Origin: Rhynchonema sp. JSB1_4
Taxonomy: Eukaryota; Nematoda; Chromadorea; Monhysterida; Xyalidae
DNA length: 64,000 bases
Direction of reading: 5' to 3'
Assembly: GCA_030248065.1 (NCBI GenBank)
Contig: JASAMV010000885.1
Location: 16,401 to 80,400 of the forward strand
A program made the translations under genes and the position numbers. Shown piece after piece: positions 1 through 64,000 of this stretch (its first letter is position 1; each line of letters begins with the position of its first letter). The notes under the pieces were generated by a model, which searched no databases, had not been told where the DNA came from, and saw only the letters and a list, made by a program, of their open reading frames with translations.

Positions 1-149
1 ATGTTGTGCTTGACACACTGTTCTTGGAATTCTGCAACATCGAAAACATATAGAGAGTCGAAAACCTGTGCTCCCTGAGCAATGGGTCAACAAAAATCAA
101 CCATCCGAGCATGCGCTGAGGACCCAAACCCGCAAAAAAATAGGATCAG

Positions 150-360
150 TTCTAATCGAGAAAATGCGGGTTGCGGGCCGATTTGGCCCGCAACCCGCAA
201 TCCGCACGCTGCTATGCGAAGGACACTCTGCGTGCGGGTTGCGGGTTGCGGGCCGGGGTCGGCCCGCAATCCGCGACCCGCAACCCGCATTTCTTGTGTC
301 TTCACAATGCACAGTGCGGGTTGCGGGCCACATCGGCCCGCAACCCGCATGCATTGTGAA
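150..360. repeat. GC-rich interspersed palindromic repeat (CCCGCAACCCGC)
   Basis: The words GCGGGTTGCGGGCC and GGCCCGCAACCCGC recur four or more times in alternating orientation, separated by spacers such as GTGTCTTCACAATGCACA. Similar CCCGCAA/GCGGGTC words occur inside the hAT remnant near 34300-34640. It looks like the end or the body of a TIR element; I could not define its ends. Confidence 0.5.
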
Positions 361-863
361 GGCCGCCTAAATTATTCTTTTTTGCTCGAAATCGATGTTT
401 TTTTGGCATGTTCTAGATGCTTCTAAAGAAAATATTCCCTTTGTCATTGTGTAATCCCAGCTCAACTGCTAATTACCTGCATTTACCAACCGACTTTCCA
501 ATAAGACCTGACATGAGGCTTTTAAAATCGTGGGGGCAAGTCACTGAAGGCGAGACGGATCTCATCAGTTATTATTTGTCCGATAGTGAGTGGAAATTTT
601 GCTTTGGGTTAAGGTCACAGCTTCTGTAAATGTCACAGCTGGAAAATAGCCATTGATCTGCAGCAAATCTCATCAAATATTTTCCTTGAAAACATGAGTA
701 TGAAGCCCAACCACCAATGTATTTTCAAGCAAGTTTGCATTGCAAAGCAATGGCAAAAGCTTCGGTAAAAAATACCATGAGAAATATTTGCCCGATCCTG
801 AGTCCCGAACTTTTGCCAATCCCGAATCCCGATCTGGAACTCGCGGTCCTGCTCAAACCCTAA

Positions 864-1053
864 GGCCGCACTCAGACAAACGCGAAAAGCGAAAAGCGAA
901 AAGTTTTTCAGCGTAGTCATCATCCACAGCGCACGCCAAACAGCCTCTGAAACATTTTGTTTGAGCATCACTGTGGTTTAGGCCCGTGGTTAAGGAGTTG
1001 CTGTTGTGCTGAACTTTTCGCTTTTCGCTTTTCGCGTTTGTCTGAGTGCGGCC
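864..1053. mobile_element. 190-bp Tourist-like MITE (TAA target duplication)
   Basis: The left end GGCCGCACTCAGACAAACGC is repeated inverted at the right end (1032-1053), and the complementarity continues into GAAAAGCGAAAAG. The 3-bp direct repeat TAA flanks it at 861-863 and 1054-1056. A TWA duplication plus a TIR starting GG(C/G) is typical of PIF/Harbinger MITEs. No coding capacity. Confidence 0.75.
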
Positions 1054-1648
1054 TAACACTAACACAAAACTTATTATGCGCCTGCATAGAAATTCAAGGA
1101 ATACTGCTTCGTCGTTTAACAAGAAAAAAGACCTATGTACCTACCTACTTACATACTTATACTGGCGACTCCATGGTCTTTAGGGATTAATGCAGAGTTA
1201 ATGAGCCATCGATCGGTAAGCATGGTGAAACACCTCGAAACAAGGCTTGATGCCATCAGAAGCAGGACTGAAGTTCAGAGACAGGGCACGTCGTCTTTGT
1301 TGACAAGCAGCCTTAATCTGTAGGAGATGATTTTTAACGCATCGTTTTGTGCAAGACAACCAACTAGGCATGCTTCTGAAGAGATTAGTGTGCTGCACTC
1401 TGCTTCGTTCTGTACCCACACGCAGTTCTCATTATCTACGCTACACACACGGAACGTAAATAGGTGCCTAGTTATCAGTTTCTTTGGATAGGCAAAAGCC
1501 TCTGTTAGTCTATCATTTGCATTCTTCCATAGGTTATGACGTCATGAAGCTAATCTGATTACGCGGCCAGGTTGTAGAACTCATTTCAATCGAAACACAA
1601 CGCAAGACACCCAACCAATTGAGCTGCAGGCACGTTCAATCAATCAAG

Positions 1649-4600
1649 ATGACGTTCTGGTTTCTAACAGTTAGCGTGCCAGCATTCGCACTGGGACTAT
1701 TCCCAGTCTATCGCATTCGACAGGCATTGAACAGTATTGACAGTGCTCGTCCGGTGAAGACGGGATTTTACAAACGGTCATACAAGGACAAACTGTATCC
1801 GTGTTTTGTGCTGATGAATGTTCTGACAATGCACACCGTGCCTGTGCTCGTCTACACCTTGCTGCCTGCTGTGCCATTGAGCACTGAATGGACCACAACG
1901 ATTGTCAATATTTTTGCAGGTTCGTTTACAATTTTTTAGATGATACATATATGCACCCTGCTATGCATTATTATTCCTGAGTTGAGCAGTGAATGATTCG
2001 AACTCTGAGAGCATTTTAGTAAGATTAACTACAGCTAACCCAATGCGCCAACGCAACGCCAACGCCATTTCAGAGTACACAGTCGTCACAATACTATGTT
2101 CGTGCATATCGCTGTGCTTCGTGTGCTATCTGGACGTGATCGACATGTGCAACTGGGACACCGGACAGCAGACACTAATCACAGCCGGCACTGCATGGAG
2201 CTGGACATTCGCCGCTGCCTGGGCCGTGCTGCTGCAGGTTGTAAACAAAACGACCAACTGATTGCGGGCATTTAATTTGACGTTCGAAGCGGTTTCTGGC
2301 TTCGATCTTTGTTAGTCATCGTTTTGAGCCTGTGTGACTTCCAAAAAGATCGCTGTGAACGGGAGTCTGAAACAGACAGACAGACATTGTCCAATAGCAA
2401 CAGAAAAATTACGTACAAAAGCACTGGGTACGATAGTTCCACTTCGAACTTTCAAAAAACTCATCAGGCGATCAGCAAATGCGATTACAACTGGGCATCG
2501 GGTCGTTTCAAGTTCACCTGCATCAACCAACCAATTCAACATTTGTACATTTGCTTGGCACTGACATTAATCTGTGCCGGCGTTCTGTACGGCATCGCTG
2601 TCAGTGGGAAACACAAACGAAATCATGTGGTTGAGCAAATTAAGGAGGAGCCCCATGCACCCGAGGAACCGCCGCCAGGTTTGTGAGAAGCTGAAAGAGC
2701 GATCTGTTGTTGGGTATAGTCCGTCCACCAGCTCATGGCACTTTGTGTTGCTGCTGGCCGGTTTTTTCCCTTCCTCCACGTTCTAATGAAAGAGAAATTG
2801 AGCGTGAGCGATTTTGCAAAAAAAACTTAAAAAATAAGAAAATGTGTCGAAAACGACTGAATTCGATCAAATTTAAAATTAAATTAAATTAAAATCGATA
2901 AAACACGTCGATTTCATAAAAACAGCAATTTAGGAGCAAAAATATTTTTTTTGGAAACTCAATTTCTCTTTCATTAGAACGTGGAGGAAGGGAACAAACC
3001 AGCCAGCAGCAACACAAAGTGCCATGAGCTGGTGGACGGACTATACACATTGCTCACACCGTAGTTTAATGAAGAAATGTTTCGTTCGGACGCATACAAG
3101 AATTCAGATGCATTGGTGTAGACTGCCTCACAGATATCGATAATTCGAAAAAGGTAAATAGAAAACACCAACACACCTTTTCTTAGCACAGGTTGTTCCG
3201 TAAGCGCGGTAGTCGAAAACGCCGATTTCCAACTGACGCCAAAAATGATTCACGAACAATTCGATGCATTCAACACGCGCCAGCTGCTGTGCAACATCAC
3301 AACCATTGTGTTCTCTTGTGTTGGACTGCTGGTCAGTTGGCACTTTTTTTAGACAGAATACAACTTTGGACAGATCGTTCAGAAAAAAATGCCACATCTG
3401 AATTTGAAACAGATCGACCAATCAATAGCTATGCCGGGTTGGTTGAAAGCCATGATTGGTTGGACACAAACACACGCGTATTTGTGGCTGACAACGGTCA
3501 CGTGCAGCGCGTATATTTCACAGGCCGAGGTTAGCATGGGTTGGGCTTTTTGTGAGTTGAAACATTTTCGTCTGTTGGGTATTTTTTTAACCCGGTAGAC
3601 AAAAAGACCCAAATGACCAAATCCACAGGTGATCATGGTGTACATGAAGTCGCATCCGTACGTCGCCCCGACTGCAATTGAGCCGGCCGATCAATTCCAA
3701 TACAACAACGGTCACGTGATGCCGGCTAATGTTTCATCGTCTCGGCCGAAATCAGGAGGTGGACACAACAGTTCGAAGCCATTGACACTGCATCCAATGG
3801 TGGAGAACTACGGTCATTTGGTGTTGGATGAAAGTTGGTGATCAGAGATTCATGGGTTGAATCTTGATTTGTGAACACGAGCCGCACTTTCAATGTTTCA
3901 TGTGCCCTATTCGCACGTCGACACACGACGGCATCGGCATTTGTGCCCGGCTACAAACCGCCGCACGCCGGTCAGCCGTATCCACCGTATTTCGTGCCCG
4001 GCAAACCACCGAAACGACCGCCCAGCTCAAAACGACTGGTCCGACGAGGCTCACTTCTATCGCAATTGAAACTGAACAATCCGGCAAGTGGTGCGCAAAA
4101 TCGCTCGCCGTCAACGGGACATCGTAAGCTCATTAGTGTTGTTCAATCTGTCTAACCCGACTGATGTTTCATCAGATGAATGTGTAGTTTCAGACACCAC
4201 TGTGCCGTCGATCGCTGTGGACGAGGCGCCACCGTCGCCGACAAGCGATGCGAATTTGGGATCGAATTCGAGTATTCAGGTTGGAATTTGGGGAATTAGG
4301 ACGTCAATCGACCTTGGAATCGATGTCGACTGGTAAATATATCATCCAAAATTGATGTTCACAGGAGCGCATCAGCACATATTTGACGCACGATTCATCG
4401 ACACGAACGTCGGTGAGCGAGGCTGATTCGGAGTTCTTCAACAATCGAAGTGTGTCGCGATTGCATCGGGTTGGTCGATTGATATGCTGACTAGCTGCGA
4501 TCACATGCTCAAAAATTGATTGATTGAATGATTTGCAGAATCAAAGCAGCGAAGACCGAGGCGATGCACACCCAGGCGGCCATCATCAACATCCACATGC

Positions 4601-5278
4601 TGTACCCCATGCACTGACACCGAGTGATGGGTCAGAGTTGAGCAGTTCACACGGAAATAATTCCACCGCGCTGCCGTCCATTGCGGAGGAGTCGGCCAGC
4701 CAATGCGTCAGTTTTGAACGATTGTCAAATGGTTAGATTGGCTTGGGTTGTCGTTAAAATTCACATCTGCGTTCCGCGCTATAATACTGAACAAAAGGTA
4801 TCAAGGAAGTTTCCATGTTAATTCCTATTTTCTCGGGAACGGTCATAATTTTATTTCCATTATATCAACGCGCGCGTTTTCATCAAAATTAAAATCTCGC
4901 AGTTTCATCTTTTCTCTCTTTTTTGCCAAAAGTTTGTTCTCTGCAAAATTCTCCGTGACCAGTTTAGGTATGCACCTTCGTCATCATTTCTTTTCCTGCA
5001 CGTGTTTTCCAGCTGATCCTGCGCCCGTTGGTGATGCACGGAGCAGTAACCTACCCAGTTCACATCATTCCAATCAATTGCTGCCGCCGGGCAAGCCCGA
5101 CCGACGGCCGTCGAATGCATCCACGTCAACCACAGCCAGCTCGGAGCTGTTTCTGAATCCCGAACTTTTGAATCGTCGACTTACGGAATGGACATTGCAT
5201 GAAGTTGATGTGATTGAACACAAACAACACGACGATAAGAAGGGTGTGAAGACCTCTGATAGGGAGAAAGTGAAGTGA
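1649..5278 (+). CDS. Multi-pass membrane protein with long Ser/Pro-rich tail, function unknown
   Basis: I assemble about eleven exons: 1649-1919, 2074-2237, 2468-2678, 3192-3331, 3353-3529, 3629-3837, 3882-~4124, ~4192-4279, ~4364-4469, ~4539-4733 and ~5014-5278. Reading phase is consistent across the first seven. Exons 1-5 carry about seven hydrophobic segments: MTFWFLTVSVPAFALGLF, LYPCFVLMNVLTMHTVPVLV, YTVVTILCSCISLCFVCYL, ITAGTAWSWTFAAAWAVLL, HLYICLALTLICAGVLYGIA, LLCNITTIVFSCVGLL and HAYLWLTTVTCSAYI. From exon 6 on, the protein is a low-complexity tail rich in Ser, Pro, Asn and His with basic stretches, probably cytosolic. The start is the first ATG after a CAG at 1629. The layout resembles a receptor or tetraspan-like protein, but I recognise no family signature. 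Intron 3 carries a fold-back transposon, and intron 6 is only 44 nt. Confidence 0.7.
2715..3045. mobile_element. Fold-back MITE in intron 3 (TATAGTCCGTCCACC arms)
   Basis: The arms TATAGTCCGTCCACCAGCTC... and the inverted copy ending GGTGGACGGACTATA are each about 90 bp long, reading through GGCACTTTGTGTTGCTGCTGG and CCACGTTCTAATGAAAGAGA. The centre is A/T-rich. The ends are compatible with a TA target duplication, as in mariner-type elements, but TATA is itself palindromic, so the boundary is ambiguous. Confidence 0.75.
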
Positions 5279-5727
5279 GCTGCTAACTTTTGGGAAATAC
5301 AGGTAGTATTTTACACTTTGATTTTATTCTGCGAATAAAATTAATCTGTTCTTGCGTGTATCAATGACAATTTAAGTGTTGGATTCACTACCGCTCTCAT
5401 TCTCAATATTTTCAGTATTTATTCGTCATTGTTATCAACCTCATCTATACTTTATGTGCGTCTCTGTGCTGAACAAAAATATTATGTGTATGGCAACAAA
5501 ATTGTTTAAAATGGAGCACTGTGAAGTGTGCATCCGAACAATGCGAACTGCATTCAACCGCGGAAACAGGTCACACCGAAGTCAACAAGCACGAAAAGTG
5601 GTTTTTGATTTGAAGTTCAAAAGGAGAAGTGCAACACCACTTCCACAATTGATGTTCATTCTCATTTTCTCCAGCAGCCAAGTTCACGAACTGTGATGTA
5701 AAAAAGCAAATACCAAAAATATAAAAA

Positions 5728-7648
5728 ATGCTAATTTTAACAGTAACATCAATCCTAATTTTTGAGTTGCTTGCGTCATGCATGTCAATCTGCCCCACCT
5801 ACCATGGCCAGGTGCATTTCACGTACGGCGAAATTCAAGACCCGAAAGTTTGGTCCGAGAAATATCGACTTGGACCCGGGTCTGAGGAGTTTCTTAGACC
5901 ACTCGGCCAGAGAAGATTGATAAAAAGACGACCGAAATTTAACGAAAATGGAGGACAACCAGATTCCACTGGTCCGGGACTTTATTCAGAATTCGACTAT
6001 TTCTATGACCAATATCAACAGCAGGCATATGACTACGATGGGAATATTGTGAAAGAAGGTTTGAATCAATATTATGAAACATTTGAGTTGACATAAGATT
6101 GAAAGCATCCGAATTTCAGATAGTAAACTGGCACTCAGTCAGGATAATGATGATGATAATTCAACGATGGTGATCAAGCCTTCAAGTGAGCCGGGCTCAG
6201 CACCACAGCTTCAACTGCGAATCGTAGAGAAAAGATCGCATAAACGACCTGAGACTTCGAGAGAACTAACGAAAACGTCTGATCAGAACAAAACAGGTGG
6301 CAACGGGTAGCTTGGAAGATGTTTCGATTGTGTATTGTGGTGACCCAATAAGTTTCGACCGGCTTTCACAACGCATCGTATGTATGCCCATGTAACTCTG
6401 AAACAAACGATAAGTTTTCGTTGTCACTACAGTAGTCGTCGCAAATACAGGCCCATACGCCACGTGGCATCTGACCGTGCCGATGCACACCAAGACAGTG
6501 ACATTGGCAGTGTTGCGTGACGGTGATGTGCGCAGCCATTTCATCCTTAATTTCGAGTCAGGACTGTACGATGATCTGACCAGGACTGTGCACACCGAGC
6601 ACAGATACGAAAAGACAGTGGATTTGACTGAATTTGGCATCGAGAAGAATCAATGGTGAGCTGTGACTGTGAGCACACTTGGGAGGTTTTGGAGCTCGCT
6701 TAGGCTTAGACTTAGTACTGCACCCGAGGTTTGGTCCTAGGTTTAAATAAAATAAACCAGGTTTACTCACTTTTGATTGAAAGCCAATATTATTAGGATC
6801 TTGCACTTAGGGTTTCCATCCCCAAGACCTGTGCCTATACATTCAAGCCTAAACTACCATTTTGGGCGAACTCAACTAATAACCAACTTTTCATTGTTGA
6901 GTGGAGAACAACGGGCTACATCGTAAGTCGTTATCACACGTCAATCACCGCTGGTGTTTGCTGAAGTCGACAGCAATAAGATCTGCTGGCGGGTCTTTTT
7001 GGAGGCAAAATTGCCAGAGGCGTTCGCACTGACAAGCCAGGGCGACTCGGTCTGTCTGCGAAAGCAGGGTGACACAGACCAACGCTACTGCACTCCGTAC
7101 ATTAAACATTCCAACCTGAACATGGGTGTCAAGGACCAAAATCAAAACGTAATCCACTCAGGTACCACACACGTCTGGTGCTGCGTTATACGAGCCCAGT
7201 CGACGGTGGTGTCATCTACTGTATGCATGACACCCTTATTCGAACGTGCGTGCCGGATGATGTTTCACAGAACAAGTCGTGCACAACGAAACCATTGCAA
7301 ATTCAGCTGAACCATGAAGGTGGTATGAAGAATACAGCCGTGGTCAGATACCTGACATCGGATCTGCCCTTTCCCGTCGCTTATGTGCATCTCAAATTGC
7401 ATGTTAGCGCCGATTCCAACAAAAGGTGCGAAAATGCCACCGAAAATCACCCGATCCGACCAGTTATCAAGAGGAAAATCTTTCCCAACTCAATTGGAGA
7501 TGTGATTATTAAGGATTTGGACTCAGAATTGAGCTACGTCACCCAAACGGATGTGATTGGTCACATAAGGGTTGGACATGTAGAAAGTAATGTGACATTT
7601 GTGGACTATTTGCATGAAACGAAAGTTATTCTGTCCAAATGTGCATGA
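5728..7648 (+). CDS. Predicted secreted protein, unrecognised family
   Basis: Exons: 5728-~6057, ~6120-6296, ~6452-6655, ~6900-6922, ~6972-7160 and ~7199-7648. The first exon starts with a signal peptide (MLILTVTSILIFELLASCMS) followed by a Tyr-rich acidic region (FDYFYDQYQQQAYDYDGN). The body is beta-rich in character, for example TWHLTVPMHTKTVTLAVL and PVAYVHLKLHVSADSN, with paired cysteines in the last two exons (ICWRVF, VCLRKQ, RYCTPY, IYCMHD, RTCVPDD, KSCTTK, RCENA) that suggest an extracellular disulphide-bonded domain. There is no C-terminal hydrophobic tail, so it is probably soluble. The small exon 4 is the least certain. I do not recognise the domain. Confidence 0.65.
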
Positions 7649-7709
7649 AAATTGTTATGCTTGGTATTCTTTCTCGTTTTGTATTCCTGTCGACGTTTTT
7701 CTCAACATT

Positions 7710-7946
7710 GGGTGGAATTTTCGAAACAGTGTAAAGGTCAGTTGGGCGTAAAGGTCGGCGTAAAGTTCGGTCGAAAGCTCGGTCGGCATAGCTCGGTGTA
7801 AACGTGAAACATTGCCTGTTATCAACGTGGAATGTTTAAAGTTTACACACCGAGGTCTATCACACTGAGCTGTCGACCGAGCTTTCCACCGACCTTTATA
7901 CCCAACTGACAAAGACCTTTACACCGTTTCGAAAATATCACCCATT
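7710..7946. mobile_element. Fold-back MITE (GTGTAAAGGTC arms)
   Basis: The left arm TTTTCGAAACAGTGTAAAGG pairs with the right arm CCTTTACACCGTTTCGAAAA. The pairing continues inward through CAGTTGGGCGTAAAGGTCGG and GCTCGGTCG, and outward through GGGTGG/CACCC. Total length is about 235 bp. The target duplication is not clear (possibly ATT). Confidence 0.65.
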
Positions 7947-8553
7947 TTAGAGATCTCATGCAACGTACTGCGTGTTCTTGATGTTTACTCGAGGTTTCGC
8001 AGAACGATTTAATAAAAGTTCCATGACTCACCCATGTAAGCCCATAAACATGCGGATTTGTTTCACTAGCCGCCTACAGTACGTGCTGGCTCATCATGAG
8101 GGTGCGTCATGGCTTGAGTGGGCACCTGGCCATGGGCGTTGGTTCCTAGGTAACAGACGTCATCACATGCGTCGCATAACATCCCATCTCATATACCTGG
8201 TACGGTCATTTATTGGGCATCAACAGAACAAAACTATACCCAATTACACTTTGTGTACCGACTGTGGTGCCTCATGTGCCATTTTGCAGCTGAGTGCGCA
8301 CACACATGAGTTCGTGAGTGACAGGTGACGCTCCATATTTTGCTCAAAACTGTTACTGCTTCGTTTGATCAGTTTGGCAACCAATTCCTGGAAAGTGCCT
8401 TTCTTAATCACCTACATAAATCATTGATTACTTGGTTCTAATTGGGTTATTATTGACGGGTCAAGTCCAAAAGGGGCACGTTGGGCAAAAATGTCCATGA
8501 AACAAAATGACCAGAGTTCTAAACTGAGCAGCAGTCGGTCAGCAGTTGCTACC

Positions 8554-8600
8554 ATGGTGGACACGATGCGAAGGACGGAAAAACATCGCTTCTTTCAATT
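8554..8600 (+). CDS. Possible isolated 5' coding exon
   Basis: ACC-ATG-GTGGACACG opens a short frame (MVDTMRRTEKHRFFQ) ending at a good donor, TT|GTGAGT. A plausible acceptor, CACACAG, follows near 8750, after which one frame reads SGHVVNLLVITHDDDCYVF before a stop at about 8884. It could be a small separate gene or an alternative 5' end of the gene at 9064. Evidence is thin: Kozak-like context and splice signals only. Confidence 0.3.
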
Positions 8601-9063
8601 GTGAGTATTTTTTAGCATCGTTGTGGTTTATTTTTGAGTTTCCTTTATTCAAATGGTTGAGACTTGAGAATGACTAAGATTCGAGATTATGCCGAACACG
8701 AATTGTGCAGGGTGGTATAGTCTTTCATTTTATTCTCGATTCACACACAGTATACAAGAAAGGTTTCATCGAAACAGCAGCAGTTTTCGGGCCACGTTGT
8801 CAACCTGTTGGTCATCACGCACGACGATGACTGCTATGTTTTCAAGGCGATGAAACATTTTCTGTATGTTGTTGCTGGACTATGATAAAACGGAAGGACG
8901 ATATTTGGTTGCCCGTTTCGAACCTGTTTTCACAAACAGACAGTGCAGTCATCGCCAGTGCGAATGCGCCAGATGGCCACGTGACGTCAAAAAGAGATAA
9001 GGTTGCAGGGATAGAGATTATCCGATTGCACATTGAACTAATTCCAGACCAATCCGTTCCACC

Positions 9064-11658
9064 ATGTCTACCCCGTCACGTGTGACTGTGCGTCGTGCGA
9101 TATCCCTCGATCCATCACCACATTTGCCACAAACAATGTCCAACATCAATATCGACAAAACGCCGACTCAAACGGAAGATGAAATCGGGGTACTGCCTTT
9201 GGTCCATCAACCGCCCAGAAACGCGAGGAAATTGCGCACACCCAAACTGCATCGTGCAAATGATCTGACCGCCTCCAATGCCACCACTGAATTCGGAACT
9301 TTGGTGGATTCAGAAGTTGGTTATTTGGTTCCTGTATATTTCTGAGACACTAGCCGCCATAAAACTAGGCGAATGGATCGGTGTTTTATGCCGTTGGAAA
9401 GTAGTCTCCTTAAAATAGGCAAATCTCAAAATTAGCCTTCACCTTTTAAAATAGGTACTGAAACTGGCGTGAGCAAGACTGATTGGTTGGTCAAGTGTGA
9501 TACAATATTTTGAAACCACATCACCCCTAGGTGTTGCATCGTCTGGGCATTCCATCAACCGAACGGATGTCAGACACAAACAGTGCACCACAACATGAAC
9601 AACACGATTCGGTGAGCGGATCGAGTGGATACGACTCGGGTATGCGATCATGTGTAATACATATATGCACATCACGGGCTTTCTTCGGACACGTGACCAG
9701 CGCAAAAGTTACAAAGGAACTGCTTTTTTAAACTGGTCGAAATGTGCTTCAGTATGAAGTCACGATCAGCCATCTGCCTGGCTGTACAAGTGTTCGCTTT
9801 GTGAATACGCGAGGGACAATGTTTGACCCAAGTTGTCAATCGATATATGTACTTCTTTCGAAATACAGGCGGCAGCAAGACAGTGGAGATACTTGAGATC
9901 GACCATCCTCTGAACAGCAGTGGCACGAATCTCGTCTACAAGCACATCCCGCATTATCAACGACTGTCAGGCAGCAGACATTGTGACCGATGCTGGGCAC
10001 ATGCCGCACCCATGAAGACACCAAGTACGTGCATAAAAATTAAACTGATGTTTCATGCGTCAGCTGGTGTGTTTTGTTTTTTATATGTGATTTTAGCTGA
10101 TGTTTTCTGCTTGGTGCAGTTAATTTGATTGTATGCTTCCGATTCGCGTTCATAGCATCCAATGTGGGACGTGGCAGGAATATTCATTAGGTGCAGAGTG
10201 TAACGTTGGATTTTTTAAATTATTTAGAGCCTATAACCGACTTGATAACGTGAACATAATTAACTCAGAGCACAGTTGACGATTTCGTAACTTCACACAA
10301 GGTCCTCTTGAATCTTTTCTTGATCACGCGAGATTGAGCCAATCTTGGACGTTTCAAGATGATTATGACTCTCGTATAACAACCAGAACGGCGGCTGTAC
10401 TCTTAAAACTTAACTCTAAACTTAACCAATCTCATGTTTACTTCTCAGCTCCACCCGATAAAGCAACGCCCACCAAGAAGCAGCCCAGCTCTAATCGAGC
10501 AAAAAAGCCACGTTCCGGTTCTCTGCCAACGATTATCAACGAAACAGAAGCGAAACTGAAGAAGAGCACATCCAAAGACAAACAACCACAGTCAACCATG
10601 TCTGACAGAATAAGGGGTCGATCGGGGTCAGTGAAGAAATCTGATGCTGCGAGCCGATCCAGCCAACAACCGAAAACGCCGCACAATTCGATGTTGACGT
10701 TGGGCGAATCAGAGAAAGTTAGTGCTGGTGATGTCAATTCACAACGGCAGGCAAATCACAGGTTTGACACCAGTGTGCGGTGCATATTAAAACATTGCAC
10801 TCATTCGACGATCCGCCAGATGCATCTGGAGCGCTGAGTCACACACAGAAACGCGCACACGTAATTCTTGCTGACACTAAAAATTTTAGTAAATAAATTT
10901 TTCTGACCACCGTGGCATGATCCTTGTGCAACTAACCTAGGGAAAAATTCTCGACCATCACAAACTATGAAACATCTCAGGACGACACACAAGCACCGCG
11001 CCGTCCATCGTGGGGTCGCGACACTCGGACAACGCTGCTTCGTCAACGACGACAACAACAATTAATGAGTAAATCAACCGACAATATTGCTGGTGCGACC
11101 GGGAAACGTCAGCCGCCGCAATCCAGCGGTCAAATGAAAAATGCGGTCTCCGCGCACAGAATTGCGGATCAGAATGTCAGTAATGGAAACAGCAAGAAAA
11201 ACACCACCAAAGTCAAGTAAGAGTTTTTTTTATGATGAAGTATAATCACCAGTACCTATAAGAAATTTCGCATTTTAGGCCATTCAAATTTGCCACCGAG
11301 CGCGCGGCGCAGGCACGTGAAAATGGACAGTTGAGATTGGAAGCGATGACCAGGAAGCAATTAGAAGAGAAATTGACCTTGTTGGAAACCAGACATCAGA
11401 CAGGTTACTTGATTTTCAGTAAGGATTATCCTGACGAAGTGTCTGTGCACCACTGTCCTGTCGAACAGAACCGAGCGGTTGCATTTCAGCTCTGCGCAAT
11501 TTGCGTTTCATGAAACACAAGAACACAAGCGAAAAGCGGCCAGCCAATCGAATGGATCAGAGTTGTTCACCCGTACAGGAATTGGTGCGCGTTCAACCCG
11601 TGAAGGTGCGCGCGCTCGAGAATTTTTGGCAAAGAAATGCGGGTTGATTGTATATTGA
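9064..11658 (+). CDS. Charged low-complexity protein with TPX2-like microtubule motif
   Basis: Exons: 9064-9315, ~9531-9641, ~9869-10025, ~10448-10750, ~10979-11217, ~11280-11400 and ~11492-11658. The start is CCACC-ATG-TCTACC. Most of the protein is Ser/Thr/Lys/Pro-rich and probably disordered (KATPTKKQPSSNRAKKPRSG, SDRIRGRSGSVKKS). The sixth exon encodes KPFKFATERAAQARENGQLR followed by KQLEEKLTLLE. This matches the PF.(L/F).TE.RA..R pattern plus coiled coil of the C-terminal TPX2/KLEEK microtubule-binding domain, a spindle-assembly and microtubule-nucleation module. The last exon is basic and Ser-rich. A cytoskeletal role is inferred from this one motif; everything else is unassigned. An intron acceptor near 10967 carries TGAAACATCTCAG. 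Confidence 0.6.
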
Positions 11659-12043
11659 AATGCGCTGATGAACGCGACGCGCATTTACGCTGACGATGGC
11701 CTGGTGCACTACATTCCTCAAGAATTGACGACCGTTGTGCATTTACAAGCAACATGTTTTGACCAGCTCATGTGTCTTTTTGGGATCAGGTAGCCATTCG
11801 ATGCATTCGCACTGACGATGACCCGGTGCACCGCTCGTGTGCAAGAGCAGGTCAACGGCAAAGCCAAAAACAGCAATGCTGTACAATTTGTCACAGTGTG
11901 ACCTTGCCTTGCTGTTGCACATGGGTAGAAATCTTTTCTAAGCGACTTAAAACCTGTTTACACTGACGATGCACTGGCACACCGAAAGTTTTTGGGAATA
12001 GGTGGGTGGACAGACAAATGAGAGACAAGCTTGCAAAACTTAG

Positions 12044-12052
12044 GTGCCCGCC
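12044..12052 (+). promoter_or_regulatory. Candidate spliced-leader acceptor just upstream of ATG
   Basis: CAAAACTTAG ends at 12043, nine bases before the ATG at 12053. The preceding gene on the same strand ends about 390 bp upstream. This arrangement, with no promoter-like gap, is what trans-splicing of a downstream operon gene looks like in nematodes. Inference from position only. Confidence 0.4.
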
Positions 12053-12839
12053 ATGTCAACCAACCAAACCCCGAGTGAAACATCAACCATCATCAACACC
12101 ACCGATGTCGAATGTCCAGCACCACGGGCATCCAGACAACTTAGTGCAAACAGTGATGATGACGAAGAGACAGAGCTGAAGGCTATACAGGTTGGGCGAA
12201 ATGGGGGTCACACTACGGTTTCGCCCAAAAGTCCGGATTAATTGAACGAACTTGTAATCCAAGCAGTTCAGGTATGCTTGTACTTCTGGAAAAGAAATTT
12301 CGCTTGAGATTGAGACATGCACGCAAATGCATGAAGCACCAACCGTGATTCTGTGAGCCGTATCACGCCAAGTAATACTTCGGTTGGTCTGCAACAAAGC
12401 AGAAGCAACTGTTGCTTGAGCCAGGTTTCAGTAGAATTGTGGATGTAGTACGACGACTGATTTCGACAACCATAAGCGTGCTTTTGACGTATAATTAACG
12501 TTCGATAGATCTCCCTGCTAACCAAAACACAACATAGGGCAATATTCACTTCAGTCACCAGATGAGCCTCGCGACCTTCCCACAAGTGACGTTATCCAAA
12601 GTGTGGTGCGTGGCAGTGTGCATGACGCAATACGACACACAGCCAGCAAACAGGCTCGCCATCACCTTGCACATCGAGCTAGACACAAAGCGGGCAATAT
12701 GACATTCGCTCGGAGTCCAGACCAGGAGGACCCACTGCTCCAAGATGTGAAAAAGTTTGTGCATGCACAATTGGTGCCAGCAGCTACTGACATGGCTAAG
12801 GATCAGATCAGGAAACACGCAGCCGCTCCTGCGCTGTGA
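12053..12839 (+). CDS. Small hydrophilic protein, unknown function
   Basis: Two exons, 12053-12189 (MSTNQTPSETSTIINTTDVE..., ending at CAG|GTTGGG) and ~12540-12839 (QYSLQSPDEPRDLPTSDVIQ... to HAAAPAL stop), together about 145 residues. The first half is Ser/Thr/Asp-rich; the second is basic and His/Arg-rich (KQARHHLAHRARHKAG) and ends in a helical segment (LLQDVKKFVHAQLVPAATDM). No signal peptide or membrane segment. It may instead be the 3' end of the preceding gene if the stop at 11658 is skipped by splicing. The stop codon itself forms part of a TGAAACATCA motif. Confidence 0.5.
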
Positions 12840-13643
12840 AACATCACGTGGAACTGAATACCAAACTATTTTGTTCCTTGTCTGATAATTGATCAATTGA
12901 CTCGGTTATTTGAATTCGTGTCTCGTATTTTCTTGACCACATAACCGGCGTATCACTGCATAAAGATTGCATGTGTTATATTTATATATACTATACATAT
13001 TTTCGTGAACATCACAAAAACTACGCAAACAAAGAGAGTAAGATTGGAAGCCCGTATTTTGAATACGAATCAAGCAGTGAAACCAGGTGGTTAGCTGTGT
13101 GAACAAAGTTCAAAACTAATAATCCATTCCACGATATGGTCCAAAAAGGAGTCGATTTCTAGCAAAATAATGCAAAAATCCGTAATTAAAAATTCGACAA
13201 GCTGAGCAAAGCGTTCAAACCGAGATATGTACAAAAGTGATAAACAATGAACGTTTCTAACACAATTATGATTTCAATCCAACTAAAAGTCAATCCTTTG
13301 AGATTTCGTTGGATAATGCAGGTTGTAGCCTGACGAATGCGATGTATCACAACAATATTTAGCAGATACGTGATCATTAGATCTGACAACTTGTTTCCAG
13401 AAAAGTGATTAGCCACAAGCGTAAAATAAACGAAAATATGAATTTGAAAACAGATACCATGCTGAAGGATCAAGCCAATCAAAATGGAATGAATCTATGC
13501 AATACAATCAACGGCAATTTTAAAAATGCAAGCGAACAGCTTTAGCTGCACGCGTGTTCTGTTAATCTAGAAGGCATTTGCGAACGGTCTGAGGACTGAA
13601 CACTCATGTGGCGTTTCAAAACATAAAAAATATCAAAAGTTAA
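12840..13643. other. Convergent intergenic region
   Basis: AT-rich sequence between the 3' ends of a plus-strand and a minus-strand gene. No conserved coding stretch, RNA gene or transposon end was recognised. Confidence 0.5.
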
Positions 13644-16557
13644 TCAATCAATCGATGACCTTTCCGGATGCAGCACACTGTCGACAGCAGTGAACACGAT
13701 GTCGAATGCCTTCCGATAACCCTCCTGAGTCAGATGACAATAATCGAACATGTCGTGGTGGTCGATTGAACCGTCAGCAGCTATAATAATGGCAAACACT
13801 TATGGTGAGACTTAGAACTATACTGGCATGCGAAAAAAACCGGTTTTTTTTTCGAAGAAAAAACGAAAAAAAACCGTTTTTTTCCGAGACCCGAATACTT
13901 TTCCATTTATTTTTCCGTGGGTATCTTTTCGGTTTTTGATCGGAAAAATATCGGTACTTTATCCCAATTTTTTCAAAAAATTGTAATGCAAAACTGATGA
14001 GTGCTTCGATTTCAGTGAAAAATTGGCTCGAGCACAAAAATTAACCGGCCCAAAATGGGCCAAAAAGCGTGTAAATCAAGTGTTTTGGACTGACTTCAAC
14101 ACTCTTCAAGAGCACTCTCGTCACTTCGAACAAATTTTACACTGAAATTGTTATATTTTTCGAAATTACGTTCTTAAGTACTGGAAAAGTATTTGGGAAA
14201 AAACGGTTTTTTTCGGAAAAAACCGTTTTTTCCACGAAAAATAAAAAACGGTTCTTTATGACAGTATACTTAGAACGTAGTTGCCGCGAGCGTAAACAGG
14301 TTAGCTGACTTGCTCCCAGCCAGCATTTGATTGGAAGCATTAAACGTCGATGTTAACCACATTAACCGTGAGTAAACCACAACAATAATATCTTCAACCT
14401 GAAGTTTAAAAGCCGTGGTCAACAAACTAACCAGTAAAGCCGGGATCAATACATAACGTTCTGACAGAGGCGTCAGGGTTGCAGGGGAATGCGGCATCGA
14501 GCCTCTCATTCACTTCACTTGTGAACTCACGCCGAGGATTCGCCGAGCGACCGGTGGGAAGCAGTTTCTGCAAAACTGTTGACTTAAAATTGCTGCGGAA
14601 ATAGTGCTTGCAACCTTTGTGCTAGCGTCCGCGAGCTCAACCATTGTTTGTTACGCATCCAACTGTGAAGTTAATCTGAAATAAATTGCTGCAAAGACCT
14701 ATGCCAATCAGCCAGAGTTAGGAGGCTAGGGGAAAATGCTTCTTTTTCGACGAACACCAGTGTGGGCGACAATAAACCTCCAATTGCAAGCCAACGCACC
14801 AGAACAAACACGAATGCAGCGGGGTGTTTCTGTCGCATCACATCAACGACTTTCACCAAATCGCCCACGGTGTCATCGGCATTGTTGCTCAAATCGAACG
14901 TACCAGACGATACGACGATGATCTGACCGGAAAATTGTTGCCTTCTTAGATTTGTTTTGGCAGAAAATAAAAGTGGATATTAAACAAAACGAACAACCAA
15001 CTTTTGGTTTTATTCCGTCCAACTCTCCGTGCCTGACCCGCCAGAGCAGCCTGTCGGTGGTGTCGCAGAGAATGCCGAAACACAGACAATGTAGGGGCGC
15101 GAATAGATCGTTGTACACCTGAAGGATAACTGTTGTACGGCGGGTGAGTGGAAAGTGTAGAGGAAACAAAAATGCCGAAAAAATAAAACCGAACCTGACT
15201 TTGCTCCAAGAGGGCGACGTGTGAATCGCCGATGAACAATACGTCTGGCTCCTTGTCCACAGACTCCAGAACGAAAAGATCGTGCTGATCAAGAAAGTAA
15301 TGAAAGATGAACAAGGACATTTGTGTCACTAAATGAAGCTGAAATTACGGGCCTAACCAGTGTTGGAGGTGGGGGGTTTGGGGGGTAGCCCGCCCTCAGT
15401 ACAGTAGGTATCCTCCTCGCCTGGTACAGTAGGTATCCCCCCCGATGTTTGGCATGGTACAGTTGGTATCCCCTCCGATTTTCACCCCGGTGCAGTAGGT
15501 ATCAGTGTAGTTCATGGGGGGAGGGGAGGGGGGACCCCCCTAAGGTACACTAATTTCCCCGACCAAGGTACACTAGTACACTAATTTCCCCTCCGGGAAC
15601 ACTAATTTCCCCAATTTTTGCCTAAAATGGCCATTTTTAGGCCTAAAATGGGATTTTTAGGCCTAAAATGTGTGATTTTTGGGTCAATGTTCTCAAAAGT
15701 CGCCAAAATACCCTTTTTATGAAGAATTCTTTCCAAAAAGGGGTAAAAATAGGTCAATTTTTCTACCTCAAAAAGTGACTTTTTCCTGATTTTGGGTCTT
15801 CCCCCTTCCCCCAGGGAGGTACACTAATTTCCCCTCCGAAAAAGTAGGGAGGTACACTAATTTCCCCGCCGGACCAGGAACTACACTGGTAGGTATCCCC
15901 CGATTTTGCCCCAAAATTGCCAATTTTTAACCAAAATGGCCAAAATTAGTGTAAAATCAGTGGTTTATGTACCTGGTGCGACGGTTAGTGTGCTGGGGGA
16001 CCCCCTAGAACTGCAAATGCAATGGTCGTGTCGGACAGTGTAGTTCCCGGAGGGGAGCGGGTCCGGTACCTACTCCTTAGGGGGGGGAATCTCCCCCATC
16101 CCCCCCAGCCACTACACTGCCCTCAGGAACGTCTGCTCCCCCAATTTTTGCCTAAAATAGGCAAATTTAGGCTTAAAATAGGCATTTTTTAGGCACAAAA
16201 TGAGTGACGCTTAGGTCAATGTTGTCAAAAATCGCCAAAATACCCTTTTTATTGAGTTTTTTCCAAAAAGAGGCAAAAACGGGTCAAATTTTCGACCTCA
16301 AAAAATGACTTTTCTCCAAATTTGGGTCCTCTCCCCAGGTGGGTACGTCTGTCCCCCCTCCGAAAAAAGGGGTACCGCCTGTTCCCCCTCCGGGTCCGGA
16401 CCAGGAACTATGCTGGTGACGGGCCCACCCGGATCCGACGTGGCGTAATTTGGTCCGATTCCTCCCACCTCTCTCTGGTCTGGACTCACTTGATCACGCC
16501 ATCGATTATCGCCAAAATGAGGCGGCAAACTCGACGGCAAATCGTTGTCAGTGGACA
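13644..16557 (-). CDS. PAFAH1B2/3-like: PAF acetylhydrolase IB alpha-type SGNH hydrolase
   Basis: Six exons on the minus strand: 16557-16490, 15284-15195, 15118-15002, 14922-14800, 14567-14432 and 13780-13644, with matching phases, about 220 aa, the usual family length. Block I with the catalytic Ser is EPDVLFIGDSHVALL. The next exon, NDLFAPLHCLCFGILCDTTD then LLWRVRHGELDGIKPK, aligns with the family's LFSPLHALNFGIGGD...LWRL.NGEL..IKPK. LLPTGRSANP follows, and the C-terminal Asp/His block is DHHDMFDYCHLTQEGY. The family removes the sn-2 acetyl group of platelet-activating factor and pairs with LIS1, a dynein regulator, in the cytosol. Oddity: block III, normally VWVGTNN, reads VVSSGTFD, so the oxyanion-hole Asn is missing. 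Introns 1 and 5 contain transposons. Confidence 0.9.
13819..14268. mobile_element. TATACT-type TIR element in intron 5, 8-bp TSD
   Basis: Flanked by exact 8-bp direct repeats CTTAGAAC (13811-13818 and 14269-14276). Ends TATACTGG... and ...CAGTATA are inverted. The subterminal regions are packed with AAAAAACCGTTTTTT-type palindromes, and the centre is unique AT-rich sequence. The 8-bp duplication suggests the hAT superfamily. The same family is seen at 17512-18754. Confidence 0.8.
15358..16010. mobile_element. Family B MITE, truncated, interrupted by another insertion
   Basis: Starts CAGTGTTGGAGGTGGGGGG and carries repeated GTACAGTAGGTATCC words and the core phrase CCAAAATGGCCAAAATTAGTG shared with the copies at 26816-27230 and 32911-33341. 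It lacks the right-hand end (CTCCAACACTG). An element of another family sits inside it at 15503-15888. Lies in intron 1 of the SGNH hydrolase gene. Confidence 0.7.
15503..15888. mobile_element. Family C MITE (variant word GGTACACTAATTTCC), 8-bp TSD
   Basis: TIRs CAGTGTAGTTCATGGGGGGA and ...CCGGACCAGGAACTACACTG. Exact 8-bp duplication GTAGGTAT at 15495-15502 and 15889-15896, which splits a GTAGGTATCC word of the host element. Subterminal words GGTACACTAATTTCCCC occur several times near both ends. Confidence 0.85.
16036..16415. mobile_element. Family C MITE (variant word GTACGTCTGTTCCC), decayed
   Basis: Left end CAGTGTAGTTCCCGGAGG, right end CCGGACCAGGAACTATGCTG. Flanks GTGTCGGA and GTGACGGG match at 6 of 8 positions, so the copy is older. 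A second right end, CAGCCACTACACTG of family A, lies inside near 16109-16122, pointing to a nested partial copy. Confidence 0.65.
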
Positions 16558-16832
16558 TGAAACGTGTAAAATTACCGCGCCGGAATGGACACCAATGAGA
16601 ACGAGGCTGATAATGATAACGCTCCAACTCCAACCAATTAGTCCTTTGTCTGAAGAACGCCAACAAACCGAACTGAAGAGCGCTTTGTTTACTTGACTAG
16701 GTCACCCTCACCGAGCCTAAGGTCGGCCCGGCCCGATTTTGGGCTCAAAGGAAAAAAGGTCAAAATTTCTAAAAATTTTCTTGGGAAGGCATTTTAGACA
16801 TCAAAAATTTTGTTCCCCCCTAGCTCGGCCGG

Positions 16833-17246
16833 CAGTGCTGTGGCTGGGGGGGGGTGGGGGGGGTCCCCCCCCCAATGGTACCCTACCCGCCCCGGCCTGG
16901 TACGCTACCCCCCTACCCGCCCCGCTCTGGTACCCTCCTACCCGCCCCGATTTTTACCCCCAAAATGCCCATTTTTCGGTCAAAAATGCCCAAATTTCGA
17001 CCGAAAACCTTAAAAAGTGCAAAAAATCTCGCGCTGCGCGCGATATATGCACTTTTTAGTACATAAAAACAGGCACCCGAAAAAACTTGTGTTGTACCCT
17101 ACCCGCCCCGAAAAATCTCTCCCCCCCCCCCCCCCCCAAACCGGATTTCCCCCCCCCCCAAGATCCCAGGTACACTACCCCCCTACCCGCCCCGATTTTT
17201 TCCACCTATGTACCCTACCCGACCCGCAAAAGTAGCCACAGCACTG
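16833..17246. mobile_element. Family D MITE (word GGTACCCTACCCGCCCC), 8-bp TSD
   Basis: TIRs CAGTGCTGTGGCTGGGGG and GTAGCCACAGCACTG. Exact 8-bp duplication TCGGCCGG at 16825-16832 and 17247-17254. Three or more subterminal words GGTACCCTACCCGCCCC, long G and C runs, and a core hairpin CTCGCGCTGCGCGCGA. A second, degenerate copy lies near 32210-32480. Confidence 0.85.
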
Positions 17247-17712
17247 TCGGCCGGTACAGTAGGTAGGTTGATTGCAGGCCTTTCTGGTGGTACAGTAGGT
17301 TGATTGCACGCCTGTGTAGCCACACCACTGGTAGGTAGGTTGTCGCCCCACATTTTTAGTGGTACAATTACAGTAGGTTGCCGCCCCGCCTGGGTAGCCA
17401 CACCCACACCACTGGACAATACTGATCACTTACTTGCCGAATCCGTCAGAAATTTTAGTATTTTTGACAAGAAAATCCCTACTTTTTTCAGTAAAATAAG
17501 TCACTTCAGAATATACTTGCGTATTTTTCCGCAAAATATATATTTGAAAAAAAAACCGTTTTTTTCCAAATATTTTTCCAGTACTTAAGGATACCCATGG
17601 TCCAAAAACGCCTATTTTGGAGAAAATTTTGTCGGGAAATGGCCTGAAACATGCTAAAAATTCACTTGGAGATTAAACAGTGCTCCTTTTGAACTGTTTT
17701 AGCACCGATTTA

Positions 17713-18562
17713 CCGTAAAAACCTAAATACAGCCCCCCCCCCGGAATAGAGCCCCCCCGTAATACAGCCCCCCCAAAATGGGGTCAGTGAATTAATAGAG
17801 CCCCCCCCCCGGAATAGAGCCCCCCCTAAGTAACATCCCCTATACAGTAGTGTATTAAGGCGTGATCACTGGTGTAGCTACCCAGGCGGGGCGGCAGCCT
17901 ACTGTACCACCCAAAATGCGGGGCGGCAACCTACCTACTGTACCAGCCGAGCTAGGGGGGGGTCGTACCACTTGGGGGGGGGGTCATCTGGAAACCGAAA
18001 TTTTTTATGTCTAAATACTGAAGAAAATGTGGCCTAAAACACTAATTTCGCGCGCAGCGCGCGATTTTTCGCCTATTTGCAGACAAATATGCTAATTTTA
18101 TGCAATTTTAAGCCAAAAATGAATGTTTTGGGTGAAAAGTTAGGTGGGGCGGCAACCTACCTACTGTACCAGGGGAGGGGCGGCAACCTACCTACTGTAC
18201 CAGGCGAGGGGCGGCAACCTACCTACTGTACCTTGGGGGGGGGGACCCCCCCCAGCCACACCATTGGGCGTGATAGTGGTACATAGGTACATTTATGCAC
18301 GTTTGTTGTTCGTTCAGAGCACAGCACATAATACGCCTCTTATTGACGATTAGACACGAATAAATGCGATTACAAGCGAAAAAACATCCTTTCAAACCCC
18401 TTCTTAGGGGTTTTTGGGGGTATTTCTGGGAACAATTTTTTCAGGTTCTGGTCAGTGAATTAATAGAGGCCCCCCCGGAATAGAGCCCCCCCGTAATAGA
18501 GCCCCCCCCAAAATGGGGTCAGTGAATTAATAGAGCCCCCCCTTCTATTTAGGTTTTTACGG
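17713..18562. mobile_element. CCGTAAAAACC TIR element, possible TA target duplication
   Basis: The 19-bp inverted ends are TACCGTAAAAACCTAAATA (17711-17729) and its complement at 18546-18564. Subterminal AGAGCCCCCCC / AATACAGCCCCCCC words and GGGGTCAGTGAATTAATAGA occur on both sides. Related sequence occurs near 25211-25590 and 25784-25830. The outer TA pair could be the target duplication; superfamily unresolved. Confidence 0.7.
17867..18266. mobile_element. Family E MITE (word GGCGGCAACCTACC), 8-bp TSD
   Basis: Ends CACTGGTGTAGCTACCC and CCCAGCCACACCATTG with exact 8-bp duplication GGCGTGAT (17859-17866, 18267-18274). Words GGCGGCAACCTACCTACTG recur five times in total. G runs lie near both ends, and the core hairpin is CGCGCGCAGCGCGCG. 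This is the innermost and hence youngest insertion of a three-level nest. Confidence 0.85.
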
Positions 18563-18861
18563 TACATTAGTTTTGACAACATTCTGTCGTAATCCTTGAA
18601 AATATTTCGGAAATTTTTGGAAAAAAAACCGTTTTTTTCCAAAAGTTGCCACTTGGAAAAATTTCCGGAAAAATAAAAACGTATTTTTCCGAGCCTCGGA
18701 AAAAACGGTTTTTTGGTCCGAAAGAAAACGGTTTTTTTCCGGCCCGCAAGTATACTTCAGAAGCTTCGGGCCGGCCCAATTGCGTCCTCTGGCTGTGAAG
18801 GTCTTGGGTTCTGTAACACGACAGACAACTGAAAAGAGTGAAGATCGGTAAAAATGCGTCG

Positions 18862-19753
18862 CAGTGTAGTGGCTGGGGGGGGGATGGGGGGGGGGATGCC
18901 CCCCCCCTACGGAGTAGGTACCTTGCAACCACCCCTTGGGGGGGGGGATGGGGGGGAAGGGTAGGTACCTTGCAACCACCCCGGAGGGTACCTTGCAACC
19001 ATCAATTTATGGTTTTTATAGGCAAAAATGGGTGTTTTTCGACCTCAAAACCCCAAAAATCGCGCGCTCCGCGCGCAAACCTCCATATAATAGGTATTTT
19101 AGGCAAATTTTCGGCCAAAATGCAAAAAAGTACCAATTTTTCGGCCAAATTTGCAGTATAATGCATGCAAAAAACACCCTTTTTTCGGACCTCAGGGGTA
19201 CCTTGCAACCTCCCGGAGCAGTGTGGTGGCAGGCCAATCGACCCAAGATACCCTAGGGGGGGGGGAAGGTTTCGGACTTACTCGAGATACCCCCCAGAGG
19301 CTACCCAAGATACCCCTATGGTCCGTCAAAAGGCGAAAAAAGGCCGTTTTTTGCATGCAATTTTACTGCAAAATTGGCCTAAAAATGGGTATTTTTTGAC
19401 ATTTTTGCCGAAAATTGGCCTAAAATGACCATTTTTGGGTGTTTGCGCGCGGAGCGCGCGATTTTTGGGGGTCCCGAGGTCGAAAAACACCTATTTTTGC
19501 CTTTGAAAACCATAAATCTACTTACTCGAGATACCCTTTGGGGTCGGCTCGAGATAGATACCCTTCCCCCCCCCATCCCCCCCCCTAAGGGTTGACTCGA
19601 GATAGATACCCCTTAGGGGGGGAATCCCCCCCCCCCATCCCCCCAGCCACTACAGTGTCCCGGAGGCTGGGTAGGGGGGTACCTTGCAACCATCTGGATC
19701 CATCCCCCCCCCAAGGGTACCTTGCATGCAACCATCTGCCTGCCACTACACTG
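18862..19753. mobile_element. Family A MITE (word GGTTGCAAGGTACC) with nested copy
   Basis: Starts CAGTGTAGTGGCTGGGGGG and ends CTGCCACTACACTG. It contains GGTACCTTGCAACC words near both ends and the core hairpin CGCGCGCTCCGCGCGC. It is interrupted by 19219-19657. Its flanks (ATGCGTCG / CGTCATGG) do not match, so the two ends may derive from different copies. Confidence 0.7.
19219..19657. mobile_element. Family A-prime MITE (word CTCGAGATACC), 8-bp TSD
   Basis: TIRs CAGTGTGGTGGCAGG and CCCAGCCACTACAGTG. Exact 8-bp duplication TCCCGGAG (19211-19218, 19658-19665). Words ACTCGAGATACC / CTCGAGATAGATACCC occur near both ends, and the core hairpin is GCGCGCGGAGCGCGCG. Same family as 31322-32114. 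Confidence 0.85.
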
Positions 19754-20720
19754 CGTCATGGTATCCACAAATACGTCACGATGGCTTCAATTTTGTCGCT
19801 AATCAAACATATTTTCATCGATTCACTTTGTTACGGTCGGAGGTCGGGGTCGGACGAAATTTCTGAAGTGTGAGAGCTCGCTGCTTCAACTTGAGCACCG
19901 CGATTGAAACATCTGTTGCACTTGATCCTTTATTTGCGCAGTGGAGTTGTGTATAGCCCAACCACGTGCTCATGAGACGCTCCTTTTAAAGCTTGCTTGG
20001 TCAAGTTCAAGTTTTATGCACGCTCACGCAAAAGCCCGGAGGCTAGGAAAATAACCAAAATGAACAAGATATGAGCAAAACAACGAACACAAACAACAGA
20101 TGACGTGACGTGAGGTGACGCTCGAGAAAACCAAAGGGCAGAAAGTGTGCGCAGCACAGCACAAACAGCAACCAAATGAATAAGAAAAGCGCGGAAACAA
20201 ACCAAGAATTCAGTTGTTGTAATGGTCAACGGCACGTCGAACGGAACAGACACAGCTACGAAGTGCGATGGTTATTATGAGATGTATATAATGATGTTGA
20301 TGAACAATTTTGAATTCTTATTGGTCTGAAAGTGAGCAAGACCAATTAGCAGCGATTTAGCAGAGCAGGACCAACAAGTGGAGTGGGGAGAATAAATTGA
20401 TGGCAGAAGAAAAATTGGACTGAATATGGTCCCAGAGACGGTCTCAAATTCAAATTCAAATTTTATTTGCAAGCTCACGCAAAGACCTACAACGAGACCG
20501 AAAACGACACGAAAACACCTGAAAAATAAACATATGACTGTATGTAACATAATAATAATGATGAATGAACAAACGACAAAACGTACCAGAGAAATTCTAA
20601 AATAACCAAAAACACAGCAACGACAGACGAAAAATCAGTGATCAATGGCGGACACGAGATGAAAAAAGGCGACAAAGAAATTGACGATTACCTGAAAGCA
20701 GCAACTCAGTGACTGAGGAG
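19754..20720. other. Non-coding region with LINE 3' tails
   Basis: No gene recognised. Two related minus-strand sequences, near 20000-20045 and 20437-20485, share the pattern AAGTTTTATGCACGCTCACGC / AAATTTTATTTGCAAGCTCA next to TTCAAATTCAAA tracts. These look like 3' ends of non-LTR retrotransposons with a TTTGAA-type tail. Confidence 0.45.
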
Positions 20721-20721
20721 A

Positions 20722-20920
20722 TCAGTCAACGACGGCTGAGAATTTTGTTGAAATATGACGAGAAACTACGTCTCGACCACGTGAGTTTAGTTTAGATTTA
20801 AAGGCCGCAATTGAGGCAGCGGAGACGACGTCCTCTGGGAGCCTGTTCCAGAGGTCCACAACGCGATAAGCCTGATACCCGAACAAGTCCGGACCCGCGC
20901 CATGAACTCGACACAATGAG
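20722..20920 (-). pseudogene. LINE reverse transcriptase C-terminal fragment
   Basis: The minus-strand frame reads YRVVDLWNRLPEDVVSAASI then AAFKSKL, the R.V.LWN.LP..VV.A.S...FK..L signature at the C-terminal end of CR1/jockey-like ORF2 proteins. Only the last part survives, and the frame is broken by the fold-back element at 20921. Confidence 0.7.
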
Positions 20921-21467
20921 TGGAATTCACAAAACAAACTCAAGCTCACCGTCAAGCTCAACGTCAAAGTTTAACGTCAGATGTTTCGGCGTCACGCTGG
21001 CTCGTGCAGCAGACGCGATTTTCTAAACGAAGGGTCAACTTGACGCATTATTGTGTAAGACTGGATGCTTATCTAGCCAAAATATTATTATAGGGATGTA
21101 ACAGAAGCGTTTTGTGAGAGTATTTCTGAGTTTCATGAATTTCTGAAAAGAGGCAAAGAAATGAATGAACGATCACCAACGGGGGTGCAAAAAATTTTGA
21201 CTGCGGTCAATGATCGCCACATTATTTCAAAAGCATTAGTCAGAAATTATTATAACTCAGAAATAATCTTCTGAAACGCTTGTGCTACGTCCTTAAAATA
21301 ACAGTATCCGGAGAAACGCATCCAATCATGCACAATAATGTGTCAAAGTTGACCCTTCGTTTAGAAAATTGCGTCTGCTGCACGAGCCAGCGTGACGCCG
21401 AAACATCTGACGTTGAACTTTGACGTTGAGCTTGACGGTGAGCTTGACTTTTGTTTTGTGAATTCCA
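20921..21467. mobile_element. 547-bp fold-back MITE inserted in LINE remains
   Basis: Arms of roughly 140 bp begin TGGAATTCACAAAACAAA and end TTTTGTTTTGTGAATTCCA. They share GTTTAACGTCAGATGTTTCG / GGGTCAACTTTGAC phrases in inverted orientation, and the similarity continues patchily into the centre. No coding capacity; target duplication unclear. Confidence 0.75.
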
Positions 21468-21559
21468 GCCAATCTGTGGGAGTGCCCTCGGGTTGGGCGG
21501 CCGGTGTCATGCGATGGAAAGAATAATTCCTTGGTTACCCCAGGTATGAGACCACGAAC

Positions 21560-21990
21560 GACTTAGTACGCGAGCACAAGATCGTTCACGGTCCGGCGAT
21601 AAATTAGGGGGTCCAAATTTAGTGCATGCAAACGCTGTTGGTAAGACAGTGTCTGCATGCCTGGTAAATAATAAATGTAAATGGTCTCGACAATGTGCAC
21701 GCTGCCTTTTTTGAATTGAAGAGATGAAATGGAGGTGACCACATGCTCGGGCAGACCGTTCCACAGATCGAGAACTTCTCCAAGGCCCGACTCGGACCCC
21801 TGACTTGACTCAGCTGGTGGCAGTGGCCACGGACAGGACGGGAGGAGGGTGGGTGAGGTGAAAAAGTCGCTCCTTGCAACCCCTTGTACATGGCCAGAAA
21901 TAATTTTGTGCACTAATACCAAGTCATTGATGACACGCCGGTAAACCAGGGGTTCCAGATGGAGCAGGGAAGGGAGAGGCGTTTAAGATA
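21560..21990 (-). pseudogene. LINE reverse transcriptase C-terminal fragment
   Basis: Minus-strand frames read SYQQRLHALNLDPLIYRRTV then NDLVLAYKIISG, and further on LDLWNGLPEHVVTSISSLQF. These are the thumb and C-terminal region of a CR1-like ORF2, with LxxLxxRR and WN.LP motifs. The two blocks are in different frames and partly rearranged, so it is dead. Upstream ORF2 domains (endonuclease, catalytic RT core) are absent. Confidence 0.65.
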
Positions 21991-22138
21991 TGGGTGGTCA
22001 CCATACCGGGCCAGATTCAAAAATGCCCCGGTTACACGGGTTTTCGCAAACAAAAGAAAGAGATTTGGCCGAGAGACATGATGTGATTGATGACAAGTTC
22101 CAGCTGGAGCTGGCTGACCTCAGTTTGTTGCAGAGATC

Positions 22139-22236
22139 GCAATCGGGCCGGGTTTGGCCGGCCCGGCCCGAGCCCCTAAATCTCCGGCCCGGCCCTGCCC
22201 GAACACCCAAATCTCCGGCCCGGCCCGAATTTTTGG
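22139..22236. repeat. GGCCCGG-rich interspersed repeat
   Basis: GATCGCAATCGGGCCGGGTTTGG is followed by repeated CCCAAATCTCCGGCCCGGCCC words. Sister copies lie at about 29527-29622 and 30072-30190, and a short one near 34826-34900; some carry the inverted end CCCGATTGCGACCTCTG. It is probably another TIR family. Confidence 0.55.
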
Positions 22237-22423
22237 CTCAGATTTTAACTCATTTTTTGTCATATTTTTATTAGGAGATAAAAATCTTTGGAAAATCATC
22301 CAGGTGCCCTTGATCATCAGGTTTAACCGTTACACGCAGCTGGCTGTGTGTGCATTAATTAATACACGTGTGTGTATTAGACAGCGGCAGCGCTAGATAT
22401 AAGTAGCAGCGGCTAGACGGCAG

Positions 22424-22915
22424 CAGGGTAGTACTTGGGGGGGGGGGGGGGGGGGGGGGGGGGTCCCCCCCCCCCAAATTCATCTATCTATCGTCAACAC
22501 TTTTTGATTTCATCTATCTATCGTCAACACTTATGGGCAAATCTATCTATCGTCAACAAATTCTGGGAACAATCTATCTATCGTCAACACATTTCGACCC
22601 CAAAATGGGCATTTTTGCCTCAAAATGGCTCAAAATCGGTATTTTTTGTCCCAAATAGGCAAAAAATCGCGCGCTACGCGCGGATTTAGTACATCTATAC
22701 ACATTTTCATTAATATTTACACATTATTACCTACTTAATGCACTATACTATACCTTGATTTTTGGCGACCCCCCCCCCCCCCCACCATCTATCTATCGTC
22801 AACAAGTTTGGGTCGACCCCCCCCCCAGATTTCGGACTTTGGTCATCTATCTATCGTCAACACATTTCGGGTCCCAATCTATCTATCGTCAACACCCTGA
22901 CCAAGTACTACACTG
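22424..22915. mobile_element. Family G MITE (word ATCTATCTATCGTCAACA), 8-bp TSD
   Basis: TIRs CAGGGTAGTACTTGGGGG and CCAAGTACTACACTG. Exact 8-bp duplication GACGGCAG (22416-22423, 22916-22923). Seven words CATCTATCTATCGTCAACA occur in the same orientation, with a G run longer than 20 at the left and the core hairpin CGCGCGCTACGCGCG. A disrupted relative starts near 31270. Confidence 0.85.
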
Positions 22916-22948
22916 GACGGCAGTATGGGTGGGCACAATACCCAATAC

Positions 22949-23392
22949 CAGTGTAGTGGCAGGCAGATGGTTGCAAGGTACCCTTGGGGGGGGGATGGAT
23001 CCAGATGGTTGCAAGGTACCCCCCTACCCAGCCTCCAGAAGGTTGCAAGGTACCCCTGGGGTCCGAAAAAAGGGTGTTTTTTGCATGCTTTTTTCTGCAA
23101 AATTGGCCGAAAAAATGGTACTTTTTTGCATTTTGGCCGAAAATTTGCCCAAAATAGCTATTATATGGAGGTTTGCGCGCGGAGCGCGCGATTTTTGGGG
23201 TTTTGAGGTCGAAAAACACCCATTTTTGCCTATAAAAACCATAAATTGATGGTTGCAAGGTACCCTCCGGGGTGGTTGCAAGGTACCTACCCTTCCCCCC
23301 CCATCCCCCCCAAGGGGTGGTTGCAAGGTACCTACTCCTTAGGGGGGGGGGGGGGGGGCCCCCCCCCCCCCCCCCCCCCAGCCACTACACTG
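22949..23392. mobile_element. Family A MITE, 8-bp TSD in CCAATA microsatellite
   Basis: TIRs CAGTGTAGTGGCAGG and CAGCCACTACACTG. Duplication CCCAATAC (22941-22948, 23393-23400). Words GGTTGCAAGGTACC occur about six times, with the core hairpin GCGCGCGGAGCGCGCG. The duplication lies in a microsatellite and so is weaker proof here than in unique sequence. Confidence 0.8.
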
Positions 23393-23820
23393 CCCAATAC
23401 CCAATACCAATACCACCCAATACCAATACCAATACCAGTGTTTGGTATTGGTATTGGGTGTAATTCTGGTATTGGGTATTGGTATTGAAGCTGGCCTGGT
23501 ATTGGTATTGGGTTTGCCCAGGTATTGGGTTGGGTCAAAACCAATACCCAATACTAATCCAGAAAAACCCAATACCAAACCAATACCAAACCCAATACCT
23601 GACTCAAAACCCAATACCAAACCAATACCAAACCCAATACCAACCCAATACCAGACCAAAAACCCAATACCAAACCAATACTAAGACCAATACCCAATAC
23701 CCAATACCAATACCAACCCAATACTCAATACCAATACCAACCCAATACCAAACGCAATACCAGGCACTTCAGTAGTATTGATCTGGTATTGGGTATTGGT
23801 ATTGGTATTGGGTCTCACCC
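23393..23820. repeat. CCAATA/TATTGG microsatellite
   Basis: Irregular tandem CCAATAC/CCCAATAC units switch strand (GGTATTGGGTATTGG) several times. The same sequence recurs at about 24255-24276, 24680-24780, 26600-26815, 27231-27440, 28668-28712 and 29260-29515. Long frames across it encode only QYP/NTKP-type repeats and are not genes. Confidence 0.85.
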
Positions 23821-23821
23821 G

Positions 23822-24254
23822 CAGTGTAGTGGCTGGGGGGGATGGGGGGGGATTCCCCCCCCTAAGGAGTAGGTACCTTGCAACCACCCCTTGGGGGGGG
23901 ATGGGGGGGAAGGGTAGGTACCTTGCAACCACCCCGGAGGGTACCTTGCAACCATAAATTTATGGTTTTTATAGGCAAAAATGGGTGTTTTTCGACCTCA
24001 AAACCCCAAAAATCGCGCGCTCCGCGCGCAAACCTCCATATAATAGCTATTTTGGGCAAATTTTCGGCCAAAATGCAAAAAAGTACCATTTTTTGGCCAA
24101 ATTTGCAGTATAATGCATGCAAAAAACACCCTTTTTTCGGACCCCAGGGGTACCTTGCAATCTTCTGGAGGCTGGGTAGGGGGGTACCTTGCAACCATCT
24201 GGATCCATCCCCCCCCCAAGGGTACCTTGCAACCATTTGCCTGCCACTACACTG
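23822..24254. mobile_element. Family A MITE, 8-bp TSD
   Basis: TIRs CAGTGTAGTGGCTGGGGGG and CTGCCACTACACTG. Exact 8-bp duplication CTCACCCG (23814-23821, 24255-24262), which is not a microsatellite word and so is good proof of insertion. Same internal words and hairpin as 22949-23392, in the opposite orientation. Confidence 0.9.
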
Positions 24255-24276
24255 CTCACCCGGTATTGGTATTGGG

Positions 24277-24679
24277 CAGTGTAGTGGCAGGCAGATGGTT
24301 GCAAGGTACCCTTGGGGGGGATGGATCCAGATGGTTGCAAGGTACCCCCCTACCCAGCCTCCGGGAGGTTGCAAGGTACCCCTGAGGTCCGAAAAAAGGG
24401 TGTTTTTTGCATGCATTATACTGCAAATTTGGCCGAAAAATTGGTACTTTTTTGCATTTTGGCCGAAAATTTGCCTAAAATACCTATTATATGGTGGGGT
24501 TTTGAGGTCGAAAAACACCCATTTTTGCCTATAAAAACCATAAATTGACGGTTGCAAGGTACCCTCCGGGGTGGTTGCAAGGTACCTACCCTTCCCCCCC
24601 ATCCCCCCCAAGGGGTGGTTGCAAGGTACCTACTCCTTAGGGGGGAATCCCCCCCCATCCCCCCCCAGCCACTACACTG
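24277..24679. mobile_element. Family A MITE, 8-bp TSD
   Basis: TIRs CAGTGTAGTGGCAGG and CAGCCACTACACTG. Duplication GTATTGGG (24269-24276, 24680-24687). This copy lacks the CGCGCGC hairpin, showing an internal deletion between TATATGG and GGTTTTGAGG relative to its sisters. Confidence 0.85.
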
Positions 24680-24807
24680 GTATTGGGTATTGGTATTGGG
24701 TCACCAAATTGGTATTGGTATTGGGTATTGGGTATTGGTACAGGGCCGGTATTGGTATTGGGTGTCAAAAGTGGTATTGTGCCCAGGCCTAGACGGCAGT
24801 GTGTGTC

Positions 24808-24881
24808 GGTTCGCTAGCTCAGCGGCGAAGGCGTTGGACTCGTGCCTGTGGGACCGCTGGTTCGAGTCCCGCCGGCGCCGG
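24808..24881 (+). other. tRNA-like sequence with A and B boxes (possible SINE head)
   Basis: TAGCTCAGCGG (24815-24825) fits the pol III A box and GGTTCGAGTCC (24859-24869) fits the B box, at the usual spacing. An acceptor stem cannot be closed and the anticodon stem pairs poorly, so I do not call a functional tRNA. It may be a degenerate tRNA or the head of a tRNA-derived SINE. Confidence 0.55.
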
Positions 24882-25015
24882 TGAAATTTTTTGTTTTTTT
24901 GGCTTTGTTGGTTAAAACTAATTTATACATGCACAAAATGATGAGAAATAGTGTTTATAACAGTGAAATCGGGGTTGGGATGTCAAAACATAGCCATCAT
25001 TTTTGTTTGTTTTCT

Positions 25016-25112
25016 TGAGCTTAGCCTTAGGCTTAGGCTTTGGCTTAGGCTTAGGCCTAGGCTTGGGCTTAGGCTTAGGCCTACGCCTAGGCTTCTTGGG
25101 CTTGGGCTTAAA
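25016..25112. repeat. Interstitial telomere-like repeat (TTAGGC)
   Basis: Six exact TTAGGC units plus variants (TTTGGC, CTAGGC, TTGGGC) run in one orientation for about 95 bp. TTAGGC is the canonical nematode telomere repeat. The degeneracy and flanking unique sequence make it an internal relic, not a chromosome end. Confidence 0.75.
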
Positions 25113-25210
25113 CGTAATCTGAAGCGGCTGGCCTCAAAACGCCGTTTTCTGCCTTTTATAGGCGTGGATGATTTTCCAAAGATTTTTAACTCCTCTTCAT
25201 ATTTTTTGCG

Positions 25211-25600
25211 ATTTACCGTAAAACCTAAAATACAAGGGGGGCTGTATTTTTTCACTGACCCCTTTTAGGGGGGCTGTATTTTTTGGGGGGGCTCTATTTT
25301 TGGGGGGCTGTATTTTTTCGCTGCCCAAAATCTCAAAAAATGTTCCGCAAAATACCCCTAAAATGGAGTTCCGTCAGGGTGTTACTGGTCATTATTGAGT
25401 GTTCTTAGGTGCAGATCTTCCATAAAAGGCTTTACGTCATCATATACTCAACCACACACGTTGTACACAAGGTGTCTTATGCAAGAACTTGACTTTACGA
25501 CCCCCAAGCGGGGAGTTCCAAGTTGGGCTATATTTTTGGGGGGGCTCTATTTTTTCACTGACCCCTTTTAGGGGGGGGGCTCTATTTTAGGGAATACGTT
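25211..25600. repeat. Remnants of CCGTAAAAACC-type element
   Basis: TACCGTAAAACCTAAAATACA is followed by GGGGGGCTGTATTTTT and CACTGACCCCTTTTAGGGG words, in the same arrangement as the ends of 17713-18562 but without a clear partner end. Confidence 0.5.
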
Positions 25601-26186
25601 ATTTGAACCTATTTTTTTGGTTGAAAATTCATTGTTTATTTCCATGAAAAAGTCGTCAGATAGACCATACTGATCACTTACTTGCCGAATCCGTCAGAAA
25701 TTTTAGTATTTTTGACAAAAAATCCCTACTTTTTCAGTAAAATAAGTCACTTCAGATTCAGAAGCTTCGGGCCGGGGAATACCGTAAAAGCCTAAATACA
25801 GCCCCCCCCGGAATATAGCCCCCCCCCGCGGATACCCAAAATGAAAAATCTCGGATACCAGGGGGGGTTGCTCCCTAAAATAAAAAATCTCGGATACCCA
25901 GGGGGGGGGGGTTGTTCAAAAAAGGTCAATTTTTTAAGAGGAAAATCGAGCAAAATCGGTGTTGAAAGCGCAAAAATGGTCATTTTGGAGGTTATGCTTG
26001 CGCCAGCAAGCGATTTTGAGCATTTTGGAGGTAAAAATGGGCGATTTTTACGGTTTTCCGAAAATTTTTAGGGTAGGATACCCCTGGACAAAAAGTCAGG
26101 ATACCGGATACCCCTGGGTGAAAAAATCAAGATACCGGATACTAGGGGGGGTAACCCCCCTTCCCCCCCCAACGACACCACTGCCC

Positions 26187-26575
26187 CAGTGTAGTTCCTG
26201 GGGGGGAGGGGAGGTCCCCCCCTCGGGTACACTATCTCCCCCTCAGGTGGTACACTATCCCCCTATCTCCCCCTCCGGGTACACTATCTCCCCCAATTTT
26301 TGCCTAAAATAGCCATTTTTAGGCCTAAAATGGGCATTTTTAGGCCAAAAATGAGTGATTTTCAGGTCAATGTTCTCAAAAGTCGCCAAAATACCCTTTT
26401 TCTGAAGAATTTTTTCCAAAAAGGGGCAAAAATAGGTCAAATTTTCTACCTCAAAAAGTGACTTTTTCCTGAATTTGGGTCTTCCCCCCCCTTCCCCCCT
26501 CGGGGGTACACTATCTCCCCCTCCGAAAAAAACGGAGGGTCCGCTATCTCCCCCTCCGGACCAGGAACTACGCTG
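26187..26575. mobile_element. Family C MITE (word GGTACACTATCTCCCCC), left palindrome arm
   Basis: CAGTGTAGTTCCTGGGGGGG to CCGGACCAGGAACTACGCTG. Multiple GGTACACTATCTCCCCC words, and a core with GCCTAAAATAGCCATTTTT. Its mirror copy is at about 27467-27858. Confidence 0.8.
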
Positions 26576-26815
26576 ACCCCCCCCCAAACCCCCCCACCTC
26601 CAACACTGGTTTTGAGTCAGGTATTGGGTTTGTGTTGGTTTGGTATTGGGTTTTCCTGGATTAGTAATGGGTATTGGTTTTGACCTTGACCCAATACCTG
26701 GGCAAACCCAATACCAATACCTAATACCAATACCAGGCCAGCTTCAATACCAATACCCAATACCAGAATTAGACCCAATACTATTGGGTCTAATTCTGGT
26801 ATTGGGTATTGGTAC

Positions 26816-27230
26816 CAGTGTTGGAGGTGGGGGGGGGGGGTTTGGGGGGCTAGCCCCCCCAGTACAGTAGGTATCCCCCTCGAATGGTACAGTAGGTATC
26901 CCCCCGATGTTTGGCATGGTACAGTAGGTATCCCCCCCCCGATTTTCACCCCGGTACAGTAGGTATCCCCCCCCGGTTTTCCCCCAGAAGTGCCAATTTT
27001 TTGACCAAAATGGCCACGCGCGCAAATACTACGTTTTCACACGATTCCTCACATAAAAAACACATGAAAAATTTTCACCCCAAAACCTACCCCCCCCCCC
27101 CCCCCAACCCCCCCAAATCCCCCCCCTAGGTACATAACCCCCCCAGGCCATCGGCTCTGGTACAGTAGGTATCCCCCCTCTCCGAGCGCGGTACAGTAGG
27201 TATCCCCCCTCCAGAGTACCTCCAACACTG
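26816..27230. mobile_element. Family B MITE (word GTACAGTAGGTATCC) at palindrome centre
   Basis: TIRs CAGTGTTGGAGGTGGGGG and CTCCAACACTG. Six words GTACAGTAGGTATCCCCC occur in one orientation across the element. Its core is shorter than in other copies. It occupies the whole spacer of the palindrome. Confidence 0.8.
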
Positions 27231-27861
27231 GTACCAATACCCAATACCAGAATTAGACCCAATAGTATTGGGTCTAATTCTGGTATTGGGTATTGGTATT
27301 GAAGCTGGCCTGGTATTGGTATTAGGTATTGGTATTGGGTTTGCCCAGGTATTGGGTCAAGGTCAAAACCAATACCCAATACTAATCCAGGAAAACCCAA
27401 TACCAAACCAATACAAACCCAATACCTGACTCAAAACCAGTGTTGGAGGTGGGGGGGTTTGGGGGGGGGTCAGCGTAGTTCCTGGTCCGGAGGGGGAGAT
27501 AGCGGACCCTCCGTTTTTTTCGGAGGGGGAGATAGTGTAACCCCCAGGGGGGTAGGGGGGGGAAGAACCAAAATAAGGAAAAAGTCACTTTTTGAGGTAG
27601 AAAATTTGACCTATTTTTGCCCCTTTTTGGAAAAAATTCTTCAGAAAAAGGGTATTTTGGCGACTTTTGAGAACATTGACCTGAAAATCACTCATTTTTG
27701 GCCTAAAAATGCCCATTTTAGGCCTAAAAATGGCTATTTTAGGCAAAAATTGGGGGAGATAGTGTACCCGGAGGGGGAGATAGGGGGATAGTGTACCACC
27801 TGAGGGGGAGATAGTGTACCCGAGGGGGGACCTCCCCTCCCCCCCAGGAACTACACTGGGG

Positions 27862-28284
27862 CAGTGGTGTCGTTGGGGGGGGGGGAAGGGGGGTTACCCC
27901 CCCTAGTATCCGGTATCTTGATTTTTTCACCCAGGGGTATCCGGTATCCTGACTTTTTGTCCAGGGGTATCCTACCCTAAAAATTTTCGGAAAACCGTAA
28001 AAATCGCCCATTTTTGCCTCCAAAATGCTCAAAATCGCTTGCTGGCGCAAGCATAACCTCCAAAATGACCATTTTTGCGCTTTCAACACCGATTTTGCTC
28101 GATTTTCCTCTTAAAAAATTGACCTTTTTTGAACAACCCCCCCCCTGGGTATCCGAGATTTTTTATTTTAGGGAGCAACCCCCCCTGGTATCCGAGATTT
28201 TTCATTTTGGGTATCCGGTATCCGAAAATTTTGGATTTTGGGTATCCGGTATCCTGACTTTTTGATTTCCCAACGACACCACTG
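27862..28284. mobile_element. Family H MITE (word GGTATCCGGTATCC), 8-bp TSD
   Basis: TIRs CAGTGGTGTCGTTGGGGG and CCCAACGACACCACTG. Exact 8-bp duplication CACTGGGG (27854-27861, 28285-28292), made from the end of the neighbouring family C element. The core hairpin is CGCTTGCTGGCGCAAGC. The mirror copy in the left palindrome arm is truncated at 25839. Confidence 0.85.
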
Positions 28285-28710
28285 CACTGGGGGGGTAGCC
28301 CCCCCAGTACAGTAGGTATCCCCCTCACCTGGTACAGTAGGTATCCCCCCGATGTTTGGCACCGATTTTGCCCCAAAAGTGCCAATTTTTGACCAAAATG
28401 GCCAAAATTAGTGTAAAATCAGTGGTTTTGCCTCAAATTACCCAAAATTCGCGCGCTACGCGCGCAAATACTACGTTTTCACACGATTCCACACATAATT
28501 AAAACATTGAAAATTTTGACCCCAAAACCTAACCCCCCACCCCCCCCACACGCCCCCCTAGGTACATAACCCCCCAGGCCATCGGCTTTGGTACAGTAGG
28601 TATCCCCCCTCTCCGAGCGCGGTACAGTAGAAGTATCCCCCCCTCCAGAGTACCTCCAACACTGCTCAAAACCCAATACCAAACCAATACCAAACCCAAT
28701 ACCAACCCAA

Positions 28711-29245
28711 TATAGGCAATCCAGCCGCTGATGTCACCGCCGCGAAATCTACAGTATACCAGAGTCTGAGCCATTACACCGTTTTTCGACTTATACATGA
28801 AGCGATTTTTCTTTAGTTCAATGTTTATGCTGTTTCATGCCACGCAGCTGAGTACTGTGTAAGCCAAATGGCTCTAAAGAGGTACAATTTTATAACACAG
28901 GGAATTTTTCTTTGGGCCACAGTTTGAGATAGAGTTGCTCCACTAATTTTCACCAGCGTAAAAGTTATTGCTCTACAGCTAATGAACATCTTTTACGCTG
29001 GTCGAAATTAGTGGAGCAACTCTATCTCAAACTGTGGCCCAAAGAAAAATTCCCTGTGTTGTAAAAATGTACCTCTTTAGAGCTGAGTATAGAGCACTCA
29101 GCTCAGCCGCGCGGCTGAAAAGCAGCCTGAAACATTGAACTGCGTAAATATCGCTTCATGTCTAAGTCGAGAAGCGGTGGAACATCTCGGCCTCTGGTAT
29201 ACTGTAGATTTCGCGGTGGTGACATCAGCGGCTAGACTGCCTATA
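28711..29245. mobile_element. 535-bp fold-back MITE (TATAGGCA ends)
   Basis: Arms start TATAGGCAATCCAGCCGCTG and end in the inverted copy GCGGCTAGACTGCCTATA. Complementarity resumes in the inner 85 bp (CAGGGAATTTTTCTTTGGGC / GCCCAAAGAAAAATTCCCTG) around a short centre. It is inserted in CCAATA repeats. The ends are TA-compatible, like 2715-3045. Confidence 0.8.
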
Positions 29246-29626
29246 CCAGACCAACAACCCAATACCAAACCAATACTAAGACCAATACCCAATACCAATA
29301 CCGACCCAATACCCAATACTCAATACCAATACCAACCCAATACTAAACCCAATACCAGGCACTTCAGTAGTATTGATCTGGTATTGGGTATTGGTATTGG
29401 TATTGGGTCTCACCCGGTATTGGTATTGGGTATTGGTATTGGGTCACCAATTTGGTATTGGTATTGCGTATTGGTACAGGGCCGGTATTGGTATTGGGTG
29501 TCAAAAGTGGTATTGTGCCCAGGCCTATGCCCGGCCCGCCCCGCCCCGACCCTCCAAATCTCCGGCCTGGCCCGGCCCGGCCCGAGCCAAACGCCCAAAA
29601 TCGCGGCCCGATTGCGACCTCTGACC

Positions 29627-30018
29627 CAGTGTAGTTCCTGGTCCGGAGGGGGAGATAGCGGACCCTCCGTTTTTTTCGGAGGGGGAGATAGTGTACCTCC
29701 GAAGGGGGGAAGGGGGGGAAGACCCAAATTCGGGAAAAAGTCACTTTTTGAGGTAGAAAATTTGACCTATTTTTGCCCCTTTTTGGAAAAAATTCTTCAT
29801 AAAAAGGGTATTTTAGCGACTTTTGAGAACATTGACCTGAAAATCACACATTTTAGGCCTAAACATGCCCATTTTAGGCCTAAAAATGGCCATTTTAGGC
29901 AAAAATCGGGGGAGATAGTGTACCCGGAGGGGGAGATAGGGGGATAGTGTACCACCCGAGGGGGAGATAGCGCACCCGAGGGGAGGGGGGACCCCCCTCC
30001 CCCCCAGGAACTACACTG
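29627..30018. mobile_element. Family C MITE (word GAGATAGTGTACC), 8-bp TSD
   Basis: TIRs CAGTGTAGTTCCTGGTCCGG and CCCAGGAACTACACTG. Exact duplication CTCTGACC (29619-29626, 30019-30026). The host sequence is the CCCGATTGCGACCTCTG end of a GGCCCGG repeat. Confidence 0.9.
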
Positions 30019-30682
30019 CTCTGACCGGAACATTAATGGATCCGTTTTCCGTTCATGTCAGAGCCAGAGGTCGCAACGCAATCGGGCCGGGTTTGGCCGG
30101 CCTGGCCCGGCCCGAGCCCCCAAATCTCCGGCCCGGCCCGGCCCGAATCCCCAAATCTCCGGCCCAGCCTGACCCGGCCCGAATTTTTCGCTCAGATTTT
30201 ATTAACCAATTTTTGTCATAATTTTTGCGATTTTTTGGTTGAAAATTCATTGTTTTCCACGAAAAAGTCGTTAGATAGGCAATACTGATCACTTACTTGC
30301 CGAATCCGTCAGAAATTTTAGTATTGTTGACAAAAAATCCCTACTTTTTCAGTAAAATACCACAAAAACCTACGTGTGGTGTGGGCTGCACGTGGGCTGC
30401 GTGCGTGGGGCTGTGGGGCGGGGCTGTGTGGGTGGGCGGTGCGGGCTGAATAGGACGTCCCTATTCCGGGGGCTCTTTTTACGTTTTTACGGTAGTGTCT
30501 GTCGAAAATAGGACCCGGGCCGGAGCCGGGCGGGAGCGAGGAAGTGTTCCTCATCCAACGTCCTCGCAATACGCACATCGTTTGCCGCCCTTTCAGGCGA
30601 AACTAGGATACGAACTACCTGAGCTGGCAAAAAAAGATTCACATGTGAAAAACTGCAACGAAAAGTCACCACAACGTCAACG

Positions 30683-36182
<5,500 letters not shown>

Positions 36183-37069
36183 GCCGCAATTAGATTGGGC
36201 TGAAATCACCAAATTTAGTTTATTGTCATTCGTCTCCCTCCAGATACAAAGCTAATCATGCATCGTGGCGTGCTCGTTTACCTATCCCAAAGATTTTTTG
36301 ACTTTGACTTCCTGGTGGACAGTGTTTTTGACGATTTTAATAATCATCATTCGAATCGGTGCCATCGAAATACTTGCGTGAAGTCGAAATGTATTCGGTG
36401 CCTTTTACCAGAAAATATTAAAAACAGTCTTTGGCCATACGGTGTTTCCTGCGATGCAATGCCAACTGCCTCAAATTTGCCGTAACCGTGGTGCAATGAT
36501 GCTTGCTGCGCTGCGCACATTATGGGCTGTGAGATCAAACTATTGTTGTTATTTAGAAAGCCGGTGTTATTTTATTTCATCATTGCGTTTCATTCCATTT
36601 TGTTCAGATTTGAGTAAACGGGTACCAATTGTTATTCTGAATGATCTCGCGAGAAAATCTGTATTAATGCATCAAAATTGGTGACAATGAAAACTCGTTT
36701 TTACAACTGGTTCGAGTTTTATTTGACTCGTTGTTGTTGCTGCCTGTTGCTCTTTGTTGTGCTTAATGTTTCATTCGTTATTTTATTTTATAGTCCCTAT
36801 TCAGGCCTTAATCTAAAGTTGGTGCAGAATCCGGATTTCACTTACTTTGTTGTTCGATAAACATAAGTATCGTTTGTTTATGCGAATGGTATTTTTGCTG
36901 AAGTCGTTCATGGTGTGTATGCGACTCTGCCCCGAAATGGCATGACTATATCATTCATAAATCAATTGTGTCTTATTCGAGTGCCGAACGTGCCCCATTT
37001 TTCGCACAGGCGAAATCGACCCTTTCACTCGGATCGGAAGCTTTTCAATCAAGACCTTACCTTCCAGCC
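36183..37069. other. Intergenic region between the two LITAF-like genes
   Basis: About 0.9 kb, AT-rich, without recognisable exons, RNA genes or transposon ends. Confidence 0.5.
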
Positions 37070-38414
<1,345 letters not shown>

Positions 38415-39389
38415 AATGTAGTGGAAGAGAAAACGGCTGACTGGTTTGTGAAATATAAGTGGCACAAATCACTGAAATGTCAATTGTTAATCCCGGAAAA
38501 ATAATTATCAATTTTATTCTCCTGCGACTCTGCATACTCTTCTTGAATAATCGAGGTCGGTTTTCAAAATCAAGTACTTTTTTGAATTTGGGTTAATGCT
38601 TTTTAGCATCCAGTTCTATTCTTTGTGGCAAATATTCTAATCGATAGCAAATGTATGAACAATCTGCTACTGCAGTGCCTATCTCCGGTAAATGTGAGGT
38701 ACCAAACTCTATGCTTATATATGTTGTTGAACTTTGTATTTTCTGTGCTTCGTCACTATACTTGGGTTGCGGTGTTGACAAGTTTTTAGTCTTATTCGTG
38801 CAGTGTGCACTGTGCACTGTGAGATCGAGCTGTGAATCAATACGCATTGCTATACATGGTTAATAACGGGGTCTTCTTATTCTAAATTCTATGTGATTCC
38901 CAATTCTAATATCGTTATCCTAATTTGCAAACGAACTTCTATTTCATCCAGAATATCAATCTATCTTGAGCTTTTTTCCTGGCCTTCGAATTCAAAAGTC
39001 AGTTTTTTCTCACTTCATTAGCTCATAGTTTAGAGTAAAAGGTATTGCAGTGAAGTTTTCAAAAACTGGCTTGCTGCTTTCTCTTTCGCCTGTGTTTTGT
39101 TTTGTGATTCTCTGCTTTTAGAGATGTTTCGGAATTGAGGTTATGAACTGTTGATGTACATACAATTCATCACTAACTTTTAGCATTCTACATTGTTTTC
39201 ACATGCTCACAAGTTTATCATTCCCCTGTACATTTCGAATAAAGAAACATATTGCATTTCGCTAATTTCTTGATTTGTTTCTTTGTTTTTGTGTCAAACT
39301 TCGACGCTTCGCTGAACAAACAAGAAGCGTACTTTCATCTTTCATGACCGCTATAGCTACTTCTTGTGCGAAATGTTGGCTTTTCAGAA
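38415..39389. other. Intergenic region
   Basis: AT-rich sequence with no supported gene or repeat. Confidence 0.5.
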
Positions 39390-42203
39390 ATGAATCACTG
39401 CATGAGATTGGTGAAGTACACGCGGCCGTGCGTCAGGCATACCACTTTGTACGGTCGATATTGCTCGAGTGAACCGTCAACTTCACAAGATGCAAATAAA
39501 AGTTTGTCGTTTTGCGATAAACTCATTTCTTGTTTCGATTTTGATGAATCTTTTCCGATTTCAGCGATTATCATCAGCGAAAATTGTGTACAGCAAATGA
39601 AGCGCGTCGCAGCGCCCAATGAACACTTGCGTGTGTTGGTGGATGGAGGGGGCTGCTCGGGATTCGAGTATAAATTCGAATTGGACAGGTATTTTCGGTT
39701 TGGTTTGCTTGTGTTTTATTTCGAGTGTACGTGCACAATATTGCAACTATTGATTTTCTGACGAATATTAATGCGAGCGGTTGAAATATTTCTCGTGTTG
39801 TATTTGACCACGTTCGATGTACATGTAAAGGCAAACTACGCCAACACGAGCCTGATTTCGGAGTTGGTGCATTAGCAAAACGCAAGGAAAGAGAAATTCT
39901 CATGCACCACGTTGCATTCCACAACGTGTAACGTTTCCCAAATCAGCAGCCACGTGTTAATGTTTCACTAATCTATTGGTTGCACAATGACTTTATAAGA
40001 ATTGGTCAAATTTTTTTCCTGAATCGTAAAGAGGGAAAGTGACGGGGTGGTGACGTTACGTTGCATGATCGCACACAAAGCATGTAGTAAAGAGAATGTT
40101 TCAGACCTGCGGCAACGTGGTTGATCTGCTGGATTATTTTCAGGTGAAAATGTTTTGTGAGAATCACAAATAGCACAGTGGTTAAGAGTGACTGAACGTG
40201 AAAATCTGGATTGATTTGATGAATTCTTAGGCCGCGTACAGATAGAGCTGGTTCTGGTTCTGGTTTTACTAAAAAAAATTCTATGTCCGAAAACCAGAAC
40301 CAGAGCCAGCTCTATCTGCACGCAAAACTGGAAATATTTCTGGCGCAATATTTTTTATTCTATGTCAGAGAACCAGAAATATCTCCAGCTCTATCTGTAC
40401 GCAAAACTGGAAATATTTCTGGCGCAGTTCGAAACATTTATGTCACTATGTTATTTGAAAAAACGTGGTGTGTGAGTGCTTGCAACATTTTGTTTGATCA
40501 CAGGGTGTGCCGAAATACATATACCTGGTATGAATTATTGTTTGTGCAGTAATTGTTTCGATTTGTGATAAACTTTGGCTAATTGTTTGTGGTCTGCTGT
40601 ATGCGCTTTGCCAGCAATCTTCCATCGTTTGCAAACATGTTTTCAGGCATGATGTTTTCAGGTGCCTTAGAATTCTAAACAAGGCCCCTAGTCTGCTGCG
40701 CTATCAGAACTAAACTTTCCACTTCGATACAGTTTGTTGATGTTCTCTCTCATCCATGCTGAGGAAAGCAGAGAGACACCACTGGGAGAACACCACCACA
40801 GTGTTTGAGGTACATTTTCCAAAAAACCGGTTCAAGCACAAGGTGCTCAACGGAAATTCTTAAGTGTAAAAGTCCGACCAATCAGCAAATAAACCGCTTG
40901 AACTGCTTTTTTGGAAAATGTACCTCAAACACCGTAGTGAAAATCCTCCCAGCGGCGTCTCTGCTTTCCTCAGCATGGACGAGTACATCAACAAACTGTA
41001 TCGAAGTCAGAGGTTTAGTGCTGATAGCCCAGCAGATTAGGGGCCTTGTTTAGAATTCTCCGGTATCTGAAAACATGTTTGCAAACGATCGAAGGTTGCT
41101 GGCAAAGCGCCCACATCAGACCATAAAAAATTAGCCAAATCTTATCACAAATCGAAACAATGACTGCACAAACAATAATCAATACCAGGTGTATGTATTT
41201 CGGCACACCCTGTAATCAAATAAAATGTTACAAGCACACACCACGTTTTTTTCATAAATAACCCAGGGACATAAATGTTTAGAACTGCGCCAGAAATATT
41301 TCCAGTTTTGCGTACAGATAGAGCTGGAGATATTTCTGGTTCTCTGACATAGAATAAAAAATATTGCGCCAGAAATATTTCCAGTTTTGCGTACAGATAG
41401 AGCTGGCTCTGGTTCTGGTTTTCGGACATAGAAATTTTTTTAGTAAAACCAGAACCAGAACCAGCTCTATCTGTACGCGGCCTTATATGGTTATTGTGCG
41501 ACCAATACCACCTCCGAAATCGGGCTCGTGTTGGCGTAGTTTGCCTTTAGTAACACCACGCCAACACGAGCCCGATTTCGGAAGTGCCGGATTGGTGAAA
41601 CATTTAGACGCCGCGCTGCTGATTCGGGAAACGTTGCACGTTGTAGAATACAATGGGGTGCATTAAAAGTTTCTCTTTTCCGTTTTGCATGTTCACCACC
41701 TCCGAAATCGGACTTCTGTTGGCGTAGTTTGCCTATGTGTATACTACGCCGGATGTCATGAAACTGAAACTGGGCAGAACAATGTTAACCCGTCTGAGAT
41801 GGCAGCACCAGCAGCAAGCCTTGTGATTCGGTGTCTCAAATGCCCCATCATATTTTTGATCACTCATTCTCCACATTGATGGTTGGTTGGTTGCCAAGCC
41901 AGCGAAAGTCGTGGCCGCGTCATTGCCTGAAGATGTCGAGACAGTTCTTCGGCGCATTTGATCGGGTTTCTCCACATGATCTTTCATTCAATTCCCATTC
42001 GCTGCAGTTCAATCCAACCGGACGATATCGTGTTCGAACGTGATGGCGTCAAAGTGCTGGTCGATCGATTATCACTTGATTTCCTATCGGGCGCCACAAT
42101 CGATTACCAACGTGAACTGATCAAATCAGCGTTTCGTGTCACCGACAATCCACAGGCCGAGGCCGGGTGCTCGTGTGGCGCGTCGTTTGCGCTCAAAATG
42201 TGA
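39390..42203 (+). CDS. ISCA2: Mitochondrial iron-sulfur assembly protein ISCA2
   Basis: Exon 1 39390-~39505 gives a basic, Arg/Thr/Ser-rich N-terminus (LVKYTRPCVRHTTLYGRYCS) fitting a mitochondrial presequence. After a probable 62-nt intron, ~39568-39688 encodes SENCVQQMKRVAAPNEHLRV and LVDGGGCSGFEYKFELD. The last exon, 42008-42203, gives PDDIVFERDGVKVLVD...DFLSGATIDYQRELIKSAFR...AEAGCSCGASFALKM. All three Fe-S/iron ligating cysteines (GGCSGF and GCSCG) are present, and the last exon follows the ISCA2 pattern throughout. With ISCA1 and IBA57 the protein builds [4Fe-4S] clusters in the matrix. The ATG lies two bases after TTTTCAG, a likely trans-splice site. The last intron is 2.3 kb and carries the fold-back element at 40230-41482. 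Confidence 0.93.
40230..41482. mobile_element. 1.25-kb Tourist-like fold-back element, TTA TSD
   Basis: Starts GGCCGCGTACAGATAGAGCT and ends in the inverted copy AGCTCTATCTGTACGCGGCC. It is flanked by TTA (40227-40229, 41483-41485). The arms, each about 600 bp, are nearly complementary over their whole length and include GGAAATATTTCTGGCGC repeats and GGTACATTTTCCAAAAAA. The TIR and TTA duplication suggest PIF/Harbinger. Transcribed within the ISCA2 intron it would form a very long hairpin. Confidence 0.85.
41509..41586. repeat. Near-perfect hairpin (CCGAAATCGGGCTCGTGTTG)
   Basis: About 33-bp arms with a loop of about 12 nt. Unpaired single arms of the same sequence occur at about 39833-39868 and 41698-41730, so it belongs to a repeated family within the ISCA2 intron. 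Confidence 0.65.
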
Positions 42204-42439
42204 TAGATTTGGAACGTACTTGCGAAAATGTAGTTCGTGCGCTTTCGTTGTTGGACTTGTTGAAACATCAGGTGATTGACAGCGATTATGTGATATAGTT
42301 GCGTGGGGCTCACAGTAGCACGCAACTTCAGACAATCTGACGTCTTAACAAAGACACATTTCGATCTGCACGTTTCTGCTAAAATTTGGTGCTCCTTACA
42401 AAAGCGATGCACAAATCAATCATTATTGTATAATACGTG

Positions 42440-44681
42440 ATGCGATCCTACAGTTTCTTTTTACTTATTGCTCATCTACGGTGTGTCTAGTCGTTCAGCT
42501 TCAGTTTTGATATTTGTTATGAATGCAGTACAGAATGTGAGATCAAACGAAATAAAACAACAAGATTTTTTTACAAGATTGTCCAAGCTGTTGAACCAAC
42601 AAACAGACACACCACACAAAAGCCCGTGCACACAGCAAGCACTTCTGTAAATTGACTCCACAAGTAACGTGAACTGTTTGCAAATTTGTCATAAGTTGCA
42701 AAATACGCGTCAAAATTACAAGTGTCTATGCAAACAAGCAAAAACGCGTCGGACAATAATGTCTTACAAATTTGTTGACAGTTTTTTCGATGATTTTGTA
42801 CCAGGTGTGTTTCCGGTGAAGTTCGCACTCGACTTGATGTTCTTCGGTGTTGATCAAGGGTTGCACGATATACATGATTATAAAGGTAACCCAATAACTT
42901 TTGTCCAACAATATATTTGTCATTTGGTCTGGCGCAGTTGTGTTACGTTTTGTTGTTTGTTTTCATTAGTTGGCGGTCTGCAGTTCATTTCAATGCACTA
43001 TCAGATCAGCAGGCTTTTCTTGTTCAACCAATCTGCATCAAAATATGGCGTTTTACCGTTGTGCGTTATCGTTGCTTCTGTATCAAGGTGGGCCTGGTCT
43101 AGTTTCGAAGTTTTCTTCCATGAGGTGCCCCTGTGCACATCAGTAAAGCCTTCACCGCTTTAGCCTTTCTACCTGGAATCGAAGGTGATTTGTTCGATCC
43201 TCTTCACGCGATTAAGACCCCTTACTGTGATGGTCACACGCAGAATAAGTTGAACGAATGCTCGTCAGGTGGGTTCCTTTGTGTGGTCGACGAGATATTG
43301 GGTTAATTTTTGTGGTGCCTCTCAAAACTCGCTGACGAAGACCGGTGCACCACTTTGGAAATTCACAATACATTAAACACCTGAAAAGTTCAATCGCAAA
43401 TTAACTTTTAACAGAATTGATCAGTCTCGGTGTGTTCGCGAGTGCCGCCGACCTTCAATCGCCCGGATTCTCATTCAACGACATCCGACAGCAGTCGAAG
43501 GAATATTTCGAACAGATCTGCACGTTCGTTTTCGTTATTTTCAACTTGGTCAATAGATCTGTCGCAAAATATGTTTCCCCTCACCGTTGCAGTGCGTACA
43601 GTCGTTTCAACGAGTGTCTGGGTTTGCGACATGTGCGTGAGAGTTGTTGGTCGTTGGAACCAATTCGCACGCGATACGCCGTGGCCGATGCCGCACTCGA
43701 CTATATTTGTGGCGACGGATACTTCAGTACGATATACTGTAGCTGTGCAGCTGATTACAGTTGCTTACGTTTTAGGGCGAACTTAGGTTAAATCCGGAAC
43801 CCGGAAATAATTTGCGTGCAAAAATATAAAACATTTCTGAGCGCCGGAAATATTTCCGGAAAACGCAAGAATTTACATGCAAAAACAATGCGTTTTCCGG
43901 AAATATTTCCGGATTCCGATTTCCGGATTCTACCTAAGCCCGCCCTTAGAACGGAATTGGCTAGATGATGTTTCACACTTTTGACCCAATGAAACCGAAG
44001 TTGTTTTGATGTCGTGGTCATTTCCCATACTACAGTTGTAGCTTGTGCAGAATCTAGCCGAGGTTTCAACAGTTGTGGGTATAATACGAAAAATTTGTGA
44101 TTGAAACATCGCAACGTCCGGCGATAAGCTTGAATCACCTACCTTTGCAGGCATGTTGGCCAACTGGGACTGTTATTTCGACAGTCAAGTTCACTCCGAG
44201 TTCTCCCGATGTGAAGCGCGCGTGCAGGAACGGGTGGAGTACAGTGGCTACGTGGCACCGACCAGATTTGAAACATCACCCGCCTGCGCGTCAGTTTGAC
44301 TTGTTTTTGTGGTGCTTTGCTTGCCGTCGGGTCCGATTCCCGCAATCTTTTTCGACTCTTCGCATGATAACAAAAAATGTCTTGTTTAGAATACATCATT
44401 TGGCCAACATTTGTAAATTGTGGTCGTCACGTCAAAAACTTTAACCAATAATTTGCTCTCACTGGTGTTTCAGAGCACTGCGCACCTACATCGACTGCAT
44501 TCGTGACCCAATCTACACAACATGTGGTTACTACGCCTGGAAAAACGTCGTCGAAGCAATCGAAAGACCCGTGAATGTCTATTTACCTTATTGCACACTG
44601 GCTGGCGCTTCGATTAGCCCGTCAGTTATCGCTGTACTTGGTGCATTGCTTGCAAGTTTGGTTTTGACCAAATGGAGTTGA
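42440..44681 (+). CDS. Cysteine-rich GPI-type surface protein (DUF19/CPG4-like)
   Basis: Exon 1, 42440-~42482, is a signal peptide (MRSYSFFLLIAHLR). Further exons are ~42807-42887, ~43162-43268, ~43416-43525, ~43586-43725, ~44153-44291 and ~44475-44681. The body has regularly spaced cysteines (KTPYCDG, LNECSS, FEQICT, FNECLGLRHVRESCW, DYICGDGYF, NWDCYF, FSRCEARV, TYIDCIRDPIYTTCGYYAW). The end, SISPSVIAVLGALLASLVLT then KWS, is a hydrophobic tail without cytosolic domain, typical of GPI addition. The spacing resembles the nematode DUF19/T20D4.11 or CPG4-type domains; I am not certain which. Intron 4 holds a 171-bp MITE. Confidence 0.7.
43775..43945. mobile_element. 171-bp Tourist-like MITE, TTA TSD
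   Basis: Ends GGGCGAACTTAGGTTAAATC and CTACCTAAGCCCGCCC are inverted. TTA flanks it at 43772-43774 and 43946-43948. The inner arms carry CCGGAAATATTTCCGG palindromes. Intronic; PIF/Harbinger-like by TIR start and duplication. Confidence 0.8.
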
Positions 44682-44926
44682 AGTGTCACAACTTATTTGT
44701 TTGTCTTACCTTATTACGTTGAGCGTTTTATTCATTGGCATTTTTTATGTTTCGTTATTTATTTTATTCGGAGATACACCGGTTCACTTTTGTAACACAT
44801 ACATAACACAGATCTGTACACGGGAATAAAGATATTTTTGTGAGAACATTTGCATTTTAGTGCGTCAATTTGATAACAACAGAAATTTTGATAACAACAG
44901 AAATTTGTAAATAAAATTACACTGTT

Positions 44927-47900
44927 TTAGCACATGCCATCTACTCCAGCAAACAGGCTCGGAAACCATTCACAAAGCGCCAGTGTGCTTCTGCCAAAAA
45001 ATTTATCGACATTCTGTTTTGAGTCATGTGACCCCTCAGGAAGTGCTGGTTGCGTGTTCACGCCACCCGCCAGCATCCACGGGTTGGTGGCGGACTTTGG
45101 ACGGTCAGGCCTCCGGTCTCTTGGAGGAGTCGTTAGAATAAAACCACCCCATGGTTCCTCATAATCGTCCGGAGGTGCTGTGGTAGGCTTAGGCCTGGTT
45201 GTGGTGGTCGAGGGTCTTGCCGCTGTCGACGGGAACCTGTAAAGATGGAAGCGTACTTCTTCGTACAGCGTATAGTGTGCCGACTTCACTGAACCAAAAA
45301 TGAGACAGCTGTAATGTATAAGCAACTGCTTGGTTCGCACATCAAAATGCGTGTGCGGGCCTTAACTATGAGACAGCATTAAAAGTCCACACTGTGTAGT
45401 GAGTGGTGCCTGAAAACGGCGGTACCGATAATTTCACCACTGAAGAAGGTGGACTGGTAAAACGCAAACCTGACATTCGACTCCCAAGTGAATTCCGGCC
45501 AAAACAGTTTGGTTTGCGGTTGGCGAGCCGGGTTCGTCGGCCTCTCAGGCACCAATTCTGCAGGTCGAGGGATCAAACTACTGATGAAGTCCGGCCAAAA
45601 CGGTCGTAGTGTGCTGCGGCGTGTTGTTGTTCTAAATGTTGTTGTCGTCGGTCTGGGTGTTGTTGTTGTTCTGCGTGTCGTTTCAGGCGCCCATCTGGTT
45701 GTCGGTTTGTCAGTCTCATCCGTGATGAAGTACGATCCCTTAGTGGTGGTGTCGGGTGCTGCTGTTGTACTCGGTGTTGGAGGCTTGGGCTCCAACGGAT
45801 CGGTATCCAATTGTTCATGCGTGTAGAACGCATTGTTCAGCCCAAGGGGCACGGTAGTGGGCGCGATGCTGCGTGCTATCACGGTCATGTCTTGCGCGTT
45901 CAAGAAGACCAGCTCGCCTGAAGATCAGGGGCACAAAGATTTTCTGGTTTAAATGTCGGTTTAAATAGGTACGGTATAGTTTGGTTATAGAGTTGTTTCG
46001 GTTGTACAAAATATCACGTGCGGGATGCCTGTGTGCCGCACTTTACTGAATATAAAATATTGCCAATATGAAACTTAGTGATCGAATCGGATCTTATTCC
46101 CCTCAAGTGGCATTTTGGATTTCCCTCAAGTGGCGCCCCTCGTGGCGAAATAGTCTCCCAGACTGTTTTCCAACACACCTTTGCGAGTGACCATATCCAG
46201 TGTTCGCACCATCAGTGTGCCCTCATCTTCTTTGGCGTCTCGTTTCGGCACAAACACAGGGTTGGCCACAATCGCTACGTCCTTGCCTGGTTGATACACT
46301 GTTCGGCTCAGACGTCGCACATTCGCCTTGATCAGCAGAGAACCTGCAGTGATGTTTCATGAAAGTGTGGCGCGCACCTCAATCAGTACGGTAGTGCATT
46401 GGTGGGCTCCATGATCAGAGGCAAGTGGGATAAAATTTTCTGTGAGACCAACCTGGTTGAAACACACGCTCCACGGCGTAGAACCAATCGTAATCTTGAC
46501 GTGATTTCGCTGGATTGATCGCGGGGAAATCCACCGTGTTTGAACCCTGCAACAGCAGGGTGAGGTGTTCTTACACACATCCTGGTTTCCCATAGTTGTA
46601 CAAACTGTACATTATAACTGGAACTGACCACAGCTGTCATAGCTTCAGTCATCACAGCATTATTTGCTCGATTGAGTGCCAGTCTCAGTCCGTATCGAAG
46701 TGGCATGCCACCGAAATGACTTTCAGGGCCCTCGTCCGCGGCAATGATCTTGTCCACGTACATGTTGTGCAGAAACTTTTGAGCGTTCGGATACTCGATG
46801 ACATCCACGATTATCACGCCTGAATGTGGAACAATTTAGTGTGTTTTGCGTTCCGTAGCCTCCGTGAAACATCAGCCATCCAGGTGCTAAGTCCAGCTGC
46901 CTGTTGCTTCAATTATCACTACTAATGAGACAGACCCAAATGTCTCTGATACGCATTGATGGTGTGCGAGATGAATCCGTGATGAGTGGCTTCCAGTGGC
47001 TTGGGTGTGACAAACTTCACGGTTTGCACATCGAAGACCAGAAACCTGAAATTATTTCCGCCAGATTTGTGATGTACTTTGAAAATCAGGAAGTAAGAGT
47101 ATATTATTGATGAAAACATAGCCACCTGACAGGCAGATCGTGATAATAATCGAGTCCCCAGACGCCGCCTTTTTCGATTCCCGGCTGTATCTGATCGGAT
47201 GGCGGGAATTTGAATTTGCACGGATTGACAGCCAGCGATGACATTGGGATCACTAGGAATCGATCGCCGGCCATCGATATTGACCGGATGTAGGAAGGCA
47301 AGACACGTTTGTCGCCTTGAAGGATGAGAGACAAATTAGTTCTTGTTATTCCAACATTTACGCCAGTTTTTTGGACATCAGACAGGAATTTTTGCGTAAC
47401 CTTAAACTACCGTAACTATGTACATATAGCATACCGTAATACTCATCATCTTCGCTTGAGCACTCGGTCCCCGGGTCATACGTTCCCAATTCGAATTCTC
47501 CCTCTATTTTTCGTCTGCCCAATCGATCGATGGCAAACACAATCACATACGATTTGTGATCACGCGTGTTCACTGACAGCGACACTGACCAGATTCGTTG
47601 GTAGTGGTCGGCCACCTGGCAATAATTTTATCTTTCATTCGTCTTTCTTTGATTTTGTTTTGTCTATTGAAACATCAACCAACTGAATTAGCAGCCATCA
47701 GCAACGGGTGCATATCCCCTTTGCTGTACGCCAGCGCTAAGTCGTCCTCTTGAAGCTCGATGTTGGAAAACTCGGTGATCGCGGGGGCCTGAGGGGAGAT
47801 AAAGTGGTTGCAAGAAGGCATCGACAATGTCGGCAGTGGGCGCCTCAAAACATGTCAATCCTAATGCTTTGCAATCTGCATTCACAAACCAGCTGGTGCA

Positions 47901-49085
47901 ACAGGAGTCCAGGACACCATCAGTGCAAGAAAGTCACGAACTTATTCAGTCAACTATCGTTGAGAAAGGTCGGCAAAATGGGAAGCAGTCTCACAACTGC
48001 TGGGTATGTAGGTCAATGCAAGTGCATAAACTGGTTAACTTGGTGTCATGTCTATTTGGATGTGCATTTGAAAGAACAAGACCGGTAGTGCTCAAATAAA
48101 CAAATTAAAAACCAGAAAAAAACGAGCCTGAAACTTGAGCCCAATCCACAGGGGCGCATGCCCAACAGCGATCAACGTGCTGCCAATCAACCAAAATGCT
48201 CTGTTGGGATGCCAGGGTACGGTAGATGATGGTGCGCCAAGTTGTTGCCAATGTTCGGCCTTGGTACGGTTGAAATCAGACCAGCTGCTCCACGACACCT
48301 GAGGATTTGGTATATATTTTGCAGTGTTGGGTGTGCCTCCCTTTCAATGGGCATATGACAGCAAAAGTGACTGTGAACTGTTTTTCTCGTGAGATTTGTA
48401 TTTTGAGTGTACCTTGCTGGCTCTAAGCTTCAATGATCACATACTAACTCGGAAATCTGATTTCACAAACCAAAATAAAACAAACATAAGCATCAACCTG
48501 CACCTGAGCTTTATTAAAGTCGCGCTCGTAAAAGTTCCATATTCGATAGGGTGACGCCGGATAGTAGGCACCGGTGAAGTAGACCTGCATCGATAACATT
48601 TTTGAAGAGGAAAACACAAAAAAGGAAAATTTCGTGACCAACTTTTCCTTCTACGATATTGAAGGCAGCCAATCCGCCAATAGCGTCTATCATGTGCGTC
48701 AGCTTTTGTCCACTTGGATTGGACTGTTTGCCATAAGATGCAGATACTTGACCCAGGAAATAGCCAGCTGGAACAAATTGCTCTGGTCAGAAAATAGGTT
48801 CAGGTCAGAATGTCACACGCTTGAAACATCAAAGGCTGTGATCGCTCCGTCCACAAATACACAATTGAAGCCGTCCAGCTGACATGTTTCAAGCATGGTG
48901 AAAGTCAAGACAACGACAGACACGGTAGGGGTGGACTCACAGACGTAATCGGGTATCTGGCCAGTTGTGTTGCATTTGGCGCTCATAAACTTGTCTCCAT
49001 CCCAAGCCACAGGGAAGCGAAAGTCGTTTTCCTTGCCCAACACAAAGGCCGATGAAAGCAGCACAAAAACAGCTGCCGTCTGCAT
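44927..49085 (-). CDS. Predicted secreted carotenoid oxygenase (BCO/RPE65 family) with mucin-like tail
   Basis: The minus-strand gene starts at 49085 with a signal peptide (MQTAAVFVLLSSAFVLG). Successive exons read GYFLGQVSASYG...THMIDAIGGLAAFNIVEG, VYFTGAYYPASPYRIWNFYE, VSWSSWSDFNRTKAEHW, VADHYQRIWSVSLSV, SYIRSISMAGDRFLVIPMSS, VKFVTPKPLEATHHGFISHT, VIIVDVIEYPNAQKFLHNMY, NPVFVPKRDAKEDEGTLMV and GELVFLNAQDMTVIARSIAP. The order matches the seven-bladed carotenoid oxygenase fold (K.l.H..DG, kP.......HH.iNAYE, vvD, EPVFVPRP...EDDG, LLilDAk.l..IA). The family cleaves carotenoids or isomerises retinoids at a four-His iron centre. The final ligand site, normally FHG, reads LNN here, and the third reads SHTINAY, so activity is doubtful. 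A roughly 230-residue Thr/Pro-rich tail follows. Family members are normally cytosolic. Confidence 0.8.
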
Positions 49086-49917
49086 GTTTGGAATGTTAAT
49101 ATCACCGGGGTTGAAAATCGACCAAACAATTCAAAAAAACACAGGATTTGAGGTTTATAAATATTTTGCTTATTACTTCGTACGAAAATATTTGTGTTCT
49201 GTTTGTAAGTACCGCACGCGAACTTGGTCTTGAGCGAAACTTATTGGGATTACGACCTAATATGCGTATAAGAGCTTGCGTAAAATTCTTCCAGACAAAC
49301 TGCAGCACCCAAAAACCGGACACTTTAATGATAGGAGTGTTATTTTTAAGCACTAGAGAGTGTTTTATTTGCTCGAAGTATTTATATGTTGTCGACTTTT
49401 TGATCTATCTCCAGCGGACGACGCAGTTTCTGTTTGTTTTACGGTTTGCTAATGAACGTATACAAACGGGACGGGGGTGCCGTGGCCGCGGAAGTGTGTG
49501 ATTCAGAACTCATCGTCACTGGATAAAACTGCGTAAAAATAAAAAATGGTGCAAAAAACGGGTCGAATTATACAAATTTATGCTTTGCAGAATTACCTGC
49601 TCTTCAACAATGTGTGCGGTTTTTTCACGCGCTGTTTTACCGGCGTGTGTTTTCGGGAGGTAAAGGGTTGTTCTTGACAAGTGATGAATGACGTTCATAT
49701 CGTGCTCGTTGTTTTATTTTTATTTATAAAATACATCATCGCCAAATAGAATGTTTTTTATCCCATGTTCCATTTGCAGTACAGTGTTATATTGCGAAAG
49801 TATTATACAATTGTCATCCAACCCAGAGAGTGTATATCACAAAAAATAGGTGATTGAATGTTGCACGATAACCGAATTAAACATTATTTTGGTGATGTTG
49901 AGCTGCAGCGAAATAAA
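49086..49917. other. Intergenic region
   Basis: AT-rich; no supported gene or repeat. Confidence 0.5.
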
Positions 49918-52900
49918 TTATTCCGCCTTGATTTTCTTGGCAGCCTGCCTGGCCGTCCACCATTTTTCGGTGTCAATGCACACATTTGAGTAGACATAGC
50001 CAAATGTGAGCAGGAACTTTGCCTGCCACGTAAAGGGAATCAATTGATGCACCAGCACTCGATCGACGTAGATCCAGCCGGCGCTTGATCCACCAAGGAA
50101 ATAGAAGATTGAGACCAACGCGAACACAAACGGACAGATGTGCAGCCAGCACAGCAGACGACGGAAGACTCTGCAAAGACAACAGAAGAATCATGGCCTT
50201 TAGGTGCCCCGAACCTCATCAATGAATGGTCACTGTGCCAGCCACCCACTGTGGTGCAAGTGGAAGTTTAGTCAGATAACGCAACTTCAACGACGTTGCT
50301 CGTTTCAATCTGTTTCCACAGGCGGGTGGTGCACCAAAACGCCACCAGACGGCTAAGACCATGCCATCTTGTGTATTTTGCCGAACCAACAGCTGTTGTA
50401 AAATCCTCAGAATTAGTGGATACTGTTCACATTCACGAGTGCAAAAAATCCATAGGTGCCCCGAGCGCTCATCACTGCCTGCTCCTTAGTCATCATACCT
50501 GTCCCCGATGTACGTCTCCCTCCATCGTCTGAGTGGTGTCTTTGCGTACAATTGTTTCGCGATCACTTCCTGCACCAATTCAGCGATGTTGAGCGCGATC
50601 CACACCAAATTGTTGTGTTGGAATCCGTGCCACAAAATCACGAACCCGAACACGGCGAACATCGCCAGCATACGACGCCACAGACTGCAATCGCGCATTT
50701 ATATAGTTTGCGTGAAACATCAAACAAACCCAGCCACTGTTAAAGGCAGTCAGACTGGTCAGCTTTGACCAAATGGTGCTACAAGACCGTAAACGAAGAC
50801 CAAATGCCGAATCCTAAAAACGGCAAGAAAATCAGGTGATACAACTCTAAGAGTGCCTGCCTGGCATTGCGAGTCTATAGGCTGACTGCCCTATCTGCCT
50901 GGCAAAGCTGACTGTGCGATTAGAACTGACAAGCACGTACCTGAAAGTGGGTCGACAAATGGGCAGGAAGATGTAACGTTTGAAGAACTGATATAGTCCG
51001 CGGTCGAAGGCGCGCCACATTTTCGAGTACAGGGACACGCGCGAAATGCAGGTCGGGGGCTCGTACGGCTGCATGTTGTCGAAATAGGCGAACACACTGG
51101 GCACTCCGAAGATGACGATGTATTTCAGGTGGAAATAGGCACCTGCATATGTTGATCGGGGCCTTGATGAATCTGGCAATTTGGGTATAAGATTATCAAT
51201 CACCAACCTATGGCATACCCGATTGCACAAAGCTGATCCAAGGGCACTGTTGACATGATGTACGGCACCTTGGCCATTGCGTTCATGTACATCCTGTAAT
51301 GTTTCATGCGTGCACGTAACTCAATCGGTTACAGACGGTAGGGAACAATACGATCGAATTCGAGTTCCACCTACATATAGTCAACTTGTCCACAAACACC
51401 CACCAGTAAGTCATTCTGTCACACACATAGTACCAGAATGCAGTGCGCACAGCGTACAGTACCGCGTGCTTGTGATCGAACTTTCGGGTGCGTCGTTCGG
51501 TGATTTGACGCTCCCATTCTGGGTAGGTCACAATCAGACTGATCTGGTAGGGTAGGTAGAAGCCGTACTGTAGCATTCTGCAAGAGGGATCAGGATTTAA
51601 TTGGGCTCGCACTAATGAGGCCTGGCACCTCTGCTTGACGCACTGATGAGGTCTGGGACCACCCACCTGATCAAGCACTGCCACACAGTGGTGTCCCCTT
51701 GTCGTACATTGTTGTGCACCATTTCCACCGAGTAACTGATCCAGCAGCACATGTTGTACATGCACAACAACAGAATCAGATACGGATGTGGGTGGTATTT
51801 GATGGATTGCTCCACCGATACGTACAGCAGTGGACATGCAACGATCCAGATTGCTTTCACCGAACTGAAATGAAAAAAGTTGGATAATGTTGTGTACGTA
51901 TACTCGCTGACCTCCTAAACAGAAGGCGCCTGAACCCCATGCCTAAACCCCACAGTGACCGTGTGGTTCATCTCGCCATCGGTTCCGATTTCGCCTCCCA
52001 CACATCCTCACCGTGTTTTCCACGCGGTGGCAAATATGATGAGTCCAGTCACCACCGATATCAAAGTGCTCGACCAATCGAATGCGTACACACACGCACA
52101 GAGGGAATAGACGAACATCAGGTGCATTTTGGTGGGTTCGGTGACAAAACGGTCCAGAACATTGAATAGAATCGAGTGTACTGCCATCGCTGCAAGTATA
52201 GATGGCCAGGTTTACTGGTAAATGATGTTTCAATAGAGCACTGTTTGGTCAGCAGCCAAATGAGTGACGTTGCTGCTGACCAAACAGTGCTCTACCTGTT
52301 TTAGTTTTATCTGCAGCTGCAGCGATACCTGTTGTTGGTATCTATCGTTACCTTGCTATCATGCCCATTGGTACTGGTCGTTTGCAAGCATCCAAAAAAG
52401 TATGAAACGACAACAACTTCAACCGACCAGGCACGAGTCCGAAAGCGACGATCTTCCATTCCGGCCATTCATAATCAGAATTGTCCCTGATCTGCATGCC
52501 AAAGAATGTCGTGTTCTCCAGTTTGAAACGTGGATGTTGTTGGAAGAGAATGTCGCGGAATTCATCTGAAGCCTGCAATGTGGAAAAGAAGCATTTCATG
52601 TGAGTTTGAACGTTTATGATATTTTGGGTTAGAATTGGTTAAAATCAGCTGAAACATGGCTTCTGTTCCAGCTGAAAGCATGCTCGTGTTGTTACGCCGG
52701 CTTATAGTACTGTCGTCAACTCAGATCGTCAACATTTGTCGTCAACTCCCATTGTGTGATTTCGGGAGCTCATTTAGGGCTGCTTGAGTTGACTACGAGA
52801 GTCGACCACTTGAGTTGACGACAGAAGGACATTATTAGCCGTTATGCCACTTCACAAAGGTTTTCCCAGGAACGATTGAGGGATTACTAAAATGAACCTG

Positions 52901-53140
52901 TCAGGAAAAACTAACCAGTTTCACGCAATACCATCCATAAGACAGCATCACCACCAATATCACATAATAGGCGCCCGTTTCCCATTTTGGCAGATCCGCA
53001 TATTCAAACAGGTCTGGGTTCGCTGGTTTTGGGTCTTCCTTTTTCTCCTTTGCCTTCACAGCACCATTTGAGGCTTGAGCCTCTTTCGCCATTTTATTTT
53101 CTGACCTGTTGCTGTTGATTTTGTCCCTGTTTGGTGGCAT
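49918..53140 (-). CDS. MBOAT acyltransferase, HHAT/GUP-like (copy 1)
   Basis: Starts at 53140 with a hydrophilic leader (MPPNRDKINSNRSENKMAKE) and PDLFEYADLPKWETGAYYVI. Later exons encode TEPTKMHLMFVYSLCACVYA, YHPHPYLILLLCMYNMCCWI, MLQYGFYLPYQISLIVTYPE, MYMNAMAKVPYIMSTVPLDQ, AYFHLKYIVIFGVPSVFAYF then KMWRAFDRGLYQFFKRYIFL, CLWRRMLAMFAVFGFVILWH then GFQHNNLVWIALN, and a last membrane exon ending ARQAAKKIKAE. The invariant MBOAT His is in LWHG, preceded by the MW.AFDRGL..F..RYI..P block typical of HHAT and GUP1. HHAT palmitoylates secreted ligands in the ER membrane; nematode relatives have unclear substrates. It is head to head with copy 2. Exons 3-5 and 7-8 are nearly identical in both copies, the others clearly diverged. 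Confidence 0.88.
52234..52294 (+). other. Perfect 23-bp hairpin in intron 2 of MBOAT copy 1
   Basis: TAGAGCACTGTTTGGTCAGC...(52234-52256) is exactly complementary to 52272-52294, with a 15-nt loop. It begins two bases after a TGATGTTTCA motif (52223-52232). It is absent from the corresponding intron of copy 2. It could be a miniature TA-flanked transposon or a pre-miRNA-like hairpin; nothing in the sequence decides. Confidence 0.6.
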
Positions 53141-53409
53141 TTTGGGTTTTTGATATATTATTTTTTTGAAAATTAGGGAATCACAATGACATCAAACTCG
53201 TGCCAGTGGCCTGAGTGTTTATGTATTAAGGTTTATTCACTGGAAACAGTTGCTCTGCGGGCAAACAAGCGCAAATTACCTCGGCTTGTGAAACGCTTGC
53301 CACCCAGAAAACGGTATTCAACTGAGCGTGGCACATAACGCATCGCGGAACCAAGAAACATAGAATTTAGAACGAGACATGCGCCCAAGATCAAAATAAC
53401 AGAAAAAAC

Positions 53410-53911
53410 AATTTATTGGCCCGGATTGACGGATTGCACTGGATCACGCAAATGCGCAGATAAAAATACTGCATCGTTGGATATAAAAACAGGATCTGGT
53501 GTGTCAGTAGTACTTCTGAAACGATAAGACTTTGAGTCATGAGCCTGGCAGACACAGACACCAGGCAAATCTGAGTCAAATTTAGTCCGTGGGTACACAG
53601 CTTGTCCATCAAAATAATTCAGCACCCCACCATAGTACCCAAAAAGTTCCATAGCAATTCAACCCAAAATAATAGACGTGAACGCCTGGCGTCTCTTATC
53701 TACACATAAATTTGCGGTATCTCGTATATCTGACAGAGTTGGTAGTAAGTGCGCAGTCCAATACATATCGAAAATAATGCGGGTGGTTTCTGAGCTGTGG
53801 GCATTGTTTAGGCAGGTGCGCGCACTGCAAGGTGTACCCATAGTAGGTCACGTTATTATGTGCATGTGGGAATTCGGAATAATTTTTCTGCGCGCAGGCC
53901 CATAGGTACAT
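53410..53911 (-). CDS. Possible small cysteine-containing protein (weak)
   Basis: Two neighbouring minus-strand frames have protein-like composition: 53911-53696 (MYLWACAQKNYSEFPHAHNN, with an NVT glycosylation site) and 53652-53413 (VYPRTKFDSDLPGVCVCQAH to PVQSVNPGQ stop). I could not find a convincing junction between them, and no family is recognised. A further frame at 54507-54232 might be a 5' exon. It lies between the divergent MBOAT copies, so it could also be non-coding. Confidence 0.3.
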
Positions 53912-54551
53912 TTTATTATTTCCGAAACGTGTTCCTATGTATATATATCTCTTACGTTTATGATCAGTGAGACAGCGCCACGGGGTTTTACAAAGGGCTT
54001 GGAATATTCTGCCGAAGAAAACTTGTCAATTGGGTGAGTATAAATTACCCGGGATTTTACGCAAATGTTGCGTTTTGAAGTGCAGCCTTTGGGCTTGTGT
54101 GGCATGTAACCTTTGGTCGCACAGGTTAAACTTGAACTTGCTCATGTATTACTGGTTGTGTAAAAATTGTTGTGTGAAGGCATTTTTATGAATAAATGAA
54201 TAAAAAGAGACGTGACGTGCGCATACATTATTCACACGAGAACGAAAAGTTTGCATGTACACCAGCCCGTTTCATGATAATGCGACGGGGTTTGTGCTAT
54301 TTTGTTGAATTTGGTTTGCATGATATTTTTCAATATGTATGTTGAGCGCAAGACGTTAACCGAGGATCGGAAAAGTAACAACGTGCTTTTATTTGAATAT
54401 CCCACCTGTTGCGTAATTTTAGCTTGCTTGTCTGTTTCGCAAAAGCACCACACGCCAGATGAAGAAGTAGCGTAAATAACGCCGTAGAAAATAAACATCC
54501 CTGACAAATATCATAAAAGTTACGACCTATATAAAGCGTTTTGAACTTATC

Positions 54552-57422
54552 ATGCCCGTAGCAAAGAGCCAGGTTTGTGACGAATCTTTGAATAAAAACG
54601 AAAAAATAGATAAGGCCATAGAGGGGCCTGATCCACCATTCGAATACTCGGAGCTGCCGACATGGGAATCGAGAGTTTATCTTGTGTGCGTGGTGCTGTT
54701 TCTGGCTTACGGATGGTACTCTGTCAAAACGGTGCTCATGCTTTCTTGGAAATTATACTCTTTGTGCGAAGCGCACTGATGATAAATTCAAAGCTAAAGC
54801 TTCAATATCTTCGCCCGAATTCAGGCCTCAGACAATTATCGTGTCCTTCTTTTGGAACAGCATCCGTATTTTCATGTTGAGAGTACGGTGTTGTTTGGTG
54901 TACAAATTCGCGATGATACCGACCAGGAGTGGAGTGAATGGAAGATTATAGTGTTCGGATTGGTGCCGGGTTAGACACATTTCATGTTTAATGATCCACG
55001 GGCATGATAACAAACCAGTCATTCAGGTCAGGGTATCAAGCAACACGCAACTGATGTACCTAGAAATTATGGTTTTCTTGTCTGTTGAAAAACGGAGTGT
55101 TGCACTTCAAATGAAACAATACCTAAACAATAAATTGCAGCGATGGCAGTACACTCGATTCTATTCAATGTTCTGGACCGCTTTGTGACCGAACCCACCA
55201 AAATGCACCTGATGTTCGTCTATTCCCTCTGTGCGTGTGTGTACGCATTCGATTGGTCGAGCACTTTGATATCGGTGGTGACTGGACTCATCATATTTGC
55301 CACCGCGTGGAAAACACGGTGAGGATGTGTGGGAGGCGAAATCGGAACCGATGGCGAGATGAACCACACGGTCACTGTGGGGTTTAGGCATGGGGTTCAG
55401 GCGCCTTCTGTTTAGGAGGTCAGCGAGTATACGTACACAACATTATCCAACTTTTTTCATTTCAGTTCGGTGAAAGCAATCTGGATCGTTGCATGTCCAC
55501 TGCTGTACGTATCGGTGGAGCAATCCATCAAATACCACCCACATCCGTATCTGATTCTGTTGTTGTGCATGTACAACATGTGCTGCTGGATCAGTTACTC
55601 GGTGGAAATGGTGCACAACAATGTACGACAAGGGGACACAACTGTGTGGCAGTGCTTGATCAGGTGGGTGGTCCCAGACCTCATCAGTGCGTCAAGCAGA
55701 GGTGCCAGGCCTCATTAGTGCGAGCCCAATTAAATCCTGATCCCTCTTGCAGAATGCTACAGTACGGCTTCTACCTACCCTACCAGATCAGTCTGATTGT
55801 GACCTACCCAGAATGGGAGCGTCAAATCACCGAACGACGCACCCGAAAGTTCGATCACAAGCACGCGGTACTGTACGCTGTGCGCACTGCATTCTGGTAC
55901 TACGTGTGTGACAGAATGACTTACTGGTTGGTGTTTGCTCAAGGCGGGTGTCGATCCCACCTGCATCATGAGTTAACTGACCGATTGTACACGCAGGTTT
56001 TACATGACCTCAATAATCGGGATAGAACTTATTATGACCCAAGTGCCAAATGATCAATTCACTGCAGTGGGAATGGCTGTTGGTAGGTGAACTAGGTCTA
56101 TCACTCAAATTGCATGTTTCGTCAAGGCCACCCGATCAACATATGCAGGTGCCTATTTCCACCTGAAATACATCGTCATCTTCGGAGTGCCCAGTGTGTT
56201 CGCCTATTTCGACAACATGCAGCCGTACGAGCCTCCGACCTGCATTTCGCGCGTGTCGCTCTACTCGAAAATGTGGCGCGCCTTCGACCGCGGACTATAT
56301 CAGTTCTTCAAACGCTACATCTTCCTGCCCATTTGTCGACCCACTTTCAGGTACGTGCGTTTGTTAAACTTATTATCCCTGCTTATTATGATGCCCCGTT
56401 TTCGGAGCTGACAGTGCCTTGAACCCGCACATTGTATTTTCACAACTATGTATGGTGTGATGAATTGCTTTAGACTCCTTGTTGGTTTGAAAGTTCAGGG
56501 AAAGAGCGTAGCCACAATGAAAAACCTACTTCATGAGCATTTTTTTATCTTTTCCACAGAAAATGACTATCAAAGTGCGAGGAAGTCCGTGAACAGATAC
56601 ATACAGTAGGACCCGACCGCAGGCTTGAGTGCCAATGACCACATTGCTGGGTTTGACTGGATGATGTTTCACGCGCACTACGTAAATGCACGATTGCAGT
56701 CTGTGGCGTCGTATGCTGGCGATGTTCGCTGTGTTCGGGTTCGTGATTTTGTGGCACGGATTCCAACACAACAATTTGGTGTGGATCGCGCTCAACATCG
56801 CTGAATTGGTGCAGGAAGTGATCGCGAAACAATTGTACGCAAAGACACCACTCAGACGATGGAGGGAGACGTACATCGGGGACAGGTGGGTCAGGGCGCA
56901 ATAAGACAGGTGATGACCTTGGCACCGCACCGTGTGCTTTGACGGCAACTGGTGTTCTTTGGCCACGGTTTCGGTACGGCTCGAAATGCAGCAACGGTTT
57001 CTTTGCTCGTACAAACACCACGTGCTGTATGTATAACCTGTAGGTATCGCAGGACGCCAGGGGAACTACACACACACTTACTGTACGTTCTTCACCAGCA
57101 CCACGATTCAATTCGCACACCGACGATGTTCTGGTGCCCCTACAAGCTTCCATCCGATTCCAGAAACTTCCGTCGTCTCATCTGCGTGTTACAAATCTGT
57201 CCATTAACATTCTCGCTGGCGTCAATCTTCTATTTCCTTGGCGGATCAGGCGTCGGCTGGTTGTATATCGATCGTTGTATACTGAAACACCTGCTGCACA
57301 TGACCTGGCAATCGCAGTTTGTGCTGTGTATGGGCTACATGTACTGCAATGTGTGTGTCGATGTGGAGAAATGGTGGCAGGCAAGAAGAATGGGTGTAAA
57401 GAAAGTGATCAAAGGAGAGTAA
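54552..57422 (+). CDS. MBOAT acyltransferase, HHAT/GUP-like (copy 2)
   Basis: Exons: 54552-~54731 (...PPFEYSELPTWESRVYLVCV), 54825-54969 (LLLEQHPYFHVESTVLFGVQ), ~55143-55317, ~55467-55671, ~55751-55929, ~56000-56085 (FYMTSIIGIELIMTQVPNDQ), ~56153-56350, ~56698-56885 and ~57128-57422, ending VKKVIKGE. It has the same domain order as copy 1, with the catalytic-type His in FVILWHGFQHNNLVW. Exon 6, FYMTSIIGIELIMTQ, is clearly diverged from MYMNAMAKVPYIMSTV in copy 1, while the flanking exons are almost identical at the DNA level including introns. The first donor after exon 5 differs (GTTGGT against GTGGGT). Both copies seem intact. Confidence 0.88.
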
Positions 57423-59700
57423 ATGCTTTCGTTGTGAGATTTTCGGTGGCTTTGAGGTTGCGGAACAAGTTTATGGTACAGTAGGCCTGGGTTGGTAAGT
57501 TTGGAATTTTGATCTTGTTCGGCTTGCGTGGTGACAACTGGTGGGAAAAGATTTTCAAAACGTTTTTACAGGGAGTAAAAATTCCCGCAGTTTATAGCCG
57601 GCTCGTCTTGCATTTCTTAGTTCATTTGAGTTCCAGCTGCCATTTTAACTCAGCATGCATCGGTGACTCATGTTCTGACGGAAACGATCATTTATTGGGT
57701 TCAGAAATCGCTTTCACAACGCCAGCCAAAGTGCAAGTCACGACTCACTCATACAGTTCGAAAGTAAACCTGTTTACTAAACCAGCAGCATTGGGAACCG
57801 ACAATTGACAGAAACTGTTATGATGTCTGATAACGCTTCCAGACGGCAGTTTACCTGGCGAAAACGCTGGAAGCTGGCTAAAGGCCTGAAACAAGAATTT
57901 TCGTAGCTGCGTTTTTTTCAGTGCCAAGAGTCACACCGTTTTGGTCTCACATTTCTTTTCATAATACTACCATTTAAAGAGAAAGTATAACTGCTCAAAA
58001 TGCACAATATTGAAAATGACACGAGAGGGTGCGCTTGACGGCGGGGGTTCAGTTTAGCTTTCCGCATGGGCACCTGCACCTGCGATAGTGCGGGCCATAA
58101 GTTGTATGGGGTGGGGTTCCGGTGTAGTCGAAGGAAAGGAGCTGTATATGTCTATGCAACACCAAATTGGATCAAAGGGGTGACAGCGTTCTGGTCCCAT
58201 GCTTGCGTCCAGGACAAGAAAGCTAAGTAAATGGAACCTCGGGAACCACATGGCACGGCACGATACCAGAGACCAGATTTTTACAGCCCGACTGCACTTT
58301 GAGGTACTTTGGCTCCTATTTAGTTGCCAAAGCAACGGCAGCCCACACAAAAAACACGCTGGTTGGTTCTGGTTACTCTTGAGATTAAGCTTGCAGCTTA
58401 GTCAGCTTTTGCCAATTGCGTGCCCTGCTTGTGCCTGGTGTGCCTATACGTGACAATAGGTAACCAACTTTAAACGAACCCTTTTTACAAAATGCCAGAG
58501 GCGGATCCAGGTTTTGGCCAAGGGAGGAGCCAAATCCGAAAAGTCATTTCATCTTGTGCTTGTTCCATTATTGAAAAGTCATTTTTATCTGTAGTTATTG
58601 TTTAGATTTTCGCGCTTTTTACATTAAATATCATACAAATGACCATGCGCGCGAAGCGCGCGATGTTTGGACTCTTGAAGTGTATCATCTTGAAAATCCT
58701 GCGATTCAGGACTCCTTTTTTCTTCTTCCTTCCAAAGAAATACCCATAAATGCAGAAGCCAAATAGATTAAGGGATGGGCCTGGCCCCTGTGGCCCCCTG
58801 GATCCGCTCTTGCAAAGTGCACCCAACTGGTATGGCTGTGGGCCATACGATATCTGGGTGTTAACTCGAATATCCGTTTCTTTGTTGGCCCGAGCATTAG
58901 ATGAGCTGGAAAACAGCTGGAAGTCTTTGTACTCTGTTACGTAACCATAAGGAGCCCATTTTTATCTCAACGGGAAACTTCCTTGTGACGCACGAATAAA
59001 AAATTGGGCAAACTTCATTTTTTTAGAAATAACTCAGTTACAGTATATGTCTCGAAATAATATGAAGCCATGCGGATCGAGATTTTATGTTCGAAGGAGG
59101 CCCTAATTTTGTGCATCTTGACTTTTTTGTGGCCTTTCACTTCAACCATTGCTCAAATACAGCCTCAAATCTATGCAATCGATCAAGGATGGCCTGATAA
59201 TGAAGGTACATGTTATTGAAAGCTGGTCTTGTGCTGGGCCCGGTCCATAGATTCCGAATTACACGCCTAAACCCCTCAACATGTACAGTATATGTACCTC
59301 AACCTAAACCTCAACGTACGTAATCCTAACATTAACATAAAGAGAAAATGACGACCAAAAACGCGAACGATTTTCTCCTTTTATGTTCGCATGGTTAACG
59401 TCTTGGGTTTGCCAATTGTCCAATTGTTAATAGTTAAGGTAATTTGGCATCTGTGGACCGGGCCCTGTACCTAGTATAAGTTGAACACCCTCCGGTGGAG
59501 AGCAATAGCCAGCCCCATCCTTGATAAGGGTGAAATTGCGAGCAGCTTCCCAGCTGCGAGGTCAAGGTATACCAAGACCTACAGTCAACGCGCCCATTTT
59601 GTGCTTTGTCAGACAGAACAATCTACCGCGTGGTGTGCCCAAATCGCCACAATTTTCAAAAGTATAAATTTCATGAGAATTCAAGATTTCATCTTGACAC
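57423..59700. other. Intergenic region with degenerate repeats
   Basis: No supported gene. Near 58498-58515 GAGGCGGATCCAGGTTTTGG faces CCCCCTGGATCCGCTCTTGC near 58793-58812, probably the ends of a decayed TIR element. A GCGCGCGAAGCGCGCG hairpin (58648-58663) like those of the MITE cores lies between them. Confidence 0.5.
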
Positions 59701-59729
59701 ACAGTATAACTACAAAAATAAACTTAATC

Positions 59730-62700
59730 GCAGCCTTGTACTCGCGTCTGCCCGGTCGATGTCAATCAGCGAACGAGTTTGACTGCGGTTATCCCTCGTA
59801 TGTGGTGTGCATTCCGTTGACGAAATTCAGAGATGGCACGCCCGACTGTGCCGATCACAGTGATGAATGTATGCGGGAAACATCAGCTGTTCTCTTTATT
59901 TGTATTTATTTCATGATAAAGTCGTCTTTTTGTTTCAGGGTGTTTCTATGATCAGGTTCGATGCGGCAAACAGTGTATAAGAACCATGGACTACGTTCCG
60001 TATCAGTGTATTGGGAAAGAAAGTTTGACCTCTTTGTGAACATTCGGGTCTTTAAAAATGTTTTTAACTCATCTGTTATATTTGTACTTCAGCCTGCAAA
60101 TCGAAAACAACCAAGAACAAGCCGAAATTCTGCGATCTTTCAAGTGAGCAACATATTTCCAAATTACCTTGTTTTCAAAGTTTAAGTTTTTCATTTTTTA
60201 AACAGAAAACTGTTTTCAGAAGAAAAGCTCTGTTCTTTCCAAACCACCGAGGTAGTGCCGTGTCGTGGTTATGGCGAGTGCATATTGCGGTCATGGCTTT
60301 TGGATGGGAAAGCCGATTGTCTTGATCAAAGCGATGAAGGTTGAAAAACCGACAAAAATGTATTTTAGATTTTGATGAATAAAAAAGCAGCGCACAATAA
60401 TTTCAGACCCGAACTACGCGCTGTATTTCAAACAACGTCCAGCCCCGGGCACAAATGGTGGGTTGCTGCCGTGGTACGGTGGCGGTGACCCGCGCTACCC
60501 TTTCAGTGTCAGGCCGCAACCGCTTGCTTCGACCACTGCTGCTAGCACAGTCACGCTTGCAACATCTACCGCTTCTAGCACAGAGGCTTTCGTGGTCACT
60601 GATCCTGGAACGACCATACCGCCGTGGTTGCGAAGTGACCCAACAACTGTGCGACCCACTACTCCAAAGCGACCAACCACGACCACTTTTCTCATCACAC
60701 GACCAGCGGTTGTTATCGTGCCGACGGTGACGGTGGACCCCAATCGTTTCCAGACGTTGCCTCAACGAACTACCGTACCCCCGGTGTCCTTTCGAACACT
60801 GGCGACACTTAGACCGCGCAATCCGCCCACAACTCCCAGTCCAAGAACGTTCTTTCCTGAAACGTCAAGGGCGACCACCCGACGAACGACGGCGTATTGG
60901 CCGTTCCGGACCACGACAAGGACAAAACCCAAATCCAGTCCTTCTGCTTCCACCGCTTCTAGCACGCTTATTAGCACTAGTAATAGTGGGCTAACTGATG
61001 TTTCAAGCGGTAAACAAACGCAACAACCTACTACTTCGACGAAACGGGTTGACGGAACGACGGCAAATACGGGCACTAGACCACATACCAGTGAAACATC
61101 ACCCACTGGTAGCACATCGACCTCGGGCTCGAGGGTCACGATCAGTTCCAGTACCAAACACTCGAACACTCATCCAATCACACAAAGATCCACTGAAACA
61201 ACAGAGTCGCGAACACAAACTGCCGACAGTACAGATTCCGGGACTAAATCCACCACAGTTGATGTTTCAACCACACGTAATCTATTCCCGTGGCTGAATC
61301 CAGCCACACCGAGTAAGTCTACTGCCACTGAAACAACGACAAGGAAAACTGGTGATCCAATCACTCAAATAAGCACTGTGGAAACTGCTTCCAGTGGTGA
61401 GCATGTGTGCAGCCTGCTGCGTGTGACCCTTTATGCTTTATGTTGTGTGGTGCAATTTGCTTTGGTTTACGCTTTGCATGTGCTTCTGGCTAAGCAACCA
61501 AAGGTATTGATATAATTCTAATATTTTGAGTTTCAATTATCAACAAGAATCGAACAACTTTCTTTCAGTGTCCCGTTTCTCCAAGTATTTCACAACCACA
61601 TCGACAACCACAACAACACGAAATCCAAACAGTGGCATTGGCGCGGTGACAACTGAGAAGCCAGTACTGACCACACAAGACAATTCGAACATCAATCCAA
61701 ATTTGTTGTCGAGGGAAGAAAGTAAGTGTTTCATTTATTTATGTTGTAGTATATGTCATTTATGTTGTAGTATATACTTATTTTGCAAATAAGGTTACCC
61801 TGAAAACTCAGGGAGACGTCTGTGTCAATCCGAGGCGCTGCGACTCGCGAAAAGTCGAACGGAGAGCACAGCGATTTGCAAATGCGACGACGGACAAATG
61901 CTGTCGGGCAGCATATGCAAAGGTGAGTCGATATCTGCATATTTAAATTTGGTTTACTCATTGTAAACCGTTTCTGTGTAAATTTTGAAACATCAACCAT
62001 AGACGCGCGTGTTGCCGAAGTTCGCCTGCGAGGTCTAGAATTGTGCCAAGAAGTCATGGAATTCGACCCCGATGTTCTGGAAGATCCGGAGAGTCAAGGG
62101 TTCAAAAATTATGCCATGTTGTTTGCCACAGCTGTGAGTTCTTGAAAGTTTTAACCGATTGTGACTGTGACCAGAGCTGTAGACTTGGTGCTCGGATCGT
62201 ACTTGCCTTGGTTATGTGACGTTACCGTTTTCAAATTTCTATCTTGACCAATTTGTAGCCAATTTTGACCAACGTAACTTGTTTTGACCAGCTTAGCTTG
62301 TTCCCAGGCCCAACCCTGTAGGCCATACTTTTGTGCTATACCCGCAAGTCTTAAATTACTAGACGGACAAGGCAACTTATCGGATCGTTGATACCACCGG
62401 CAATTACGTATAAATTCAAATTTTTCCCAGCACACTGTCATTGAAACATCACCGCTTCCAGCTGCTCGGTCTGTTGCAAAAGGCACGTCTGGGTGACATC
62501 ATGTCGAAAGTGTGTATCAAACCAACAGCGATGTCGGATGGCAGTGTCATATTCACGGTGGTCATACAATGCGACATTGAGGCACAGTGCACACGCACAG
62601 CGTTGACACAAGCGCTCTACCTGCAGCTCAATGACGCGCCTGTGCATTTGGATCCCGATTTTGTGCAAGGTGAGCGCTTTAGACGTACGCGAATTTGACT

Positions 62701-64000
62701 CAGTTTGACTGACCAAGCACAAGTTTTGTGCCAGTGACGCATTGTGTCGTGCATATTTCATTTCGCTCTGCGCACCTGAGTGTATGGAAATGACACGAAC
62801 GCGATGCTACCCTTACTGTTATCATAAGAACATCTCTCTGAGTACTGCTTGCGGCATGATCAGAACTGTCAGAACTTGTTGTTTCATCTGTTATCTGACT
62901 ATACCCTCGTCTACGTTAACCATATCTACCGTAGCCAAAGCCACCGTAACCAAACCCAACATCTACCGTAGCGCAATCAACCGTCACCCAAACATACAGT
63001 AATCGACCAATGCGAGTCCGGTGCTCACACGTGTGATGAAAACGCTCGTTGTGCGGTGCGCTCCGATTTGATCACGTATGCATGCAAATGCAATGATGGA
63101 TATCAGGCCATAGCCGGGGGTAAGCAACGGAAATATTTCCATTATCGTTCCTTTTGCAAATTATTTTTTTCCATGTATAGTAGATTTATAACTTCGTTGT
63201 CTCATGCTTTCTTACAGACGCAGGGAAACTTCCGTTTGAAGTCGAAGCAGGCAACAAGCTGGACACGCAGTGAACAAGCCACGCAGCTGGCTCGCGTGCG
63301 TTTCGAATGTTTCAGTCACACATACATGTGTGTTGAGCTTGTTGCCTGCCTCGACTTCGAACGGGAGTTTCCCTGCGTCTGTAAGAATGCATGAGGCAAC
63401 GAAATTAGAAATTCACTATACCAACCAGATACTGTATGCATAACGATCACATCAGCGAGAGAGGGGGAAACAATGTTCGGGGATATCGAATCAAATGTTT
63501 ACATTTTCGCAGGAAAGTGTGAGAAAGTGCGGCAGCGGACAACTAAGGACCCAACAGGTGGAATATTGAGTCGAACAACGACAACTGCACCACCTATCGT
63601 ACAGGCCAGGTGTGGGGGGGCAATCCAGGTCCTAGTTTAGTGATTTAGTTGATCAACATAATTCTGGAGACATTTCCAAAAGAACCAGACTGGTTTTGCA
63701 CACCAACTGATTCGCAGAGTAAGGCATCTGTAACGAGAAAATTGCAGATTCAGAAAATTCAGAATTCTGTGGTATCCACTTTTTCAGTGCCTGTGGCGGT
63801 TTCGAGATGTTCGGTATGTGCGTCGCCATTTGGATGATCATCGTTGCAATTCTGTTGCTGCTGCTCTTGATCGCTGCAATTGCCGGATTCATCTATTGGT
63901 CATTGCGTTGAAACATTAAATTTGCTTGAAAATTCAGGCAGAAATACGAATAAAATTGCAGGTTCCTGCGATGTCGCGACCACGATGATGACGACGATGA
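59730..64000 (+). CDS. MUP-4/MUA-3-like transmembrane matrix receptor (incomplete)
   Basis: Exons in order: LDLa (~59730-59867; [20 protein letters not shown]...DCADHSDE), a Cys-rich exon (~59940-60018; [19 protein letters not shown]), a basic exon (~60092-60145), LDLa (~60225-60339; [20 protein letters not shown] then LDQSDE), a long Ser/Thr/Pro mucin exon (~60408-61398), a second Thr-rich exon (~61570-61720), an EGF-like exon (~61795-61920; [16 protein letters not shown]), a SEA domain over two exons (~62009-62132, ~62460-62669; [12 protein letters not shown]), EGF (~63004-63118; [16 protein letters not shown]), and a membrane exon (~63790 on; [20 protein letters not shown]). This order is that of the nematode-specific receptors linking cuticle or apical matrix to epidermal hemidesmosome-like fibrous organelles. 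The 5' start is uncertain and the cytosolic tail runs off the window. Three exact TGATGTTTCA motifs lie inside the mucin exon. Confidence 0.82.
63192..63402. repeat. Inverted duplication of an exon-like segment
   Basis: About 70-bp arms, ATGCTTTCTTACAGACGCAG... and its inverted copy ...CTGCGTCTGTAAGAATGCAT, around a 70-bp centre. Each arm contains an acceptor-like TCTTACAG and then a frame [14 protein letters not shown]. The differences inside that frame fall at third codon positions. It lies between the second EGF exon and the next exon of the MUP-4-like gene. Confidence 0.65.

Follow-up and report, generated by a model that had tools for sequence, protein, structure and literature searches.

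A ten-base word matching the snRNA promoter core is scattered over both strands of gene-rich DNA in a nematode genome

The 10-mer TGATGTTTCA is distributed over gene-rich DNA on both strands of a 204-Mb nematode genome, in which it occurs 37,556 times (18,829 copies on the + strand and 18,727 on the - strand), as compared with 345 occurrences of the reversed word that served as a control (172 and 173, respectively), representing an enrichment of approximately 109-fold. The word coincides with the core of the snRNA promoters of the same genome, and on sequence grounds it is very probably a PSE, the recognition site of SNAPc at these promoters. In the best explanation of the data, the approximately 37,500 copies are the cores of isolated PSEs, to which SNAPc, or a SNAPc-derived complex like that of the C. 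elegans piRNA system, would bind; the docked complexes would recruit RNA polymerase II and, as their most likely output, generate short non-coding transcripts within genes, on either strand, in a Ruby-like system in which the start site or the 5' base is variable. This explanation as a whole is proposed tentatively, at somewhat less than an even chance, and transcription as the task of the scattered sites is about half as probable as their identity as PSEs. As judged from titles and the starts of abstracts, neither TGATGTTTCA nor its complement was found as a reported motif among the papers listed.

The window, i.e., the whole 64,000-nucleotide stretch that was analysed, contains 20 exact copies of TGATGTTTCA, 9 on the + strand and 11 on the - strand, whereas dinucleotide shuffles of the window yielded a mean of 0.32 and a maximum of 2. 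An initial annotation, made by eye, had placed all 20 copies exactly, the excess that it described holds genome-wide, and the nematode origin that it presumed is supported by the relatives of a window gene, which are nematode. The sites of TGATGTTTCA and the stretch that is free of them are as follows.

4162..4171, + strand: site, exact match
7258..7267, + strand: site, exact match, within a 180-aa open frame in Asp-Val-Ser phase
10046..10055, + strand: site, exact match
12076..12085, - strand: site, exact match
12837..12846, - strand: site, exact match
12847..42260, no strand: stretch free of TGATGTTTCA, mostly dense tandem repeats
42261..42270, - strand: site, exact match
43966..43975, + strand: site, exact match
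44269..44278, - strand: site, exact match
46350..46359, + strand: site, exact match
46865..46874, - strand: site, exact match
47668..47677, - strand: site, exact match
48822..48831, - strand: site, exact match
50713..50722, - strand: site in an intron (by eye) of an HHAT/rasp-like MBOAT gene, sense to the gene, also found in a diverged duplicate at 56662
52223..52232, + strand: site in a different intron (by eye) of the HHAT/rasp-like MBOAT gene, antisense to the gene
56662..56671, + strand: site in the inverted duplicate of the HHAT/rasp-like MBOAT gene
60996..61005, + strand: site in a 378-aa Thr-rich open frame, reading Thr-Asp-Val-Ser
61092..61101, - strand: site antisense within the 378-aa Thr-rich open frame, Glu-Thr-Ser
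61260..61269, + strand: site in the 378-aa Thr-rich open frame, reading Val-Asp-Val-Ser
61986..61995, - strand: site unchanged in a copy on contig C63 (97% identity locally)
62442..62451, - strand: site unchanged in the copy on contig C63 (97% identity locally)

Outside 13.5-42 kb, TGATGTTTCA is the most frequent 10-mer of the window, and its reported absence between 13 and 42 kb was confirmed, with no copy between 12,847 and 42,260, as compared with 5.4 expected at the genome-wide density (P=0.004, for a stretch chosen post hoc). The word is likewise absent from the repeat block of the window. The additional 8-mers ATGTTTCA and TGAAACAT, estimated previously at 20-25, number 25 outside the 10-mers, including 11 inside 13-42 kb, and the seven positions given for them were correct within 2 bases. 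Both sites that could be compared with the second copy on contig C63 are identical there, which at 97% local identity is no proof of conservation. An Rfam scan of the window gave no match above the gathering score, and a tRNA search of the window gave none. Among 38 of the 193 stop-to-stop frames of at least 90 aa, the only Pfam matches above the curated cut-off were MBOAT, LDLa, and a LITAF-like zinc ribbon, with EGF types, LDLRAD1_C, and a ferredoxin transit model below it.

Genome-wide, 92,371 words differ from TGATGTTTCA by at most one mismatch (15,893 for the reversed-word control), 54,815 of them by exactly one (15,548 for the control), and the extended 13-mer GGTGATGTTTCAC was encountered 1,838 times, as compared with 4 times for its control. 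The consensus of the scattered sites extends to G-C-Y-n-G-S-TGATGTTTCA-C. A preferred variant of the word is TAATGTTTCA. Site density in stretches taken around known sites is a biased estimate. Filtering of near-duplicates reduced the site sets employed here from 116 to 111, from 163 to 145, and from 173 to 153, and the sets of 145 and 153 hold 39 and 47 sites of the extended 13-mer, most of which had been selected for that property.

The excess of one-mismatch words is consistent with a self-spreading or relic sequence, for instance the termini of tiny mobile elements, or a motif that recombination and gene conversion favour, as are inverted pairs of the 13-mer with a spacing of 359 bp, which recurred (twice in contig C9, and in C136, C184, and C274, among 100 of the 1,838 places listed), so that at least one repeat family carries the 13-mer. 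However, four single-base variants make up the bulk of the excess in 316 kb (42 seen versus 6.0 expected, with the remaining 26 variants pooled at 52 versus 40), implying that decayed copies have not accumulated evenly, which counts against such an origin. Moreover, 145 of the 163 site contexts survived removal of near-duplicates, and the orientation of neighbouring sites is mixed (46 of 99 pairs the same, 53 opposite). Inverted pairs with shared inner sequence, as in transposon terminal repeats, were not found at most copies, and a self-spreading or relic sequence is quite improbable as the explanation of the sites.

Analysis of open reading frames, which served as a proxy for exons, revealed a codon-phase bias: in frames of at least 120 aa, 25 sites are in the phase that encodes Asp-Val-Ser or Glu-Thr-Ser and 5 in the other phase, as compared with 11.6 and 10.9 in a transplant null. 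In frames of at least 150 aa the control words TGANNNNTCA (59 words, each counted on both strands) displayed the same bias (14:4 versus 13:2 for the motif, Fisher p=0.66), whereas the motif differed from these controls in frames of at least 100 and at least 120 aa (p=0.02 each). The bias in long open frames suggests that some sites are located in exons, on both strands, and protein-coding exons are probably among the locations of TGATGTTTCA. The initial annotation had assigned sites to introns as well as exons; two sites are intronic by eye. The phase preference could also be taken to indicate that the word arises from chance, composition, or the coding of Asp-Val-Ser and Glu-Thr-Ser peptides, but the genome-wide enrichment over the reversed word refutes this explanation, sense and antisense copies do not differ, and 46 of 76 sites fall outside any 120-aa open frame, leaving it practically no credence.

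The relation to snRNA promoters was assessed in 30 loci, comprising 10 U1 (all matches used, one of which was below the cut-off), 8 U2 (1 of 9 matches left out as below the cut-off), 4 U6 (5 of 9 left out as partial or below the cut-off), and 8 U5 loci. In 28 of the 30 loci a match of at least 7 of 10 bases to TGATGTTTCA was present at a near-fixed place, -44 to -48, or -56 in U6, including exact copies in two U1 loci; the motif is missing in 2 U1 loci that share one upstream sequence. Among 20 distinct snRNA promoters the most frequent base equals that of TGATGTTTCA in all ten columns, in an alignment at the best match that is biased towards the motif. With a weight matrix of the scattered sites, 7 of 10 U1 promoters exceeded 500 shuffles (p<=0.004), all at -44 or -45, and the other 3 failed (p 0.23-0.84). 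The U2 promoters were mostly weak singly (2 of 8 above p 0.19, 5 at p 0.014-0.054, and 1 under 0.002), and all 4 U6 promoters were singly weak or not significant (p 0.10-0.17).

Preferences for -6G, -4T, -2G, and +10C are common to the snRNA promoters and the scattered sites, -1 is C in the former and C or G in the latter, and -5 is preferentially T in snRNA genes and C in the scattered sites; 4-5 flank columns agree. The flanks are correlated with r=0.59 over -6 to -1 and +10, and with r=0.39 over the wider -12 to -1 and +10 to +12 (column-shuffle p=0.04). In insects, the PSEA/PSEB layout consists of a PSE and a second element, with a TATA-like stretch in U6. The local U1, U2, and U5 loci have a like layout, with the core at -44 to -48 and a second element, GAWWGAC, that starts approximately 30 bp before the gene, and U6 contains a TATA-like stretch, whereas the scattered sites consist of the first element only: none of 145 scattered sites has GAWWGAC at +13 to +19, and TATAWA starting at +17 or +19 gave 3 matches among the 145. 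On basis of the core match, the partly agreeing flanks, and the missing second element, the scattered copies look like isolated PSE or SNAPc-type sites. Lacking that element, they seem to be maintained at the full consensus, which is probably the strongest site; this would account for the low enrichment of other PSE variants that snRNA genes use (TTATGTTTCA, 2,024 versus 1,728 for the control; TGATGTTACA, 1,549 versus 477). Substitution to T at letter 2 and to A at letter 8 is tolerated by U1 and U5 promoters and hardly by the scattered sites, so the protein that reads the latter may not be SNAPc itself.

Being the core of a snRNA promoter element in its own genome, TGATGTTTCA is akin to the Ruby-motif family, and the initial annotation had read the sites as piRNA promoters. 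According to PMC6436959, nematode piRNA transcription is thought to stem from snRNA promoters, the Ruby motif is derived from the SNAPc motif, and piRNA loci are dispersed in active genes; such loci number in the thousands in other nematodes, with 25,883 in C. briggsae (PMC9683057). Together with the nematode host, these data favour classical 21U promoters, in which each site would give rise to a short Pol II transcript, whose trimming would leave a 5'-U RNA at a set distance. Across 153 sites, however, no peak of T (5'-U) was found at any fixed distance: the top count at offsets 25-99 was 54, at chance level (chance maximum 55.6), and the fraction of sites with a common offset at 35-60 is bounded at 0.20, which leaves room for a smaller subset. 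Nor did YRNT peak clearly at any set distance in the same sites; its highest counts of 21 and 20, at offsets 21 and 38 (mean 11.5, sd 3.1, 90 offsets), are the only hints. An excess of T49 and G50 in 39 extended-motif sites was not repeated in 8 new ones (T 0/8, G 2/8). Downstream of the sites neither T nor TATA nor composition gave a signal, and YRNT none that was clear, so the sequence gives no sign of a transcription start there.

The Ruby motif of type I piRNA loci in C. elegans and other clade V species, with the core CTGTTTCA, has TGTTTCA and dispersal in thousands in common with TGATGTTTCA, which differs in carrying TGA ahead of TGTTTCA. A GTTTC-containing motif, a feature of Ruby-motif piRNA loci, is present in TGATGTTTCA, whereas their T at approximately 42 nt with a YRNT initiator was not found in the 153 sites, nor an A/T-rich bump around 111 sites. 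Pristionchus-type piRNA loci are similarly spread through genes with about equal orientations, but 97% of the intragenic loci of P. pacificus are intronic (PMC6436959), unlike TGATGTTTCA, for which the codon-phase signal suggests that copies reside in exons, on both strands, besides those in introns. The bipartite piRNA motif of Plectus sambesii and P. murrayi resembles TGATGTTTCA in that, according to PMC6436959, it is near-identical to their own SNAPc motif and holds GTTTC. Its two parts almost always occur together, at approximately 3,000 sites in P. murrayi, whereas the far more numerous scattered TGATGTTTCA shows neither a strong upstream part nor the local downstream element of snRNA genes. 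The kinship with the Ruby family proposed initially is therefore upheld by the snRNA-promoter core, but the sequence test argues against 21U promoters for most sites, which are an unlikely reading; the alternative named at the time, another DNA-level signal, fits better.

A non-transcriptional mark would be such a signal, in which a SNAPc-like, Myb-type, or unrelated protein binds TGATGTTTCA as an architectural, insulating, or gene-licensing site that yields no transcript. Extra TFIIIC sites and germline-licensing DNA offer comparisons. The restriction of the signal to approximately 17 bp in surroundings without fixed features, the equal use of strands, the probable presence in exons, the mixed orientation of neighbours, and the absence from the repeat block all agree with such a mark, but it leaves the identity with the snRNA promoter consensus unexplained unless the reader is SNAPc-derived; it is a serious possibility, if on balance doubtful.

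In a broader reading, which is conceivable but falls short of being probable, an snRNA promoter element may have turned into a genome-wide DNA code. Its isolated SNAPc-type sites of full consensus, in the tens of thousands, would be kept in genes, coding exons included, on both strands and free of the 21U rule, and would serve either a novel class of short transcripts or a role of SNAPc in chromatin that involves no transcription. If true, an snRNA consensus that has spread 37,500-fold without a 21U footprint, probably into exons as well, would represent a missing or parallel form of the step from snRNA promoters to piRNA, and would suggest that SNAPc-type sites can form a genome-wide layer.

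All 20 copies of the 10-mer TGATGTTTCA reported for the window by the initial annotation lie exactly where it had placed them, against a dinucleotide-shuffle mean of 0.32, and with the repeat block removed this word is the most frequent 10-mer of the window. In the assembly (203.9 Mb, 5,747 contigs) it occurs 37,556 times (18,829 forward, 18,727 reverse), versus 345 occurrences of the word read backwards, which bears out genome-wide the over-representation first noticed in the window. Allowing at most one mismatch raised the counts to 92,371 versus 15,893 for the reversed control; the one-mismatch words are themselves in excess (54,815 versus 15,548), with a mean per variant of 1,827, compared to 37,556 for the exact word. 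A sample of 316 kb of fetched DNA, comprising the window and loci selected in part around sites, contained 94 exact copies (2.1 expected). Prominent among the 30 single-base variants in this sample were TAATGTTTCA (15), TGATGTTTGA (11), TGATGTTGCA (9), and AGATGTTTCA (7), and the remaining 26 totaled 52, with 40 expected. Around 111 non-redundant sites, neighbor preferences were G(-6), C(-5), Y(-4), G(-2), S(-1), and C(+10), and apart from these, none of the columns between -100 and +129 exceeded a |z| of 3.3. The extended 13-mer GGTGATGTTTCAC was found 1,838 times genome-wide versus 4. Removal of near-duplicates left 145 of 163 site contexts, and wider sequence is therefore not common to most copies.

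Genes for U6, U2, U1, and U5 were located using Rfam models, and upstream DNA was inspected for 30 snRNA loci (10 U1, 8 U2, 4 U6, and 8 U5). The best 10-mer match within -60 to -41 agreed in at least 7 of 10 letters in 28 loci, at positions -44 to -48 (U1, U2, U5) or -56 (U6); the sole exceptions, lacking the motif, were the U1 loci L070 and L074, which have identical upstream DNA.

Forms of the probable promoter element (PSE, the site recognized by SNAPc) upstream of snRNA genes
U1: TTATGTTTCA at 5 loci, TGATGTTTCA at 2, CGATGTTTTT at 1
U5: TGATGTTACA at 5 loci; 3 further forms at 1 locus each
U2: TGATGTGACA at 4 loci; 4 further forms at 1 locus each
U6: TGATGCTACA at 4 loci

Among 20 distinct snRNA promoters the commonest base was that of TGATGTTTCA in 10 of 10 columns, in an alignment at the best match that is biased towards TGATGTTTCA, though the position is near-constant. 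A weight matrix derived from the scattered sites, i.e., exact copies outside snRNA promoters, placed 7 of the 10 U1 promoters clearly above shuffles (p ≤ 0.004); taken singly, U6 promoters scored weakly (p 0.10-0.17), as did most U2 promoters (p 0.014-0.21; one U2 < 0.002). Most U1, U2, and U5 loci (L067-L076, L125-L132, L038-L045) carry a second, GAATGAC- or GATAGAC-like block that begins 15 bases past the motif start, approximately 30 bp ahead of the gene, often with TACCC after it, and U6 loci have a TATA-like stretch in its place. At the corresponding position (+13 to +19), GAWWGAC was present in none of 145 scattered sites. Flanks of scattered and snRNA sites shared the preference at -6, -4, -2, and +10, partially at -1, and differed at -5; correlating seven columns gave r = 0.59, and with fifteen columns r was 0.39 (column-shuffle p = 0.04). 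The 10-mer is a sharp, hugely repeated DNA word that is the same, by commonest base, as the local snRNA promoter consensus and stands apart from the second promoter element; judged from sequence, the scattered copies resemble the leading half of an snRNA promoter in its consensus form. The snRNA-used variants TTATGTTTCA (2,024 versus 1,728) and TGATGTTACA (1,549 versus 477) are both little enriched genome-wide, for which either the full consensus would be required at a lone site, or the reader would be a SNAPc relative with a narrower taste.

The word had been likened to the piRNA upstream (Ruby) motif, and its copies had been proposed to be autonomous piRNA promoters or another DNA-level signal. 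According to PMC6436959, transcription in Ruby-motif nematodes begins two bases ahead of the 5'-U RNA at a YRNT initiator, and the motif is expected to lie 42 nt away. Among 153 non-redundant sites, no T peak was detected at a fixed offset from 25 to 99 (maximum 54; mean chance maximum 55.6), and the share of sites with one common offset from 35 to 60 had a one-sided 95% upper bound of 0.20; most sites are therefore not fixed-distance 21U promoters. For the same sites, YRNT counts per offset averaged 11.5 (sd 3.1 over 90 offsets), the highest being 21 (offset 21) and 20 (offset 38), and were unremarkable at offsets 46-50, the U position predicted from snRNA spacing. A T49/G50 hint from 39 extended sites did not recur in 8 new sites. 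Likeness to the Ruby motif holds for origin and number, whereas the fixed-distance 5'-U footprint, the sole sequence-testable defining piRNA feature, is missing; a smaller 21U subset may exist, or start sites may be dispersed across many bases.

Open frames were analyzed for 76 sites clear of ends, drawn from 20 loci and two parts of the window, together 22 stretches. The median longest open frame was 106.5 aa, versus 92 aa for the control words TGANNNNTCA (p = 0.011). Exonic copies had been said to encode Asp-Val-Ser or Glu-Thr-Ser, and in frames of at least 120 aa this phase held 25 sites versus 5 in the other open phase (18 sense, 12 antisense copies), where 40 rounds of random transplantation of the word predicted 11.6 (sd 3.5, maximum 18) and 10.9, respectively. 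In frames of at least 150 aa the bias was 13:2 for the motif and 14:4 for control words, and it therefore marks the frames as coding more than the motif as special. Site density was 0.386 per kb within frames of at least 150 aa and 0.388 outside. Some sites are probably located within real exons, on either strand, and the signal probably acts at the DNA level.

The HHAT/rasp-like MBOAT gene of the window (sites at 50713 and 52223) has, as judged by eye, two intron sites, one sense and one antisense. Its protein, assembled by eye from the exons, retrieved 17 relatives, 13 of them with an organism name (34-61% identity); all 13 belong to genera that we take to be nematode, including Romanomermis, Syphacia, and several strongylids, which makes a nematode source very probable, and no close relative of the source organism was among the matches. 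The gene is part of an inverted duplication (50497-52195 and 55135-56887) with blocks of 803 bp (99.4% identity), 256 bp (95.7%), and 242 bp (95.0%), and motif copies 50713 and 56662 each lie just within the edge of a homologous block.

The gap in the distribution of the 10-mer claimed between 13 and 42 kb is real, as none is present at 12.8-42.3 kb (5.4 expected at genome density). The repeat block at 13000-42000 contains tandem arrays of the CCCAATACCAATACC type, long C/G runs, and the words GGTACCTTGCAACC and CCTACTGTACC at approximately 20 copies each. A 79-bp tandem pair (40278-40426) has an apparent inverted counterpart 0.9 kb away (41286-41433). Dispersed self-complementary repeats of approximately 250 bp are found at 7700-7953 and 63175-63421, the latter with relatives at 82-90% identity on at least 36 other contigs. 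On four other contigs (C9, C136, C184, C274), GTGAAACATCACC ... GGTGATGTTTCAC inverted pairs have a constant spacing of 359 bp, marking a repeat family that bears the motif at both sides. Segment 59810-61922 has a copy on another contig (C63:13296-15443; 91-97% identity), haplotype or paralogue, without approximately 2.1 kb that include a Thr-rich frame holding three motif copies.

The 10-mer sites probably extend beyond non-coding DNA. SNAPc or a complex derived from it would be their putative binder; a chromatin mark is a close rival as their putative output, and our best guess is that they would give rise to short transcripts.
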